DNA of 64,000 nucleotides from Ferrimonas lipolytica (GTDB lineage Bacteria; Pseudomonadota; Gammaproteobacteria; Enterobacterales; Shewanellaceae), in contig NZ_CP051180.1 of NCBI RefSeq assembly GCF_012295575.1, positions 1,984,001 through 2,048,000 of the forward strand, written 5' to 3'. This document shows, piece by piece, positions 1-64,000 of the stretch. The notes under the pieces were generated by a model. The model ran no database searches. It was given only the letters and a program-made list of their open reading frames with translations, and was not told the origin of the DNA. Position 1 is the stretch's first letter; every line of letters starts with the position of its first letter. Both the position numbers and the translations under genes were made by a program.

Positions 1-1
1 T

Positions 2-1306
2 TGTGACACTTTAAGAAATCGCACCCTGCAATCCCAGCGAGAATTAAAATCTGGCCAAGATTCGATGCTTACTCTTAGCCAGAGGTTAGCGGCAATTGAC
101 AACATTTCCGTTCATATTAAACGCGAAATCATCCATTTCCAGCAAGATATCATTAAGCCGACCATCAGCGTTTGGGACTTCGTGCCTAAAATTACCCAAT
201 TGGCAAGCATCTACGAATCATTATTGTTAGAGCGACTGGTTAAAGGCGAACCGATTGAGGCCACTGCTCAGCACCAACATATGGCGCATGAGTTGGCTCA
301 TCAACTATCAGAACTGGAGTTTCGAGCTAAGGATCGTGACAGCATTGCCGCACTTAAAGCCGAGTTAGCTGGCAACGTCAGCGTTGAACGGTTGTTGCAA
401 GCTTACCAGTTGGTCTTGAAGCTGCTGATGACCGAAGTGGTTCGTGAAAAAAACAGCAGCCATCAATTTCTCAGCGCCATCAATGAATGCCTTGCGCTGG
501 TGCGTGACTCCGTCAACGACAACTGGACTGTTACCTTAAATAACTTCAGTAAGCAGCGGGAAACTAACCGCCAGATCACTAATCAATGCAGCGAAATGGA
601 TCAACACCTCCAAGCCGCCACTGAGATCGAAGCGCTAAAACAGCACATCTCAGCCGAACTACAGATGTTGCAAGCCCGCATTAAAGAGCGCGAGCAAGAG
701 CAGCAAAATGACGTAATTCGGTTGAAGAAGTCGATGGATTCGATGCGCAAAGAGATTGAAACCTTGAGCGTAGAGAGTGGCAACTTCAAAGAGAAGTTAG
801 TTGAGCAACAACGGTTAATCATGACCGATACCTTAACTCAGTTGCCTAACCGAGCCGCGATGGACGAACGCTTGAAGCGTGAGTATCGCAACGTTCGCCG
901 CAACAACTCACAACTTTGGGTAGTGGTAGCTGATGTCGACAACTTCAAGCTGATCAACGACAATTTTGGCCACCCCGCTGGTGATAAAACACTGCAAGTG
1001 GTTGCGACCACCTTGCAGAACACCCTACGCAAAGGGGAGTTTGTTGCGCGCTACGGCGGTGAAGAGTTTGTTCTATTATTGCCAGATATAGATGAAGAAC
1101 AGGCGTTACACATCGTCAACCGCGTTCGCGAGCGAGTTAGCTCGATTCCATTTAAGTTTGGCGATCGACGGGTAGCACTAACGATCTCATTTGGTTGTGC
1201 TCAGGTTAACAGCAACGAAACCATCCATGAGACCTTTGAGCGAGCCGATGGCGCCTTATATCGTGCTAAACGCAATGGGCGAAATAGAGTCGAGATAGAT
1301 AAATAA
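2..1306 (+). CDS. GGDEF diguanylate cyclase, 5' end outside window
   Basis: This protein probably makes cyclic di-GMP from two GTP. The reading frame is open from base 2 to the window edge, with no stop before the first ATG at 65, so the true start may lie upstream and the gene is likely cut by the window. From the Met at 65, about 260 residues form a mostly helical, glutamine- and glutamate-rich region that looks like a coiled-coil sensor. The C-terminal GGDEF domain follows, with the active-site motif GGEEF at residues 331-335. The inhibitory-site position, five residues before GGEEF, reads RKGE rather than the usual RxxD, so product inhibition may be weak. No membrane segment is visible in the part seen. 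The gene ends 16 bp before ppnN and may be cotranscribed with it. Catalytic domain call is firm; the sensor input is unknown. Confidence 0.88.
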   Translation, partial: CDTLRNRTLQSQRELKSGQDSMLTLSQRLAAIDNISVHIKREIIHFQQDIIKPTISVWDFVPKITQLASIYESLLLERLVKGEPIEATAQHQHMAHELAHQLSELEFRAKDRDSIAALKAELAGNVSVERLLQAYQLVLKLLMTEVVREKNSSHQFLSAINECLALVRDSVNDNWTVTLNNFSKQRETNRQITNQCSEMDQHLQAATEIEALKQHISAELQMLQARIKEREQEQQNDVIRLKKSMDSMRKEIETLSVESGNFKEKLVEQQRLIMTDTLTQLPNRAAMDERLKREYRNVRRNNSQLWVVVADVDNFKLINDNFGHPAGDKTLQVVATTLQNTLRKGEFVARYGGEEFVLLLPDIDEEQALHIVNRVRERVSSIPFKFGDRRVALTISFGCAQVNSNETIHETFERADGALYRAKRNGRNRVEIDK

Positions 1307-1322
1307 TCACTAAGGAGCGACC

Positions 1323-2678
1323 ATGCAGATCCAAGTCCGACCCAAAGGCAGCTTGGATCAGCTGTCGCAATTAGAGATCGAGCGCTTACACGCCAGCGCC
1401 AAATCTGATTTGTACCAGCTGTTTCGTAGCTGCTCACTGGCGGTCTTAGCTGCAGGGATTGAGTGTGACGACAGTGAAAGGCTTTTTTCACTGTATAAAG
1501 ACTTTCAAATCAAAGTGCTTCGCCAGGAACGCGGGGTGATCCTCGAGCTCACTAACCCTCCGCTCGAAGCCTTGGTTGACGGTAAATTGATGCGCAGTAT
1601 TCAAGAGCATCTCTCTGCGGTAATGCGTGACATTCTCTACATCAATGAGCGTTTCGAAAGCCTTAGTCACATCAGCCTTACCAACGAAAAGCATATCACC
1701 AACGCAGTGTTTGAGATCGTCCGCAATGCCAAAGCGATAAAGACTGGCTCTAGCACCAATATGGTCTGTTGTTGGGGTGGACATAGCATTAACCCAGTCG
1801 AATACCAATACACCCGAGAAGTCGGCTTTGAGCTGGGACTACGAGATCTAAATATATGCACCGGTTGTGGCCCAGGCGCCATGGAAGGGCCAATGAAAGG
1901 TGCCGCTATCGCTCATGCCAAACAACGTAACAAGGATGGTCGCTTTTTAGGGTTAACTGAGCCGTCGATTATCGCCGCCGAGCCGCCAAATCAGATTGTT
2001 AATGAACTGGTGATTCTGCCCGATATCGAGAAGCGATTAGAGGCGTTTGTGCGCATCAGTCACGGCATTGTTATCTTCCCCGGTGGGGTTGGTACCGCCG
2101 AAGAGTTGCTGTACCTACTGGGGATATTGCTTAACGAACATAACCTTAACGAACCAATGCCGGTAATACTAACTGGCCCGGCTTCAAGCAGCAGTTATTT
2201 TGAAGAGATCCATCAGTTTATTGGCGCCACACTGGGTCCGAAAGCACAGAATCGCTATCGCATCATCATTGACGACCCAGTTGAAGTTGCCCGCCATATC
2301 AAACAACAAAGCGCCATCGTTAAGATGAACAGGCAGCAAACTGGTGACTCCTTCGCATTTAACTGGAGCCTTAAAATTGAACCTGAGTTTCAACTGCCTT
2401 TCGAGCCGAGCCATGAAGCGATGGCGAACCTAGCATTGCAACCTTCAGAGGACATTAGCGCATTAGCAGCCAATTTGCGTAAAGCGTTCTCAGGCATTGT
2501 TGCTGGTAATGTAAAAAGTAGTGGTGTCGCCGCCATTGCTAAACACGGCCCATTTCAGCTGAACGGTGATGCCGATATGATGAGACGTATGGACAACCTA
2601 TTAGCTGCATTCGTCTCCCAAGGACGTATGAAACTGCAAGGCGAATATCACCCCTGCTACGAGATCAATCATCCATGA
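1323..2678 (+). CDS. ppnN: Nucleotide 5'-monophosphate nucleosidase PpnN
   Basis: PpnN (formerly YgdH) splits purine and pyrimidine 5'-monophosphates into free base and ribose 5-phosphate, a cytosolic nucleotide salvage step controlled by (p)ppGpp in E. coli. The 451-residue length matches the family (about 454). The LOG-type signature PGGVGTAEE lies at residues 253-261, with a preceding Gly-rich [14 protein letters not shown] segment. The ATG is preceded by AAGGAG at a normal distance, which fixes the start. Its stop overlaps the xni start as ATGA, so the two are translationally coupled, a pairing that is common in gammaproteobacteria. Confidence 0.95.
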
Positions 2679-3445
2679 GCGTTTCGCTACTTCTTATTGA
2701 TGCCCTAAACCTGATACGGCGAATCCACGCCGCCGTACCAACAGAGGATCAAAATGCATTATTTGACCGCTGCCAAGGGGCATTAACCAAGGCACTAAGG
2801 CTGCATAAGCCCAGCCATGCCATCTTGGTATGGGACGGAGGCCATCAACACAGTTGGCGCCGCGAGATCTACCCTGAATACAAAGCACAACGTAAACCGA
2901 TGCCGGAGGATCTGGCTAAGGTATTACCGCAACTACGACAAGCACTTGAACAACAAGGCGTTGGTTCGGTTAAGCAGCAACAGTTTGAAGCCGATGACAT
3001 CATCGCTACCATCGCCGATAAGGTGGCAAATTACGGCGGTAAGGTGTTGGTGTTATCCACCGACAAAGGCTTTGCTCAATTGCATAGCTCTGCCATTAGC
3101 CAGTGGGATCACTTCAGTGGTGAACCAATAGACAGCAAATTTATTGAAGCTAAAGTAGGGGTGACGCAAGCACAGTTACTCGACTTCTGGGCCTTAGCCG
3201 GTGATAGTGGTAATGGCATTCCTGGTGTGCCAGGCATCGGCAAAAAGACCGCGATACAACTGCTAAATAACTACCCAAATATTAAAGCCATTTACGCCGC
3301 TGAACCACAGCCGGGAAAACTCGGAGAAAGGCTACTGGCCCATAAAGCAGACGCTCGTTTGAGCTATCAGCTGGTACGCCTACGGCGAGATATCGAACTC
3401 AATATTAACCTCAGTCAATATCGATTGCATAAGGAGATGGCATGA
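2675..3445 (+). CDS. xni: Flap endonuclease Xni
   Basis: Xni (ExoIX/YgdG) belongs to the 5'-nuclease family related to the N-terminal domain of DNA polymerase I, and acts on 5' flap DNA in replication or repair. The 256-residue protein shows the acidic metal-site segment [11 protein letters not shown] and the helix-three-turn-helix DNA-binding region [13 protein letters not shown] near residues 180-192. Several acidic metal ligands of full 5'-nucleases are known to be missing in Xni proteins; they were not scored individually here. The start overlaps the ppnN stop (ATGA), and the stop overlaps the next gene in the same way. Confidence 0.93.
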
Positions 3446-4134
3446 GCAACACCACCCTCATCACAGGGGCAAACCGCGGTATCGGCTTGCAATTTGTGCA
3501 GCAATTACTAGCCCAAGGCGACACTGTGATTGCTTGTTGCCGTAACCCGGAACAAGCAGCAGAGCTGGTTCAACTGGGAGAGCAGTTTCCCCACCACTTA
3601 GAGTTAGTTGGCTTAGACGTCAGCCAACCAGAACAGCTGCACGGTTTAAAGGCGTATCTAGGCGACCGAATTATCGATACCCTCATCAATAACGCCGGTC
3701 TATACGGACCAAAAGGGCTGCACTTTGGTGAGGTAGATAGCTCCGGTTTTAACGAGGTAATGCAAGTAAATGTATTGGCCCCATTACTGCTGGTACAAAC
3801 CCTTAGCGATAATTTGGCGCGGAACAGTAAGATTGCCATTTTATCGTCAATGATGGGATCGATAAGCGACAACCAAAGTGGTGGTGCCTATCTTTACCGC
3901 GCCTCTAAATCTGCAGTAAACGCGATAGGTAAGAGCTTGGCTAACGATCTGGCTCCGCGTGGAGTCGCCGTTATTTTGCTCCACCCTGGTTGGGTACAAA
4001 CCGAAATGGGTGGGCCCAATGCGCTGATTGATACCCAAACCTCTGTTGAAGGCATGCTTAAAGTCATTGCCGCACTCAATCTCGATAACAGTGGCGAATT
4101 CCGCAACTACGATGGGCGGGAACTCGGGTGGTAA
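3442..4134 (+). CDS. Short-chain dehydrogenase/reductase
   Basis: This is a classical SDR oxidoreductase of 230 residues. The Rossmann nucleotide-binding motif TGANRGIG sits at residues 8-15, NNAG follows near residue 87, and the catalytic YxxxK is present as YRASK near residue 152, preceded by a serine-rich strand. It resembles the C-factor/sniffer-like group, whose substrates are poorly defined. The start overlaps the xni stop by 4 bp, so it is the third gene of a coupled run with ppnN and xni. Downstream lies a truncated MITE. The family call is firm; the substrate is not known. Confidence 0.9.
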   Translation: MSNTTLITGANRGIGLQFVQQLLAQGDTVIACCRNPEQAAELVQLGEQFPHHLELVGLDVSQPEQLHGLKAYLGDRIIDTLINNAGLYGPKGLHFGEVDSSGFNEVMQVNVLAPLLLVQTLSDNLARNSKIAILSSMMGSISDNQSGGAYLYRASKSAVNAIGKSLANDLAPRGVAVILLHPGWVQTEMGGPNALIDTQTSVEGMLKVIAALNLDNSGEFRNYDGRELGW

Positions 4135-4163
4135 AAGCGACCAACAGTTAACCCGTAATGAAT

Positions 4164-4324
4164 GGCTGTGTACCAACTAAGTGTTGTTCTTTCCAAAGCA
4201 GTTAAAGCACTGGCTTGGTGAGTCGCGATACAAAGGATAACGCACTATAGCTATTGATCTTCTGCCGCATCGGAGCAGTCCAGTGAAGCGTTTTGGACTG
4301 CGAACTAAGGCAAAGGGGGGGATT
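4164..4324 (+). mobile_element. MITE copy 1 (3'-truncated)
   Basis: This is the left half of the dispersed element found throughout the window. It starts with GGCTGTGTACCAAC and contains the internal dyad AGTCCA...TGGACT. Similarity to the other copies stops at about 4324, shortly after the G-run, and no right terminal repeat or second target duplication is seen. It lies between the convergent dehydrogenase and TetR genes. Confidence 0.8.
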
Positions 4325-4611
4325 ACAATGGCAGTCGGGTTAGGGCTGAAGACGCATACTCTTGAGCTGTTAACAGGAAGAAGGCCTAGTTGCTGCTAAC
4401 AACTGCGGGGTCACTCGGTGAATAGCATATTATCAGGATAAATAAGCGGTCCAGTGAAGTATTTGTCAGCGTAGGCACTACGCTAAGCTGCAGCGGCGCG
4501 CTCATGGCTAAGTTAGCAACGAAGCACTAACATCAATACTGAGCCGACCCCAATTGACTGTTAGCCAAAGTAATAACCACAAGTTTATCGATATATTACG
4601 TCTTAAATACC
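4325..4611. other. Gene-free stretch after truncated MITE
   Basis: No open frame with coding character and no convincing RNA gene is seen here. There is a small dyad (GCGTAGGCACTACGC). The sequence replaces the right half expected of the MITE, so a deletion or later rearrangement joined unrelated DNA at this point. Confidence 0.4.
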
Positions 4612-5298
4612 TTAGATTTTGCCACTACAGTAATCGAGTAAAACCTGTTGTACCTTTGCCAAGTCAACACCGTGGTCATTTACCCAATCAAGGCTCTGCA
4701 ATAAAAACTGCTGTTGCTGCAAATAGGCCTGCAGCACCTTGTACTGTTCCGGTTGTGCCATACCAACGTTATCTAACATGGTCATCTTACCGCGCTGCAA
4801 CGCCATCATATCAACCGAAACCAGCGATAGCTGCTTAGGGCTAGCCGCTAATTTCCCAGCTCGAACTGCGCGCTTGAGGCTCATCTCAGCAGCGCGAAAC
4901 AACCACATAAGATCCCCAGCCCAGTGATCTACTGTTGCTGGATTAGCATCTAACCACATCGCCTGATTCACTGGAAGAAAGCGCAAGCCGTGATCGGCAG
5001 GTGAACGCATCTGCATCAGGATCGGAAAACCGTGTAATGCTAACAGTTGTTCCTGAGTGCTGAGAGCGGGATGGTGCAGTAATATCTTAGCCGCCTGTAT
5101 ATTGCTCTGTAGGGTTCGGCTTTGCACCGCAATCATCAGTTCCGATTTATTGGGGAAATGCTTATAGATGGTCGATTTTGAGCAGCCCAAGGTGCTTGCC
5201 AAGGCCGATAGCGAGAAATCGATGATGCCATATTGTCGCAACTGTTGAACCGCTGCCTGGAGGATCTCGGGTCGTTGAATGGCCATGGCTGCAAACAC
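4612..5298 (-). CDS. TetR family regulator
   Basis: This is a 228-residue TetR-type repressor. The N-terminal helix-turn-helix is clear, with LGCSKSTIYKHFPNKSELM at about residues 38-56, followed by an all-helical ligand-binding domain. The start drawn is GTG; an in-frame ATG 12 bp inside (5286) is equally possible, and neither has a strong Shine-Dalgarno sequence. It lies downstream of, and on the same strand as, the arylsulfotransferase gene, with a terminator between. Its helix-turn-helix resembles that of the second TetR gene on the other side of that enzyme. Target and ligand are unknown. Confidence 0.88.
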   Translation of the reverse strand: MFAAMAIQRPEILQAAVQQLRQYGIIDFSLSALASTLGCSKSTIYKHFPNKSELMIAVQSRTLQSNIQAAKILLHHPALSTQEQLLALHGFPILMQMRSPADHGLRFLPVNQAMWLDANPATVDHWAGDLMWLFRAAEMSLKRAVRAGKLAASPKQLSLVSVDMMALQRGKMTMLDNVGMAQPEQYKVLQAYLQQQQFLLQSLDWVNDHGVDLAKVQQVLLDYCSGKI

Positions 5299-5502
5299 TA
5301 TAGAAAAACATCAGTATGCGAACCTGCCTTACACGACTCAACCATCTTCACTGAACGTTGGAGATTTGTGGTTGGCCGGTCACGTCGATTACTCAATTAC
5401 CCGAATCTTTTTGGCGCTAAAGTTGCGACGCTGAGACGAGCCAGCAAGACACACGGCTCACTGCTGGTTTTGCCCCGCGCCAAATAGATATAATAAACGA
5501 AA

Positions 5503-5527
5503 AAGCGGCAGCCTATGGCTGCCGCTT
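5503..5527 (-). terminator. Terminator of arylsulfotransferase gene
   Basis: This is a perfect 11-bp stem (AAGCGGCAGCC) with a 3-nt loop. On the minus strand it is followed by a run of T. It begins about 30 bp after the assT stop. Confidence 0.85.
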
Positions 5528-5555
5528 AGTGTCTTAACTAATGATGGTTAGCTAA

Positions 5556-7313
5556 TTAGAACGCCTTGTCTGGATCAATAACCAGTGCACGGTAGGCTGC
5601 CATGCTTGGCGATACGTGCCACATCTTCATCTCAACCTTCACGTCCTTGTCCTGACCCGCTGATACTTCAGTAATCCATGGCGTGGATACCTCTGGGCGG
5701 TTGAACAAGCCAGCAGAACCGGAGAACATCACCATGGTTTCCGTATCGGCATGGTACTTAATGCTTGAAGTTACTGCACTGTACCATTCGTAACCGCGTT
5801 CTTTACCATATTCCCAAACCTGTTCAACGGTCATGTCTTTTTCGTTGATCTTGTACTCAACACCACGAGAGTACTTCATGCTTGGCATGGCTGGCTGGTC
5901 CAAACCACGGCCGTCACCATTATCAAACACCGTTAGGGTGCCACGGCCACTCAACCACGCAGTATGTTGAGTCCAAGACCAGTCAAAGTCAGTATCTTCA
6001 CAAACCCCTGCCTCACAGTTGAGCTTGCGACCTTTAGAATCGACTGGGGTAAGTACCTTGTCCTCGAAACCGTTACGCCAACCTTCTGGTGCCGACAGGA
6101 TCCACTTCACTTCTTTATCGCGGCCAATCTTAACGGTGCCCTGGTGACGCAATGACAAAATGATGGAGTCGTCTGATGCGTCATAAGCGATGGAGTTGAC
6201 GTGGGCCCAGTTACGGCCAGTACCGATACCAATTTCGTCACCAAATGGTGCATCCGGCTCAAGCTCAACCTTCTGCCCCATCTTATCCATATCGATGTTC
6301 AGACATACCGCTGAAGAATCAAGCACGGTGATCAACGAGGACCGAGTTGGATCCAGAATCATGTTCAGATCCCACTCTTCAACCAGCTTGCCATATTCAT
6401 CGACTTCAATAATGTGGTCACGTACGGTATTAACCAACTTGCCATCAGGACGAACGTAGTTCTTTTTGGCTACTCGGATCATGTAAGTGTCGCGCTCGGT
6501 GCGGATGATCTCGTGGGATTGGTCGATGTAACCACGTGGCAGGCGACGCTCAAATACCTTACGACCGAGCAGATCATAACGCATGTAAGACTGACCTTTA
6601 GCGATGATCATATCGCCGTTTTCCATCTGGTGCCAGCCCATCAACACGCCACGGTGGGCCAGTTTTTCGTCGCCGTTGAACATCAGTGAGTTCAGGTACC
6701 AGCGTACTTCACCTTGGGTATCGGTGACGAAGTTGTAGGATGGGAATGAGTTCCAGTTAGCTGCACCGCCCAAGGCCCAGGTCATCGATTTGGACTCGGT
6801 ACCTCGGTGGCTGGCGTTAACGAGGTAAAGGCGGTCCTCAAACCCCTTCTTAACAGTCTTCACTTCCATCTCAGGGTAAGGGCGCTGCATACCATCCAGT
6901 GCCTTGGTAAAGATCGGCTGGGTCTGGACTTTGTAGGTCTCGCTTACCTGCTTACCGGACTCTTCCAGGGTATAGGTCACATCAACGACGTTCATATGGT
7001 TTGCGTACAGACCAAATACCGGAATACCGTTGTGGGTTAGAATGTTCTTGCGCTCAACATCGTAGGAGATAGCGCGGCCATCTTTGCCTTTACCTCGTAC
7101 CGTTACCTTGGCGTCCAACAAACGCTTACCACCAAGATCGATAACCGCCGCCAGTGGAGCGATATCGTAAGGGTTAATAACCACATTACCCAGCTGCCCC
7201 TGAGTTGGTGGCCCACCGGTGGATGCGAACTTACCGGCATAGGCGTTAAAGGCTGGCGCGGCAATCAAGCTACCAACCAGCAGGGCTAAAGTGGTGACAT
7301 TACGTGTTTTCAT
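5556..7313 (-). CDS. Periplasmic arylsulfate sulfotransferase (AssT family)
   Basis: AssT enzymes move a sulfate group from one phenolic ester to another phenol in the periplasm without PAPS. The 585-residue protein begins with a signal peptide (Met-Lys-Thr-Arg, hydrophobic core, cleavage near AYA). The known active-site set of the E. coli enzyme (His252, His356, Asn358, Arg374, His436) is matched here by His267, His371, Asn373, Arg389 and His450, with an almost constant offset; His450 would carry the sulfate. Cys433 and Cys438 correspond to the disulfide next to the active site. The dsbL/dsbI oxidase pair that accompanies assT in uropathogenic E. coli is not present nearby. A TetR gene lies on each side. 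The family call is strong; the natural donor and acceptor are unknown. Confidence 0.93.
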   Translation of the reverse strand: MKTRNVTTLALLVGSLIAAPAFNAYAGKFASTGGPPTQGQLGNVVINPYDIAPLAAVIDLGGKRLLDAKVTVRGKGKDGRAISYDVERKNILTHNGIPVFGLYANHMNVVDVTYTLEESGKQVSETYKVQTQPIFTKALDGMQRPYPEMEVKTVKKGFEDRLYLVNASHRGTESKSMTWALGGAANWNSFPSYNFVTDTQGEVRWYLNSLMFNGDEKLAHRGVLMGWHQMENGDMIIAKGQSYMRYDLLGRKVFERRLPRGYIDQSHEIIRTERDTYMIRVAKKNYVRPDGKLVNTVRDHIIEVDEYGKLVEEWDLNMILDPTRSSLITVLDSSAVCLNIDMDKMGQKVELEPDAPFGDEIGIGTGRNWAHVNSIAYDASDDSIILSLRHQGTVKIGRDKEVKWILSAPEGWRNGFEDKVLTPVDSKGRKLNCEAGVCEDTDFDWSWTQHTAWLSGRGTLTVFDNGDGRGLDQPAMPSMKYSRGVEYKINEKDMTVEQVWEYGKERGYEWYSAVTSSIKYHADTETMVMFSGSAGLFNRPEVSTPWITEVSAGQDKDVKVEMKMWHVSPSMAAYRALVIDPDKAF

Positions 7314-7459
7314 AATTGTTTCAATCCATGGTTAACGGTTCGAAACCACTATAAAAAATGGTGAGCTAAGCGAGTGCGATACAGCCTCAAAATCACTGAA
7401 CAGCTTGTACCGCTATTGTTAGTTAATAAGTACCAACGGTTTCCCTAACTGCGAGAGGA

Positions 7460-8146
7460 TTAGCGAATGGCACTCGATTCCAGTTCACTGGCCAGCCAAA
7501 CCTGCAAGCCATCACCATCAACTTGGGTCAGTTCAGGCCACATCAATTGCCGTGCTATTGCGGCAAAGCGGTCGATATAATGCCGGTTAGGTAAACAGTT
7601 GTAGATGGCACCGTAAACAAAATTGCAGTTGGCTGCGATGTAGCCTCGCTCCAATGCAAACATCGCATCCAGTACAGCCTTCACTTGTTCGGTTTGAGCC
7701 GCCACTGATGGTTCCTGTTCGATGATAAGCGATGGGATCCGTCGTACTCGCTCTATGTTGGTCACTAAGCCTTGCTTACTATCCTTGCTTGCCCGACGCC
7801 ACAATACCGAGTTGGTGGCCAGAAAGGCTAGACCGTGAGCATAAGGATGTTCGGTGCGGTACACCACGTTGCTGGTAGAAAACAGCACTAACCGCTCCAA
7901 GGCGTTAAAGCACTCGGCATCGAGGATCTTCTGCGACATGTTTAACCGCCACAATAACTCACGGTTAAACACCGCTAGCATCAGCTCATCTTTATTAGCA
8001 TAGTGACGATAAATAGTGGCCTTAGAGCAGCCTACCTCGGCAGCTACGGTACCTAGCGACATATCGACAATCCCCTGTTTTGCCAGTTGTCGTTCAGCCA
8101 CATCGAGAATGGTTTCAGCGCTGTTCATTACATACTCATCATTCAT
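7460..8146 (-). CDS. TetR family regulator
   Basis: This is a TetR-type regulator of about 228 residues from the chosen start. The helix-turn-helix VGCSKATIYRHYANKDELM is near the N-terminus. The frame extends upstream to 8233, but that extension is hydrophobic and unlike a TetR N-terminus, so ATG 8146 (MNDEYV) is preferred; ATG 8128 is another option. It is divergent from the metallo-beta-lactamase-fold gene, with a perfect 12-bp palindrome in the shared intergenic region, and lies 146 bp upstream of assT on the same strand. It may control either neighbour. Start confidence is moderate; family call is firm. Confidence 0.85.
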   Translation of the reverse strand: MNDEYVMNSAETILDVAERQLAKQGIVDMSLGTVAAEVGCSKATIYRHYANKDELMLAVFNRELLWRLNMSQKILDAECFNALERLVLFSTSNVVYRTEHPYAHGLAFLATNSVLWRRASKDSKQGLVTNIERVRRIPSLIIEQEPSVAAQTEQVKAVLDAMFALERGYIAANCNFVYGAIYNCLPNRHYIDRFAAIARQLMWPELTQVDGDGLQVWLASELESSAIR

Positions 8147-8319
8147 ATCAGAGCGCTTAGGGTAGCTTATTGAGCTAATCACAACGTTGGTCCACAGCAC
8201 ACTACAAGCAACACTGAAAACCGCACAACTCAATACTAGTAAAACTCGGTTGATTAGTGCTTAGGTTAGCTCATTTCGCTTCGGCGATTGAATTGCAGTC
8301 ACTTGTGGCCGTGCGTATA

Positions 8320-8336
8320 TTAAACGTTCGTTTGAA
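8320..8336. promoter_or_regulatory. Candidate TetR operator
   Basis: TTAAACGTTCGTTTGAA contains the perfect 12-bp palindrome AAACGTTCGTTT (8322-8333). It lies between the divergent TetR and MBL-fold genes, 34 bp before the latter's start. Palindromes of this kind are typical TetR-family sites. The assignment is by position only. Confidence 0.5.
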
Positions 8337-8369
8337 AATAGTATTCGCTTTAATAGACTAGGAGCATGG

Positions 8370-9182
8370 ATGCCAGTTCGAGGACGTTATCAACATCAAG
8401 GGGTTGAAGGAGTGCGAGTCGGCCGCTTTAATCGAGGCATCAATACCACCTTCATCTGCTACCGAATCGAAGACACGCTGTTTGATAGCGGTCCAGCTAA
8501 TCAATGGCCCGAGGTTGAGTCATTTGTCGCTGAGAAACCTGTACGGCAGTTGCTCATAACTCATCATCACGAAGATCACAGCGCCAATGCCGCGGCAATT
8601 GCAGCCAAATTCAACATCACCCCCTACGCACCAACTCAAGCACTTGATAAACTTCGTTATGGCTATAAAACTCCGCTGATCCAGCAACTGTTTTGGGGCA
8701 AACCGAACCCAGTTAAAACCCAACCCTTTAACAATAGGATGCAATTGTACGATGGCAGCCCAATTGTGCCGGTGCATACCCCAGGTCATGCCCGAGATCT
8801 CACCTGTTTTTATCTGCCACAACAGGGGTACCTATTCAGTGGTGATCTTTACCTCGCCAAATCGATTCGTTACCTGCGCATCGATGAAGATCTAAATCAG
8901 TTAATGGCCAGTATGCGCCTAGCATTAACATTAGACTTCGATACCCTACTGTGTCCCCATCGCGGCCCAGTCAAGGGTGGTAAAACGGCACTCGCTGCCA
9001 AACTGAATAATATGCGAGAACTTTGTGGTCGCGCGCAGCAGCTATCTCAACAAGGGTTACCGCTCAAGCAGGTAGTAAAGCGCTTGCTCGGCTCAGAGGA
9101 TCTTACCGCCTACCTATCACGCCATAATTTTTGTAAAACCAACCTAATTCGAGCTGCCATTGACGTAGAAAACTTGGATTAG
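8370..9182 (+). CDS. Metallo-beta-lactamase-fold hydrolase
   Basis: This 270-residue MBL-fold protein carries the zinc motif HxHxDH as His65, His67, Asp69 and His70, then HTPGH, SGDLYL and a late CPHRGP histidine, so both metal sites look complete. No signal peptide is seen, so it is probably cytosolic. The C-terminal 70 residues form a helical segment typical of the glyoxalase II-like/LACTB2 group. TAGGAG lies 6 bp before the ATG; a nearby ATG at 8366 is out of frame. The gene is divergent from a TetR regulator that may control it. The substrate cannot be told from the sequence. Confidence 0.88.
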   Translation: MPVRGRYQHQGVEGVRVGRFNRGINTTFICYRIEDTLFDSGPANQWPEVESFVAEKPVRQLLITHHHEDHSANAAAIAAKFNITPYAPTQALDKLRYGYKTPLIQQLFWGKPNPVKTQPFNNRMQLYDGSPIVPVHTPGHARDLTCFYLPQQGYLFSGDLYLAKSIRYLRIDEDLNQLMASMRLALTLDFDTLLCPHRGPVKGGKTALAAKLNNMRELCGRAQQLSQQGLPLKQVVKRLLGSEDLTAYLSRHNFCKTNLIRAAIDVENLD

Positions 9183-9251
9183 TTGGCGACTGAATAGTCG
9201 TTATGTCAGCATAAAAGCCAGCGTTCATGCTGGTTGCCAATTGGCCGTTGG

Positions 9252-9265
9252 TTGATTTAGATCAA
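9252..9265 (+). promoter_or_regulatory. Perfect FNR/EtrA-type site
   Basis: TTGATTTAGATCAA matches the FNR consensus TTGATNNNNATCAA exactly. If it sits at -41.5, transcription would start near 9300, and TATTGT at 9288-9293 falls exactly where the -10 element should be. It would drive the gene at 9365 as a class II activated promoter under oxygen limitation. Confidence 0.7.
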
Positions 9266-9364
9266 GTCGAAGTGAGGGTAACTTTTCTATTGTTAAATGG
9301 TGATATTTTCACCTAAGCAGTATGGCTGCTAACGGCCTTACTGCCTATAGGTAAGGAGGCCAGC

Positions 9365-9778
9365 GTGAGACTACGAAACCGCTACCGGATGCCATTAACC
9401 GCTATTGCCATGGGCATTTTAGTGATGTTGATGCTCTACCCGCTCAATATGATGTTCGCCAACGCACAGCCTATGCGCCCAGCCGAAAAGTACGATAATT
9501 ATCAAGGCAAAATGACCTACTGCAGCACCTTTAATCACTACGTTGAAAAGGATCAGCACAGCACTACAGTCAAGTTGATGGAGTACGCCAACGACAACGC
9601 CATGAGTTATCTTATCTGGCGCTTTGGTAAGGATCAGGGCAAGCGGATGGTGGATGTGTGCGAGCACGCACAACAGCGCTATATCGTCGAGCAGTGCCAG
9701 CAGCAACCTGATGAAAACCTTGAACAGTTGATATTGAACTACAACCGCCAAGCGGTAAAACAGAGCGGGGCGATATAA
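9365..9778 (+). CDS. Small exported or membrane-anchored protein of unknown function
   Basis: This is a 137-residue protein with a GTG start preceded by a near-ideal Shine-Dalgarno sequence (TAAGGAGG). Residues 8-30 form one hydrophobic segment that may be a signal peptide or an anchor. The rest is hydrophilic, with three cysteines (CSTF, VCEHA, EQCQQ) and many Gln and Tyr. No family was recognised. A perfect FNR-type site and a matching -10 hexamer lie about 100 bp upstream, which suggests expression under low oxygen. It ends just before a hairpin shared with sstT. Confidence 0.75.
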   Translation: MRLRNRYRMPLTAIAMGILVMLMLYPLNMMFANAQPMRPAEKYDNYQGKMTYCSTFNHYVEKDQHSTTVKLMEYANDNAMSYLIWRFGKDQGKRMVDVCEHAQQRYIVEQCQQQPDENLEQLILNYNRQAVKQSGAI

Positions 9779-9806
9779 AAAAGCCCGCTGTTATAGCGGG
9801 CTTTCT
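9779..9806. terminator. Bidirectional terminator
   Basis: The stem AAGCCCGCT/AGCGGGCTT with a 5-nt loop lies between the convergent small exported gene and sstT. The T-run is strongest on the minus strand, so it mainly serves sstT. Confidence 0.8.
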
Positions 9807-9834
9807 CTGCAAACTCGTTAACGAGGTTAACGGT

Positions 9835-11052
9835 TTAGTTTTGTTTGTTCGCCGAGATATCAGCTGCTGCAGTAAACAATACGTCGGTAGAACTGTTCAA
9901 AGCGGTCTCAGCTGAATCCTGCACCACACCAATAATGAAACCAACAGCAACCACCTGCATCGCAACGTCGTTGCTGATACCAAAGAGGCTACATGCCAGT
10001 GGAATCAGCAGCAGTGAACCACCGGCAACACCAGAGGCACCACAAGCAGAAACAGCCGCAACAACACTCAACAACAACGCGGTCGGTAGGTCAACCACAA
10101 CACCTTGAGTGTGCACTGCAGCCAGTGTTAATACCGTAATGGTAATAGCAGCACCGGCCATGTTAATGGTTGCTCCCAGCGGGATAGACACTGAGTAGGT
10201 GTCTTCGTGCAAGCCCAATTTCTTACACAGCCCCATGTTTACTGGCACGTTGGCTGCAGATGAACGAGTAAAGAATGCAGTTACGCCACTTTCACGCAGA
10301 CATTGAAATACCAATGGGTAAGGATTTTGTCTGGTTTTCCAGTAGACGATAGCTGGGTTTAACAGCAACGCAATGATGGCCATTGAGCCTAACAGCACGC
10401 CCAGTAAATGGCTGTAGCCCCACAATGCATCAAAACCGGTGCTAGCAATGGTGTTACTCACCAAACCAAAGATCCCCAGAGGAGCAAAGCGGATTACTAC
10501 GCGAACGATATTAGTGATGCCATCGGATACGTCTTGGAACACCTTCTTGGTAGCGTCAGAGGCACGGTGCAGTGACAAACCAAGGGCGATACCCCAAGCC
10601 AAAATACCGATGAAGTTGCCCGTCAACAGTGCATTAATTGGGTTATCAACAATTTTAAATAGCAGCGTATTTAGTACTTCACCAATACCCTCTGGTGGCG
10701 TTGCAGCTGCCGCGTCAGCGGCCAATACCAAGGTAGTTGGGAACAGGAAACTCATCGCAACTGCGGTTACTGATGCAGCAAGGGTACCCAACAGGTACAA
10801 AATGATGATCGGACGCATATTAGTGGCCTGATCTGGGTTTTTATTGGCAATCGACGACGCTACCAAAATAAATACCAAGATTGGCGCAACCGCTTTCAAT
10901 GCGGATACAAACAGGCTACCAAAGATGCCCGCTGACAATGCAGTTTGCGGGGCGACGGCGGCTAAAATAATACCCACTATCAGACCGAACAGGATCTGCT
11001 TAACCAAGCTGCCTTGGGCAAACTTAGCGAAAAATTGACTCAGTTGATTCAT
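9835..11052 (-). CDS. sstT: Serine/threonine:Na+ symporter SstT
   Basis: SstT takes up L-serine and L-threonine with sodium across the inner membrane. The 405-residue length fits the family, and the sequence is a typical DAACS-family carrier. It has many hydrophobic helices, the re-entrant serine-rich region [14 protein letters not shown], the motif [13 protein letters not shown] (NMxG-type transport core), and a C-terminal hairpin with the [16 protein letters not shown] segment. It is transcribed alone, ends at a terminator hairpin, and is divergent from the DUF3192 gene. Confidence 0.92.
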
Positions 11053-11252
11053 ATCGGAACTTCACTTATTGATTGTTATTCTAATTGCAGCATTTTTTGC
11101 TGCTATAGGACTGTTTTTAGCAACCTTTATATCAAGCTGTCCATTAAAAATAACGTTCAACGCCATTTTTGTTAGATTGCTTACAATATGGTACTAGCCG
11201 TCAACGACATTAGCCGATATTTTATCTATATAACCAACAAGCGGGCAACATT

Positions 11253-11669
11253 ATGAGACGTACACGCAGTCGCATCTTTCCTGTCGTTATCGGCGCTGTA
11301 GCGGCATATCTGATCTTTATCGTGGTAACGATTATGCTGTGGGAGCCTTCAGAAAAAGGGCCCGATGATCTGGATTGGGATGACAGGGAAAAGTACAACT
11401 TACAACAAATCGCTAAACTAACCCCTGGGATCAGCGTTGATGAGGTTATTGCTCAATTGGGCAGTCCAAACTTCAATGAAGCTTATACTCACAATGACGG
11501 CGATATGGTACAGATCCTGCGTTACCGTACTCACAGAACTAAAGGTGACGGGCAAACGACCACCGATGAAACTACACCGTTGCTGTTTCGCAACGGCGTC
11601 TTAAGTAGCTGGGGCGAAGCGGCGTTACAACGCGCCTTATTGGTTCCAACCCCAGCCAAGTTACCCTAA
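11253..11669 (+). CDS. DUF3192 membrane-anchored protein
   Basis: This 138-residue protein has one N-terminal transmembrane helix (about residues 9-29), then an acidic linker and a small folded domain. The segment LTPGISVDEVIAQLGSPNFNEA is characteristic of DUF3192, a family of unknown function found in Shewanella and Vibrio relatives; it resembles the SmpA/BamE-like fold that starts with 'G(M/I)S..EV...LG.P'. The soluble part should face the periplasm. It is convergent with the S9 peptidase gene, with 5 bp between stops. Confidence 0.8.
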   Translation: MRRTRSRIFPVVIGAVAAYLIFIVVTIMLWEPSEKGPDDLDWDDREKYNLQQIAKLTPGISVDEVIAQLGSPNFNEAYTHNDGDMVQILRYRTHRTKGDGQTTTDETTPLLFRNGVLSSWGEAALQRALLVPTPAKLP

Positions 11670-11674
11670 CCGAG

Positions 11675-14398
11675 TTACTCCTTAGGATCCGGTTGCCGCC
11701 AAGGTTGGCCATTTAACCACCATTGTGGTGCCGCTTTACCCTTAAGGGTATGGTCAAAGAACTCCATCATCTTGATGCTGTAATCCAGCTTGTTGGGATA
11801 CTTCTTCAGATGGTGTGGTTCATCTTGGTATTGCAACATCACTACCGGCTTGCTCAAGCGGCGCATCGCCAAATAGAGCTCAATCCCCTGCTGCCACGGC
11901 ACAGCATCATCTTTGTCACCAAACATAATAACCATTGGCGTATTAACCTTTTCGGTATGGAAGACTGGGCTGTTTTCAATATATAACTCAGGCGCTCGGT
12001 ATAGGCTCTGTCCAATACGGCTCTGTCCCGCTTCATATTGGAATTGACGTCCTAAGCCGCTACCCAGCCGAATACCAGTGTAGGCCGAGGTCATATTGGC
12101 TACCGGTGCGCCGGTAATTACCCCAGCAAAAGCATCGGTTTGGGTTACCAATTGCGCACTTTGATATCCCGCCCAAGAATGCCCCTGTAATCCCACTTTC
12201 GCACGATCGGTAATACCTAATTGGACCAAATGATCCACCCCTGGCAACAGCGCGTCTGCAGTAGAACGGCCTGGATGGCCAACTTCAAAGCGAATGTCCG
12301 GCAGGAAGATAGCGTAACCTTGGCTTGAGAACCATGGGAAGTTCGGCCGATGGTTAAATGCCATCTGTGGGAACCGATGCAGTCGATCACTCATAAAGCG
12401 ATAGAAGTAGATAACCGTCGGCAGTGGCGTATTGCCATCCCAGCCTGGTGGGGTGATCACCACTCCTTGCAGCGACTTACCGTTGTTATCACGCCAATTA
12501 ACTAACTTGGCTTGGCCCCAATCAAGATCGGTTAGCTGCTCGCCCATAAAGGTGACCTGCTCTAGATTGCCGAAATTGCCGTTGGCCAAATGCAGATCTG
12601 GGAACTGGTCGTAACGTTCAATACGATACAACGCTTGTTCACTCTGTTTGGCTTTAGCAACAAAGCGGATCATCGCTGGGTGTTGCTGCCACGGCGTTAT
12701 GGTCTTAGTCGCAAGCACTAACCGTAATAGGCTCTCATTGCGATTAAGTTCGCTGACGCTATGGAGCACCAGAGGCTGGCTAACGTCATGCCATTGCTGT
12801 TCCTCATCCTCAATCACGACACGATGAATCGTTTGTCGTTCTCGTCCTTGAGTTAGAGGGATTAAATCACCACCTTTTAGTTGGTAGGCATCGTACTTGT
12901 CGTACACCACCACACCGTTGTTACCGCTTAACCACGGCCCAAAGCCATAGCTTGGGGCTGGACTCGGGTAATCATGATCTTCATTAGCAAAGCCATCAGC
13001 AACCTTGTTGGTGTGGTTGCGAGCAACATTGTGCCAATAGAGCTGACCACGAACATACCAAGCAACGGCACTATCATCTGCTGCCAGTGTCGGCTCATCC
13101 GCAGCGAGACTTTGCGTTACCAACAAACGGCGCTCACCGTTAGTCATATCAACTAGATACCAATCGCGGTAGAAGCCAGCCCACGACACCATTTGTTGGT
13201 ACAGCTTATCGCTCCACCCTAATACATAACGCTTGTTTTCGCTGATCTTCAGTTCAGCTAACTGGGGATCCGCCAACTGCACAAAATCATCAGATTGAAG
13301 CTGCCACACTCCAAAGTATTGACGCTTAAACTCGTCTTTAAACTGATGCTGTTCACGGGTTTTAATGGCACTGTCATCACCATGCCACAGCACTAAACCT
13401 GACTTGCGTTGCAACTGCTGCATGTCTTGCAGTGCCGTGTTGTCGGCGTAATCCGCTGCTTTTGAAAATTCAGGCCGACGAGCTTGACGGCCGATAAATA
13501 GCCGTTGATTATCATCGGAAAAACTCAGCTCACTGTAGCCGCTAACGATAAAATCAGCATGATTAAGCTCTTGCCAGCGTAAATCCTCATCGAACTGGTA
13601 CAAGCCAACCTTGTGGGTTCGTTGCCGTTTCGCTTGCTCCGCTTTACCCCAAGTAAACCCGAGTAGCTCTGCATCATCGGTGAACGTTAGTGCCCCGCTG
13701 ACGAAGCCAGCTTGTTGCACAATGGTTTCTGATTTGAGATCGGCAGTTAACTTGAATATGCCATTGTTGCTGTTGTCTTCGCTGCGTGTGCTGTAAGCGA
13801 TACCAAACTTATCTTCCGCCACCGCGACTTGCCATACCTGACTAATCACTCGAGAACTGCCAGTGGTTAAGTCACGGACCGTCAGTGCGCTACCTTGCTT
13901 AGCGTTGGCTTGAACGCCATCATTACTTTTGTCTTTATCGACCGTTTCTGGCTGCTCGTGCAGCACCACCAATACTTTACCGTCATGACTAAACCACGCT
14001 TGTTTCACGCGCTCAAAACGGATCTTGTTGCCGGTTTGGCTATCAACCAGCAATCGGTCCGACTTAAGCTTTTTAAGCGCCTTAGGTTTGCTGTTCTCGC
14101 GGGTGAGCAAGTCTGGCCCAAGCTCGAACAAGCCAAATTGACCGTCGGCACTTAGCATCGGCTTACTGGCACCGGCTAAGGTAAACAGGTTGCCACCAAG
14201 ACGTTGCAGCTTGCCCTGAGGGTCACCACGATCTGGTTGCGCCACATAGGCAATGGTTTGTCCATTGGCGGAAATAATTGGATCTTTCAAACTAGCAAAG
14301 TTCATCACAACATCTGGCGTAACGGGCTTTGCTGCCACCGACGTTGCTAGCCCAAGCGCAGCAATCCAAATCAAAAATGTTGAAAATCCTTTTGTCAC
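11675..14398 (-). CDS. Exported S9-family (prolyl oligopeptidase-type) peptidase
   Basis: This is a 907-residue serine peptidase with an N-terminal signal peptide (cleavage near VAAKP). A long N-terminal beta-propeller-like region, rich in repeated strand-turn segments (SADGQ, SDDNQ, AADDS), precedes a C-terminal alpha/beta-hydrolase domain. The nucleophile elbow is GHSWAG with Ser741, where family members usually have GxSYGG. The Asp is in FGDKDDAVPW and the His in DEPHHLKKY. It should act in the periplasm or outside the cell on peptides, probably as a scavenging enzyme. It is transcribed alone and is divergent from the isocitrate dehydrogenase gene. Confidence 0.9.
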   Translation of the reverse strand: MTKGFSTFLIWIAALGLATSVAAKPVTPDVVMNFASLKDPIISANGQTIAYVAQPDRGDPQGKLQRLGGNLFTLAGASKPMLSADGQFGLFELGPDLLTRENSKPKALKKLKSDRLLVDSQTGNKIRFERVKQAWFSHDGKVLVVLHEQPETVDKDKSNDGVQANAKQGSALTVRDLTTGSSRVISQVWQVAVAEDKFGIAYSTRSEDNSNNGIFKLTADLKSETIVQQAGFVSGALTFTDDAELLGFTWGKAEQAKRQRTHKVGLYQFDEDLRWQELNHADFIVSGYSELSFSDDNQRLFIGRQARRPEFSKAADYADNTALQDMQQLQRKSGLVLWHGDDSAIKTREQHQFKDEFKRQYFGVWQLQSDDFVQLADPQLAELKISENKRYVLGWSDKLYQQMVSWAGFYRDWYLVDMTNGERRLLVTQSLAADEPTLAADDSAVAWYVRGQLYWHNVARNHTNKVADGFANEDHDYPSPAPSYGFGPWLSGNNGVVVYDKYDAYQLKGGDLIPLTQGRERQTIHRVVIEDEEQQWHDVSQPLVLHSVSELNRNESLLRLVLATKTITPWQQHPAMIRFVAKAKQSEQALYRIERYDQFPDLHLANGNFGNLEQVTFMGEQLTDLDWGQAKLVNWRDNNGKSLQGVVITPPGWDGNTPLPTVIYFYRFMSDRLHRFPQMAFNHRPNFPWFSSQGYAIFLPDIRFEVGHPGRSTADALLPGVDHLVQLGITDRAKVGLQGHSWAGYQSAQLVTQTDAFAGVITGAPVANMTSAYTGIRLGSGLGRQFQYEAGQSRIGQSLYRAPELYIENSPVFHTEKVNTPMVIMFGDKDDAVPWQQGIELYLAMRRLSKPVVMLQYQDEPHHLKKYPNKLDYSIKMMEFFDHTLKGKAAPQWWLNGQPWRQPDPKE

Positions 14399-14562
14399 AT
14401 CTGCCTCTCAATTATTTCAATAGTGTGAGCTTGCACAATCAACTGTAAGAACGATGTAAAAGTCGGTATGCTACTCGCCGCACAATGCTAACAAAGCCCC
14501 CCAGTCCTGCATAGGGAATTAGAGGAAGGGCACATTCATACGACACGTGGAAGGAAGTCACT

Positions 14563-15570
14563 ATGTCCACTAACACCATCACCGTTATTCCTGGCGACGG
14601 CATCGGCCCAGACATCGTTGAAGCAACCGTTAAGGTACTCGACGCTGCCGGCTGTAATTTTAACTACGATTATGCTGACGCTGGCCTTGCTGCTCTAGCA
14701 AACCACGGTGAATTGATGCCGGAAAGTACGCTCGAGCTAATCGCGAAGAACCCAGCAACACTTAAGGGTCCATTAACCACACCAATCGGTACTGGTTTCA
14801 CCTCCATCAACGTGAGTCTGCGTAAGCAGTTCAACCTGTACGCTAACGTCCGTCCGGTGTTGTCTCTGAAAGGCACCCAGGCGCGTTTTGACAACGTTGA
14901 TATCATTACCGTACGCGAAAACACTGAAGGGATGTACTCCGGTGCAGGCCAAGTGATCAGCGAAGATGGCCTGATTGCCGAAGCAAAAAGTATCATCACC
15001 CGAGAAGGCGCAGAGCGGATCTGTACCTTTGCCTATGAGTTGGCTCGTAAAGAGGGACGTAAGAAGGTTACCGCAGTTCATAAAGCCAATATCATGAAGA
15101 CCACTTCAGGTTTGTTCTTGCAGGTTGCTCGTGAAGTGGCACAGCGCTACCCAGACATTCAATCAGAAGAGATGATCGTCGATGCGACCTGCATGAAACT
15201 GGTTATGGATCCTAGCCAGTTCGACGTTATCGTAACCACCAACCTATTCGGCGATATTCTGTCGGATCTGTGTGCGGGTTTGGTTGGCGGTTTGGGTATG
15301 GCACCAGGTGCTAACATCGGCGAACAAAGCGCCATCTTCGAAGCTGTACACGGCAGTGCGCCAGATATCGCTGGTCAAGATTTAGCTAACCCGACTGCGC
15401 TTATTCTCGGTGCGATCCAGATGCTGGAATACCTTGGTATGTCCGAGCAAGCAGCTAAGATCCGCACCGCGGTACAAGACACCATCGCCTCTGGTGAAAA
15501 CGTCACTAAAGACCTGGGTGGCAACGCCGGTACCAAGGCCTTTACTGATGCGATCATCTCCCGCTTATAA
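14563..15570 (+). CDS. Isocitrate dehydrogenase, NAD-dependent type
   Basis: This 335-residue enzyme of the isocitrate/isopropylmalate dehydrogenase family converts isocitrate to 2-oxoglutarate in the TCA cycle. The isocitrate loop [18 protein letters not shown] is present, as are ENTEGMYSG and [14 protein letters not shown]. The coenzyme-pocket segment reads HGSAPDIAG (residues 263-271). Asp268-Ile269 in place of the Lys-Tyr of NADP enzymes indicates NAD. The short homodimer type, rather than the 416-residue NADP Icd, is known from Shewanella. GGAAGGAAG lies before the ATG. It is followed by a terminator into which a MITE has inserted. Confidence 0.92.
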
Positions 15571-15600
15571 GCGTTGGTTTATAAACGTAGATAACACCAA

Positions 15601-15623
15601 GCCTCGCTGATGCGGGGCTTTTT
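15601..15623 (+). terminator. Isocitrate dehydrogenase terminator, interrupted by MITE copy 2
   Basis: The stem GCCTCGC/GCGGGGC (one wobble pair) with a TGAT loop is followed by TTTTTCTT. That T-tract is exactly the 8-bp target duplicated by the adjacent MITE. Confidence 0.8.
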
Positions 15624-15626
15624 CTT

Positions 15627-15912
15627 GGCTGTGTACCAAACTCAGCGTTGTTCTTTCCAATGCTGTTAAAGCACTGGCTAGTGCGAGTTTTGATACAAGG
15701 GGAATGCATTACGCCGCCGTTTATCTTCTGCCGAATTGGAGCAGTCCATTTAGTCTGCGACCTAAGGCAACGGGGATTCCAAAGGGGGCGAAGCCCCCCC
15801 CTAATGCATACAAGAATGTGTCGTCGCCACCGCGACATAACCCCTTTAGAGTACTGCAATCGGTAAAGCCGAAGGCCTGATATAAACCTCAACACTTAAC
15901 TGTGACACAGCC
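15627..15912 (+). mobile_element. MITE copy 2 (complete)
   Basis: This is a 286-bp element with imperfect terminal inverted repeats (GGCTGTGTACC... and ...GTGACACAGCC). It is flanked by a perfect 8-bp duplication TTTTTCTT (15619-15626 and 15913-15920). The central hairpin is partly deleted compared with other copies. It contains no transposase. Confidence 0.92.
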
Positions 15913-16072
15913 TTTTTCTTGCCTTTGTCGCGATAGCCTCATTCAATTTAGTCAACGAGCTAGCTGCTTAACGCTAGGACAGGTAGTCAAAACCCGCTTC
16001 CACAATATGACTATGGTCGTCTGGGTAACAGCAAGCCAGTGATATACCCTAAACACTCTAACAGGAGTTGTT

Positions 16073-16951
16073 ATGCGCTTTACGCCCCGAGGTGAGTGGA
16101 TACTGATTGCGGCAACGCTACTTGCAGCATTAGGTTGGCTTGCCTCCAAACACATTGTTACCACTTTTCCTGCGGTTCCATTTATTGGCTGGCGTTTCCT
16201 GTGCGCTGGTTTGCTGCTGTTTCCACTGTGCCGGCACGCAATTTTTCGAGCCTCAAAAATACAGGTAATCAAAACGTTAGGCTTAGGGTCAATACTGGGT
16301 TTTGGTTTGTTAGTGTGGGTAGGCGCAATTATCGATTCCAACAGCATTGGCGAAGGTGCTTTTATTGCCAGTTTATCGCTGTTGCTGGTGCCCCTGTTAG
16401 CGTGGCTGCTATTTAAAGAACCACCGCAAAAACAGTTTTGGTTTAGTGCACCTATCGCCTTATGTGGCTTGATTGCACTGACAGCAAACAACGATTTTAG
16501 CCTCGATAGCCACCAACTGCGTTTTCTCGCCGCCGCTGCGGTTTTATCGTTTCACTTCACCTTAAACCAACGCGCAACCATACACCTGCCCTCACTCGCA
16601 TCAGTGTCGTTGCAATTAATCGCCGTGGGCATTGTTGGTCTTGCTGTTGCGATATATCAAGGAGAGATGTCGTTACTCAATAGCGGCGGTGGTTATCAAG
16701 TGTGGTTATGGTTTACTACTAGTGTGATGCTAGCTACCGCCCTACGCTATTGGTGCCAAACCAGTGGCCAAGGAAAGCTAAACCCAACCATCGCGGCGGC
16801 AATCATGTTGCTCGAACCGATCTGGACACTACTATTTAGTGTAGTGTTGCTTAACGAGCAGCTGTCGTTAACTCAACTACTGGGCTGCAGCTTGATATTG
16901 ACCTCATTATTGGCATACCTACTTCGTCCAAAAATCATTAATTTAAGCTAA
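16073..16951 (+). CDS. EamA/DMT-superfamily transporter
   Basis: This 292-residue inner-membrane protein has about ten hydrophobic helices in two EamA repeats, typical of drug/metabolite transporters (RhaT/YdcZ type). Residues PxxFxxxRFLxAGLLLFP in the first repeat and the late MLLEPIWTLLFSVVLLNEQLSLTQLLGCSLIL segment are family hallmarks. AGGAG lies 8 bp before the ATG. It ends 4 bp inside the convergent DUF924 gene. The substrate (amino acid, metabolite or drug) is not predictable. Confidence 0.85.
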   Translation: MRFTPRGEWILIAATLLAALGWLASKHIVTTFPAVPFIGWRFLCAGLLLFPLCRHAIFRASKIQVIKTLGLGSILGFGLLVWVGAIIDSNSIGEGAFIASLSLLLVPLLAWLLFKEPPQKQFWFSAPIALCGLIALTANNDFSLDSHQLRFLAAAAVLSFHFTLNQRATIHLPSLASVSLQLIAVGIVGLAVAIYQGEMSLLNSGGGYQVWLWFTTSVMLATALRYWCQTSGQGKLNPTIAAAIMLLEPIWTLLFSVVLLNEQLSLTQLLGCSLILTSLLAYLLRPKIINLS

Positions 16952-17481
16952 AAACTCGACCCCGGCTGTTGCAAAAATAGGATTTCATCGTCCGTTGATT
17001 GCCGCCCAAGTATGACGTTTCGGTGGGGATAGCGGCCAAAGCGATCGATGATCTGTTTGTGGTGCAACTCAAACCGCAGATTATCTTCCAACCCATTCTT
17101 GCGATAGAAGCGTTCAGCCTGTTGGTGAATAAGCTGAGATTCACTGTGCATATAAGGCAAATACAAAAAGCTGCGCTGAATAAGCGTTAAAGATTGCTCA
17201 TCCTTAGCGGCAATGGCTTGCTGAGCCAACGCCAGTGCTAAAGGATCGGCGGCAAATGCCAAAGGGGTATCTCGATGAATATTACGAGAAAACTGATCAA
17301 GTACGATGATCTCGGCCAACCGTCCAAGTGGGGTCTGGCGCCATAGGAACAGTTCACATTGCAGCGCTTGTTGGTGCAGTTGGCCAAAACGGCTGCGGAT
17401 CAGCTCATCAAAGGCAGCATCCTTTTGAAACCAGTGCTTAGGGCTGCACTCCGAGAACCAAAAATCGATTATCTGCTGCAT
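16948..17481 (-). CDS. DUF924 family protein
   Basis: This 177-residue cytosolic protein matches the DUF924 family, an all-helical, TPR-like fold of unknown function. Diagnostic segments are IIDFWFSECSPKHWF at the start and LGRLAEIIVLDQFSRNIHRD in the middle, with a late FLYLPYMHSES. Members are common next to metabolic genes in proteobacteria. It overlaps the convergent transporter gene by 4 bp. No regulatory signal stands out. Confidence 0.88.
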   Translation of the reverse strand: MQQIIDFWFSECSPKHWFQKDAAFDELIRSRFGQLHQQALQCELFLWRQTPLGRLAEIIVLDQFSRNIHRDTPLAFAADPLALALAQQAIAAKDEQSLTLIQRSFLYLPYMHSESQLIHQQAERFYRKNGLEDNLRFELHHKQIIDRFGRYPHRNVILGRQSTDDEILFLQQPGSSF

Positions 17482-17557
17482 GGCTATTGGTCCTGTAATA
17501 AGCGTATATCAAAGCGAACTCTCAACCGCTGAGAATTCGCTTCGAAAAGCTCTTCCG

Positions 17558-17716
17558 TTAGAAGATACAGTGCTTAGCAAAATCTTTCGCTTCAGTGGCA
17601 GTCCAATCCGCCGAAGGCTTCTCTTTCATCTGCTTACACCACTGTTCACTGCCGATTTCAGGGCTGCAACCAGTCAACAGTACGCCAACAAACAACAAAC
17701 CCACTAACTTCTTCAT
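17558..17716 (-). CDS. DUF3012-type small lipoprotein
   Basis: This gene encodes only 52 residues. The protein begins Met-Lys-Lys, has a hydrophobic core and the lipobox LLTGC, so Cys17 should be lipidated. The mature part is about 36 residues and contains SEQWCKQMKEKPSADWTATE and ends AKHCIF; two cysteines bracket it and could form a disulfide. This matches DUF3012, a family of tiny lipoproteins in Shewanella, Vibrio and relatives with no known role. The start is well supported by AAGGAGAGGAT directly before the ATG. Confidence 0.85.
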   Translation of the reverse strand: MKKLVGLLFVGVLLTGCSPEIGSEQWCKQMKEKPSADWTATEAKDFAKHCIF

Positions 17717-17796
17717 ATCCTCTCCTTAGAAAATGCATACACAAGGTGTAACGACTACACGCGAACAGATTACGCCATCGCTGATGCAAAAAAAAT

Positions 17797-18087
17797 GGCG
17801 CTGTACCAATTAAGTGCTGCTCTTTCCAAGGCTGTTAAAGCACTGGCTAGGCGAGTCGCGATACAAGGGTAAAGCACTACCGCTATTGCTCTTTTGCCAC
17901 ATTGGAGCAGTTCAGCGAAGCGTTTTGGACTGCGACCTAAGGCAAGGGGGATTCCAAACGGGGCGAAGCTCGCCCCTAATGCATACAAGAATGTGCCGTC
18001 GCCAGCGCGATATAGTCCCCTAAAAACACCGAAATCGGCGAAGCGGAAGGCTTGATATAAACCTCACCACTTAACTACGACACAGTC
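17797..18087 (+). mobile_element. MITE copy 3 (complete)
   Basis: This element of about 291 bp has slightly decayed ends (GGCGCTGTACC... and ...CGACACAGTC). The flanking repeat is AAAAAAAAT on both sides (17788-17796 and 18088-18096), consistent with an 8-9 bp target duplication in an A-tract. It lies between the DUF3012 lipoprotein gene and rlmM. Confidence 0.88.
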
Positions 18088-18123
18088 AAAAAAAATGGCA
18101 ATATTTCAATATGACCAAAACAA

Positions 18124-18149
18124 AACGCCCCACGGTTAGGTGAGGCGTT
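18124..18149 (-). terminator. Terminator of the rlmM operon
   Basis: On the minus strand, a 10-bp stem AACGCCTCAC/GTGGGGCGTT (with wobble pairs) is followed by TTTGTTTTGG. It lies about 24 bp after the rlmM stop. Confidence 0.75.
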
Positions 18150-18172
18150 AAAGTAATTATCGAGCGTGGTCG

Positions 18173-19240
18173 TTATTTGCGGCGATGCACATACACCGTA
18201 ATCTCTTCACGATCGTGATAGAGGTGTTTAGCCTTAATCTCGTGACGAACGCCAGCGTGTCGTAGCGCACTAGATAACTGATTTAAACAGTCAGATACCA
18301 TGGTGTAGCGTTGCTTCATTGGGAGTTTCAAATTAAAGATAGCGTCGTGACACCAACCATTAATAAACCAACGCGCCATCAGGCTGGCTACTCGATCAGG
18401 CTTCTCAACCATGTCACAAATCAGCCAACGGTTATTGGTATGGATAGGCTCATGCTTAAAGCCATCAACCGAGTAGTGTTTAACCTGACCAGTTTCCATC
18501 AAACTTGGTGCCATTTCGCCGTTGTCAATCGCCTCAACAAACATACCGCGACGAACTAACTGATAGGTCCAACCGCCCGGACACGCGCCTAGATCAACCG
18601 CTTTCATACCCGAGTGGGCACGCTCTTCCTGCTCTTCTTTGGTTAAGAATACAGAGAAGGCTTCATCCAACTTCAAGGTAGAGCGACTTGGTGCGTCGGA
18701 CGGGAATTTTAACCGTTCAATGCCCATGTAGAACGGCGAACCGTTATCAGAACGGCTGTAACCTAGGTAACCATTGCCGCTGTCCGTTAGGAACAAGTGG
18801 ATGCGGGGCATCTTGTCGTGTTCTTTCTTGGTCAGAACACCGGAGCTACGCATCGCTTGGCGCAGTGGCACGGTAAACTTGCGGCAGAACGACAGCAACG
18901 AGCGATACTCATCACCTTCACCACTCTCAACCCAGAGCATACCCGCTTTAGGCAGCAGCTCGCTATGCTCCATTACCGCACTAATACGATCTTCGGTGTC
19001 CATATCTTTCAGTTCAGCCAAAACCATAAACCAGCTGCGTGCGAACACCAACTGATTGAAACTGAGCTGCTCCATCAAGATACGGCCATCTTCTGGGCCA
19101 TAGCCCTCAAAGATCACAAAGCCGGAGTTGTTGATTACCCGGGGGAAACCAAATACTTCTAGCTCCGCGGCAAGATCTTGGATCTCCGCCGCACACTCTT
19201 TTTCAAAGCCTGGCCGACAATGCAGCAGAACCTTATTCAT
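18173..19240 (-). CDS. rlmM: 23S rRNA 2'-O-ribose C2498 methyltransferase RlmM
   Basis: RlmM methylates the ribose of C2498 in 23S rRNA using S-adenosylmethionine. The chosen start (ATG 19240, MNKVLLHCRPGFE) gives 355 residues, close to the E. coli length of 366; the frame is open further upstream, but the extra residues are not family-like. The THUMP-like N-terminal region is followed by the Rossmann methyltransferase core with the SAM motif DLGACPGGWTYQLVRRG. The start overlaps the ygdD stop by 8 bp, so the genes are translationally coupled. Confidence 0.93.
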   Translation of the reverse strand: MNKVLLHCRPGFEKECAAEIQDLAAELEVFGFPRVINNSGFVIFEGYGPEDGRILMEQLSFNQLVFARSWFMVLAELKDMDTEDRISAVMEHSELLPKAGMLWVESGEGDEYRSLLSFCRKFTVPLRQAMRSSGVLTKKEHDKMPRIHLFLTDSGNGYLGYSRSDNGSPFYMGIERLKFPSDAPSRSTLKLDEAFSVFLTKEEQEERAHSGMKAVDLGACPGGWTYQLVRRGMFVEAIDNGEMAPSLMETGQVKHYSVDGFKHEPIHTNNRWLICDMVEKPDRVASLMARWFINGWCHDAIFNLKLPMKQRYTMVSDCLNQLSSALRHAGVRHEIKAKHLYHDREEITVYVHRRK

Positions 19241-19619
19241 TGTCACTCTCCCAAGCAAACACCGTTGCGGCCAATAAACCCCAACCAATCATTAACATTA
19301 GGCCACCAATCGGTGTGATAGGGCCCCAAATCTTGCTACCGCCAAACACCAACATGTAAATGCTGCCGGAAAAACCTGCCATACCAGCGACAAAAAAGGC
19401 GCCAGCGGCCGTTAATAAGCGACCTCCTAGCCCTAATTTCAGTGCCAATGCCACTACCAACAGCGCTAGGACGTGCAAAAATTGATATTGCACTGCGGTG
19501 TTGAAGCTGACTAATAGACTATCTGAGACCTTGCCTGGTAAGCCGTGAGCGCCATAAGCACCTAATGCTGTCGCTAACAAACCCAATAACGCAGCAATTA
19601 CGCCATAAATCTTCGCCAT
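19233..19619 (-). CDS. ygdD: DUF423 inner-membrane protein YgdD
   Basis: This 128-residue integral membrane protein has four predicted helices. The motifs LGAYGAHGL near the start and SGSIYMLVFGG later are typical of DUF423 (YgdD). The function is unknown. It sits between the alpha/beta hydrolase and rlmM with overlapping or nearly touching ends, as part of the conserved gcvA-ygdD-rlmM neighbourhood of enteric and marine gammaproteobacteria. Confidence 0.9.
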   Translation of the reverse strand: MAKIYGVIAALLGLLATALGAYGAHGLPGKVSDSLLVSFNTAVQYQFLHVLALLVVALALKLGLGGRLLTAAGAFFVAGMAGFSGSIYMLVFGGSKIWGPITPIGGLMLMIGWGLLAATVFAWESDNE

Positions 19620-19621
19620 GA

Positions 19622-20275
19622 CTAACCCCTAAAAATAGCAGCGCGGATCAACTGCGCTGCTTGTTGAATATGTTGGTGCTGCGTAAAGCCACTGACTTTG
19701 CGCGGCTTAAAGCTGTGATCGCCATCTTCAAGCCATGTCATAGTGACTTGGTTTGGCAAAATATGTTGTTCTAATTCAACGCGATTGCCGAAGGTATCGC
19801 GGCTGCCTTGAATAATATGTAGCGGTGCTGTTGCATGCTGCAGTGGCTGCCAACGCCATTTTTCAGGCTCATTTTTACCCACTGGGTGAAACGGATAGCC
19901 TAAGGCGAAGGCGGCACTTACCTTCGCTTTATCTGCACAAACGCAAGCCACGCGTCCGCCCATCGATTTGCCGCCAATAAACAGTGGCAGTTGGGGGAAA
20001 TGCTGCTGAGCCGCAGCAACCCAGAGGTCGTAACAGGCTTGCAGCTTGGGTAATCGGTCCGGCGGTCGGCGTTTATCGTTCGCCCGTGCTGTTACCATAT
20101 AATCAAACTCGAATCTCACCACCGCTAGCTTGGAACAACTTAGCTGCTGTGCAATATCAGCCATAAACTGATGATCCATCCCTGCCCCAGCGCCATGGGC
20201 GAGCAATAACACCGCTTCAGCGGAGTCGCCACCATCAATGCGACATAACGACGGCCAAGCAGTATCAGTCGGCAT
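19622..20275 (-). CDS. KANL3/Tex30-like alpha/beta hydrolase
   Basis: This serine hydrolase has about 217 residues from the chosen ATG at 20275. The N-terminal LLAHGAGAGMDHQFM loop (oxyanion region) and the nucleophile elbow GGKSMGGR are typical of the KANL3/Tex30 branch of alpha/beta hydrolases, which lack an assigned substrate. The Asp is likely in IQGSRDTFG and the His in DGDHSF. An in-frame TTG at 20308 would extend it, but it lies deeper inside gcvA and has no ribosome site. It overlaps the gcvA end by about 11 bp and is probably cotranscribed with ygdD and rlmM. Confidence 0.82.
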   Translation of the reverse strand: MPTDTAWPSLCRIDGGDSAEAVLLLAHGAGAGMDHQFMADIAQQLSCSKLAVVRFEFDYMVTARANDKRRPPDRLPKLQACYDLWVAAAQQHFPQLPLFIGGKSMGGRVACVCADKAKVSAAFALGYPFHPVGKNEPEKWRWQPLQHATAPLHIIQGSRDTFGNRVELEQHILPNQVTMTWLEDGDHSFKPRKVSGFTQHQHIQQAAQLIRAAIFRG

Positions 20276-21182
20276 TGGGGATGAGATCACTGTGAGCTTC
20301 CTCAGCAAAGGTTTGCATTAACCAATCACGGAATGCTTGGATCTTACCAAGATCCTCTTGGCTTTCATGACACACCAAGTAATAAGCGCTTTTACTCTTT
20401 AGTACTAGATCAAATGGACACAACAAGCGCCCCGCTTCGACCTCTGGTCGCGCTAACACCGACGAGCCCATCGCCACGCCTTGACCATGAATCGCGGCTT
20501 GCAACACTAACGAAGAGTGACTAAATATCGGGCCGTGATTAACGTTAACCAAGCCATCGGCATGCTGCTTAGCCCACGCCTTCCAGTTATGACGAGTCAT
20601 ATCATGTAGCAAGGTGTGTTGTGCTAAGTCTTCAACACTGCGCAGCGGTTTCTTGCCCTGCAGCAACCGTGGCGAACACAGTGGCACCAAACTTTCTGCC
20701 CGCAACTTATCGGCACGCAGGCCTGGCCAGCTGCCGCGACCAAAGTAGATGGCGATGTCGACATCTTCAGTCAGCGAATCCTCTTCCTGATCCACGGCTT
20801 TAATGCGTACATCGATGTCTGGATGCAACTCCGCAAATCGGGCCAGTTTTGGCACCAGTGATTGAATAGCAAAACTAGGGGTCATACTAACTGTTAACGA
20901 ACCTGTCGCGGTTCGAGCCAGCAGTCTTTCCGTGGCATCTGCCAGCTGAGTGAACACATCCTTAATATCAAGAAAGTAACTTTGCCCCTCTTCCGTTAAC
21001 AATAAAGAACGGTTCCGCCGGCGGAACAATTTTAGCCCCAAATGCTCCTCTAGCGCCTTAATTTGGTGACTCACTGCGGCCTGGGTCACAAAAAGTTCTT
21101 CTGCTGCTCGAGTAAAGCTCAAATTACGTGCAGCAGCTTCAAATGCCTTGAGAGCATTGAGTGGAGGAAGGCGTCTAGACAT
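20265..21182 (-). CDS. gcvA: LysR-type regulator GcvA
   Basis: GcvA controls the glycine cleavage system and, in E. coli, the sRNA gcvB. The start is set at ATG 21182 (MSRRLPPLNALKAFE), giving 305 residues, the E. coli length; the frame runs upstream to 21341, but that extension is not conserved in type. The helix-turn-helix ARNLSFTRAAEELFVTQAAVSHQIK is followed by the LysR effector domain. A divergent short gene lies upstream where gcvB sits in E. coli; no gcvB-like sRNA could be confirmed. Confidence 0.92.
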   Translation of the reverse strand: MSRRLPPLNALKAFEAAARNLSFTRAAEELFVTQAAVSHQIKALEEHLGLKLFRRRNRSLLLTEEGQSYFLDIKDVFTQLADATERLLARTATGSLTVSMTPSFAIQSLVPKLARFAELHPDIDVRIKAVDQEEDSLTEDVDIAIYFGRGSWPGLRADKLRAESLVPLCSPRLLQGKKPLRSVEDLAQHTLLHDMTRHNWKAWAKQHADGLVNVNHGPIFSHSSLVLQAAIHGQGVAMGSSVLARPEVEAGRLLCPFDLVLKSKSAYYLVCHESQEDLGKIQAFRDWLMQTFAEEAHSDLIPNAD

Positions 21183-21300
21183 GCGGATCACTCTATTAGT
21201 TTTTCTAATGAATAATTGTACTTTATTTCGTTTGAGCACCACCAGACATTTATATAAATTTGCCCCGTGTTCAATTACCGCCCAAATTCGGGGGCCCCAA

Positions 21301-21516
21301 ATGTCTGTCTCTTTACTGTTAGCAACCGCGTTGACCTTCACACCAATTCAACCGGAGCCAGTTAAGTTCGATACTCAAGTTATCGACCAAGAAGTACGAC
21401 AAGGAATTGCAATGGAGTTGGCTGCAATGCACGAGTCATTCAGCTCCAAAGAACTTAGCGAAGGCGTTGCCGTAGCTCAAGTTGAAAAGGACAGCGCCAA
21501 GCGCAATCAGAAATAA
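21301..21516 (+). CDS. Small protein of unknown function
   Basis: This is a 71-residue reading frame with a hydrophobic N-terminus (MSVSLLLATALTF) and an acidic/lysine-mixed helical remainder ending SAKRNQK. The frame extends 5' to 21148, overlapping gcvA antisense, but ATG 21301 is the sensible start. It ends two bases before a strong terminator, which argues that it is a real transcription unit. It is divergent from gcvA. No family was recognised. Confidence 0.55.
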   Translation: MSVSLLLATALTFTPIQPEPVKFDTQVIDQEVRQGIAMELAAMHESFSSKELSEGVAVAQVEKDSAKRNQK

Positions 21517-21518
21517 CA

Positions 21519-21545
21519 AAAAAGCCACCCTCGCGGTGGCTTTTT
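21519..21545 (+). terminator. Rho-independent terminator
   Basis: A perfect 11-bp stem AAAAAGCCACC/GGTGGCTTTTT with a 5-nt loop follows the 71-residue reading frame. Confidence 0.88.
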
Positions 21546-21747
21546 GTTAGTGCAGTGACAACCACTAATACCGCGTTGCAACAGTGGTTGCCTGTGCATC
21601 ATCCATGCTCGAGCTCGCATTTTAGACAAAATTTAATAACTGTTTACAAATTAAAGCCCGACCGAGTCTCATCTTTACATTCCATTACAAACATCCCTCG
21701 CTTGCTCCCTTAGAATGTCGCCAACGTCAGATAACAACTTCGGTGCC

Positions 21748-22809
21748 ATGAAAACAAACTCGCTCTCGCTTTGGCTTACGCTGCTACTCATTACCTGTTC
21801 ATCAGCAACTGCCGCCCCAACTCAACCAGCACGAGTCATTCAAGTACAAAGTGAAGCCGTGGCTCAGCACATACTGACACCTGAGCTGACCGTAGTAGGA
21901 AACCTTGAGGCTGAACGAGCGGTAACCATCGCCCCACAGATCAGTGGCAAGATCGCCAAGTTTGCGGTTACTTCAAACCAACAAGTAGCCGCCGGTGAAG
22001 CGCTTATTCATATCGCCGATGCCGAAGCCCGCGCCAGTGAACTTGAAGCGCAAGCTTATTTGACCGACGAACTGCGTAAACTGGCCGAACTGCAACGACT
22101 AATTAAGAAAGGGGCGGTTACCCAATCGGAAATCGATGCTCAGCAAGCGAGCGTTGCCATGGCCCAAGCTCGTCTTCAAGCTGCCACCGCCCAACTGGAT
22201 TACCACCACATCACAGCCCCATTTGCCGGAACCGTTGGCTTGGTTAACTACAGCGCAGGCGCCTTAGTCGATAGCGGCACCGACCTGCTCAGCTTGGACG
22301 ATCTATCCAGCCTACGATTAGATTTAGCAGTCCCAGAACGGTTCTTATCACAGCTACGCACCGGCGTTAACGTGTCGGCTACTAGCCAGGCGTGGCCGGA
22401 ACAATCATTTAGCGGTGAAGTGATCGCCATCGCTCCCCGTGTCGCCGAATCATCATTGAACCTGAAAGTACGAGTGCGCTTTAGTAACGAGATGCAACAA
22501 CTAAAGCCAGGAATGATGCTAGCGGCCACAATAAAATTTGGCGAACAAGCTCAACCGGTAGTACCAATCCAAGCATTGGAGTATTCCGGCACCAAGCGTT
22601 TTGTTTACGTAATTGAAGGTGATAAAGCCCACCGTACCGAAGTGGTCTTGGGACAACGTGTGGGCACTAAAGTAGCCATTAAGAGCGGCATCAATATTGG
22701 CCAACGTATTGTTGTTGAAGGGTTAGTTAATCTAAGCGACGGCGTTTTAGTAAATGACCTAGCGCAAACCAACACCGAGACAAATGGAGCGATCAATGCT
22801 GCTCTCTGA
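21748..22809 (+). CDS. RND efflux periplasmic adaptor (HlyD/MFP family)
   Basis: This membrane-fusion protein joins an inner-membrane RND pump to an outer-membrane channel. From ATG 21748 it has 353 residues and an N-terminal signal sequence (cleavage near ATAAP). The two lipoyl half-motifs are visible: VTIAPQISGKIAKFAVTSNQQVAAGEAL and ITAPFAGTVGLVNYSAGALVDSG, separated by a short coiled-coil hairpin. An upstream in-frame ATG at 21715 is possible. Its 3' end overlaps the pump gene by 14 bp. No TolC-like gene is adjacent, so a shared channel is likely used. Confidence 0.9.
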   Translation: MKTNSLSLWLTLLLITCSSATAAPTQPARVIQVQSEAVAQHILTPELTVVGNLEAERAVTIAPQISGKIAKFAVTSNQQVAAGEALIHIADAEARASELEAQAYLTDELRKLAELQRLIKKGAVTQSEIDAQQASVAMAQARLQAATAQLDYHHITAPFAGTVGLVNYSAGALVDSGTDLLSLDDLSSLRLDLAVPERFLSQLRTGVNVSATSQAWPEQSFSGEVIAIAPRVAESSLNLKVRVRFSNEMQQLKPGMMLAATIKFGEQAQPVVPIQALEYSGTKRFVYVIEGDKAHRTEVVLGQRVGTKVAIKSGINIGQRIVVEGLVNLSDGVLVNDLAQTNTETNGAINAAL

Positions 22810-25800
22810 TATCGCGGTAAAACGCCCGGTAGTTGCCATCGTTTTAAGTCTGTTGTTGATGGTGTTCGGTGTTGTTTCCTATAGCAAACTATCACTGCGA
22901 GAGATGCCTGACGTAGACAACCCGGTTGTCTCGGTTATGACTCGCTATGAAGGCGCTTCTGCCACCATTATGGAAACCCAGATAACCACGGTTATCGAGG
23001 ATGAGATGAGTGGGATCAGCGGTGTCGATGAGCTGACCTCAGTAACCCGTAATGGCATGTCGCGCATTATGGTTGAATTCGAAATCGGTTGGGATCTAAC
23101 CGAGGGAGTTAGCGACGTGCGTGATGCGGTTGCCCGCGCTCAACGGCGCCTACCTGATGAAGCGGACGACCCAGTAGTATCGAAAGATAACGGCACTGGT
23201 GAGCCGGCAATCTACGTAGTGTTGCGCTCCAGTGAGATGGATCGTACCGAGCTAACCGATTACGCCGAGCGTACCCTCGAGGATCGCTTCTCACTCATCT
23301 CCGGCGTAAGCTCGATTGATTACACCGGCGCCCTGACCAAAGTAATGTACGTTCAGTTGGACCCACAGCGAATGGCAGGTCACGGTGTTACCAGCAATGA
23401 CATTATTACGGCGTTAAACAACGATAACATCGAAAGTCCTGGTGGCGAACTGCGTAACGACGTAACCACCATGTCGGTTCGAACCGAGCGCCTCTATCAA
23501 ACCCCAGAGGATTTTGGTTATCTGGAGATCAAGCGCTCCGACGACGGCCACCCAATTTATCTGCAAGATGTAGCCCAAATTGAAATTGGTGCTGAAAACG
23601 AAGACTCCACCTTTAAAAGTGATGGTGTGGTTAACTTAAGTTTGGGGGTAGTTACCCAATCTGACGCAAACCCAGTACAGGTTGCCCAAGCCGTTCGGGC
23701 CGAAGTAGATCGAGCCCAGAGCTTCCTACCTGCAGGCACCGAGCTTGAGATCAACTACGATAAAACCCTATTTATCGACAACGCCATCAACGAGGTTTAC
23801 CAAACCTTGATGATCACTGCTGGGTTAGTGGTATTGGTGTTGTACTTGTTTATTGGTCAGGCTCGCGCCACCCTAATCCCCGCGATTACAGTGCCGGTAT
23901 CGTTGATCAGTGCCTTTATGGCTGCGTACTTCTTTGGTTTCTCCATTAACCTGTTAACGCTTATGGCGTTAATCCTTGCTATCGGCTTGGTGGTTGATGA
24001 TGCCATTGTTGTGGTTGAGAACATTCACCACCATATTAAGCAAGGCAAGTCACCATTGTTAGCCGCCTATGATGGTACCCGCGAAGTGGGCTTTGCGGTT
24101 ATCGCCACTACCATGGTGTTAGTGATGGTATTCCTGCCTATCGCCTTTATGGATGGCATGGTCGGACTGTTATTCACCGAATTTGCAGTGGTGTTGGCTA
24201 TGGCAGTGATCTTCTCTTCCATAGTCGCTCTGACTCTCGCGCCGGTGCTGGGTAGCAAAGTGCTAACCAGCAAGCACAAAAACAATGCCCTGATTAACTT
24301 GGTGCACGGTTCGCTCAACAAGCTTGAGAACGGCTACCGTAAAGTCTTAGCCATAGTGATGAAGCTACGCTATGCCGCACCGGTAATCATCATCGCCTGT
24401 ATCCTCGGCAGCGGTTTTTTAATGCAGCAGGTTCCAGCGCAATTGGCCCCGAAAGAGGACCGCGGCATCGTCTTTGCGTTTATTAAAGGTGCCGAGGGCA
24501 CCAGTTATAACCGCATGTCTGACAACATGGAAATTGTTGAAGAGCGAATGATGCAGATGCTGGGTAAAGGTTTGGTGCGCTCATTCAGCATTCAAACCCC
24601 TGCGTTTGGTGGCCGCGCCTCTGATCAAACCGGTTTTGTTATTATTCAATTGGAAGACTGGAAAGCACGTGATACTACCGCTCAAGAAGCGCTACCTATT
24701 ATTGCCAAGCAGCTTAGCGGCATCACCGATGTCATGGTGCGGCCACTGTTACCGGGCTTCCGCGGCGGTTCATCAGAAGCGGTGCAGTTTATTCTTAGTG
24801 GCTCTGATTACAATGAGTTGTACCGATATGCCACTGAGCTAAAGCACTTTGCTAACAGCAGTGGCCTTATGGATGGCGCTGATCTCGACTTTGCCGAAAC
24901 CACACCAGAGTTAGTGGTAAGCGTTGATCGAGCTCGTGCCGCCCAACTTGGGATCAGCGTTGATGAGATTGCCACCACTTTGGAGGTGATGCTCGGAGGT
25001 CGTTCAGAAACCACCTTTGTTGATCGTGGTGAAGAGTACGACGTTTATCTTCGTGGTAACGAAACCCAGTTCAACAACGCCGCTGATTTGAGCAAAATCT
25101 ACCTCCGCTCAAGCCAAGGTGAGTTGATCACCCTTGATGCGGTAACCCACATCGAAGAGGTTGCCTCAGCGCGCCGTTTAAGTCACTTTGCCAAGCAAAA
25201 ATCGATTACCGTTAGCGCCAACCTTTTAGCCGGTGCCACCCTCGGCGAAGCATTGGATCTGCTTGATGCAGAAGCAAACAAGATCCTCCCAACCGGCATC
25301 AACGTTGGCTACAGCGGCGAATCCGCCGATTTTAAGGAAAACCAAAGCAGTACCGCGATAGTGTTTGGCTTAGCGCTACTGGTGGCTTACTTGGTATTGG
25401 CAGCGCAGTTTGAAAGCTTTATCAATCCAATGGTAGTGATGTTTACTGTACCTATGGGGATCTTCGGAGGTTTAGCTGGCCTATGGTTTACCGGCCAAGG
25501 CTTAAACATCTATAGCCAAATCGGTCTGATCATGTTGATTGGTATGGTGACCAAGAACGGCATTTTGATTGTGGAGTTCGCTAACCAGCTACGCGACAAG
25601 GGGCACACCTTGGAACAAGCAATCATCGATGCCGCGACTCGTCGTTTACAGCCAATCTTAATGACTGCCATGACCACCCTATTCGGCGCCGTGCCGTTAA
25701 TTCTATCAACCGGTGCCGGTTACGAAAGCCGCGTGGCGGTGGGTACGGTAATCTTATTTGGCATGGCGTTCGCGACTGTCGTAACCCTGTTGGTTATCCC

Positions 25801-25891
25801 AGCAATGTATCGCCTAATATCCGGTCACACCCACTCTCCGGGTCACGTTGCCGAGAAACTGCAACTCGAGATCAACGCTCAACGCAGCTAA
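22796..25891 (+). CDS. RND multidrug efflux permease
   Basis: This is a proton-driven inner-membrane pump of the hydrophobe/amphiphile efflux RND family, about 1031 residues, matching the AcrB/MexF size. The protein opens LLSDIAVKRPVVAIV, and the first periplasmic domain begins with SLREMPDVDNPVVSV. Helix 4 contains LAIGLVVDDAIVVVENIHHH, with the paired aspartates that relay protons. Start ATG 22796 is chosen because GGAG lies 6 bp upstream; an earlier ATG at 22784 is less well placed. The sequence resembles the VexH/MdtB-like branch with one pump gene. A terminator follows at 25914. Confidence 0.93.
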   Translation: MLLSDIAVKRPVVAIVLSLLLMVFGVVSYSKLSLREMPDVDNPVVSVMTRYEGASATIMETQITTVIEDEMSGISGVDELTSVTRNGMSRIMVEFEIGWDLTEGVSDVRDAVARAQRRLPDEADDPVVSKDNGTGEPAIYVVLRSSEMDRTELTDYAERTLEDRFSLISGVSSIDYTGALTKVMYVQLDPQRMAGHGVTSNDIITALNNDNIESPGGELRNDVTTMSVRTERLYQTPEDFGYLEIKRSDDGHPIYLQDVAQIEIGAENEDSTFKSDGVVNLSLGVVTQSDANPVQVAQAVRAEVDRAQSFLPAGTELEINYDKTLFIDNAINEVYQTLMITAGLVVLVLYLFIGQARATLIPAITVPVSLISAFMAAYFFGFSINLLTLMALILAIGLVVDDAIVVVENIHHHIKQGKSPLLAAYDGTREVGFAVIATTMVLVMVFLPIAFMDGMVGLLFTEFAVVLAMAVIFSSIVALTLAPVLGSKVLTSKHKNNALINLVHGSLNKLENGYRKVLAIVMKLRYAAPVIIIACILGSGFLMQQVPAQLAPKEDRGIVFAFIKGAEGTSYNRMSDNMEIVEERMMQMLGKGLVRSFSIQTPAFGGRASDQTGFVIIQLEDWKARDTTAQEALPIIAKQLSGITDVMVRPLLPGFRGGSSEAVQFILSGSDYNELYRYATELKHFANSSGLMDGADLDFAETTPELVVSVDRARAAQLGISVDEIATTLEVMLGGRSETTFVDRGEEYDVYLRGNETQFNNAADLSKIYLRSSQGELITLDAVTHIEEVASARRLSHFAKQKSITVSANLLAGATLGEALDLLDAEANKILPTGINVGYSGESADFKENQSSTAIVFGLALLVAYLVLAAQFESFINPMVVMFTVPMGIFGGLAGLWFTGQGLNIYSQIGLIMLIGMVTKNGILIVEFANQLRDKGHTLEQAIIDAATRRLQPILMTAMTTLFGAVPLILSTGAGYESRVAVGTVILFGMAFATVVTLLVIPAMYRLISGHTHSPGHVAEKLQLEINAQRS

Positions 25892-25913
25892 ATCAGGTTA
25901 ATCCCACTACTAC

Positions 25914-25941
25914 CGAGAGCACGCCAGCGCGCGTGCTCTCG
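25914..25941. terminator. Bidirectional terminator
   Basis: A perfect 11-bp stem CGAGAGCACGC/GCGTGCTCTCG with a 6-nt loop lies between the convergent RND pump and LysR genes. The tail is CTATTTT on the plus strand. Confidence 0.82.
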
Positions 25942-25952
25942 CTATTTTGGCG

Positions 25953-26819
25953 TTATACCAACCGTGCCAACTGCCATTCAATTGCTGAAATACACACCTC
26001 AACCGCCAGCGGTAACTTACCACTGTAGGGGGTTAAGGCGTAGATAGTATTACGCGGCAAACGATAGTCGGCAAATACCGGTACTAACTGCGGTTGCACC
26101 AGCGGCAGATAAAAATCTGGCACCACACCAATCCCAGCTCCCGCTTTAATCAGCGCCAAACTGGAATGGAAGGTGTTAGTTAGACAACGAGCTTGGGTAC
26201 TGAAATGATGGATTTGGCCGCGGCTATCGATAAATTCATGCCGTACTTGTTTACTCTGCCAGAGGTTCGCAATGTAGCTTAGGTTGTCCGACGGGTGCTG
26301 CGACAACAGGCTATCGCAACCACACAACACATCACGAAACTCGCCAATACGACGCTGTTTTAGCGAACTGTTTACCGATTGCCCTACTCGAATCGCTAGA
26401 TCGATATCATGGGCACGCAGGTCCAAATGATCATCACTGCTGACTAACTCCGGCTCAAGCTGGGGATACTGTTGAATAAGCTCGGCAACAACTGGGGTAA
26501 TCAAGGTTTCCATCAAGGCGGTAGCTGCAGTGATCCGCACTCTTCCCTTTGGAGTTTCCAAGGTTTCTTGGGCTTGATTCCACGCCTCATCGGCAACCTG
26601 ATTAAGCTGCTTACAGCTGAGATAGAAACCCTCGCCGACTTCGGTTAACACCTGCTGCCGCGTGGTCCGTTTAAGCAATGTCACCTCAAGTTCGGTTTCA
26701 AGCGTCTTTAGGTGTTGACTCACCACCGACTTAGACACCCCTAAAACCTCGGCAGCGGCGGTAATTGAACCGGCTTCGACAATATGGGCAAACACTGACA
26801 TCTGTCGTAATCGACTCAT
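25953..26819 (-). CDS. LysR-type regulator
   Basis: This 288-residue LysR regulator has an N-terminal winged helix (AGSITAAAEVLGVSKSVVSQHLK, residues 17-39) and a typical effector-binding domain containing ELVSSDDHLDLRAHDIDLAIRVG. That composition is common in the CrgA/AaeR-like branch, which often responds to aromatic or electrophilic compounds. It is divergent from a SnoaL-like gene with under 100 bp between, so that gene is the most likely target. The ligand is unknown. Confidence 0.88.
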   Translation of the reverse strand: MSRLRQMSVFAHIVEAGSITAAAEVLGVSKSVVSQHLKTLETELEVTLLKRTTRQQVLTEVGEGFYLSCKQLNQVADEAWNQAQETLETPKGRVRITAATALMETLITPVVAELIQQYPQLEPELVSSDDHLDLRAHDIDLAIRVGQSVNSSLKQRRIGEFRDVLCGCDSLLSQHPSDNLSYIANLWQSKQVRHEFIDSRGQIHHFSTQARCLTNTFHSSLALIKAGAGIGVVPDFYLPLVQPQLVPVFADYRLPRNTIYALTPYSGKLPLAVEVCISAIEWQLARLV

Positions 26820-26915
26820 ACCATTTGTTCTGTTTTTCTAAACTATGATTTCGAATATAGCGGTTTTTAGGAGGCTATTGAAGGCTTATTCTAAGCTCAG
26901 TTATCGTCACTAGTT

Positions 26916-27302
26916 ATGGAAATCATCATGTCCAACAACAACGTTTTAGCCGCATGTAAACAAGGCATCGCCGCATGGCAACAAGCATTCAATCGCCAAG
27001 ATGCCGCGGGCTGCGCCGCTCAGTACAACGACCGATGTGACATGCACGCCCGCCCATTTGGTACCTTTACCGGCCGCACCGCCATTGAAGCGTTTTGGCA
27101 AGGGATCATTGACCAAGGGTTTAACGACGTTGAGTACAGTGAGGTAAAATGGCAACCTCTGGGCAGCGACGGCTACATTCTTAGTTCAAGTTGGACCATG
27201 AATAAGGCCTTTGGCGTGGTGCACCGTGAACACTGGGTGGTTGAAGAAGATGGCAAAGCACGTCTTATCAGCGACGAGTTTGAAATTCAGGGGGAGCGCT
27301 AG
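26916..27302 (+). CDS. SnoaL-like/NTF2-fold protein
   Basis: This 128-residue protein belongs to the NTF2-like superfamily (SnoaL/DUF4440 type): an N-terminal helix pair (GIAAWQQAFNRQDAAGCAAQY), then CDMHARPFGTFTGRTAIEAFWQ and a beta-sheet cone. Such proteins are small isomerases, dehydratases or ligand binders, and the reaction cannot be read from sequence. ATG 26928 (MSNNNV) is an alternative start. It is transcribed divergently from the LysR gene and ends 14 bp before MITE copy 4. Confidence 0.82.
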   Translation: MEIIMSNNNVLAACKQGIAAWQQAFNRQDAAGCAAQYNDRCDMHARPFGTFTGRTAIEAFWQGIIDQGFNDVEYSEVKWQPLGSDGYILSSSWTMNKAFGVVHREHWVVEEDGKARLISDEFEIQGER

Positions 27303-27316
27303 CGCCGCTAAAATTA

Positions 27317-27572
27317 GGCTGTGTACCAATTAAGTGTTGTTCTTTCTAATACAGTTAAATCACTAACGCTATTGATCTTCTGCCGCATTGGAGCAGTTCA
27401 GCGAAGCGTTTTGGACTGCGACCTAAGGCAAGGGGGATTCCTAAGTGGGCGGAGCTCCACCAACTGCATACAAGAATGTGTCGTCACCACCGCGACATCC
27501 CCCCTTAAGAGTACTGCAATCGGTACAGCCGAGGGCTTAAGATAAACTTCAACAGCTAACTACGACACAGCC
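27317..27572 (+). mobile_element. MITE copy 4 (complete, internally shortened)
   Basis: This is a 256-bp element with GGCTGTGTACC and GACACAGCC ends and a perfect 8-bp duplication TAAAATTA (27309-27316 and 27573-27580). It lacks a stretch in the left third that the other copies have, where the text jumps from the TTAAATCACTA segment to CGCTATTGATC. Confidence 0.92.
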
Positions 27573-27587
27573 TAAAATTACTGCGAG

Positions 27588-28409
27588 TTAACGCCGACAA
27601 GACTGGTGCGTCGGTGGGCCAAACAACACCTTTAGCTTGGCCTTAGCGCCATCAACTCGACGCAATTGCTGGAACATATAACGCCATTGATGGATAACCA
27701 TTACTGTCCAACGTTTGGTTTCCATAAACCCGATTACCCCAAAACGGACTGGCTCATGCTTTAGCTCCGCCTGAAAAGTACCAAACATCCGATCCCAAAT
27801 CATCAACACACCAGCGTAGTTCTTATCGATATAGATAGGGTTGCGACCGTGGTGTACCCGATGGTGCGAAGGCGTATTGAACCACCACTGAAATATCGGC
27901 AGCTTGCCAGTCCATTTAGTATGCACAAAAAATTGGTAGCCTAAGTTCAAGCCAACAACGGCCAAAACGAGCTTAGGATCGTAGCCGAGCCAAACCAATG
28001 GCAACCAAAACAGCCACATTCCTGCTACTGGGTACAGCAAGCTTTGTCGAAAGGCGGTAGAAAAGTTCATCAGCGCCGAGCTGTGGTGCACTACATGAGC
28101 GCACCACAGCCAGTGCACACGATGGGAACAACGATGAAACCAGTAGTAAAGGAAATCCTGCACAACGAAGGCTAACAGCAGATTCAACGGCGTCAGCTCA
28201 ATCTCGAACCAACGAAACTGATACAACCAATAGAACAGCGGTAAAATTGCCAACAGCGAGAGTATCTCAGCCACTTGGAAGGTTACTGCCAAGACAACGT
28301 TGTTAAAGGTATCACGGCCGAGGTAGCGCTCTTTATGGCGCCAATACTCAAACGCGATAAAGCTGATAAATATCGGCCCAAGTGCCAGCTGAATATACTC
28401 AATCGGCAT
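27588..28409 (-). CDS. Fatty-acid hydroxylase/sterol-desaturase family membrane enzyme
   Basis: This is a di-iron membrane oxygenase of about 273 residues. The histidine clusters of the family are all present: YWFHRCSHRVHW, HVVHHSS, and late SHHRVHHGRNP, along with the HTKWTGK turn. Four to five hydrophobic helices surround them. Start ATG 28409 is preferred, with AAGGAT upstream and an 11-bp overlap with the SRPBCC gene. Bacterial members hydroxylate lipids such as carotenoids, ornithine lipids or alkylglycerols; the substrate here is open. It is cotranscribed with the SRPBCC protein. Confidence 0.88.
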   Translation of the reverse strand: MPIEYIQLALGPIFISFIAFEYWRHKERYLGRDTFNNVVLAVTFQVAEILSLLAILPLFYWLYQFRWFEIELTPLNLLLAFVVQDFLYYWFHRCSHRVHWLWCAHVVHHSSALMNFSTAFRQSLLYPVAGMWLFWLPLVWLGYDPKLVLAVVGLNLGYQFFVHTKWTGKLPIFQWWFNTPSHHRVHHGRNPIYIDKNYAGVLMIWDRMFGTFQAELKHEPVRFGVIGFMETKRWTVMVIHQWRYMFQQLRRVDGAKAKLKVLFGPPTHQSCRR

Positions 28410-28833
28410 CGAAGTGATCCTTAAGTTTAGCCATCGCCTTGCTAATATCACCGCGCAATAGCCAGCCAATCAGTGCCGTAGGTACCCAATTCGACGACGT
28501 TCCACTGATGACATAATGGAGCTCGGTGACTAGTTTATTGGCGGTAGGCAACAGCCGGATTACGCCAAGGTGGTTCTTCAACGGTGCTGCGCCAACAATG
28601 CGATAGGTTAGTTTGGTCTCGGTTAACCCAATAACTTGCTCATTGAAGGTTTTACCCATGGAAGTAACGGCGCGTATGGTGCCAACCCCACCTGAGGGTT
28701 GTCCCGCTGCGGCGGATTGCAACACAGCAAAACGGGCACTAAAAAAGCGACTCAGATTTTGATGATCAAGCAGTACTGGCATGATCTTGGCCGCCGAGCC
28801 GTTTACCCATACCTTAATATTTACCAGTTCCAT
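28399..28833 (-). CDS. SRPBCC (polyketide cyclase-like) protein
   Basis: This 144-residue protein from ATG 28833 has GAGGAT 6 bp upstream. The START/SRPBCC pattern is visible: an N-terminal strand with VWVNGSAAKIMPVLLDHQNLSRFF, a Gly-rich turn (GQPSGGVGTIRAV) and a C-terminal long helix. These proteins bind hydrophobic ligands. Overlap with the downstream fatty-acid hydroxylase suggests it hands over or senses a lipid substrate. No signal peptide is seen. Confidence 0.8.
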   Translation of the reverse strand: MELVNIKVWVNGSAAKIMPVLLDHQNLSRFFSARFAVLQSAAAGQPSGGVGTIRAVTSMGKTFNEQVIGLTETKLTYRIVGAAPLKNHLGVIRLLPTANKLVTELHYVISGTSSNWVPTALIGWLLRGDISKAMAKLKDHFDAD

Positions 28834-29189
28834 CTGGATCCTCGTAACCTTAGCTAACAATCAACTCACTAAAGCCTACAGTGAAGCGCCACAGTGCAGC
28901 AATCATTGTGATTCACAACGGTAATGAAAACAATTCACTAAACTGCCCACGTCAATTTCAGTTAGCACTCTGCCATCCAGTGGGGCAACTCCCGCCTCAG
29001 CACCACGAAGTAGTAGGTTGATAGTAATCGCATCGTTCATAGCACAACTACGCATAGATTAAGCAATCAACCGCAGCAGTGGTGCGAATTAGCTTACCCA
29101 AATGAGTGTAATTTCAGCGGTTGAATTTACGTCGCTTAACTTGTGCTTCAGATTGCACTACCGTGGACAAAAACAACGAAGGGAATTGT
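28834..29189. other. Intergenic region
   Basis: This 356-bp region lies between divergent genes. No credible reading frame, hairpin terminator or recognised operator was found. It must carry the promoters of both flanking genes. Confidence 0.4.
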
Positions 29190-30212
29190 ATGTTAGACAA
29201 TATGTTAACTGAGCAGGTACAGCTCGGATTTGATATCGCCACCAGTGTTACCATTATCGGTGCGTTACTGTCTTGGGGCTGGGAAAGCCGTCGCCGTGCG
29301 AGTAAAGAACGACAGTTAGGCCTGCACGAGCAAGCTCGAGTTGCCTCGCTGGAGAAGGTCCAATCCATCGTCAGCGAATTTGAAACCGCATTCAGTGATT
29401 TGGTACAGGCTGCCCATCAGTTTCAGGCACCGATCCGGCGCCGGATCAACGTTAGCAGTGACAACCCGTTTGAACGTCTGCAGCAATACATCACCAAAAA
29501 CCCTGAGTCAATTGACCAATTTACCGAACGTTTAGCTGAGATTCGTTTGGGTGTTGATGGCTACTACGAAGCGATTCAAAAACGACGTTACTCTTTGGTA
29601 CCGGTATTGGACTCATTACCAGGAGGTAAGGAGTTCCTCGCCAGCTTACAAAAGGACATTCAGGAGATTGGTGACGCCCACGATCAAATCAACTCCGGCT
29701 ACGTTGCTCTGCTCAAGGAGTTTCACGCCGCGGCGCAGAAGTGTGAACAGATAATCAGCGAAACTGAATTTGAAAATCCTGATGACGTCAGTGACAAAGA
29801 AAAGATCCAGTGCCTACTAGACAGCAATGCCTATCGCCAAGCCGCTTACTGGTTAGTCTCTGATAAGGATTACGATAGCTGGACTAACGGCTTCATTCCT
29901 ACGGATGCTAAACAGGAGTTCGAGCAGCGCCGAGAAGACAAGACGCTGCTTGAAAATGATGACCTGCTATTTAATGTTTACGTTAACCTCGCTAGTTACA
30001 TCATTAAGCAGCCAAATGCTTCTTACGCTGAGATCTTATGGCTTGCTTCCAAACAAGTAGGACAAACCACCACTGAGTGTAAAGATATCCTAATCAAGCT
30101 GAGCGCATTGACTCACAAGCTGTTGGTCAACAACGAAGATACTGAATTGAAGAAGATCATCGAGCTGTACGAGTCCGACGAATATTTGGGCCGCGAAACC
30201 TCAATTCGTTAA
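29190..30212 (+). CDS. Membrane-anchored helical protein of unknown function
   Basis: This 340-residue protein from ATG 29190 (GAAGGGAA upstream; the frame opens at 29121). One N-terminal hydrophobic helix (about residues 9-28, FDIATSVTIIGALLSW) is followed by a basic patch (ESRRRASKERQ) and then a long hydrophilic, mostly helical region with coiled-coil character. The basic patch suggests that the large C-terminal part stays in the cytoplasm. No enzyme motif was recognised. It stands alone, followed by a 12-bp-stem hairpin. The length and clean frame make it a real gene; the role is open. Confidence 0.8.
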   Translation: MLDNMLTEQVQLGFDIATSVTIIGALLSWGWESRRRASKERQLGLHEQARVASLEKVQSIVSEFETAFSDLVQAAHQFQAPIRRRINVSSDNPFERLQQYITKNPESIDQFTERLAEIRLGVDGYYEAIQKRRYSLVPVLDSLPGGKEFLASLQKDIQEIGDAHDQINSGYVALLKEFHAAAQKCEQIISETEFENPDDVSDKEKIQCLLDSNAYRQAAYWLVSDKDYDSWTNGFIPTDAKQEFEQRREDKTLLENDDLLFNVYVNLASYIIKQPNASYAEILWLASKQVGQTTTECKDILIKLSALTHKLLVNNEDTELKKIIELYESDEYLGRETSIR

Positions 30213-30224
30213 GTTCAGTAAATC

Positions 30225-30262
30225 AAGGTGGCATGGCTAATGCGATTAACCCATGCCACCTT
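30225..30262 (+). terminator. Strong hairpin after orphan gene (possible terminator)
   Basis: A perfect 12-bp stem AAGGTGGCATGG/CCATGCCACCTT with a 14-nt loop begins 13 bp after the stop at 30212. There is no T-run, so it may stabilise the mRNA end rather than terminate. A second small dyad (CGGCTA GATT TAGCCG, 30272-30287) follows. Confidence 0.5.
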
Positions 30263-30322
30263 GCACAGGTTCGGCTAGATTTAGCCGGACTCGCTAGGCG
30301 ACGCCCGCTAATGACTGAAGAG

Positions 30323-30420
30323 CAAAGATCTAGTGCATTATTGTTTGTCTTTGCAACCCGCCTAGCCAGTGCTTCAACAGCATTAGAAACAGCAATTTCT
30401 TGGTTCACTGGGTTAATTTC
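30323..30420 (-). mobile_element. Possible decayed inverted MITE fragment
   Basis: The reverse complement contains TTTCTAATGCTGTTGAAGCACTGGCTAGGCGGGTTGC-like text that lines up with the left third of the MITE family, then drifts. There are no clear ends or target duplication. If real, it is the only copy in the opposite orientation. Confidence 0.45.
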
Positions 30421-30518
30421 TGCCAATACCACCGGCAGATGCTCTGTAACGGTGCTGTTCTCCTCACCTAGCCAGTTGTTACAATAACGGTAATCTTTAC
30501 CCACTTGAGTTAGCGTTC

Positions 30519-31613
30519 TTGGAACTTCTACACATCGATTGTCTTGGCCAACCCCTTCGTCTTGAAGGTTCTCTTGCCGGATGGCAACAACTGTTTTGGA
30601 ACAATAAGTTGGTATCTGTTATCGATGCCTCTGACAGTAAAGCCAACAACACCCACCAGTTTGAACTCACCGCAATAAATGAGGCTCAGCAGAGCAAAGC
30701 GATTGCAGTATCATTGGCAACCGAACTGCAATGGCAACCGTTCAACCTCAAATATCAACTACTGGTCGACAGCGAATTAGTCACCAGCGGCGAACGCAAC
30801 AGCAAAGATATTGAACAGCAAACTCCGGTGCAAGCTGTGGTTGAAAAGCCTAAGTTCAGCATCATCGGGCTCGGCTCGTTGGCGTTGAAATTAATGAAGA
30901 GCGCTAAAGTGATAAAGGTCGTTTTAGCCGGAGCCAGTGTCGCCGCTTACTCTTGGCTATTCTCATGGCAGTTTGCCCTGATGCTAATTGGCTGTCTGGT
31001 GTTTCACGAATATGGCCATATTAAAGCGATGAAATATTTTGGCCTAAAAACCAAAGGGATCTATCTCATTCCCTTTGTCGGCGGCCTCGCTTTGGGCGAC
31101 AGCAAAATTAACACCCGCTGGCAGGATGTGGTTATCTCGATAATGGGACCAACCTTTGGCCTGTTTTTATCGATCTTGTCGCTTATTACTTATTGGGTCA
31201 CCGACGAGCCCATCTTTGCTGGATTAGCGGCATTCAATGCCCTCCTCAACTTATTCAATCTGCTTCCTATCTTGCCGCTTGATGGCGGCCATGTGCTCAA
31301 AAGCATCGCTTTTTCGATGAACAGCAAATTTGGTTTGGTTGCCTGTATTCTGGGTGCGGCTGCTGGCGTTTACCTGAGCTATATGTTTGGGTTAGCGTTG
31401 CTCGGCTTCCTATTATTGATTGGTAGTCTAGAGATCGTGTTTGAATGGCGTGGCCGTCATCAAAGCCATTTACTGCCGCTCGATCGTTATGGCCAAACAT
31501 TCTCAACGGTATGGTATCTGATGGTCGTTGCTGGCTTAATCAGCATTATTATGTCTATCGCTGCCGGCGGTGACAGCATGCTCAACCTGCCGCTGCAGAT
31601 CTTACAAAGCTGA
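30519..31613 (+). CDS. Membrane site-2-type metalloprotease (M50 family)
   Basis: This 364-residue protein is an intramembrane zinc protease of the M50 family. The zinc motif HEYGH is at residues 163-167 within a hydrophobic helix, and the third ligand motif NLLPILPLDGG lies near residues 246-256. The first 120 residues are soluble, and six or so hydrophobic segments follow. The start is TTG, the first possible codon after an in-frame stop, without a good ribosome site, so the start is uncertain. The gene stands alone and its substrate is unknown. A decayed MITE-like stretch lies just upstream. Confidence 0.85.
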   Translation: MELLHIDCLGQPLRLEGSLAGWQQLFWNNKLVSVIDASDSKANNTHQFELTAINEAQQSKAIAVSLATELQWQPFNLKYQLLVDSELVTSGERNSKDIEQQTPVQAVVEKPKFSIIGLGSLALKLMKSAKVIKVVLAGASVAAYSWLFSWQFALMLIGCLVFHEYGHIKAMKYFGLKTKGIYLIPFVGGLALGDSKINTRWQDVVISIMGPTFGLFLSILSLITYWVTDEPIFAGLAAFNALLNLFNLLPILPLDGGHVLKSIAFSMNSKFGLVACILGAAAGVYLSYMFGLALLGFLLLIGSLEIVFEWRGRHQSHLLPLDRYGQTFSTVWYLMVVAGLISIIMSIAAGGDSMLNLPLQILQS

Positions 31614-31690
31614 CCGCCAGCAGGTTGTCGGGTGACACTGCGCGACTGCCGCCATAAGGCGAACCAGCCTTATGACGGCGACACAAAAAG

Positions 31691-31983
31691 GGCTGTGTAC
31701 CAATTAAGTGTTGTTTTTTCTAAGGCTGTTAAAGCACTGGCTCGGCGAGTCGCGATACCAAGAGTAAAGCACTACCGCTATTGATCTTCTGCCGCATTGG
31801 AGCAGTACAGCGAAGCGTTTTGGACTGCGACCTAAGGCAAGGGGGATTCCAAAGGGGGCGAAGCTCCCCCTAATACATACAAGAATGTGCCGTCGCCACC
31901 GCGACATTGTCCCCCCTAAAAGCACCGAAATCGGTGAAGCCAAAGGCTTAAGATACACTTCAACAGCTAACTACGACACAGCC
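31691..31983 (+). mobile_element. MITE copy 5 (complete)
   Basis: This is a 293-bp element with GGCTGTGTACCAATTAAG and GACACAGCC ends. The flanks are CAAAAAG (left) and CAAAAAAG (right), a target duplication with one A slipped. The right flank is the T-tract (on the minus strand) of the SEC-C gene terminator. Confidence 0.9.
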
Positions 31984-31987
31984 CAAA

Positions 31988-32016
31988 AAAGCCAGTCAAC
32001 TAAGCTGACTGGCTTT
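31988..32016 (-). terminator. Terminator of SEC-C protein gene
   Basis: The stem AAAGCCAGTCA/TGACTGGCTTT with a 7-nt loop is followed on the minus strand by TTTTTTGGG. MITE copy 5 sits directly against its T-tract. Confidence 0.82.
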
Positions 32017-32062
32017 GGGAGGAATTGGCGTTGGCTATCACCTAAGTCCAACAGGGCTCAAC

Positions 32063-32407
32063 TTAGCCACAACACTTTTTATATTTCTTACCACTACCGC
32101 ACAAGCAAGGTTCGTTGCGCGCTGGCAGCTTCTGCTGCGTAACCGAAGTAACAACCTTGTTTAATTGCATCTCTAATTCAGCGAGAGACTCAACTGCACC
32201 GTCGCTGGTGTCAACGGTAATGTTGGCGTATAAGCCGGCTTCGGTAACCTGCGCTTCAATCTCTTGCTGTCGTACTTCGCTGGTCACAACCAAGGTCAGC
32301 GGGTATTTCTTACTCCCGGCTTTTTGGTTCACGTTTGCCTCATAGCCGTAGCTGATATGGCTTTGACGTGCATCCTGCCGCCCTTTGAAGAAAAACTTAT
32401 CTGACAT
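32063..32407 (-). CDS. SEC-C metal-binding motif protein (PBPRA1643-like)
   Basis: This 114-residue protein ends with a SEC-C zinc-binding motif: PARNEPCLCGSGKKYKKCCG, the C-x-C-x8-C-C pattern also found at the end of SecA. The N-terminal 90 residues (FFFKGRQDARQSHISYGYEAN and the following beta-alpha region) match the small SEC-C family named after Photobacterium PBPRA1643. The function is unknown; SEC-C motifs bind zinc and mediate protein or nucleic-acid contacts. It is a monocistronic gene with its own terminator. Confidence 0.88.
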   Translation of the reverse strand: MSDKFFFKGRQDARQSHISYGYEANVNQKAGSKKYPLTLVVTSEVRQQEIEAQVTEAGLYANITVDTSDGAVESLAELEMQLNKVVTSVTQQKLPARNEPCLCGSGKKYKKCCG

Positions 32408-32534
32408 TGTTGATTCTCAATTCACTAAAACGCTGATTCGACATGCGGCGATGCTGATGGCTGCCGCAAAGTTGGCAGAGTGTAGCACTATTTCCGCGGC
32501 CGTATTGGAGTCTTATCTGGTAACAGGTTAAAGC

Positions 32535-32564
32535 AAAAAGCACCGTCCGAAGACAGTGCTTTTG
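32535..32564 (-). terminator. Terminator of TonB receptor gene
   Basis: On the minus strand, a stem of about 12 bp AAAAGCACTGTC/GACGGTGCTTTT closes on a TTCG tetraloop. It lies 22 bp after the receptor stop. Confidence 0.82.
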
Positions 32565-32585
32565 TTTAACTGCGCCCAATTAAGA

Positions 32586-34712
32586 TTAGAATGCAGCCGT
32601 AATCGAAACGTTGAAGTTACGCTCTTCGCCAATGGTTACTTCGTCGTAGTCGCCGCCACCAAGGTAATCGGTATCAAACACGTTCTCCACATTGAAGCGC
32701 AGATCTACATCAGTGTTGGTAAACTTGAACTTGTAACTTGCACCGAAATCAACACGGGTATAGCTGTCTTTGGTAATGGTATTGCTGGTGTTGGCGTAAC
32801 GATCACCTTCATAGATAGCGCCTAAGTTAACCGCTAATGCATCGGTCAACTCGTAACGAGTCCAAGCATTAGCACTCCACTCTGGGGTATCGATTGGACG
32901 CTTACCTTCCAAGGTCGTGTGGTTGGTGTATTCAGCATCAAGGTACATGGTCGATGCTGACACAAACAGCTTCTCTCCAGCACGTCCTTGCGCGCCAAAT
33001 TCAAACCCTTTGTGCTGCTGTTCACCATCTTGGCTGGTGCGAGAGTCCAGCTCTGGGTTGGCAGGATCACTGTAGTCGTGAGTAAGGATAATGTCTTTTT
33101 TGGTGATGTCGAAATAGGCACCGGTTAGCAACAAGTGACCTTCAAACAACTCAACCTTAGAACCGACTTCCCACGCTTCTGAGGTAACTGGATCAAGGTT
33201 ATCACCGTCGTTAACGTCATTAACGTCGTTTACCTCGGTCTGCGGTTCGAAACTCTCCGAGTAGTTAGCGTAGATGGTGGTGTTAGCTAACGGCTGGTAT
33301 ACCACACCGAAACGCGGCAACACACTGTCGCTATCGTCGTTGGAGCTATCAGTATCACGGTCCAGATCATCGTAACGAACACCTACCAACAGTTTCCATT
33401 GCTCGTTAATAGTGATCAAATCCTGTAGGTACACACCGTAGTAGAAATACTCTGATGGGTCACCAGCTTCAACACTATGGTAATTAAGATCTGGCTTTGC
33501 GATTGGCTCGCCGATGGTTACTGGCGTTAGGCTGCCCCGATCTCGGGTTTGCTGATAGCGGTAGTCAACGCCATTGGCGCCAAACAACAACTGGTGATCC
33601 AGATTACCAGTCATAAATTGAGCGCTTAAATCAGCATAGAAAGTGTTATATTCCCAATCATCAAAACGGTCGAATGGATTAATGGCATACTCGCCAGTTT
33701 CTGCATTGTACTGGTTATATTGTGGCGACGAATCGAAACGCTGACGTTCAAACTGCTGGTTGTTATACCCCATCTTCAGCTGCATGTTATTGGTTAGATC
33801 AAGATGAAGATCGGCACCAATGTTTTGCGCAGTAATATCGATAAAGGCCCATGGCTGATCCCAAATCTGGTCGTCTTTACCAATCAGGTTACCGTCGTCA
33901 TCTAACCAACCACCAACGTCGATGCCCGCTTCATCTTCAGTGCGATCGTAATGCACATTCAATGTAGCCATGTCACCAATATCAAACTCAACCTGCAGCG
34001 AGCCAAGGAAACGGTCACGCTCGTTCTCTTCCCCGTCTTGATATTCACGCCACATGTTTTCATCTTGTTTTACCAAGATCGCGCGGCCACGAATGCTACC
34101 GTCATCATTTAGCGCACCACCAGTATCAAGCTGGTAACGAGTTGATCCTTGGTCGTCAATATCAACACCTACCTCAGCGAAACGCTCAACCGTTGGCTTC
34201 TTAGTCACCATGTTGATCAGGCCACCTGGTGCAGATTGACCATATAACATTGACGATGGGCCTTTAATTACTTCGACCCGCTCAAGGATTTCAACAGGGT
34301 GCATGTAGTGTGACCACACCTGCTGGCCATCTTTAAGATAACCAGTGCCTGAGTTCAGCTCAAAACCACGCAAGCTAAACACTTCCCGGTTCCACTTTTT
34401 AGTTCCCGCTGTAACCGAAGAGTCATTGGTTAATACCTTGCCTAAGGTCGTCGCCAGCTGCTCGTCCATTACGATCTCTGGAATAACCGCAACCGACTGA
34501 GGTGTATCCATTAGGTCGATATCACCGCGCAGTGCGCCGGTAGCAGCGCCGTTCTTGTAGTCGTTAAAGGCGTTGCCGGTAACAACCATACTCTCTACCG
34601 CAGCATACTGGTCTCCGGTTTGTTCTTGCTCAGCGGCCACATTGGTCGATACAGCCAACATGGCTAAAAAGATTGGGGATAGCTTCAACACAGGTACTCC
34701 GTTCATCATCAT
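32586..34712 (-). CDS. TonB-dependent siderophore-type outer-membrane receptor
   Basis: This 708-residue TonB-dependent receptor imports ferric siderophores or similar metal chelates across the outer membrane. After a signal peptide (cleavage near NVAAEQ), the plug domain shows MDTPQSVAVIPEIVMDEQ, SLRGFELNSG and EVIKGPSSMLYGQSAPGGLINMVTKKP, the pattern of the FhuA/FpvA/FoxA group. A 22-strand barrel follows and ends in Phe (ITAAF), as needed for BAM assembly. A Fur box lies upstream. Divergent transcription from the PepSY/DUF2271/ABC operon suggests a joint uptake route. The start could be any of three consecutive Met. Confidence 0.93.
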   Translation of the reverse strand: MMMNGVPVLKLSPIFLAMLAVSTNVAAEQEQTGDQYAAVESMVVTGNAFNDYKNGAATGALRGDIDLMDTPQSVAVIPEIVMDEQLATTLGKVLTNDSSVTAGTKKWNREVFSLRGFELNSGTGYLKDGQQVWSHYMHPVEILERVEVIKGPSSMLYGQSAPGGLINMVTKKPTVERFAEVGVDIDDQGSTRYQLDTGGALNDDGSIRGRAILVKQDENMWREYQDGEENERDRFLGSLQVEFDIGDMATLNVHYDRTEDEAGIDVGGWLDDDGNLIGKDDQIWDQPWAFIDITAQNIGADLHLDLTNNMQLKMGYNNQQFERQRFDSSPQYNQYNAETGEYAINPFDRFDDWEYNTFYADLSAQFMTGNLDHQLLFGANGVDYRYQQTRDRGSLTPVTIGEPIAKPDLNYHSVEAGDPSEYFYYGVYLQDLITINEQWKLLVGVRYDDLDRDTDSSNDDSDSVLPRFGVVYQPLANTTIYANYSESFEPQTEVNDVNDVNDGDNLDPVTSEAWEVGSKVELFEGHLLLTGAYFDITKKDIILTHDYSDPANPELDSRTSQDGEQQHKGFEFGAQGRAGEKLFVSASTMYLDAEYTNHTTLEGKRPIDTPEWSANAWTRYELTDALAVNLGAIYEGDRYANTSNTITKDSYTRVDFGASYKFKFTNTDVDLRFNVENVFDTDYLGGGDYDEVTIGEERNFNVSITAAF

Positions 34713-34767
34713 GAGTAATTATCCCGGCCAACAGTAAATGTAAATTATTCGCATTTCAACACATGAT

Positions 34768-34782
34768 TAATAATAATTATCA
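34768..34782 (-). promoter_or_regulatory. Fur box
   Basis: On the minus strand the sequence TGATAATTATTATTA matches the 7-1-7 Fur consensus TGATAATNATTATCA at all but one position. It lies about 55 bp upstream of the TonB receptor start, so iron probably represses that gene. Confidence 0.75.
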
Positions 34783-34833
34783 TTTGCGTTGGTTTTGCTT
34801 GAGTTTTGTTCAATTTTGAAATAATTCAATTTA

Positions 34834-34844
34834 AACATAATGTT
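34834..34844. promoter_or_regulatory. Palindrome AACATAATGTT in shared promoter region
   Basis: This is an 11-bp dyad in the divergent region between receptor and operon. It might be a Zur- or Fur-family site for the operon, but the match to known consensus is weak. A second Fur-like stretch (AATGAGAATTCATCGCATT, 34882-34900) lies nearer the operon start. Confidence 0.3.
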
Positions 34845-34951
34845 AACAATGTGCGCCTTGACACAAATTTACACAAACCTTAATGAGAATTCATCGCATT
34901 AGCATTTATTTGCTGCTATTGTCTCGCCATCCTTCTTAACTCTCGAAGCTC

Positions 34952-35566
34952 ATGGCCAAATCGTTTTATCCACTTGCCCGCACGATTCACCAATACGTCT
35001 CCATGGCGATGTTGCTGTTAGTGCTGTTCTTTGCCGTTACCGGCATCACCCTTAACCACCCACAGTGGTTTGTTGGGGAACCGCAAGTAAATGAGATTGA
35101 GACAACACTGCCTTCGACTTTATTAAGTTCAACCTTGGCCACTCGCCCCATTGATACCAGTGCCTTAGTGAATCACCTGCTTGAGCTGCACCCGTTGAGC
35201 GGCAAGGCCTCCGAGCAAGACCTGTTTACCGACTGGGAAGATGGAGAGTTACTCGAGGGAGAGTTAAGCCAAAGCTTTCAAGGGCCTGGCTATCACGCCA
35301 GCCTGTTTATCGATTTAACCACTGGTGAGGCGCAGATCAGCGAACGCGATGCAGGTGTTGTCGCCTTCCTAAATGATCTACACAAAGGACGATACAGCGG
35401 CGAGTTCTGGTCTGTTGTTATCGATATCAGCGCACTATTGATGGTGCTATTTAGCCTATCTGGTGCGGTGCTGATTTTGCCTAAAAAACGTATCGCCAAA
35501 AAATTTATGTTGGTGAGTGTCATCGGTGGCGTTATTGCGCTGCTATTGGCACTGACTACGCGCTAA
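34952..35566 (+). CDS. PepSY-associated transmembrane protein
   Basis: This 204-residue inner-membrane protein resembles PepSY_TM-like proteins: a first helix with IHQYVSMAMLLLVLFFAVTGITLNHP, a periplasmic middle domain, LNDLHKGRYSGEFW, and a second and third helix ending LLLALTTR. His residues in the helices (IHQ, LNHP, LHKG) recall heme- or metal-binding reductases that release iron from siderophores in the periplasm. It is the first gene of the nine-gene operon and sits 8 bp from DUF2271. Reductase function is an inference. Confidence 0.8.
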   Translation: MAKSFYPLARTIHQYVSMAMLLLVLFFAVTGITLNHPQWFVGEPQVNEIETTLPSTLLSSTLATRPIDTSALVNHLLELHPLSGKASEQDLFTDWEDGELLEGELSQSFQGPGYHASLFIDLTTGEAQISERDAGVVAFLNDLHKGRYSGEFWSVVIDISALLMVLFSLSGAVLILPKKRIAKKFMLVSVIGGVIALLLALTTR

Positions 35567-35574
35567 AGGAGCTA

Positions 35575-36087
35575 TTGATGAAATTTCCATTGGCCTGTGC
35601 CGCTATGCTGCTTTCAACCAGCACCATTGCTGCACCACTGCCTAGCCAAGCTAGCTTGACCATTGATCTTGCTATCAACGATCTTAAAGTCGCTAACCCC
35701 GCTAAGCCATACGTTGCCGTATGGCTAGAAGATGCCAACAAGAAACCCGCCGCACAGTGGGCCTTGTGGACCGGTAACCAAACCGAATGGCTGAAGGATA
35801 TCCGCACTTGGTGGCGTAAATTTGGTCGTTACAACGTTAACGAGATCGATGGCTACTCATCAGCCACTCGCGCGATTGGCGAGCACAGCATTAAAGCCCC
35901 ACTGCAACACTTAGATGGTTCTGAGCTCCAGCAAGGGCAATACACCCTTTACATTGAAGCAGTGCGAGAGCATGGCGGTCGTGACATCGTTCGCCAAAAA
36001 CTAAATCTTGGCGAAGACGCCATCCAGTTCACCATCCCAGCCAAGGCTGAGTTGGGCCAAATTACTATCAATTACAAGGTGCAATAA
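35575..36087 (+). CDS. DUF2271 periplasmic protein
   Basis: This 170-residue protein with a signal peptide (cleavage near IAAPLP) matches DUF2271: ASLTIDLAIN, PYVAVWLEDANKKPAAQWALW, WWRKFGR and GQYTLYIEAVREHGGRD. The family is a secreted beta-sandwich of unknown function that often travels with PepSY proteins near iron-regulated receptors. A GGAG site lies before the ATG. The next gene starts immediately after its stop. Confidence 0.85.
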   Translation: MMKFPLACAAMLLSTSTIAAPLPSQASLTIDLAINDLKVANPAKPYVAVWLEDANKKPAAQWALWTGNQTEWLKDIRTWWRKFGRYNVNEIDGYSSATRAIGEHSIKAPLQHLDGSELQQGQYTLYIEAVREHGGRDIVRQKLNLGEDAIQFTIPAKAELGQITINYKVQ

Positions 36088-36909
36088 ATGACTACTAAAA
36101 TGACCAAAATCAAAGGATTGGCGCTGGCTGTTGGCCTAGGTTTTAGCGCCTTAGCAACCGCCCACCCAACCTGGTTGCTACCATCGCATTTCAGCGTATC
36201 TAAAGCAGAAGGCAGTTGGATCACCTTTGATTACACCGCCTCGCACACCGTTTTCTCGGTCGATAAGCCTGCCAGTGCCCACGATGCCAAAATCATCATG
36301 CCAAGCGGCGCGACTGAGCGCCCAGATTTCGTATTGAAGGGCCAACGTCGTAGCGTGTTTGATTTCTTCTTTATCGAAGAAGGCACTCACAAGGTTGTGG
36401 TAGCTAACCAAGATCCACTGTATCTAACCTTCTACACCGACCGTCGTGGTGACAAAGGTAAGATCCAAGCCAATAAGATCACCCGTGAAGATAAGCTTCC
36501 ACGTGGCGCTACAGACGCTAAGACCATGGCGATCATCAAACACACCGAAAGCTACGTTACCGTAATGGCGCCAACCGAAATCAAAGCGACCAACAAAGGC
36601 TTTGAAATGGTTCCGGTAACCCACCCAGCTGATTTGATTGAAAACGAAGCCTTCACCTTTAGCTACCTTGTCAACGGTAAGCCGGTGGAAGGAGTGGAAG
36701 TAACTCTGACTCAAGAAGGCGCCCAATACCGCGACGCCCAAGATGCCCTGATCGCTAAAACCGATACCAACGGTGAAGTTGAGTTTACGGTTGCTTCTGC
36801 CGGCCGTTACTTGCTAGCAGCAAACCAACGCTACAAGCTGAAAGGCGACAGCATGGCTGATATGGCAACTACCATGTTGCACACCACTATTGAGGTTCAG
36901 CTAGATTGA
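36088..36909 (+). CDS. DUF4198 periplasmic metal-handling protein
   Basis: This 273-residue exported protein matches DUF4198, a family found beside nickel, cobalt and other metal importers. Signal cleavage near ATA would leave HPTWLLP at the mature N-terminus, as is usual in the family (AHxFWL-type starts), so the free N-terminal amine and His side chain could bind a metal. The C-terminal part is a beta-sandwich (FTFSYLVNGKPVEGVEVTL). It starts with no gap after DUF2271 and overlaps the next gene by 4 bp. Confidence 0.85.
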   Translation: MTTKMTKIKGLALAVGLGFSALATAHPTWLLPSHFSVSKAEGSWITFDYTASHTVFSVDKPASAHDAKIIMPSGATERPDFVLKGQRRSVFDFFFIEEGTHKVVVANQDPLYLTFYTDRRGDKGKIQANKITREDKLPRGATDAKTMAIIKHTESYVTVMAPTEIKATNKGFEMVPVTHPADLIENEAFTFSYLVNGKPVEGVEVTLTQEGAQYRDAQDALIAKTDTNGEVEFTVASAGRYLLAANQRYKLKGDSMADMATTMLHTTIEVQLD

Positions 36910-37223
36910 TCACGTTAAAACGTTTCACAGTGCTAGCGTCGCTAGCACTGTTTTCCGCTTCCGCCTTGGCCCACTTTCCAATCATGGAGTGTTGGCAAAG
37001 CAATGACAAGGTCCAATGCCAAGCAGGTTGGACGGATGGCGGCCCTGCGCAAAACTACCCAGTAACACTGTACGACTACGATGACAATCAGTTGGCCGAA
37101 CAAATGACCGATGCCAAATCGATGGTGCAATTTGATAAGCCAGACAGTGATTACTACCTGCTATACGACCCAAGCCATGAAACCACCATTGAGGTGGATG
37201 GCGCTGACGTGATGTTGCGCTAA
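36906..37223 (+). CDS. Small periplasmic protein with predicted N-terminal His
   Basis: This 105-residue protein starts at TTG overlapping the DUF4198 stop (TTGA); GAGG lies about 10 bp upstream. A signal peptide (cleavage near ALA) would leave HFPIMECWQ, so His, Met and Cys cluster at the mature N-terminus. A second Cys follows (KVQCQAGW), probably pairing with the first. The rest is acidic and beta-rich (LYDYDDNQ, YYLLYDPSHE). No named family was recognised. Its place between DUF4198 and the ABC genes points to metal binding or delivery. Confidence 0.72.
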   Translation: MITLKRFTVLASLALFSASALAHFPIMECWQSNDKVQCQAGWTDGGPAQNYPVTLYDYDDNQLAEQMTDAKSMVQFDKPDSDYYLLYDPSHETTIEVDGADVMLR

Positions 37224-37723
37224 TGATTACCAAAGTAAAACCTGACAATGGCGCCCGCGAAGGGCGCTATCTTGCTTTAGCGATTGCCATTATTTTGGCG
37301 ATTGGTGCACTTGCCCTGCCCCATCACCAAAGTGGCAGTAACCTAAGCAAGCTAAGTAGCAATCAAATTGCGGTTGAACAGCTGCCAAAGACCCAACTTC
37401 CACCGTTGCGCGAGCTTAATATCGCAAACGAAGAACTGCAATTTTATCAGCAAGATGAACAGCGCTGGCCAACAGTAGCTGAATTAACCGATGAGTTCAT
37501 TGCGCCGTTTAGCGACCAGCAATGGCAGTGGCAACAGCCACAACATGGTATCTATCTCGGCCACAACGGCCAATGGTCACTGCTGCTCGATGCCGTTCAG
37601 CAACAGATCTGGCTCCGACCAAGTGTCCACGCCCCCTTTGTGGCACCGTTAGACCACTATCTTGAAGGTCAGTGGCAACATGTACTGTTTAATCTTGGCA
37701 ATGATCTCGGAGACACCCATTGA
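37223..37723 (+). CDS. Membrane-anchored protein (possibly DUF6162)
   Basis: This 166-residue protein has one N-terminal transmembrane helix (about residues 15-33, YLALAIAIILAIGALALP) and a periplasmic domain rich in Gln, Trp and Leu (QWQWQQPQHGIYLGHNGQWSLLLDA). It resembles a small family (DUF6162) seen with metal ABC transporters in marine gammaproteobacteria; this recall is from memory and unverified. The start overlaps the previous stop (TAATG), and the end overlaps the binding-protein start. Confidence 0.68.
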   Translation: MITKVKPDNGAREGRYLALAIAIILAIGALALPHHQSGSNLSKLSSNQIAVEQLPKTQLPPLRELNIANEELQFYQQDEQRWPTVAELTDEFIAPFSDQQWQWQQPQHGIYLGHNGQWSLLLDAVQQQIWLRPSVHAPFVAPLDHYLEGQWQHVLFNLGNDLGDTH

Positions 37724-38625
37724 TCACTCGCACTCTTTTATTAGCGCTGCTTACTTTAAGCAGCGCTTTCGCACATTCAACCGATAACGAAAAACTCGTT
37801 GTTGGTGTCGCACTGCACCCTTACTACTCCTACGTGAGCAAAGTCGTTGGCGATAAAGCCGAAGTATTGCCGCTGCTGGATGCCGGGTTTAACCCGCACA
37901 GTTACCAGGCCCAGGTTCAAGATCTACAACGTTTAAAGCGAATGGATGTAATTGTTATCAATGGTATTGGTCACGACCACTTTGCTGAGCAAATTATTGC
38001 ATCAGCGGCAGATCCAGATCTGAAAGTCATCTACGCCAATAAAGATGTTGCTCTACTTCCTGCGGTTGGCAGTTCCGTTGGTGATGGCGCAGTGAACCCA
38101 CATACCTTTGTTGGTCTAAGCACCACCATTCAAAAGGTATACACCATCGCTAATGAGTTGGGGCAAATCGACCCTGCCAACGCCAAGGTGTATCGCAACA
38201 ACGCCCGCGATTTTGCACGAACACTGCGCAAGCTCAAGCGCAATGCCAGCGATGCCTTAACCGATATCGATACCAGCACCATTAAGGTAGCAACCACTCA
38301 CAACGCCTATGGGTACCTGTTGCAGGAGTTTGGGGTTGAGGTTGAAGCGGTAATTGAACCAGCCCACGGGGTTGAGCCGTCCGCCAGCCAGCTGCAAGGT
38401 ACCATCGATAAGATCAACGCCGCTGGGATTAACGTGCTGTTTTACGAATTGAATATGCCAAACCGCTTTGTGGACACCATTGAGCAATCAACCGGCGTTA
38501 AGTTGTATCAGTTCTCGCACCTTACCCACGGTGCTTACCAAACCGATAAAGTTGAGAAAGAGATGGCCAGCAACCTCAATACGTTGGTTGAAGCATTCCA
38601 GTTCGCGGCGGAGAATAAAGGCTAA
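37720..38625 (+). CDS. Metal ABC transporter substrate-binding protein (cluster A-I)
   Basis: This 301-residue ZnuA/TroA-type protein binds a divalent metal in the periplasm. The three expected His ligands are His60 (FNPHSY), His128 (VNPHTF) and His194 (ATTHNAYGY). The usual fourth acidic position near the C-terminus is replaced by a QFSHLTHGAY stretch with His267 and His270. There is no His-rich loop of the ZnuA kind. The mature N-terminus is predicted to be HSTDNE. The start is TTG, overlapping the previous stop as TTGA, with GGAG 8 bp upstream. The metal could be zinc, manganese or another; the altered fourth ligand leaves this open. Confidence 0.88.
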   Translation: MITRTLLLALLTLSSAFAHSTDNEKLVVGVALHPYYSYVSKVVGDKAEVLPLLDAGFNPHSYQAQVQDLQRLKRMDVIVINGIGHDHFAEQIIASAADPDLKVIYANKDVALLPAVGSSVGDGAVNPHTFVGLSTTIQKVYTIANELGQIDPANAKVYRNNARDFARTLRKLKRNASDALTDIDTSTIKVATTHNAYGYLLQEFGVEVEAVIEPAHGVEPSASQLQGTIDKINAAGINVLFYELNMPNRFVDTIEQSTGVKLYQFSHLTHGAYQTDKVEKEMASNLNTLVEAFQFAAENKG

Positions 38626-39311
38626 TGGCACCATCTCTTACTCTTAACGAACTGTCGTTGCAATACGGCGCCGATAAGGTGTTGGATAACATCAACCTCG
38701 AACTGGGCAGTGGTCAGATCCACCTTTTTGTCGGCCCGAATGGCGGCGGTAAAACCTCATTGCTAAAAAGCGTCTTAGGGTTAACGCCGTTTCGGGGCGA
38801 CATTGAAATCCATGGCGAATACCGCATCGGTTACGTTCCGCAAAAAGCTCAGTTCGAAGCCAGCCTACCATTAAGCGTGATGGACTTTATGTTACTTAGC
38901 CAAAGTCGTCGGCCACTGTTTTGGTTTCAACACAGCAAACACAAAGCCAAAGCGATGGAACAGCTGGAAACCCTAGGCATGGCTGAACGCGCTCAGCGCC
39001 GCATGGGCCAGCTTTCGGGTGGCGAGCAGCAGCGAGTACTGTTTGCCCAAGCGTTATTGGATAATCCCAATCTGATGATCCTCGACGAGCCAACCACAGG
39101 CATGGATCAACAAGGCATTAAGGTGATCGATGAGTTGATCACCGCTCAGCTTAACAAAGGCATCACCATGTTGGCCGTACACCATGATTTAGGCGCTATT
39201 GCCAAACTGCCGGATCCTAAGATCCACCTGATCAACCGCCGTTATCAGGGCAGCCTCTCCCCCGAACAGCTCAGCCAGATGCAGTTTGTGCATCACAGTC
39301 AGGAGGCTTAA
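38625..39311 (+). CDS. Metal ABC transporter ATP-binding protein
   Basis: This is a 228-residue ABC ATPase. Walker A is VGPNGGGKTSLL, the signature is LSGGEQQRVLFAQALL, Walker B is LMILDEPTTG, and the switch His is in LAVHHD. It resembles ZnuC/MntB-type ATPases of manganese/zinc importers. The start overlaps the binding-protein stop (TAATG), and the permease follows 5 bp after its stop. Confidence 0.93.
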   Translation: MAPSLTLNELSLQYGADKVLDNINLELGSGQIHLFVGPNGGGKTSLLKSVLGLTPFRGDIEIHGEYRIGYVPQKAQFEASLPLSVMDFMLLSQSRRPLFWFQHSKHKAKAMEQLETLGMAERAQRRMGQLSGGEQQRVLFAQALLDNPNLMILDEPTTGMDQQGIKVIDELITAQLNKGITMLAVHHDLGAIAKLPDPKIHLINRRYQGSLSPEQLSQMQFVHHSQEA

Positions 39312-39316
39312 CCCTA

Positions 39317-40192
39317 ATGGAAGCCCTGCGTCAATTTGCTAGTGAGCTGGCTGCCCAAGGTCTGCTCAGCGACAGCTTCAACTACAGTTTTTTAGTTAAC
39401 GCCCTGATCTGTGCGTTTTTGATTGGTCCGTTGCTGGGCGCCTTAGGTACTTTGGTGATAGCCAAGCGTCTTGCCTTCTTCTCAGAAGCAGTAGGCCACG
39501 GCGCCCTAACGGGTATTGCCATTGGTATTCTGCTCGGTGAACCACCAACTAACCCGCTTATCGGTTTGTTCTGCTTCTGTATGATCTTCGCCTTGTTATT
39601 GCATTACGTCCGTAACCGTACCCAGGTGCCATATGACACCTTGGTCGGTGTGTTCTTAGCAGTCGCTTTGGCATTGGGGGCGGCACTGCTGATGTACGTT
39701 GCCCGCAAGATCAACATTCACCTGTTAGAAAACGTACTATTTGGTTCGATTCTAACGGTCAACGACCAAGACATATTCCGCTTAGGAGTTATCACCATCG
39801 CCATTATGGTGTTGATGCTTCCAACCTTTAACCGCATGCTGCTAACCTGCTTAAGCCCAGAACTGGCCAAGGTACGTGGCATTCGTACCACCGGTTATGA
39901 TTACCTGTTCGTGGTAATGATCACCTTGATCACCATCGCCTCGGTCAAGATCATCGGTGCAGTATTGGTTGGCGCGTTGTTACTTATCCCAGCAGCAACT
40001 GCTCGCCTTATCAGTAACAACATCGGCCAATTTGTCCGCCGCAGCGCCTTGATCTCCACCATCGCTTGTGTGTTCGGCACTTTGCTGCCAATGGAGCTTG
40101 ATCTACCAATCCCATCCGGTGCGGCCATCATCTTACTCGCTGCCACCATGTTCCTTGGTGCCACCGGTTACCGTATTGTCAAAACGGGTTAA
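39317..40192 (+). CDS. Metal ABC transporter permease (ABC-3 family)
   Basis: This 291-residue inner-membrane permease has about eight helices. EAVGHGALTGIAIGILLGEPP in the second third and SVKIIGAVLVGALLLIPAATARL near the C-terminus are the typical ABC-3 (ZnuB/MntC) segments, including the GAxLLxxPA coupling region. GAGG lies before the ATG. It works with the ATPase and the binding protein just upstream. Confidence 0.93.
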   Translation: MEALRQFASELAAQGLLSDSFNYSFLVNALICAFLIGPLLGALGTLVIAKRLAFFSEAVGHGALTGIAIGILLGEPPTNPLIGLFCFCMIFALLLHYVRNRTQVPYDTLVGVFLAVALALGAALLMYVARKINIHLLENVLFGSILTVNDQDIFRLGVITIAIMVLMLPTFNRMLLTCLSPELAKVRGIRTTGYDYLFVVMITLITIASVKIIGAVLVGALLLIPAATARLISNNIGQFVRRSALISTIACVFGTLLPMELDLPIPSGAAIILLAATMFLGATGYRIVKTG

Positions 40193-40198
40193 TTGATT

Positions 40199-41038
40199 AT
40201 GAAAAGACTACTAAGTTTGGCACTGCTATTACCCTGTTTAGCTTGGGCAGAAACCGTCGTTACTCACCTGCCGGTTAACCAATACCTGACAGAACAGTTA
40301 CTGCAAGAGACCGAACATAACGTCGAGTATCTGCCACCAAAACGCTATAACCTATCTCGGTTAGAGAATTGGTTTGCAAGCAAAGCTAAGCCAGAGCAGA
40401 TTGAACAATGGGCCAAAGCTGATGCATTAGTGCACCTCAACAGCCTTTGGCCGAAGGATCCGCTCTATCCTTTATTGCGCCAGTATAACGTTCGCATTAT
40501 TGCCATCGACAGTGCCGATCCACAGCATCCAAAAGCAACCAAAGTAGCTGTGCGCAGTAATAAAAATGGCAGCATCAGTCCGTTTGTATGGTTGAACCCA
40601 AACAACCTTAAGACCATGAGCACCATCATTAGTCGTGACTTGAGCGCGCTCTACCCTGCCCATGCCGTAACCATCAGCCGTAATCAACAGGCACTGTTAA
40701 AAGCCATCGCTAAGATGGAACAGCGCAACCAAGATTGGCTGTTTGATAATGAGGTAGAAGAGGTGATTGTGGTTGGCGACAAACTGGCTGATTTCGTCTA
40801 CGGCTATAACCTATTCGCCGTTGGTCACTTCAGCGCCAGTATCGATCAGTGGCAAGCGCAGCAGTGGCAGCAGTTAGCTCAATTGCACGATGAAGGGGTT
40901 ACCCTGCTCGTAGCGAAGCAGCCGACCAAAGATGCTGCCGCCAAACTAGAACAGATGGGCATTAAGCTGTTGCTGATCGACACGGTCGAGAAGATGGGCA
41001 AAGGCACTGATTTGCTGCGCTGGCAGTTAAAAAGTTGA
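40199..41038 (+). CDS. Degenerate metal-binding-protein homologue lacking metal ligands
   Basis: This exported 279-residue protein has the overall plan of a cluster A-I metal-binding protein but has lost its metal site. The first-ligand segment that should read D-P-H reads LPPKRYN (residues 45-51). The second, normally HxWLDP, reads FVWLNPNN (129-136). The third, normally HxAFxYF, reads GDKLADFVYGYNL (193-205). The signal peptide ends near AWAE. ATG 40199 is chosen over an in-frame TTG at 40193. It is the last gene of the operon, followed by a strong terminator. It may bind a ligand other than a bare metal, or help the first binding protein. Confidence 0.8.
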   Translation: MKRLLSLALLLPCLAWAETVVTHLPVNQYLTEQLLQETEHNVEYLPPKRYNLSRLENWFASKAKPEQIEQWAKADALVHLNSLWPKDPLYPLLRQYNVRIIAIDSADPQHPKATKVAVRSNKNGSISPFVWLNPNNLKTMSTIISRDLSALYPAHAVTISRNQQALLKAIAKMEQRNQDWLFDNEVEEVIVVGDKLADFVYGYNLFAVGHFSASIDQWQAQQWQQLAQLHDEGVTLLVAKQPTKDAAAKLEQMGIKLLLIDTVEKMGKGTDLLRWQLKS

Positions 41039-41067
41039 ACCTACAGCATCAGTTCTAATTAAACATA

Positions 41068-41091
41068 AAACCCAAGGTGCGCCTTGGGTTT
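41068..41091 (+). terminator. Terminator of the metal-uptake operon
   Basis: A perfect 10-bp stem AAACCCAAGG/CCTTGGGTTT with a TGCG loop is followed by TGTTTTATTT. Confidence 0.9.
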
Positions 41092-41340
41092 TGTTTTATT
41101 TAATGGCAGAACAGTGCCGAAAATGACTATCTAATAACCTAATTTCAGATAATTCACAAAGTCATTTTCTTCAAGTAATGATATTCTTTGGTTTCATTGG
41201 TTAACCAATCATTGATTAAAAACTGTATCGAACCATCAACCGAGGAGATAAATGCCGAGAAACTTGATTCATATCAATCAACAAAGTTTAAACGCTGACT
41301 AAGGTTTACTATGTAACCAAAGGAATTCGAGTATTTCATC
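41092..41340. other. AT-rich intergenic region
   Basis: No gene is seen. Base composition becomes clearly richer in A and T from here through about 42.75 kb, in contrast to the flanking operons. Confidence 0.4.
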
Positions 41341-42447
41341 ATGCAAGAAAGTCTATTGACTATCGTAAGCGCTAAACTTTCCGCTCCAGAGATATTTAGC
41401 CAAGCTTACAAAGAAATGAAACATAATCATCCAGAGTTAACTAGGATGAATATAGTAGTTTGCGTTGATGAGCTACTTGTTAGTTACTTTTTAACTGATG
41501 AATTAAAAGAAACGAATATTGATGACAACTCAACAATTGTTCCTATCAATAGAAATAATTCAAGGCTTGTACCTCGAATTATCGCGTCAGAAATAAACAA
41601 TGAGCATACTGGAGAGTTGAGTATGACGCTTTATGAAAGGGGGCATCGAGGTAGATTTATATATCCTGTCGTAATTGCAGGCGAAATCAAAGGTTATATT
41701 TTCATTAATTCTTCAGAACCACAATATTTCAGTGGGGTTAACCACGATAATTTCGAGGTTTACTGTGACCAATTATCTCGTGTTATATTAAATACCTGCT
41801 ACCAAAGAGCACAGATTACGACTGCATTAAATATAATGCTATCGATGGGAAGAGAGCGAGATCCTGAAACTAATGAACATCTGCTGAGGATGGCTCAGTA
41901 TACTAATGTCATAGCCAGAAAACTCGCTAAGAAAAATAATATCTCTGACGATTTCATCTATCAAATGACAGCATATGCCCCTATGCATGACATCGGTAAG
42001 TTCAAAGTTGAAGATAATATCCTATTTTCAACTAAGTCTTTTACTGATGAAGAAAGAAAGTTAATGAACCACCATGTTAATTATGGCCTAGATATCGTGA
42101 ATAAAATAAGGTTCTTATTTTGTAACGAAATGAAGTCAGAATATTGCGTTTTAAGTAATATTATTTGCAGCCATCATGAACGTTTTGACGGCAAGGGCTA
42201 TCCCAACAAGCTAAAAGGAAAAAACATTCCTCTCGAATCAAGGATTGTTGCCATTGCTGATGTTTTTGACGCATTGTTATCCAAAAGAAAATACAAATCT
42301 GCATGGTCATTATCTGAAGTTAAAAAATACATGATTGATAATAGTGGATTAATGTTCGATCCTGACTGCGTTAGTGCACTTATTGAGTGTATTGATGAAC
42401 TCAGCCAAATTCACACCAATTTAATTGATCCCGTAGATGTATGTTAG
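41341..42447 (+). CDS. HD-GYP cyclic di-GMP phosphodiesterase
   Basis: This 368-residue protein probably degrades cyclic di-GMP. The first 160 residues form a GAF-like sensor region without recognised ligand motifs. The HD-GYP domain has His216-Asp217 (MHDIGKF), the HHE motif at 278-280 and the GYP motif at 286-288 (RFDGKGYP), followed by DVFDALLSKRKYK, so the catalytic set looks complete. Codon use is markedly AT-rich compared with the neighbours, which suggests acquisition. A possible ribosome site (AAGGAAT) is unusually far (about 18 bp) from the ATG, so the start is uncertain. Confidence 0.88.
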   Translation: MQESLLTIVSAKLSAPEIFSQAYKEMKHNHPELTRMNIVVCVDELLVSYFLTDELKETNIDDNSTIVPINRNNSRLVPRIIASEINNEHTGELSMTLYERGHRGRFIYPVVIAGEIKGYIFINSSEPQYFSGVNHDNFEVYCDQLSRVILNTCYQRAQITTALNIMLSMGRERDPETNEHLLRMAQYTNVIARKLAKKNNISDDFIYQMTAYAPMHDIGKFKVEDNILFSTKSFTDEERKLMNHHVNYGLDIVNKIRFLFCNEMKSEYCVLSNIICSHHERFDGKGYPNKLKGKNIPLESRIVAIADVFDALLSKRKYKSAWSLSEVKKYMIDNSGLMFDPDCVSALIECIDELSQIHTNLIDPVDVC

Positions 42448-42920
42448 ATAATTAAAATGAATAATATGAGTATAATGGTTTAAGTTATTAATAAGACCAC
42501 ATATTAATTCGTACAGCCGATAATCCTATTCCATTGATTGTTTTTACCATAAAATAGCTAAACATAATTTTAATTTGTTATTTTTCAATGAGTTATTATT
42601 TAATATAGCATATAGTTACTATTATTTTTGTCACTTAATCAGTTAGCTATTTGATTGGAAAATTAGTCTCCGCCGAAGTCCCCGACAAAATCCAATTCTC
42701 GTAAGCTATTTTGTAAATTATTAGCGAGAAAAAATCACTTCATCCCTGTTATCATGTCTGACCTCATCGTCGATACCCTTAAAACAGTCGATACCTGCAA
42801 CGTTAAGCACTTTGGTTCTCAGGTGGCTAGCGGTCGAACATGCGACTTAGAATCCTTAGTAACTCATGAATACCCCTATGTTATAGAGTTTAGTTGCCAA
42901 AATTACGTGCACAAAATTCA
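42448..42920. other. AT-rich gene-poor stretch, possible gene remnant
   Basis: The first 300 bp are AT-rich with no frame. From 42754 an ATG frame of about 56 codons (MSDLIVDTLKTVDTC...) runs into MITE copy 6. It has no ribosome site and no recognised family, so it is at best a gene fragment cut by the MITE. Confidence 0.35.
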
Positions 42921-43058
42921 GGCTGCGTACCAATTAAGTGTTGCTCTTTCTAATACAGTACAAGCAGCGGCTAGGCGAGCGCCGATACAAGGGATTAAGC
43001 ACTACCACCGTTGACCTTCTGCCGCATTGGAGCAGTCCAGCGAAGCGCTTTGGACTGC
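42921..43058 (+). mobile_element. MITE copy 6 (3'-truncated)
   Basis: The left half of the element starts at GGCTGCGTACCAATTAAG and ends directly after the central hairpin arm TTTGGACTGC, where the other copies continue GACCTAAGG. No right end or target duplication is found. Confidence 0.85.
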
Positions 43059-43152
43059 AGCAACAACTAGCTGGGCTAACGAAAACTTGCGAAAAAGGCA
43101 CCTATTAGTAACTGCATAAACGCCGTTTTCGTTGCTGTCGTCCAATACCGTT
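43059..43152. other. Short spacer with long-range dyad
   Basis: AACGAAAAC and GTTTTCGTT are about 30 bp apart downstream of the dehydrogenase stop. They may form a weak termination hairpin. Confidence 0.3.
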
Positions 43153-44214
43153 TTAGTCGATGGTAAGCACTATTTTGCCAATGTATTGCTTCTGCAAGAA
43201 CAGCTCTTGCGCTTGAGTTACTCGCTCTAGCGGGAATGTAGCCGCAACCAGTGGACTTATATTGCCTTGCTCGATGTGGTTAACCAGATTTCCAAATACT
43301 TGCGGTTCGAGCACGGTACAACCAAAGAAACTCAAATCCTTCAAATAGAGGGTGCGCACATCTAACTCAACCAGCGGTCCCGCAATAGCACCTGCTACCG
43401 CATAACGACCACTGGGCTTCAATACCTTCAAAAACTCTGGCCACACTGCGCCAGCCACTAAGTCGATCACAACGTCAATGCTGTTGTTGCCCAAGGCAGT
43501 AACCAGATCTTCATCCCGAGTAATCACTTCATCAGCACCGATCTGCAGTAGCTCTTGGGTTTTACTGGCACTGGTAATCGCAACCACTTTGGCACCACGA
43601 GCCTTAGCCAGTTGCACCGCAGCAGAGCCAACCCCACCAGAGGCGCCAGAAACCAACACCGTATCGGCGGCTGCAACACGGGCGCGAGTTAGCATGTTCT
43701 CGGCGGTTGAATAGGAACACGGAAATGACGCCAGCTCAGCATCGCTAAAATCGCTATCGATTTTATAAGCGTGCTTCGATGCCACTGAGGTGTATTCAGC
43801 AAAGCCACCATCGCACTCCGAGCCAAAGTACCAGGGCATCGCTAATGGTTGACTATTTGCCTCACGGAGACAGGGCTCAATTAACACACGCTCCCCCAAA
43901 CGCTTATGGCTAACGTTGCTACCAACAGCAACAATTTCACCGCAAACATCTGCTCCTTGGATCCGCGGAAAGACCAATGCACTGCCAGACCAGCTTGCAT
44001 CAACGTCATCGCCCTCACCCTTGGAGTACCACGCGATACGGGTATTAATGTCGGTGTTGTTTACCCCAGCAGCACCAACTCGTATCAGCACATCGTTTGC
44101 TGTTAACGATGGAACCGCGATGTCGGTGCGGTACTGCAACATCTCTGGGCCACCGTGCCCAATTAACTCAACACCTTTCATCGTAGTGTTCTTAACGTTG
44201 CTGACTTCAGACAT
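43153..44214 (-). CDS. Zinc-type alcohol dehydrogenase/quinone oxidoreductase family
   Basis: This is a 353-residue medium-chain dehydrogenase/reductase. The N-terminal GroES-like domain contains GAAGVNNTDINTR and ADVCGEIVAVG; the Rossmann domain has VSGASGGVGSAAVQLAKARGA (GxGxxG type) near residues 190-210. The structural zinc cysteines of true alcohol dehydrogenases are not apparent, so a zinc-free quinone-oxidoreductase-like enzyme is more likely. It starts within the stop of the TetR gene (TAATG) and is therefore controlled by the same twin operator. The substrate may be an electrophile such as a quinone or enal. Confidence 0.88.
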   Translation of the reverse strand: MSEVSNVKNTTMKGVELIGHGGPEMLQYRTDIAVPSLTANDVLIRVGAAGVNNTDINTRIAWYSKGEGDDVDASWSGSALVFPRIQGADVCGEIVAVGSNVSHKRLGERVLIEPCLREANSQPLAMPWYFGSECDGGFAEYTSVASKHAYKIDSDFSDAELASFPCSYSTAENMLTRARVAAADTVLVSGASGGVGSAAVQLAKARGAKVVAITSASKTQELLQIGADEVITRDEDLVTALGNNSIDVVIDLVAGAVWPEFLKVLKPSGRYAVAGAIAGPLVELDVRTLYLKDLSFFGCTVLEPQVFGNLVNHIEQGNISPLVAATFPLERVTQAQELFLQKQYIGKIVLTID

Positions 44215-44732
44215 TATTTGGTTACCTGTAAAAGTTGGGTAGCGGTTTGCTGAGCACTGAGCACTGCAGTATTACCCAACACTGGCCAGGCGCTCGACAC
44301 ACCTTCATGTAATAAAAATAACGCGGTGGCGAGGTCAGCACGGCCGCTTTGCTCGGCAAACAGTTCTCGAACCTGTTGCTTATGTTGATGTACCGCGTCG
44401 GTTATCTGCAGATTTTCAGGAAAGGCAGCAATAGCACTTATCGATAGGCAACCATGAGGCGCAAATTCCTCCATCCACCGTTCCAAACGTTCAAACATGT
44501 GCACCACCGAATCCACTGGGCTTGTTGGCACATTCAGCAATAGATAATCAAGATAGCGTTGATGTCGATGTGCCAGCGCACCAACGATCATCGCTTCCTT
44601 GGACGGGTAGTATTTATAGAGCGTGCGTAGACTTACGCCACTAGCATCTTTTAGCTGGGCCACACTTGGCTCAGCAAACCCCTGTAGGCTGAACGCCAAT
44701 TCGAGTCGCGCAGTAATCTGTTGCTTTAACAT
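44214..44732 (-). CDS. TetR family repressor
   Basis: This is a 172-residue TetR regulator. The helix-turn-helix LKDASGVSLRTLYKYYPSKEAMI is at about residues 27-49, followed by a short helical ligand domain. AAGGTG lies before the ATG. Two tandem perfect-arm palindromes lie 11-55 bp upstream of the start codon, so the gene almost surely represses itself and the coupled dehydrogenase downstream. The arrangement resembles NemR-type sensors of reactive electrophiles, but the operator sequence differs and the ligand is unknown. Confidence 0.9.
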   Translation of the reverse strand: MLKQQITARLELAFSLQGFAEPSVAQLKDASGVSLRTLYKYYPSKEAMIVGALAHRHQRYLDYLLLNVPTSPVDSVVHMFERLERWMEEFAPHGCLSISAIAAFPENLQITDAVHQHKQQVRELFAEQSGRADLATALFLLHEGVSSAWPVLGNTAVLSAQQTATQLLQVTK

Positions 44733-44742
44733 TTTGCACCTT

Positions 44743-44764
44743 GGTAGAGTGTTTGCTCTACCAA
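44743..44764. promoter_or_regulatory. TetR operator 1
   Basis: TGGTAGAG-TGTTTG-CTCTACCA is a 22-bp palindrome with perfect 8-bp arms, 10 bp from the TetR start codon. It pairs with a near-identical copy 23 bp away. Confidence 0.8.
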
Positions 44765-44765
44765 T

Positions 44766-44787
44766 GGTAGAGTGTTCGCTCTACCAT
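44766..44787. promoter_or_regulatory. TetR operator 2
   Basis: TGGTAGAG-TGTTCG-CTCTACCA is the second copy, differing from the first by one base in the spacer. Centre-to-centre distance is 23 bp, close to two helical turns, so two repressor dimers could bind on one face. Confidence 0.8.
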
Positions 44788-44861
44788 TGTCAAACAGCAG
44801 CATCCGTTTGTACGTAAGGGCACCGTATCAATTGTTTATATGACTTTGATCAATCCCGTGT

Positions 44862-44877
44862 TTATCAAGATTGATAA
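44862..44877. promoter_or_regulatory. Inverted repeat TTATCA-N4-TGATAA
   Basis: This is a 6-bp-arm dyad upstream of the DUF4124 gene. A TTGATCAA palindrome lies about 15 bp before it. The binding protein is unknown. Confidence 0.35.
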
Positions 44878-44974
44878 CATTGGTGATTAGTCGCTACGGC
44901 TTATTCTGGAGCGAATAGTGTCGGACAATTCACAACACCTTGAAGCTTCGTTGAGAAGCATTTCCTATTCACGG

Positions 44975-45478
44975 ATGAATATGAACAAGCTTGCAGTCAC
45001 ACTTCTACTGGTGATGCCTATGTCACTTAATGCAGGAGTTTATAAATGGGTCGATGCTAGCGGCGGCATCCATTACAGTGAACGACCACCTGTAAACGTC
45101 GCAACACAGACCGTTGCCGTTAATAACCCAAGAGAACAATCGGTTGGTAACCGTGACGACAATTTCGACTCGTCACCGTTGTCCCAAGTGATACGCCAGT
45201 TAAACAGCAACCAACAGCAGTTAAATTGCTCCGTTGCCGTTCGCCACGCTAATGCCGGCATCAATTACCTCGTACGAATGGCTGATATCAACTACCGCGA
45301 TGGTTTTACTGAGCTTAGTAAATATCAAACTGAATCCCGCTATTTATCTAATTTAAAGCGCAGTTTTACCATTCGCAATTGTGTTACTGCGAGTGGCAAG
45401 CACTTAGCGTTTTATGCCTGCGCAGCCGACTCAGCCAAACATTTTGCATTTTGTATATCTCAGCTAAGTGATATTTAG
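44975..45478 (+). CDS. DUF4124 exported protein
   Basis: This is a 167-residue protein from ATG 44975. The signal sequence MNMNKLAVTLLLVMPMSLNA leads into VYKWVDASGGIHYSERPP, the hallmark of DUF4124, a small beta domain at the N-terminus of many exported proteobacterial proteins of unknown role. The remainder has four cysteines (LNCS, RNCV, YACA, AFCIS) that may form two disulfides. A GTG at 44918 has a better ribosome site (GGAG), but would place about 20 polar residues before the signal sequence. It is followed 85 bp later by MITE copy 7. Confidence 0.78.
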   Translation: MNMNKLAVTLLLVMPMSLNAGVYKWVDASGGIHYSERPPVNVATQTVAVNNPREQSVGNRDDNFDSSPLSQVIRQLNSNQQQLNCSVAVRHANAGINYLVRMADINYRDGFTELSKYQTESRYLSNLKRSFTIRNCVTASGKHLAFYACAADSAKHFAFCISQLSDI

Positions 45479-45562
45479 CGTTTATCTTCCCAACGCCTAA
45501 GTCGGCGACAACAAACAGGCTCTGCAGCAGGTGAAATTAGTTGCTCCTGTCGCTCAATTTTA

Positions 45563-45853
45563 GGCTGTGTACCAATTAAGTGTTGTTCTTTCTAATACAG
45601 TAAAAGCAGCGGCTAGGCGAGCGCCGATACAAGGGAATAAGCAGTACCGCCGTTGACCTTCTGCCGCATTGGAGCAGTCCAGCGAAGCATTTTGGACTGT
45701 GGCCAAAGGCAAAGGGGATTCCAAACGGGGCGAAGCTCCCCCCTAATGCATACAAGAATGTGCCGCCACCACCGCGACATAACCCTTAAGAGTACAGCAA
45801 TCAGTAGAGCCGAAGGCTTGATATAAACCTCAACAGCTAACTCCGACACAGCC
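45563..45853 (+). mobile_element. MITE copy 7 (complete)
   Basis: This is a 291-bp element with GGCTGTGTACCAATTAAG and CCGACACAGCC ends and a perfect 8-bp duplication CAATTTTA (45555-45562 and 45854-45861). Confidence 0.93.
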
Positions 45854-46040
45854 CAATTTTACTCCTCCTTAAAGCGGTGCTGTGAGTTACGAGTTAGGGC
45901 CAACACTAACGTTCTAGCTAACAGCGGGATAACCATCCACTTCATCGCTGTGAGGTTAAGATCACATGTCCAGAACATGCTTTTTAACTAAAGCTTTCAT
46001 TACGTTAGTATAATTAAAAATAATAAAATTAATAACTTAC

Positions 46041-46508
46041 ATGTTTAGCAAGCTTACCCAATGGATTTATGCAAAAAATAAGGATCCAGCTTTAGCACCA
46101 CAACCCAGTCTAAATGCTACCGATAATGATCCGTTTGCGATCGACTCAAGTTATCGAGTAAAACCTTTAGCCACTGCTGTCAACAGCGCCACCGTTAAAG
46201 CGGAACTCGCCCAATACCTAGATGATCCTTTTACTGAAGACAGCGCTGCGTTTTGCTCAGTCACAAATTTCGCGACAGAAATAAACCCCGCCAATGGCTT
46301 GCCGATGATGGGCTGTATCGATATCGAAGGTAATCCATACGGTTGCACGAGCAACATTAGCGACCCGTTTGCAACGGAGATCAGCGTTATGGATAGCAAT
46401 ATCGATTCCTGCCTTAGTTCAAGTTGGGATTCTAGCTCTAGCTTTGATGACGACACCTTCGGCAGCTGTAGCATCAGCGACAGTGCATTTAGCGACGACA
46501 ACTGGTAA
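46041..46508 (+). CDS. Acidic, serine-rich protein with DPF repeats, unknown function
   Basis: This is a 155-residue protein without signal peptide. Three short repeats NDPFAID, DDPFTED and SDPFATE are spaced through it. A NPANGLPMMGCIDIEGNPYGC segment carries two of its five cysteines, and the C-terminus is low-complexity Ser/Asp (SSSWDSSSSFDDDTF). I do not recognise a named family. It is bracketed by MITE copies 7 and 8, with AT-rich DNA before it and no strong ribosome site, so expression is uncertain. Confidence 0.65.
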   Translation: MFSKLTQWIYAKNKDPALAPQPSLNATDNDPFAIDSSYRVKPLATAVNSATVKAELAQYLDDPFTEDSAAFCSVTNFATEINPANGLPMMGCIDIEGNPYGCTSNISDPFATEISVMDSNIDSCLSSSWDSSSSFDDDTFGSCSISDSAFSDDNW

Positions 46509-46525
46509 CCGCTGCCCTTTTATTT

Positions 46526-46800
46526 GGCTGTGTACCAACTAAGTGTTGTTCTTTCCAATGCTGTTAAAGCGCCGGAGAGGCGAATATTGATACAACGGGA
46601 AAGCACTACCGCCGTTGACCTTCTGCCGCATTGGAGCAGTTCAGCGAAGCATTTTGGACTGGACCCAAAGCAAGGGGGATTCCTAACGGGACGAAGCCCC
46701 CTTTGGGTGCCGGCGCCACCGCGACATAACCCGAAAGAGTGCTGCCATCGGTAGAGCCGAAGGCTTGATATAAACTTCAACACTTAACTGTGACACAGCC
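46526..46800 (+). mobile_element. MITE copy 8 (complete)
   Basis: This is a 275-bp element with intact GGCTGTGTACC and GTGACACAGCC ends. The flanks TTTTATTT (46518-46525) and TTTGATTT (46801-46808) are an 8-bp duplication with one mismatch. A short deletion is present in the right third. Confidence 0.9.
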
Positions 46801-46856
46801 TTTGATTTACCCCAAAAGAGAAACCGGCGAATTAATACGCCTGTAACAAGGACAAC

Positions 46857-48716
46857 ATGAGTAGTATCGAAACAACGGTGAAGCAATCAAAACGGATTGA
46901 ATCACTGCTAACCAAACACTTTAACGCCGAAGGCCGTGGGCTGCATGAGAAGGTAAGCAGCTGCGAAGCACAGCTGCCAAACTTGTTAGTTCGACAGATA
47001 CGTTGGATAGCCACGCTTCGCAACAAAGCGGTTCACGAAGATGAATTTGAGCTAAAGAATAGCGCTGAATTTGAACGCCGCTGCGACCATGTTGTCAGTC
47101 AACTGCAACTACTGATTGCGCCTAAAGCCTCAGCACTCAACACTCGGGCTGCAACAATGGCGGAACTAAACTCTGCCAACGGTAACCCTGCTTCTGAAAA
47201 AAGCAAAATGCGCATCAGTATGGCTATTCTGCTCATCATCGTTACTACTTTGTCTTATCTCTACTACGCCTACGCCGAAAATCAACAACAGCAGCGATTT
47301 GAGCGACAACAGCAACGACTGCAACTAGCGAATGCCGCCAAACAAGCTAAAGCGCAAGCGGCAAAACAAACCAACCAGGCCCAAGCAGAAGTCGAACCCG
47401 ACGAGTCTCAGCCACAACCGAGCAACACCCAATCAGTATCGGTAAGCTTGCAACCGGGCTCACTGGCGCAGAAGGCTCAACAGGCTAAGTCCGACTTACA
47501 GCAGGCAAAAGATGACATCCGTACTAATCTGCTTGAGCAGATCCTCACTGATATCAACCTCAGTACCGATAAAGTGATGGTCAGTGCCAATGCCGATGGC
47601 ACTGTTAACCTGTTACTCCCAGTCGATTGGACTATTCCTACTACAACCTTGCTGCCAGTCATAAACCGCTACCTCCACGACTATAAAGGTCGCCAAATTA
47701 AGCAGCAGCGTTTGGACACCGCCCTAGCTGATCGCGACAACCCAGCAGGAATCACCATTAGCCGGATATGGAATAGCCAAGACAATCAAAAACTGCCCTA
47801 CTCCCATGACCTCTATCAATGGCTCACAGCACACCAAGTAAAACTGGTTGCTAACTTCGGTGATCGCAGCGCTGAACTGATCCTTGCTTCAGGTAGAGAT
47901 TGCCATGTTAGTTGTCGCGGCGTAGGTAATGATGAGTTTCAGATCATGACCACCACCCCAAAACCGCGAACACCGATGATGTTCAGTAAACAGCGCAATC
48001 CAATGGTGGTAGCCTCACTGCCGATGGCAGCGTTAACGGCCGAGCATCAGCTCACGCTGAAGTTAGTTGTCACTCATAAAGATAATGTGGTTTCATCAAA
48101 ATCAATCTCGCTGAACGAGCCGCTACAACCACAACAACTATTAGATAGGATCGAAACTGCCCACACAGACTATCAACACGCCCAACAACGGATCGAACAA
48201 ATCAAGCAAATCATACTTGAACAAACCGAGTTGGTTGTTGGCGAGGTGCAAGTCAAAGCGAATAAAGATGGCAGCTCCAATCTGATCATTCCAATTAACT
48301 GGAAGATGCCCCATTCGCTACTATTAGCTGAGGTAAACCGCTACTTTCATCAATACCGTGCCGAACCTTTTAACTACCAAAGCATCGACTTTGACAGATA
48401 CCCCGATGTTAACGGCCACGGTCTCCGCATATCTCGCATGTGGAATCGCGACGAACTGGAAAAACAGCCAAATTCTGAAAAACTGTTAGCCAAATTGATG
48501 GCCGACGATATCGTTATTCGCGCACGTATCGGTGATAGCAAAGGGCAACTAGGCATTGCCACCGCCATGGACTGCCATGTTAGCTGTCGCTTAGGCGGCG
48601 ATGATGAATACCACATTCGCTTTAGCGGCAAGCAAGAGTCCATCGTTATCAGCAACGTATCAGATGCACAATTAGCGCAAGCCAGCGAGTTAAAACTGAC
48701 TCTCGAACGCAACTAA
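46857..48716 (+). CDS. HEPN-like membrane protein with duplicated C-terminal domain
   Basis: This 619-residue protein has four parts. Residues 1-90 are a helical domain with RNKAVH at residues 55-60, which fits the RxxxxH motif of HEPN/DUF4145 domains, some of which are RNases. Residues about 121-142 are a single transmembrane helix. A Gln/Ala-rich coiled coil follows. Two tandem copies of one domain fill the rest. Each begins with a 'LxxxIL...' helix and contains NLLLPVDW or NLIIPINW, then ISRIWN or ISRMWN, then RDCHVSCRGVGNDEF or MDCHVSCRLGGDDEY. The repeated domain is unknown to me and would lie outside the membrane. AAGGA precedes the ATG. It is bracketed by MITE copies 8 and 9. Confidence 0.78.
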   Translation: MSSIETTVKQSKRIESLLTKHFNAEGRGLHEKVSSCEAQLPNLLVRQIRWIATLRNKAVHEDEFELKNSAEFERRCDHVVSQLQLLIAPKASALNTRAATMAELNSANGNPASEKSKMRISMAILLIIVTTLSYLYYAYAENQQQQRFERQQQRLQLANAAKQAKAQAAKQTNQAQAEVEPDESQPQPSNTQSVSVSLQPGSLAQKAQQAKSDLQQAKDDIRTNLLEQILTDINLSTDKVMVSANADGTVNLLLPVDWTIPTTTLLPVINRYLHDYKGRQIKQQRLDTALADRDNPAGITISRIWNSQDNQKLPYSHDLYQWLTAHQVKLVANFGDRSAELILASGRDCHVSCRGVGNDEFQIMTTTPKPRTPMMFSKQRNPMVVASLPMAALTAEHQLTLKLVVTHKDNVVSSKSISLNEPLQPQQLLDRIETAHTDYQHAQQRIEQIKQIILEQTELVVGEVQVKANKDGSSNLIIPINWKMPHSLLLAEVNRYFHQYRAEPFNYQSIDFDRYPDVNGHGLRISRMWNRDELEKQPNSEKLLAKLMADDIVIRARIGDSKGQLGIATAMDCHVSCRLGGDDEYHIRFSGKQESIVISNVSDAQLAQASELKLTLERN

Positions 48717-48761
48717 TTGACCTAGCCTCAAGGTATATCGACAGCTATTTCAAAAAGCAAA

Positions 48762-48792
48762 AAGGCCACCCTAGCAGTGCTAGGGTGGCCTT
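48762..48792 (+). terminator. Strong terminator
   Basis: A perfect stem of about 14 bp AAGGCCACCCTAGC/GCTAGGGTGGCCTT lies 45 bp after the HEPN-like gene. The tail is only TTGGG, but the stem is long. Confidence 0.75.
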
Positions 48793-48861
48793 GGGCTTCT
48801 TATCTAGGCAACAGGCCCCACGCCTTATAACGAACGTCGTCATTACAAGCTGTTATTTAGT

Positions 48862-49154
48862 GGCTGTGTACCAACTAAGTGTTGTTCTTTCTAATACAGT
48901 TAAAGCACTGACTAGGCGAGTGTTGATACAAAGATAAAGCACTACCGCCGTTGACCTTCTGCCGCATTGGAGCAGTCCAGCGAAGCGTTTTTGGATTGCG
49001 ACCTAAGGCAAAGGGGGGATTTCAAAGGGGGCGAAACTGCCCCCTTATGCATACAAGAATGTGCCGTCACCACCGCGACTTAGTCCCCTAAATGCACCCA
49101 AATCGGTGAAGCCGAAGGCTTGATATAAACCTCAACACTTAACTGTGATACAGC

Positions 49155-49155
<1 letters not shown>
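48862..49155 (+). mobile_element. MITE copy 9 (complete), inserted in the kdsA stop codon
   Basis: This is a 294-bp element with GGCTGTGTACC and GTGATACAGCC ends. Flanks TATTTAGT (48854-48861) and TATTTAAT (49156-49163) differ by one base. The last base of the element is the G of the kdsA stop codon TAG on the minus strand. Confidence 0.92.
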
Positions 49156-50039
<884 letters not shown>

Positions 50040-51284
50040 TTAAGCCGCCAGCGCTTGCAAAATCTGTCCACAGAACCACGCCATGTAAGTACCTAATACA
50101 TAGCCTAATACCGCTAACAACACGCCCACTGGCGCCAATGCGGGGTGGAACGCCGCCGCCACAACTGGGGCGCTTGCTGCGCCACCAACGTTGGCTTGAC
50201 TGCCGACCGCCATGTAAAACAATGGTGCTTTAATTACTCGAGCGGTGATCAACATGATGCTGGCATGCACCAACATCCATACACCACCAAGGGCAAAGTA
50301 CTTCGGCGATTCAAGGATAGCGCTGATGTCCATATGCATGCCGATAGAAGCAACCAATACGTACAAACAAGCTGAACCAATCTTAGATGCCCCATAGGCT
50401 TCGAGATTACGAGCCTTGGTAAATGACAGCATTACCCCCAACGTCGTTGCGCTGACGATCAACCAGAAAAACGCCGAATGCAGGCTGTACCGCTTAAGCT
50501 CTGGGAAATTCTCAACAAACCAAGGGGTGATGATGTCAGCGCCATAGTGGGAGATGCCAGTAGCACCAAAACCAACCGCCAAAATCACCATGATATCCCG
50601 TAGCGAAGGATTAACTGAGTTCTGCGCATGCCAATCGGCCATCTTTTCGCGCAGCGCCGTTAATGCACTGGTGTCGGCGCCCATCTTGCTATCCCAAGCG
50701 TTGGCACGAGGAACCATCAACAGCAGCACCGCCATCCACACGTTGGCCACAATCACATCAACGGCTATCATCGCCGAGAACATGTTGTCGCCTACTTCGT
50801 AGATCTCTTTCATCGCAGTTTGGTTAGCGCCACCGCCGATCCAGCTACCGGCTACGGTCGTCATGCCGCGCCATACCGACTCTGGGCCGTGGTTACCCAG
50901 CAGCTCGGGCCACAAGGCTGATGTCAGCATCAGTGCAATGGGCGCACCGATAACGATACCGACGGTACCGGCTAGAAACATCACAATCGCTTTGGGTCCC
51001 AACGAGCCGATCGCTTTCAGATCGAGATTTAGAGTCAGCAGCACCAAGGCCGTTGGTAGTAGGAACCGTGAGGCAACGTAGTACAGGGTATTATCTGAAC
51101 CATCAATGACACCGAAGGTATTCAGCAACGACGGGATGAAGTAACACAACAGCAGTGCAGGAACGAACTTGTAGAACCGCTTCCACACCGGGTGCACACT
51201 GTGCGAGGTATAAAATACCCCTCCCAAGACCATCATCAAAATACCAAACACTGTTGCTTGGTTAGTGAATAACACGTCGGTCAT
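50040..51284 (-). CDS. DUF819 membrane protein
   Basis: This 414-residue integral membrane protein has about eleven hydrophobic helices. The pattern of DUF819 is visible: ASRFLLPTALVLLTLNLDLKAI and VAGSWIGGGANQTAMKEI, reminiscent of sodium-dependent carriers. Function is unknown. GGAGG precedes the ATG. It occupies the place where sirB1 lies between sirB2 and kdsA in E. coli. Confidence 0.88.
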   Translation of the reverse strand: MTDVLFTNQATVFGILMMVLGGVFYTSHSVHPVWKRFYKFVPALLLCYFIPSLLNTFGVIDGSDNTLYYVASRFLLPTALVLLTLNLDLKAIGSLGPKAIVMFLAGTVGIVIGAPIALMLTSALWPELLGNHGPESVWRGMTTVAGSWIGGGANQTAMKEIYEVGDNMFSAMIAVDVIVANVWMAVLLLMVPRANAWDSKMGADTSALTALREKMADWHAQNSVNPSLRDIMVILAVGFGATGISHYGADIITPWFVENFPELKRYSLHSAFFWLIVSATTLGVMLSFTKARNLEAYGASKIGSACLYVLVASIGMHMDISAILESPKYFALGGVWMLVHASIMLITARVIKAPLFYMAVGSQANVGGAASAPVVAAAFHPALAPVGVLLAVLGYVLGTYMAWFCGQILQALAA

Positions 51285-51348
51285 TTAGCCTCCAAAAGCA
51301 GAAACTGGCACATCGAGGTGCCAGCATTAATTGTAATTATAAGCGCTG

Positions 51349-51729
51349 TTACATGAACAAGATTGGCATCTTGGTTTGTGCCAACTTCGCCATGTAGAAC
51401 AGCCAACCGAGCGCCCCAAGGAATGCAAAGGTACGAAACAGCTTGCCGCGCTCAAGCTTCAAGGTAAAGAAACCGAGCACAATGTAAGCAACCAACGCGA
51501 TCAATTTTTCAAATAACCATGGGCTGTTGGTTGGGGTGAAGCCAGTCACATAGATAAGCGCAATACCAGAAAGGATAAGCAGGGTATCAACGATGTGTGG
51601 AACAATCTTGACCCACTTTTTCTGCATCATCTCTGAGCCTTTCATTACCCAGATAAAACGCAAAATAAACAGCGCAATGCTAGCGCCAATAACGGTGAAG
51701 TGTATATGCTTAAACGCTTCGTATGGCAT
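51349..51729 (-). CDS. sirB2: SirB2 family membrane protein
   Basis: This 126-residue protein has four hydrophobic helices. PYEAFKHIHFTVIGASIALFILRF and PHIVDTLLILSGIALI are typical of SirB2 (YchQ). The family name comes from effects on Salmonella invasion genes; the biochemical role is unknown. It stands in the conserved prmC-sirB2-kdsA order with AAGGAAA before the ATG. SirB1, its usual neighbour, is absent. Confidence 0.9.
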   Translation of the reverse strand: MPYEAFKHIHFTVIGASIALFILRFIWVMKGSEMMQKKWVKIVPHIVDTLLILSGIALIYVTGFTPTNSPWLFEKLIALVAYIVLGFFTLKLERGKLFRTFAFLGALGWLFYMAKLAQTKMPILFM

Positions 51730-51797
51730 GAACTTTCCTTAGCTTTAAAAACTCAAAATAGATAATACAAACAGGGTTCAATAACTCTAACGAGAGA

Positions 51798-52628
51798 CTA
51801 GCACTGCCACTGGCCTAGGGTATAGCGATCTCTTTGGCCATAATCTTGACCCACCCTGACATTGGCAAATCCAGCCCGCTCAAAAATATCTTTAACCACA
51901 GCACCTTGGTCATAACCGTGCTCGATCATCAAATAGCCGCCTTGATTAAGGTGGCGTGGCGCAGTGGCGACAATATGTTCGATGTCCGCCAAACCGTGAT
52001 TGTCAGCAATGAGTGCACTCAACGGCTCAAAGCGCACATCACCTTGATCTAAATGATGATCGGTTGGGTCAATATAGGGGGGGTTAGATACAACCAGATC
52101 AAAGCGTTTATTTTGCACTGGCTCGAACCAGCTGCCTTGGCTAACCTCAACGGCGAGATTAAGCTGAGCCGCATTAGCGCGAGCCAGCTGCACTGCTTCC
52201 GCGCTGAACTCAACCGCTTCAACCTGCCACTGGGCCATTTCACTTTTTAATGCTAGCGCAATAGCACCAGTACCAGTACCTAAATCGACCACTGCTGCTT
52301 GGTGCGGCAAAGCTAACCCCAGTGCTGCTTCAACCAAAGATTCGGTATCAGGGCGGGGAATTAAGGTGGACGCGTTGACCTGTAATGGCAAACTCCAAAA
52401 CTCACGCTGACCAATAATATGCGCTATTGGTTCGCCATTGATCCGGCGTTGTAATATCGACTGCAGTTGCATCAATGTGGCTTCATCCAATGGATGATCA
52501 GGCCAAGTAAACACAAAGCTACGCGGTTTGTTGATGCAGAACAGCAGCAACAGCTCTGCGTCTAGCGCAGCGCTGTCACTGTGAGTTAATTGCTTGGCGG
52601 CGTGCGCTAACCAGAGATCGAGGCGCAC
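51798..52628 (-). CDS. prmC: Release factor glutamine N5-methyltransferase PrmC
   Basis: PrmC methylates the glutamine of the GGQ motif in release factors 1 and 2. This 276-residue protein has a helical N-terminal domain, a SAM motif DLGTGTGAIALAL, and the catalytic NPPY in VVSNPPYIDP. The start is GTG, two bases after the prfA stop, so the pair is tightly coupled and enzyme and substrate are made together. Confidence 0.94.
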   Translation of the reverse strand: MRLDLWLAHAAKQLTHSDSAALDAELLLLFCINKPRSFVFTWPDHPLDEATLMQLQSILQRRINGEPIAHIIGQREFWSLPLQVNASTLIPRPDTESLVEAALGLALPHQAAVVDLGTGTGAIALALKSEMAQWQVEAVEFSAEAVQLARANAAQLNLAVEVSQGSWFEPVQNKRFDLVVSNPPYIDPTDHHLDQGDVRFEPLSALIADNHGLADIEHIVATAPRHLNQGGYLMIEHGYDQGAVVKDIFERAGFANVRVGQDYGQRDRYTLGQWQC

Positions 52629-52630
52629 GA

Positions 52631-53710
52631 TTAATCTTCTGCCAGTGCAGCCAGTTGATCCGCTTGGTATTCCTGCAAAATAGGCTCCATCAACGCTGCC
52701 AAATCCCCTTCCATCACTTCATTTAAGCGATATAGGGTCAGATTAATACGGTGATCGGAGACACGACCCTGTGGGTAGTTATAGGTACGGATCCGCTCAG
52801 AGCGATCACCTGAGGTAACCAGTGAACGACGAGTATCGGTTTCAGCTTGCTTACGTTTCGCTTCTTCCGCCGCTTCTAAACGAGCCGATAGCACCGCCAT
52901 CGCCTTAGCACGGTTTTTGTGCTGTGAACGTTCATCCTGACACTCAACGACAGTGCCGGTTGGCAAGTGGGTAATACGGATTGCAGAATCGGTTTTGTTG
53001 ACGTGCTGACCACCGGCGCCAGAAGCGCGGAAGGTATCAACCTTAAGATCGGCAGAGTTGATCTCAATCGCTTCAGCCGCTTCCACTTCTGGCATCACCA
53101 CAACAGTACAAGCGGAGGTGTGAATACGACCCTGAGATTCAGTTGCCGGTACACGCTGTACGCGGTGACCACCAGATTCAAACTTCATCTCACCGTATAC
53201 GCCATCGCCAGAGAATCGTGCGATCGCTTCTTTATAACCGCCCTGTTCGCTTTGGTTAGTGGACATCAACTCCACCTTCCAACCTTTGGTTTCGGCGTAC
53301 TTGGAGTACATGCGCAGCAAGTCACCGGCAAAGATTGCCGCTTCATCACCACCGGCCCCGGCACGGATCTCAACGTAAGCGTCGTGGCTATCCTTGGGAT
53401 CTTTTGGCAGTAATAGGATCTGCAGGTCGTCTTCCAACTGCACGCTGTTGGCCTTGGCCTCGCTCAGCTCTTCCTTCGCCATTTCAGCCATTTCTGGATC
53501 GGCCATCATCTCTTGTGCGGTTTCAATATCGTCCTGTGCTTGCTGATAAGCACGGAACGCATTTACTACCTCTTCGAGTTGAGAATACTCTTTAGTGAGC
53601 CCACGGAAACGGTCTTGATCAGAGATAATATCGGGTTCACCCAGTAGTACCTGCACTTCTTCATAGCGCTCTACTAAGCCTTCCAATTTTGCGTATACGG
53701 TGGGTTTCAT
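52631..53710 (-). CDS. prfA: Peptide chain release factor 1
   Basis: RF1 reads UAA and UAG stop codons and releases the finished protein. From ATG 53710 it has 359 residues, as in E. coli (360); upstream in-frame codons are not part of the family. Motifs are the recognition-loop region [14 protein letters not shown] and the catalytic [15 protein letters not shown] with GGQ. AAGGTAG precedes the start. The gene lies between hemA and prmC, behind a terminator-like hairpin. Confidence 0.96.
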
Positions 53711-53729
53711 GGCTACCTTAGATAAAAAG

Positions 53730-53752
53730 GAACGGCCCATATAGGGCCGTTC
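53730..53752 (-). terminator. Hairpin between hemA and prfA (attenuator or terminator)
   Basis: A perfect 9-bp stem GAACGGCCC/GGGCCGTTC with a 5-nt loop is followed on the minus strand by CTTTTTATC, 20 bp before the prfA start. It would reduce read-through from hemA into prfA. Confidence 0.72.
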
Positions 53753-53778
53753 ATTACTTAATTCGGAACAAACTAGGG

Positions 53779-55029
53779 CTAATTGTCGTTGATACCCAGT
53801 GCATTACGCAAGACCTCTAACGATTCTACGTCACCGGCTCGTGCTGCCTTGGACAGCGCCTGAGTGGGCGAGTGGATCAATTTATTGGTTAGCTTGTTCG
53901 CTAACTCGGTCATAACGGCTTCTGCGTCAGCGCCTTGTTGCAACTTGTTCATTGCCAATTCCAGCGCGTCTTTCTTCAGTTCATCGCTTTGGGTGCGGAA
54001 CTGACGAATGGTATCAACAGAGTCCAAGCCGCGTTGCCATTTCACAAACTCTTGTGATTGAGCAGTCGCGATGGTTTCTGCCTTTTCCGCCGCTTCAAGG
54101 CGGTTAGCCATGTTCTTTTGAACGATACCTTGCAGATCATCAACGGTATAAAGGTAAGCGTTTTCCAAATCACCCACTTCAGATTCGATATCTCGAGGCA
54201 CAGCAATATCGACCAATAACATCGCTTGCTGGCGACGTTTCTTCAACGCTGTTGCAACCATACCCTTACCTAAAATAGGCAATGGTGCTGCAGTTGAAGA
54301 GATAACGATATCTGCATCAGGCAGGAATTCAGGGATCTGCGATAAGGTGATGGCTTTGGCACCAAACTCAGCCGCCATGCCTTCAGCACGGGACAGGGTA
54401 CGGTTAGCAACAATCAAATCGGTTGCACCTTGCTCACCTAGGTGACGTGCTACCAGTTCGATGGTCTCACCAGCACCGATCAACATAACTTTAGATTGGC
54501 TCAAATCTTCGAAGATATGGCGTGCTAAGTTAACCGCAGCAAAAGCAACGGAGACCGCTGATGCACCGATGTCGGTATCAGTGCGGATCTGCTTGGCAAC
54601 CTTAAAAGTATGTTGAAACAGCTTATCAATGGTATGTGAGATGGTCCCAGCAGCTTTTGCGTCAGCATATGATTTCTTTATCTGACCCAAGATCTGCGGT
54701 TCACCAAGTACCAGCGAGTCCAAACCAGCAGAGACGCGCAGCAAGTGCTGTACGGCTTTGATGCCTTGATGCTGGTAAATACTCTGACGTAACTCATCCT
54801 TGTCAAGATTATGGAACTCACTCAACCAATCGATTGTCTTCTCTAAGTCGACATTGTTGGTGTAGATCTCAGTTCGGTTACAGGTAGATACAATGACAGC
54901 CTCGTTGGTCTTGCTGGCACCAGCCAAGCTTCGCAACGCTTCTTCAAGAATATCTGGTCCGAATGCCACTTTTTCGCGCAGGGCTACGCTGGCAGTCTTG
55001 TGATTGATCCCAATTGCAACTAACGTCAT
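53779..55029 (-). CDS. hemA: Glutamyl-tRNA reductase HemA
   Basis: HemA reduces glutamyl-tRNA to glutamate-1-semialdehyde, the first step of C5 tetrapyrrole synthesis. From ATG 55029 ([13 protein letters not shown]) it has 416 residues, the normal size; the open frame upstream is not family sequence. Motifs are STCNRTEIY with the catalytic Cys, [17 protein letters not shown] and the NADPH-binding [13 protein letters not shown]. It is divergent from lolB, as in E. coli. Confidence 0.95.
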
Positions 55030-55178
55030 GGCTTTGTAACTTGATTCGCCCCATGTTTCATGATGTTTCTCAGCGAGCGCAATTCTATAGCTTAACGGCG
55101 CGCAAGCGAAATAAGTATTGGCCAAATACCGCATTTTCAATGCACGATTGCGGTAGTGTGCACAAAAGCCGGATAAAA

Positions 55179-55769
55179 ATGTTTAACCAACCATCAAAAT
55201 TTGTTGTCTTGTTGATAACGCTTCTCACCTTAGTAGGGTGTGTAACGCATCAAGCTCCCGATTCAACCAGTAAAACTGTTACTTCCAATGACTGGACGGT
55301 AACCGGAAAAATCGCCTTTATCAGTCCAGAAGAGCGGGTCTCTGCCAATCTGCATTGGCGTCATATCACCTCAACCGGCAACGACAGGCTGCAACTAACG
55401 GGTCCATTTGGCACCAACGTCTTGAACCTAACCGCCACACCGGAGCTAGCTACCGTAGTGGTAGATGATAAGACCTTTACCGATAACGATGTTGATAGAC
55501 TAATTGTTAAATTGACCGGTTGGCCACTGCCTCTGTCACAGTTAGCAAAATACCTATTAGGACAGACTGCTGCAGATCACAAAAACGTGAGTAACAAAGT
55601 GACCCAATCGGTAATAGAACTCATTCATCCAACTACCAATAGCATATCTGAGCTGCACTATCTGAGCTGGCAGCAAATCAATGGCTATAAAATCCCCAAG
55701 CAAATTGAGTTGCGCCAAGATCAGCAACGAATAAAATTGACCATCAACACTTGGCAACCGGAGCTGTAG
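55179..55769 (+). CDS. lolB: Outer-membrane lipoprotein insertion factor LolB
   Basis: LolB accepts lipoproteins from LolA and inserts them into the outer membrane. The 196-residue protein from ATG 55179 has a lipobox LTLVGC. The mature domain has [24 protein letters not shown] and [15 protein letters not shown], typical of LolB. The open frame begins earlier (55014), inside the divergent hemA region, and that extension is discarded. IspE follows 5 bp after its stop. Confidence 0.93.
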
Positions 55770-55774
55770 CCTAA

Positions 55775-56614
55775 ATGAATTCTAGTACTTGGTGGCCCGC
55801 CCCGGCAAAATTGAACTTATGCTTACACGTCAACGGTAAGCGCTCTGACGGTTATCACGAGCTGCAAACTTTGTTTCAATTTGTCGATTGGTGTGACTAC
55901 CTACAATTTACCGTTCGTAACGACAATCACATCACCCTTAACCCTGAATTGCCCGGCGTACCAGCCCACAGCAACCTTATTGTCAAAGCCGCACGAATGC
56001 TGCAACAGCACAGTGGCGTAACTCTTGGGGCTGACATCACCCTCGATAAACGTCTGCCGATGGGCGGTGGTATAGGTGGCGGTTCCTCTGATGCAGCCAC
56101 CACACTGGTGGCACTCAATCAGCTGTGGCAGACCAATATTGCCGTCGATGAGCTTGCCCAGATGGGCTTAAGCCTTGGTGCCGATGTGCCAGTGTTTGTC
56201 CGCGGGCTTGCCGCAATGGCAGACGGAGTAGGAGAACAACTGCGACCCGTTACCGTCGCAGAACCGTGGTACCTAATCATTGTTCCAGCAGTCGAGGTAG
56301 CCACCGCCGATATCTTCGCAGCCAAAGACCTGCCAAGAGATACTGCCAAAATCACCAACTTAGAAAAACAACCAGCACAATGGAAAAATGATTGCCAACA
56401 AGTCGTTTGCAATCGCTATCCACAAGTTGCAAAGGCGTTAGCGTGGTTGGTAGACTATGCGCCGTCGAAAATGACCGGCACTGGCTGCTGCGTTTTTGGG
56501 CAATTTGCCTTAAAAAGCGACGCCGAGGCTGCATTGGCAGAAATGCCAACCGGGTGGACGGCTACAGTAACGAAAGGTTGTAACCGATCGCCCCTACTGG
56601 CATTAATCGCCTAG
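55775..56614 (+). CDS. ispE: 4-diphosphocytidyl-2-C-methyl-D-erythritol kinase
   Basis: IspE phosphorylates CDP-methylerythritol in the MEP pathway to isoprenoids. This 279-residue GHMP kinase has the ATP-binding loop [16 protein letters not shown] (near residues 91-106), the N-terminal [23 protein letters not shown] and a C-terminal [12 protein letters not shown]. It lies in the conserved lolB-ispE-tRNA-prs order; the tRNA starts 11 bp after its stop. Confidence 0.95.
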
Positions 56615-56625
56615 TAAAATTTTGT

Positions 56626-56700
56626 TGGGCTATCGCCAAGCGGTAAGGCAGCGGGTTTTGATCCCGCCATTCCCAGGTTCGAATCCTGGTAGCCCAGCCA
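56626..56700 (+). tRNA. tRNA-Gln (anticodon TTG)
   Basis: This 75-nt tRNA pairs TGGGCTA with TAGCCCA in the acceptor stem and has an encoded CCA end. The anticodon stem CGGG/CCCG holds the loop TTTTGAT with anticodon TTG, reading CAA. The T arm contains GGTTCGAATCC. It sits between ispE and prs and is probably processed from their common transcript. Confidence 0.95.
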
Positions 56701-56741
56701 TCTATTAGAACTACTAATTTTTTGTTTACAGGGTTTTAGTA

Positions 56742-56769
56742 GCTCGTTTTCGAGCAACCTTAAGGTTGC
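56742..56769. promoter_or_regulatory. Two adjoining palindromes upstream of prs
   Basis: GCTCG-TTTT-CGAGC (56742-56755) overlaps at one end the perfect 16-bp palindrome GCAACCTTAAGGTTGC (56754-56769). They could form a hairpin after the tRNA or be an operator. The PurR consensus is not matched. Confidence 0.4.
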
Positions 56770-56894
56770 CGTCAACAACGCTAACAGATACGCCTTTTGT
56801 ACCTACACGACTGGAATACTCCAGCAACTGGGACGTGGGCCACGGTGATGCGCTGGCCTACCCCAAAAAACAAATCAGACAGAGGTTCAATCCT

Positions 56895-57842
56895 GTGCCC
56901 GACATTAAGCTTTTTGCCGGTAATGCCACGCCGGAGCTTGCCAAGAAAATCGCCGATCGTTTGTACTGTGCTTTGGGTCATGCCGAAGTAGGTCGTTTCT
57001 CTGACGGTGAAATCAGCGTTCAAATCAACGAAAACGTTCGTGGTTCTGACTGTTTCATCATTCAGTCCACTTGTGCACCAACCAACGACAACCTAATGGA
57101 ATTGATCGTTATGGTTGACGCATTGCGTCGTGCCTCTGCTGGTCGTATCACCGCGGTAATTCCTTACTTCGGTTACGCTCGTCAAGATCGCCGTGTTCGT
57201 TCTGCCCGTGTGCCAATTACCGCTAAGGTAGTTGCTGATTTCTTATCTAGCGTAGGTGTAGACCGCGTTCTGACTTGTGATCTGCACGCAGAGCAGATTC
57301 AAGGCTTCTTTGATGTTCCAGTTGATAACGTATTCGGTTCACCGGTACTACTGGAAGATATGAAGCAACGTTCACTGGATAATCCTGTGGTTGTTTCTCC
57401 TGACATTGGCGGTGTAGTTCGTGCTCGCGCCGTTGCCAAGCTGCTTGATGACAGCGATCTGGCAATCATCGATAAACGTCGCCCTCAAGCGAACGTTGCC
57501 CAGGTGATGCACATCATCGGTGATGTAAAAGATCGTGATTGCATCATCGTTGATGACATGATCGACACTGGCGGCACCTTGTGTAAGGCTGCCGAAGCAT
57601 TGAAACAACAGGGTGCGCGTCGTGTATTCGCTTACGCAACTCACCCAGTATTCTCTGGCAACGCGCCAAAGAACATTGCCGAGTCCGTGATTGATGAAGT
57701 AATTGTGACTGACACAATCCCACTGCATAAAGATATGCTAGCGACCGGGAAGGTTTCCCAGCTAACCATGTCTGGCGTAATGTCTGAAGCGATCCGTCGC
57801 GTTAGCAACGAAGAATCTATCTCGGCGATGTTTGAGCACTAA
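56895..57842 (+). CDS. prs: Ribose-phosphate pyrophosphokinase
   Basis: Prs makes phosphoribosyl pyrophosphate from ribose 5-phosphate and ATP for nucleotide, His and Trp synthesis. The start is GTG 56895 (reads [11 protein letters not shown], Met in the protein), giving 315 residues, the E. coli length; the frame upstream to 56766 is not conserved in the family. Motifs are [25 protein letters not shown] with the flexible loop, and the PRPP site [19 protein letters not shown] terminator follows. Confidence 0.96.
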
Positions 57843-57860
57843 GCTCAATGCATTGCCCCA

Positions 57861-57886
57861 AAAGCCCCGCCATGCGGGGCTTTTTT
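57861..57886 (+). terminator. prs terminator
   Basis: A perfect 10-bp stem AAAGCCCCGC/GCGGGGCTTT with a 3-nt loop is followed by TTTG. Confidence 0.92.
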
Positions 57887-57970
57887 GTACCCGGAACAGA
57901 AATAAATCTCAAAAAAGTTGTCTTCGCCATCAACACTTCACAGCATTTAACTCCTATTCAAAAATAAAAC

Positions 57971-57986
57971 GTGAGCAAGGTCACAC
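57971..57986 (+). promoter_or_regulatory. Candidate CRP site
   Basis: CGTGAGCAAGGTCACA matches TGTGAN6TCACA at nine of ten positions. A possible -10 (TAATCT, 58009) lies at the distance expected for a class II promoter of the nucleotidase gene. Confidence 0.55.
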
Positions 57987-58076
57987 CCACTCACAGTTTG
58001 GATCGCCTAATCTTCTTAGCTTGGTACCCTGCCTGTGCTCACAATTGGTCGTGGGCCACAAATCCAGATGGAACTA

Positions 58077-59993
58077 ATGATGATTAATAAAAAGTATTCC
58101 TTAATTGCCGCATCTTTACTGGTTGCTCTGACTGGTTGTAGCGATGATGACTCTAGCAGCGAGCCGGTAGCACCTACTGCTGATTTCTCGCTGACCGTTG
58201 CCCACGTTAACGATACCCACTCAAACTTTGATCCTACCTCAGTAGACTTTACTGCCCCGATCACCGACGAAGGTATGTCACTGCGTGTAGATGCTGGCGG
58301 CTACGCACGCATGGCTGAAAAGTTAGAGATGGCTCGCGCAACAGCAGAAGCTGCTGACCAACCATTCTTGGCTCTGCACGGCGGCGACGCTTTCCAAGGT
58401 TCGTTGTACTTCAACGTAATGAAGGGACAAGGTAACGCCCAATTGCTGTCTATGATGGGTCTGGACGCAATGGCTATTGGTAACCACGAATTTGATTTGG
58501 GTAACGAAGCCCTTATCGACTTTGCTAACCGCGTTAACTTCCCACTGCTGGCTGCCAACATGGACACCAGTGGCGATAGCGCCATGAGCAAAATCGACAA
58601 CATCATGCCATACACCGTTAAGTCACTTAACGGCCAGAACGTTGGTATCTTCGGCTTAGTATTGGAAGATATGGAAAGCATCTCTTCTCCTGGTGAAGAT
58701 CTGGCTTTCGAAGGCGAAGTTGTTAGTGCCCAAGCGACCGTTAACGCTCTGTTAGCAGAAGGCGTTGACCACATCGTTATGGTAAGCCACATCGGTACAG
58801 ACCGTGACCTTCGCATCGCCGAAGAAGTTAACGGCGTTGATTTGATTGTTGGTGGCCACTCCCACACTTTACTGGGTGACTTCACCAACTTAGGCATGGG
58901 TCACGGCCATCCAGATATGGATTACGCTGAGATGGTAACCAACCCTGATGGCGGCAAAACCTGTATCGTTCAAGCTGGCCAATACGCGCAAGCGGTAGGT
59001 CAAGTAACGGTTGAGTTTGCACAAGGCGATATCCTGACCTGTGCTGGTAACAATACCCTGCTAATCGATGATAACTTTGCCCACAAGTACGATGGCGAAA
59101 ACCGCGAACCACTGACTGATGCAGACCAAGCTTCTGCGGTAGAGTTTATTGATGGCGAGCAAAACATTGCGATCACCGAACAAGACGTACAAGTTCAGTA
59201 CGTGATTGATGAAGACTTCAAACCTCTAGTAGAAGAGTTTGAAGGCTTAGTTATCGGCGACATATTTGATGAAAACGATCCAGTTGACCAAGGCTCTTTG
59301 GATCACACACGTATCCCTGGCCTAGCTAAGTACGATGCATCATTACGTTACAAAGGTTCTGAAGCTGGTGTGCATGTAGCTGACTCCATGGTCTGGAAGC
59401 TAAACGAAGTAAACATGGACGTCGACTTCGCCATCACTAATAACGGTGGTATCCGTAACCCTATCGTCGCTGGCGATGAAGGTTTGACTGCGGGTTACAT
59501 CATCGGTGAGTTACTTTACTTCTCAAACGAATTAGCTGTAGTAGAGCTGCTTGGTTCTGATGTCCGCGACCTGCTGAATGACACCATCGGTTATGCGCTC
59601 GACCCACTGGGTTCTTCAGGCTCGTTCCCTACATTCGCTAACATCCAGTTCACCTACAACGGTTTAAGCACCGAAGACAACAAGATCGAATCTTTGCAGG
59701 TTTGTCCTACCGGTGCTGGTAACGCTGATTGTACTGACATCATTGATGATACCGTTTACCGCATTGCGACCAACGCTTACATCGCTGGCGGTAAAGACGG
59801 TTACGACATCTTCGCTGAGCGCGCTCAAAGTGAAATGGTTGCTTCTGGCTTTATCGATAACGAATCAATGATTGAATATGTTGAGTATCTAACCGAGCAA
59901 GGCATGCGTTTAGAAGAGAAGCCAACTGGTCTGAACTTCATTGAGCCTGCTGATTTCGTAGCTGATAGCCCACTGAAAAAAGAAAACGACTAA
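58077..59993 (+). CDS. Lipoprotein 5'-nucleotidase/metallophosphatase (UshA-like)
   Basis: This 638-residue surface or periplasmic enzyme removes phosphate from nucleotides for scavenging. The lipobox is LVALTGC, followed by an Asp/Ser-rich linker. The N-terminal calcineurin-type domain has VAHVNDTHSN, GDAFQGS, GNHEFD, HIGTDRD and GGHSHT, all metal-ligand motifs. The C-terminal 5'-nucleotidase domain has TNNGGIRNPI, which carries the substrate-binding loop. ATG 58077 is chosen with GGA upstream; earlier in-frame codons precede the signal sequence. A possible CRP site lies upstream and a terminator after. Confidence 0.92.
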   Translation: MMINKKYSLIAASLLVALTGCSDDDSSSEPVAPTADFSLTVAHVNDTHSNFDPTSVDFTAPITDEGMSLRVDAGGYARMAEKLEMARATAEAADQPFLALHGGDAFQGSLYFNVMKGQGNAQLLSMMGLDAMAIGNHEFDLGNEALIDFANRVNFPLLAANMDTSGDSAMSKIDNIMPYTVKSLNGQNVGIFGLVLEDMESISSPGEDLAFEGEVVSAQATVNALLAEGVDHIVMVSHIGTDRDLRIAEEVNGVDLIVGGHSHTLLGDFTNLGMGHGHPDMDYAEMVTNPDGGKTCIVQAGQYAQAVGQVTVEFAQGDILTCAGNNTLLIDDNFAHKYDGENREPLTDADQASAVEFIDGEQNIAITEQDVQVQYVIDEDFKPLVEEFEGLVIGDIFDENDPVDQGSLDHTRIPGLAKYDASLRYKGSEAGVHVADSMVWKLNEVNMDVDFAITNNGGIRNPIVAGDEGLTAGYIIGELLYFSNELAVVELLGSDVRDLLNDTIGYALDPLGSSGSFPTFANIQFTYNGLSTEDNKIESLQVCPTGAGNADCTDIIDDTVYRIATNAYIAGGKDGYDIFAERAQSEMVASGFIDNESMIEYVEYLTEQGMRLEEKPTGLNFIEPADFVADSPLKKEND

Positions 59994-60011
59994 TCATTTA
60001 TGATTAGCATT

Positions 60012-60039
60012 AAACGGCCTCCTTTCGGAGGCCGTTTTT
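60012..60039 (+). terminator. Nucleotidase gene terminator
   Basis: A perfect 11-bp stem AAACGGCCTCC/GGAGGCCGTTT with a TTTC loop is followed by TTC. Confidence 0.92.
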
Positions 60040-60242
60040 CGTTGTGCTAGCCAATATTTTCCTCTCATTGAGAGTTCCCCATAGAAAGTGGTAAACTGCT
60101 GCGCCTTTAGCTAAAGCTTAAAGGTCCGTTGTTGGTTGTCGATTGCCTGTCAGAAAGGTTTGGTCGCGAATCTTTCATGTAGTAGATGCGTTATCGCAGC
60201 AGTGGAAGCACAGATGACACCACAATATGGAGATTAACGATT

Positions 60243-60875
60243 ATGCCCGAGTTAACGTTTGACGCTGAAGTTCGTACCGAACATGGCACCGGAGCGAGCC
60301 GCCGGTTGCGTCATCAAGACAAGCTGCCTGCAATTTTATACGGCGGTGGCAAAGACCCTGTGTCACTGACTTTGGAGCACAACAAAGTCAACTTAGCACA
60401 GGAAAAAGAGGCGTTTTATAGCCAAGTGCTGACCCTCAAAATCAACGGCAAAACGGAAGATGTCATCGTTAAGGCGATGCAACGTCACCCATACAAGCCT
60501 AAATTAGTGCACGTTGATTTTTTGCGAGTGTCAAAAAATAACGCATTGACCACCACAGTGCCGCTGCACTTCTTAAACGAAGACACCTGCGTTGGTGCTA
60601 AAGCTGGCGGTACCGTAGTACACCTATTGAACGAAGTTGAAGTGAAATGTCTGCCAGCTGACCTGCCAGAATTCATTGAAGTTGATATTCAACAATTGGA
60701 CGCGGGTCAATCGCTGCACTTGCACGACATCGCTCTCCCTAAAGGGGTTGAGTTAACCGAGCTAAGTAAAGGCGACGATCACGATCTTTCTGTAGTCAGC
60801 GTGCAAGCCGCGCGTGGCGGCAGCGAAGAAGATGAAGCATCAGAAAGCGCCGAACCTGGCACTGAACAAGAGTAA
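60243..60875 (+). CDS. rplY: 50S ribosomal protein L25 (CTC type)
   Basis: This L25 protein binds 5S rRNA in the large ribosomal subunit. From ATG 60243 it has 210 residues: the N-terminal L25 domain ([30 protein letters not shown]) plus the C-terminal beta domain of the CTC/TL5 form, ending in an acidic tail. The 57 bp of open frame before this ATG have no family sequence. The pth gene follows after 9 bp. Confidence 0.94.
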
Positions 60876-60884
60876 ATAACAACG

Positions 60885-61481
60885 GTGAGCAGTAATATCC
60901 GTTTAATCGTGGGCCTGGCTAATCCAGGCCCCGAATATGTTAGAACCCGCCATAATGCGGGTGAGTGGCTGGTCAACGAACTAGCCCGTATGCATAACGT
61001 CAGTCTAAAAGCCGAAAGTAAATTTTATGGCTTAACAGCTCGGATCCAAAGCGGCAGTACCGATCTGCGCCTGTTGATCCCTACCACCTTCATGAACCTC
61101 TCCGGCAAATCCGTTGCCGCATTGGCAAACTTCTATGGCATTGAACCGGAAGAGATCTTGGTAGCACACGACGAGCTTGACCTAGCACCAGGCGTTGCCC
61201 GCATCAAAAAAGGCGGCGGCCACGGTGGTCATAATGGCCTAAAAGATATCATTGCCAAGATGGGCAATAACAAAGATTTTTACCGGCTGCGCATCGGTAT
61301 TGGTCACCCAGGTGATCGCAACCGCGTGTCCGGATATGTATTGGGTAAAGCCCAAGCAACTGAACAACAGGCCATGGATGAGGCCGTTGACGAAGCCAGT
61401 CGCTGCATCGATATTTTGCTGCGCGATGGCATCGCCAAGGCACAGAGCCGCCTACACACTTTCTCGGCCCAACCGGCCTAA
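60885..61481 (+). CDS. pth: Peptidyl-tRNA hydrolase
   Basis: Pth frees tRNA from prematurely released peptidyl-tRNA. The 198-residue protein starts at GTG. Motifs are [23 protein letters not shown] with the catalytic His in [16 protein letters not shown], and HDELDLAPG with [10 protein letters not shown]. It lies between rplY and ychF, the common gammaproteobacterial order. Confidence 0.95.
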
Positions 61482-61504
61482 TTACGACAAAGGTTAACAC
61501 TACC

Positions 61505-62596
61505 ATGGGTTTTAAATGTGGCATCGTGGGCCTGCCAAACGTAGGCAAATCCACTCTGTTTAACGCACTAACGAAAGCTGGCATCGAAGCAGCCAACTTC
61601 CCATTTTGTACTATTGAGCCAAACACCGGTGTAGTTCCAATGCCGGATCCGCGCTTGGACGAACTGGCGAAAATCGTTAACCCGCAACGCGTACTCCCAA
61701 CCACCATGGAGTTCGTAGACATTGCCGGTCTGGTTAAAGGCGCTTCCACCGGTGAAGGCTTAGGTAACAAGTTCCTAGCCAACATTCGTGAAACCGACGC
61801 CATTGGTCACGTTGTTCGCTGTTTCGAAAACGACAACATCGTGCACGTATCTGGTGGCGTAAACCCTGCTGATGACATTGAGGTGATCAACACCGAGCTG
61901 GCGCTAGCAGATATGGACGCCGTTGAGCGTGCGCTGCAGCGCCTAGCAAAACGCGCTAAAGGCGGCGATAAAGACGCTAAAGCCGAGATTGTGGTACTTG
62001 AGAAGCTGCAACCGGTTCTTGAAGAAGGTGGCATGGCACGCTCTGTTGAGCTTACTGCCGATGAGAAGAAGCTAATCCAATACATGGGTCTTCTTACTCT
62101 GAAGCCAACCATGTACATCGCTAACGTTAATGACGACGGTTTCGAAAACAACCCGTTCCTAGACATCGTGCGCGACATTGCAGCCAAAGAGAACGCTGTT
62201 GTTGTTCCAGTATGTGCTGAAATCGAATCTGAAATCGCAGAACTGGAAGACGACGAACGAGAAGAGTTCATGGCCGATCTTGGTATCGAAGAACCAGGCC
62301 TAAACCGCGTTATTCGTTCTGGTTACGAGCTACTTAACCTGCAAACCTACTTTACCGCTGGTGTTAAAGAGGTTCGCGCTTGGACGGTTTCCGTTGGTGC
62401 AACTGGTCCACAAGCCGCCGGTGTTATCCACACCGACTTCGAACGTGGTTACATCCGCGCCGAAGTAGTGGCGTACGACGACTTCATTCAATACAACGGT
62501 GAAAACGGCGCGAAAGAAGCCGGTAAGAAGCGTTCTGAAGGTAAAGGTTACGTGGTTGCCGATGGCGACGTAATTCACTTCCTCTTCAACGTCTAA
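61505..62596 (+). CDS. ychF: Redox-regulated ATPase YchF
   Basis: YchF (OLA1 in eukaryotes) is an Obg-like P-loop protein that prefers ATP and binds ribosomes. It has 363 residues. P-loop [15 protein letters not shown] at residues 8-22, switch region [16 protein letters not shown], a coiled-coil insertion, and a C-terminal TGS domain (FNVEVAYDD-type, ending VIHFLFNV). The G4 position is NVND instead of NKxD, in line with the non-GTP specificity. It is coupled to pth and ends at a terminator. Confidence 0.95.
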
Positions 62597-62606
62597 TAGC
62601 CACCAT

Positions 62607-62633
62607 AAGCCCAGTCATCGACTGGGCTTTTTT
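62607..62633 (+). terminator. ychF terminator
   Basis: A perfect 10-bp stem AAGCCCAGTC/GACTGGGCTT with a 3-nt loop is followed by TTTTTG. Confidence 0.92.
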
Positions 62634-62687
62634 GTATCTAAGCGTCATGACCCAGTGGATATCCATATAAACCAATAGGATTTAATA

Positions 62688-63983
62688 CTGAAAGGATTCA
62701 CATTAGCTGCGATAAGCTCCGCTCTGGCTATGAGCACCACCCTCGCTGCCACTTGGTACATCGCAAGCCAATATGAGCAGTACCGCTTGAACGCATTAGA
62801 ACGCTTCAATAACCAAACTGGCAGCACTCAATTGAGTCACACCATCAGCGATCGCAATCTATTTAATCATAACGAACACTATCGTATTAGCGCTTACGCC
62901 GATGGCTCAAACAAACTAGTTGAGTTGCAATTTAACCAACAAGTAAAGTTCTACCCCGGCTTTGTTAAAGCAACCTACTCCATTGATACCAGCTCTCCCA
63001 GTTGGCAGGTTGTCGGTCAGCAACTAAAGCAGCCACTGTTAAACCATGGTAGCTGGTCAGCGTCGATATTTTCCCAACAGGGCAACTACCGTTACCAAGT
63101 CGATGGTTTTGAATCAAAGCCAACGAGCCTTGATGAATACATCAGCACTGGTGATATCGTTGTCGATGGTACCTTTGCATTGGATCTGAGTGAGTACAGC
63201 AGCCAACTAAGTATCGCTGCGGCGACCATTGGTTTTGCCCAACGGGTATTCGAACTTGAAGGGTTGTCAGCCAGTAGCACCATGACACTACTTGATGACA
63301 TCTATGACATCAACTTCAGCCACAGCTCTATTGATAGTTTAACCGCTTATCAATTAGGCAACACCACAACCGCCACCAAACCGCTCAGGTTCAAGCTTAA
63401 CGACTTAAAGTTAAGTAACGGTAATCTACACCGACAAGGCAACAGCAGTAGTTCGACTACTCTAACCATTGGCGCACTGGCACTAAGCGCTAACGATGAC
63501 ATCGACATAACCTTAACCGACGCCCGCCTTGCCACTAAAGTAAGTAACGTTGCCACCAGCGCCTACATCAACTTAGCTCGTTTTATACAGCAAGGCAGCC
63601 AACCAGATGCGCTAGCATCAGCACTAACGGACATCGACACAATATTAGCAAATAACTTGCAGCTAGATATCCAAGCGTTCGAAGGGGACATCACCCTTGC
63701 CTCGCGAGACGAGAAAATTGCAGGCCACTATGCCGCTATTGGGCAAATAGTCCTCCATCCCACCAACCTTGCTCAACTTCAAACCAGCCAACCGTTCGCA
63801 TTGATTGACGCCAAGCTGTCGCTCAACTTTAGCGACACTATGTTTAGCCAGCATCCACTAGCCACACAGCTCGATAATTTCGAACAACATGGTTTTTTAA
63901 ACCGCGCTGACGGCCAATTTACCACCTCCGTAATCTTTGAAAATGCACAACTAAGCCTTAATGACCAACCGTTGCAGTTATAA
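62688..63983 (+). CDS. YdgA/DUF945-like membrane-anchored protein
   Basis: This protein has about 431 residues if it starts at CTG 62688, or 417 from ATG 62730. Upstream of the ATG the frame stays open for 17 codons after an in-frame stop and encodes KGFTLAAISSALA, which completes a single N-terminal transmembrane helix; AGGA lies 9 bp before the CTG. No standard start codon is present in that stretch. The large periplasmic part is rich in Ser, Asn and Leu with beta character and resembles DUF945 (YdgA) proteins of the envelope, function unknown. Family assignment is moderate. Confidence 0.68.
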   Translation: MKGFTLAAISSALAMSTTLAATWYIASQYEQYRLNALERFNNQTGSTQLSHTISDRNLFNHNEHYRISAYADGSNKLVELQFNQQVKFYPGFVKATYSIDTSSPSWQVVGQQLKQPLLNHGSWSASIFSQQGNYRYQVDGFESKPTSLDEYISTGDIVVDGTFALDLSEYSSQLSIAAATIGFAQRVFELEGLSASSTMTLLDDIYDINFSHSSIDSLTAYQLGNTTTATKPLRFKLNDLKLSNGNLHRQGNSSSSTTLTIGALALSANDDIDITLTDARLATKVSNVATSAYINLARFIQQGSQPDALASALTDIDTILANNLQLDIQAFEGDITLASRDEKIAGHYAAIGQIVLHPTNLAQLQTSQPFALIDAKLSLNFSDTMFSQHPLATQLDNFEQHGFLNRADGQFTTSVIFENAQLSLNDQPLQL

Positions 63984-64000
63984 ATACAAGCTTGACTAAG

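What the first reader, a model, noticed from the sequence alone, without database searches (positions are those of the whole stretch)
4164..49155. Undescribed-looking MITE family: nine clear copies of a 255-295 bp element in 64 kb
Nine stretches share the same ends (GGCTGTGTACCAA... and ...GACACAGCC), which are imperfect inverted repeats of each other over about 23 bp, and the same interior. Seven are complete (15627, 17797, 27317, 31691, 45563, 46526, 48862) and each is flanked by an AT-rich repeat of about 8 bp: TTTTTCTT, AAAAAAAT, TAAAATTA, CAAAAAG, CAATTTTA, TTTTATTT/TTTGATTT, TATTTAGT/TATTTAAT. None encodes a transposase. About one copy per 7 kb is very dense. The 8-bp duplication and GG-starting ends fit mobilisation by an IS256- or IS1595-type transposase.
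Basis: partly seen in the sequence, partly recalled or inferred. Interest (0 to 1): 0.78.

Follow-up and report, generated by a model that had tools for sequence, protein, structure and literature searches.

The report
Mini-transposons that land at gene terminators
A marine bacterium (genus Ferrimonas) carries hundreds of short, gene-less copies of an IS1595-type jumping gene, and both these copies and the related full-length jumping genes are often found in the T-run of transcription terminators, where they should do little harm.

Summary
In detail: seven full and two truncated copies of a 255-295 bp repeat in the window, plus one 96-nt remnant. The family is large: 73 loci, 45 full-length copies, in an 864-kb sample of a 4.13-Mb genome. 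The elements are MITEs: in 35 of 45 the flanking octamers match at 6 or more of 8 positions (null 7.3%), and one tested terminator is unoccupied in 13 of 13 congeners. The unexpected part is the target. 27 of 60 MITE sites are terminator-like (controls 6.6%, and 15.2% with composition matched). In the IS1595 clade that holds the partner, 17 of 20 assessable insertions are at terminators, against 0 of 20 in other branches. Survival of harmless insertions surely contributes: 1 of 59 rejoined sites lies in an ORF, control 53%. Ten searches of an open-access library showed no report of terminator targeting by a DDE insertion sequence; ISfinder was not available.

The parts
15627..15912 (+). full-length MITE copy, 286 bp; 8-bp duplication TTTTTCTT at 15619-15626 and 15913-15920
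15598..15626 (+). predicted intrinsic terminator of the upstream gene (14563-15570, +) whose T-run is the insertion site; the corresponding terminator is unoccupied in 13 of 13 congeners
17797..18087 (+). full-length MITE copy, 291 bp; duplication AAAAAAAT / AAAAAAAA (7 of 8); no strong hairpin at the site
27317..27572 (+). MITE copy with both ends, 256 bp (internally shorter); duplication TAAAATTA (8 of 8)
31691..31983 (+). full-length MITE copy, 293 bp; duplication ACAAAAAG / CAAAAAAG (6 of 8)
31984..32014 (-). predicted intrinsic terminator read from the right (hairpin AGCCAGTC..GACTGGCT, then A-run = T-run on the minus strand) into whose T-run the copy at 31691 is inserted
   Evidence: MFE -17.2
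45563..45853 (+). full-length MITE copy, 291 bp; duplication CAATTTTA (8 of 8)
46526..46800 (+). full-length MITE copy, 275 bp; duplication TTTTATTT / TTTGATTT (7 of 8)
48862..49155 (+). full-length MITE copy, 294 bp; duplication TATTTAGT / TATTTAAT (7 of 8)
4164..4329 (+). truncated MITE copy, left part only (profile 1-162)
42921..43059 (+). truncated MITE copy, left part only (profile 1-138)
   Evidence: inverted pair I1

Best explanation
The repeats are MITEs: non-coding elements moved in trans by an IS1595-family DDE transposase that binds the shared ends (about 23 bp, GGCTGTGT...) and cuts the target with an 8-bp stagger, so that 8 bp are duplicated (anatomy shown; catalysis inferred from the family). 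The transposase belongs to a clade of IS1595 that prefers an A/T octamer with G/C on either side and, most of all, the T-run at the foot of the hairpin of an intrinsic transcription terminator. Because the duplicated octamer is the T-run itself, the host gene keeps hairpin plus T-run after insertion, and the element sits just behind a terminator that should still work (sequence shown, function inferred). Such near-harmless insertion, together with loss of harmful ones, would let one family reach roughly 300 copies in a compact genome (inferred). The autonomous partner is broken in this strain, so the family is probably no longer moving here.
For: MITE: 35 of 45 full-length copies in the sample have flanking octamers matching at >=6 of 8 (null 7.3%), 20 of 45 perfect (null 0.2%); terminator unoccupied in 13 of 13 congeners at the one site tested. 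Partner: four contig-end copies in F. futtsuensis (perhaps two insertions) match the MITE right end (37 bp, 87%) and their transposase hits NF033547 IS1595 with 185 bits; the own genome keeps a 1029-bp copy with 9 stops between ends of the same kind and an internally deleted copy. Target: 27 of 60 MITE sites with a duplication are terminator-like, against 6.6% of 3000 A/T-matched non-coding octamers and 3.9% of 3000 coding ones; reverse polarity 2 of 60. Composition-matched control 15.2%, odds ratio 4.6, p 6e-8. At octamers with >=5 T and G/C at -3 and -2, hairpin in 23 of 35 against 556 of 2461; with >=6 T, 21 of 26 against 293 of 702 (p 1.5e-4). IS level: 17 of 20 loci in one clade of 16 proteins (support 99/97) against 0 of 20 outside it.
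Against: 33 of 60 MITE sites are not terminator-like, and the broken 1029-bp IS copy in the own genome is not at a terminator. Survivor bias is real: rejoined, 1 of 59 sites is spanned by an ORF against 53% of A/T octamers at large, and this holds for non-terminator sites too (0 of 33). Part of the enrichment is composition (6.6% rises to 15.2%). My score looks for the hairpin next to the octamer, so the tight register is partly built in; in a free fold the last paired base lies from -1 to +5 relative to the octamer's edge in 21 of 27, elsewhere in 6. Terminator copies have fewer perfect duplications (11 of 27) than the others (21 of 33). Gene context is only mildly biased (17 convergent of 68 placed loci, 0.17 expected by count). 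No background was computed for the genomes of the IS copies, and these are not independent (5 loci each from G169 and G011 inside the clade; 11 of the 20 outside are one element in G036). Terminators are predictions without transcript data. Nothing beyond the ends links MITE and IS.
Confidence: 0.8

Rival explanations
1. IS1595-derived MITEs without choice of terminators: the enzyme only likes A/T octamers between G/C bases, and terminators are over-represented because they have that make-up and because insertions there are not purged.
For: Both classes of site share G/C at -2 (100% and 91%) and an A/T core; matching composition raises the control from 6.6% to 15.2%; 33 of 60 sites are not terminators; 1 of 59 rejoined sites is in an ORF against 53% of A/T octamers, a sign of purging.
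Against: The main controls use non-coding sites, and the excess persists after matching composition (27 of 60 vs 15.2%) and among T-runs with G/C in front (23 of 35 vs 22.6%). IS copies of the clade are at terminators in 17 of 20 loci while IS1595 elements of other branches, mostly with A/T-rich octamers, are there in 0 of 20, though 11 of those 20 are one element in one genome.
Confidence: 0.25
2. The elements are mobilised by an IS256-type transposase.
For: 8-bp duplications and GG-starting ends are also found in IS256 (recalled).
Against: Elements found with such ends and duplication carry an IS1595-type transposase (NF033547 185 bits, PF12762 43 bits), also in the own genome. IS256 models were not run on the own genome.
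Confidence: 0.03
3. The repeats are kept for a function, as structured RNAs or as extra terminators, rather than as selfish DNA.
For: The interior has several palindromes; one copy folds better than most shuffles (z -2.6 and -2.2 on the two strands); two-sided changes occur at columns 52-98 (23 of 57 copies) and 269-282 (12 of 57).
Against: RNAalifold on 57 copies gives only -6.1 kcal/mol with a covariation term of -0.63; most changes in the palindromes are one-sided or break the pair, and the two-sided ones look like subfamily marks; no Rfam family in the window but a tRNA; 56 of 59 other genomes searched have no match.
Confidence: 0.05

Closest known systems
IS1595 family insertion sequences (NF033547; nearest annotated name ISAchd1, 57% identity)
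   Same: DDE transposase of IS1595 type, GG-starting ends, 8-bp mostly A/T-rich duplication, element of about 1.03 kb
   Different: The window elements have no transposase; the clade around the partner is found at terminators, the other IS1595 branches sampled are not. ISApl4, an IS1016-type member, is reported with A/T-rich 8-bp repeats, and the word terminator does not occur in that paper's main text (PMC12561309, passages only)
Group IIC (bacterial class C) introns
   Same: Insert downstream of Rho-independent terminators (PMC3522654, passages only)
   Different: Retroelements (recalled); here DNA elements with inverted ends and a target duplication inside the T-run
TnGBS / ISLre2 / ISKra4 elements (Mutator-like transposases) that insert upstream of sigma-A promoters
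   Same: DDE elements that use a transcription signal as target (PMC3942029, abstract and passages)
   Different: They insert near promoters, at a fixed distance in the TnGBS/ISLre2 case; this clade is found at the hairpin/T-run border of terminators and duplicates the T-run
High-copy bacterial MITEs (ERIC, Correia, RUP, Chunjie)
   Same: Short non-coding elements in many intergenic copies; the review gives 711 ERIC copies in Photorhabdus and >120 Correia copies (PMC10969869, passages only)
   Different: Other ends and duplication lengths (recalled); the word IS1595 does not occur in that review's main text

Membership tests
MITE | short, no transposase gene, many dispersed copies | tested here: met
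   246-308 bp in 70 full copies; 73 loci in 864 kb
MITE | terminal inverted repeats | tested here: met
   outer 8 positions pair in 48-56 of 57 copies; imperfect further in
MITE | target-site duplication | tested here: met
   35 of 45 match at >=6 of 8, null 7.3%; 60 of 70 allowing boundary shifts
MITE | empty sites | tested here: met
   one site tested: 13 of 13 congeners unoccupied. For a second gene no ortholog was found at the threshold
MITE | ends match an autonomous element | tested here: met
   37-bp end, 87%, in F. futtsuensis IS1595 copies; broken copy in own genome
MITE | movement by that transposase | not testable with these tools
   needs an experiment
IS1595 family (partner element) | IS1595-type transposase | tested here: met
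   NF033547 185.4 bits (cut-off 75), PF12762 42.9 bits (gathering 27)
IS1595 family (partner element) | 8-bp A/T-rich duplication | tested here: met
   8 of 8 in 4 F. futtsuensis contig-end copies and 5 G011 copies
IS1595 family (partner element) | named ISfinder subgroup | not tested
   ISfinder not available; nearest annotated name ISAchd1
IS256 family | IS256-type transposase between these ends | tested here: inconclusive
   the elements found with these ends are IS1595-type; IS256 models were not run on the own genome
Group IIC intron | ribozyme or reverse transcriptase; no target duplication (recalled) | tested here: not met
   8-bp duplications; no Rfam match in the window except a tRNA

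The most novel reading that the evidence does not exclude
A clade of IS1595 transposases recognises intrinsic transcription terminators as such (hairpin plus T-run, perhaps as a cruciform, an opened T-run or a paused polymerase), inserts at the foot of the hairpin and duplicates the T-run so that the terminator survives. This would be the first DDE insertion-sequence lineage targeted to terminators, and it would help explain a burst to about 300 MITE copies in one genome.
Probability: 0.5. Interest if true: 0.75.

Novelty: new variant of a known kind. Interest (0 to 1): 0.6.

Why it matters
How selfish DNA finds harmless places in gene-dense bacterial genomes is an old question. Promoter-upstream targeting (TnGBS/ISLre2) and terminator targeting by group IIC introns are known; a DDE element that uses the T-run of terminators and regenerates the terminator by its own duplication would be a further, simple solution that can be tested directly. 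If the transposase senses the hairpin, it could also serve to map terminators or to place cargo safely behind genes.

Tried and rejected
Convergent-gene preference: in the window 8 of 9 copies follow a + gene (by eye), but of 73 loci 17 are convergent, 43 co-directional, 8 divergent, 1 inside an ORF and 4 at a stretch edge, against 0.17/0.63/0.21 expected by count, so no strong bias. The gene calls there cannot see genes split by an element; the rejoining test was made for that (59 of 60 sites; one flank too short). Genome-wide strand bias: the listing looked one-sided, but it is cut off and the totals are 139 to 106; rejected. RNA function: weak consensus fold and mostly one-sided changes. 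Age difference between terminator and other sites: identity to consensus 0.871 against 0.882, p 0.98. Second empty site: no match to the protein 30519-31613 at E 1e-40 in 13 congeners. Class-wide search with the G169-type transposase at E 1e-70: 0 of 369 genomes, without a positive control, so the clade seems sparse.

Rows dropped in the IS target count: 110 loci given; 45 distinct insertions with ends found (17 terminator-like), 29 without a clear end pair, 36 repeats of an insertion already seen or without a tblastn hit. Of the 45, five were left out of the tree comparison: L069 and L076 (flank cut by the contig end), L174 (ends mis-called), L206 (very distant), L072 (broken frame); with L072 the clade count is 17 of 21. 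L135, terminator-like with 6 of 8 duplication, failed the stricter rule and is not counted. The tree program warned of long branches outside the clade and put the label at 4 changes. Thirteen of 70 full MITE copies were left out of alignment A2 by my choice (shorter or diverged ones), so the structure counts rest on 57 of 70.

Literature: ten keyword searches of the open-access library, of which I saw listings with the start of abstracts; passages were read in six papers. ISfinder and subscription papers, including the one that defined the IS1595 family (Siguier 2009, seen only as a citation), were not available.

Full report
WHAT IS THERE. The nine stretches are real and at the stated places. 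A profile made from the seven complete copies (291 positions) finds 88 hits, merged to 73 loci, in 864 kb of the genome: the window plus 40 stretches of 20 kb at about even spacing. 45 copies are full length. Outside the window there are 63 loci in 800 kb, which extrapolates to about 325 in the 4,133,133-base chromosome; masked element sequence with its duplications is 20,031 of 864,000 bases (2.3%). The 13-base left end alone occurs 245 times with up to one mismatch, control 5. Full copies are 246-308 bp; pairwise identity has a median of 85%, so most copies are not recent.

WHOSE GENOME. A scan of named genomes with the partner transposase placed six loci in Ferrimonas: F. futtsuensis, F. 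kyonanensis, F. sediminum.

MITE ANATOMY. The ends are inverted repeats; the outer 8 positions pair in 48-56 of 57 copies. Flanking octamers match at 6 or more of 8 positions in 35 of 45 full copies and perfectly in 20 of 45, against 7.3% and 0.2% when left and right flanks of different copies are paired. Allowing small boundary shifts, 60 of 70 copies have a duplication (45 from the sample plus 25 more from search loci). When the flanks are rejoined, 1 of 59 sites is spanned by an ORF of at least 120 residues, against 53% of 1500 A/T octamers taken at large. The copy at 15627 was tested for an empty site: its upstream gene has an ortholog in 13 of 13 congeners (82-93% identity), each followed by a predicted hairpin with T-run (-14.9 to -19.4 kcal/mol) and no MITE in the locus; in the window's genome the corresponding terminator is split by the element.

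THE PARTNER. In a search of 60 genomes (the own one and 59 relatives) the MITE matched in its own genome, weakly in G010, and by short end matches in G008 (4) and G012 (1). The G008 matches are the left end of a 1023-bp element with an unbroken 315-residue transposase: NF033547 (IS1595) 185.4 bits, PF12762 42.9 bits. All four lie at contig ends, so they may be two insertions. The genus search (14 genomes, 7 with a match) found these, 3 one-frame and 2 two-part copies in G011, broken or partial copies in G004, G007, G009 and G010, and in the window's genome two broken ones: 1029 bp with 9 stops, and one with the middle deleted. A family search of the own genome showed no further one. The 1029-bp copy still has ends GGCTGTGTTTGAGTTAACTGTTG and GGCTGTGTCTTAATTAGCTGTTG, like those of the MITE (for example GGCTGTGTACCAATTAAGTGTTG and GGCTGTGTCGTAGTTAGCTGTTG). 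Nothing beyond the ends links the MITE interior to the IS.

THE TARGET. Rejoining the flanks of the 60 copies with a duplication shows two classes. In 27, a hairpin of -8 kcal/mol or better lies next to the octamer on the side that makes it a T-run behind a hairpin, that is, an intrinsic terminator; the reverse polarity occurs in 2. Control octamers matched for A/T content give 6.6% (non-coding, 3000) and 3.9% (coding, 3000). Both classes share a wider pattern: G or C at -2 (100% and 91%), A/T in the octamer, G or C at +2 (74% and 70%). Matching that make-up raises the control to 15.2%; the excess remains (odds ratio 4.6, p 6e-8). Among octamers with at least 5 T and G/C at -3 and -2, the hairpin is present in 23 of 35 insertions against 556 of 2461 background sites (p 8e-8); with at least 6 T, 21 of 26 against 293 of 702 (p 1.5e-4; background sites overlap one another). 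The score asks for a hairpin next to the octamer, so the register is partly built in; in a free fold the last paired base lies between -1 and +5 of the octamer's edge in 21 of 27, often because A-T pairs extend the stem into the T-run. A strict scan finds 241 free terminator-like sites in the sample, and 15 of 38 sample copies pass the same rule, so sites are not exhausted. In the window 2 of 7 full copies (15627, 31691) are of the terminator class.

THE SAME IN THE INSERTION SEQUENCES. To ask whether this is a property of the transposase, I collected IS1595 elements from the genus, the order and plasmids, found ends and duplications by rule, and scored the sites as before. Ends were found for 45 distinct insertions, 17 of them at terminators. 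In a tree of 26 distinct transposases (40 loci), all 17 fall in one clade of 16 proteins (20 loci; support 99/97); the 20 loci outside it score 0. The exceptions inside are L172, L176 and L178, plus the broken L072, which was not in the tree. The rows are not independent: inside, 5 loci come from G169, 5 from G011 and 2 from G008; outside, 11 are one element in G036. Most branches outside also use A/T-rich octamers, so a taste for A/T alone does not lead to terminators.

HOW IT MOST LIKELY WORKS. Shown: ends, duplication, terminator preference, broken partner, an empty site. Inferred: the transposase acts in trans on the MITE ends; an 8-bp stagger over the T-run duplicates it, so the hairpin keeps a T-run and the element starts just behind a terminator that should still work. 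Open: whether the enzyme senses the hairpin (as cruciform), the easily opened T-run, or the paused polymerase, and how much survival adds to choice. Survival very probably matters, since the non-terminator copies too are outside genes (0 of 33). The lower share for MITEs (45%) than for IS copies (85%) is not explained; age by identity does not differ between the classes, and perfect duplications are fewer in the terminator class (11 of 27 against 21 of 33).

WHAT IS KNOWN. Group IIC introns insert downstream of Rho-independent terminators (PMC3522654, passages). TnGBS, ISLre2 and some ISKra4-group elements insert upstream of promoters (PMC3942029, abstract and passages). ISApl4, an IS1595-family element, is described with A/T-rich 8-bp repeats and no mention of terminators (PMC12561309, passages). 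A large survey reports IS1595 over-represented between co-directional genes (PMC9208149, passages). Ten searches brought no report of terminator targeting by an insertion sequence or of this MITE in what I saw; this covers open-access papers only.

VERDICT. New variant of a known kind; interest 0.6.

Noticed in passing
L220-L230 (genome G036, 11 copies of another IS1595 element, 37% identical transposase): These copies sit in a partly palindromic target: CTG[TG] just left of the 8-bp duplication in 9 of 11 and [AC]CAG just right in 11 of 11 (read by eye). A different target rule in another IS1595 branch.
   Followed up: no
L109:15118-15676 (G000:C1:2085118-2085676): Two MITEs in tandem separated by one 8-bp duplication, at one terminator T-run: looks like a second insertion into the duplicated octamer of the first.
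   Followed up: partly
G000:C1:909428-910293 and L099:8212-8754: Head-to-tail arrays of three MITE units, about 300 bp and about 160 bp apart, suggesting tandem amplification or repeated insertion.
   Followed up: no
window 49155-49157: The ORF 49155-50006 (minus strand) ends in a stop codon made from the last base of the MITE at 48862 and two bases of the duplication; in the rejoined empty site the codon would be TAA instead of TAG, so the insertion kept a stop (by eye).
   Followed up: no
L040, L044, L050, L055, L059, L067 (genome G010): The congener G010 has its own diverged MITE-like repeats sharing parts of the interior and ends with this family; the L055 copy lies directly behind a hairpin and T-run (by eye).
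   Followed up: partly
G000:C1:3351122-3351479: IS1595 copy with the middle of the transposase deleted (residues about 1-76 joined to about 243-314), a natural halfway stage between IS and MITE.
   Followed up: no
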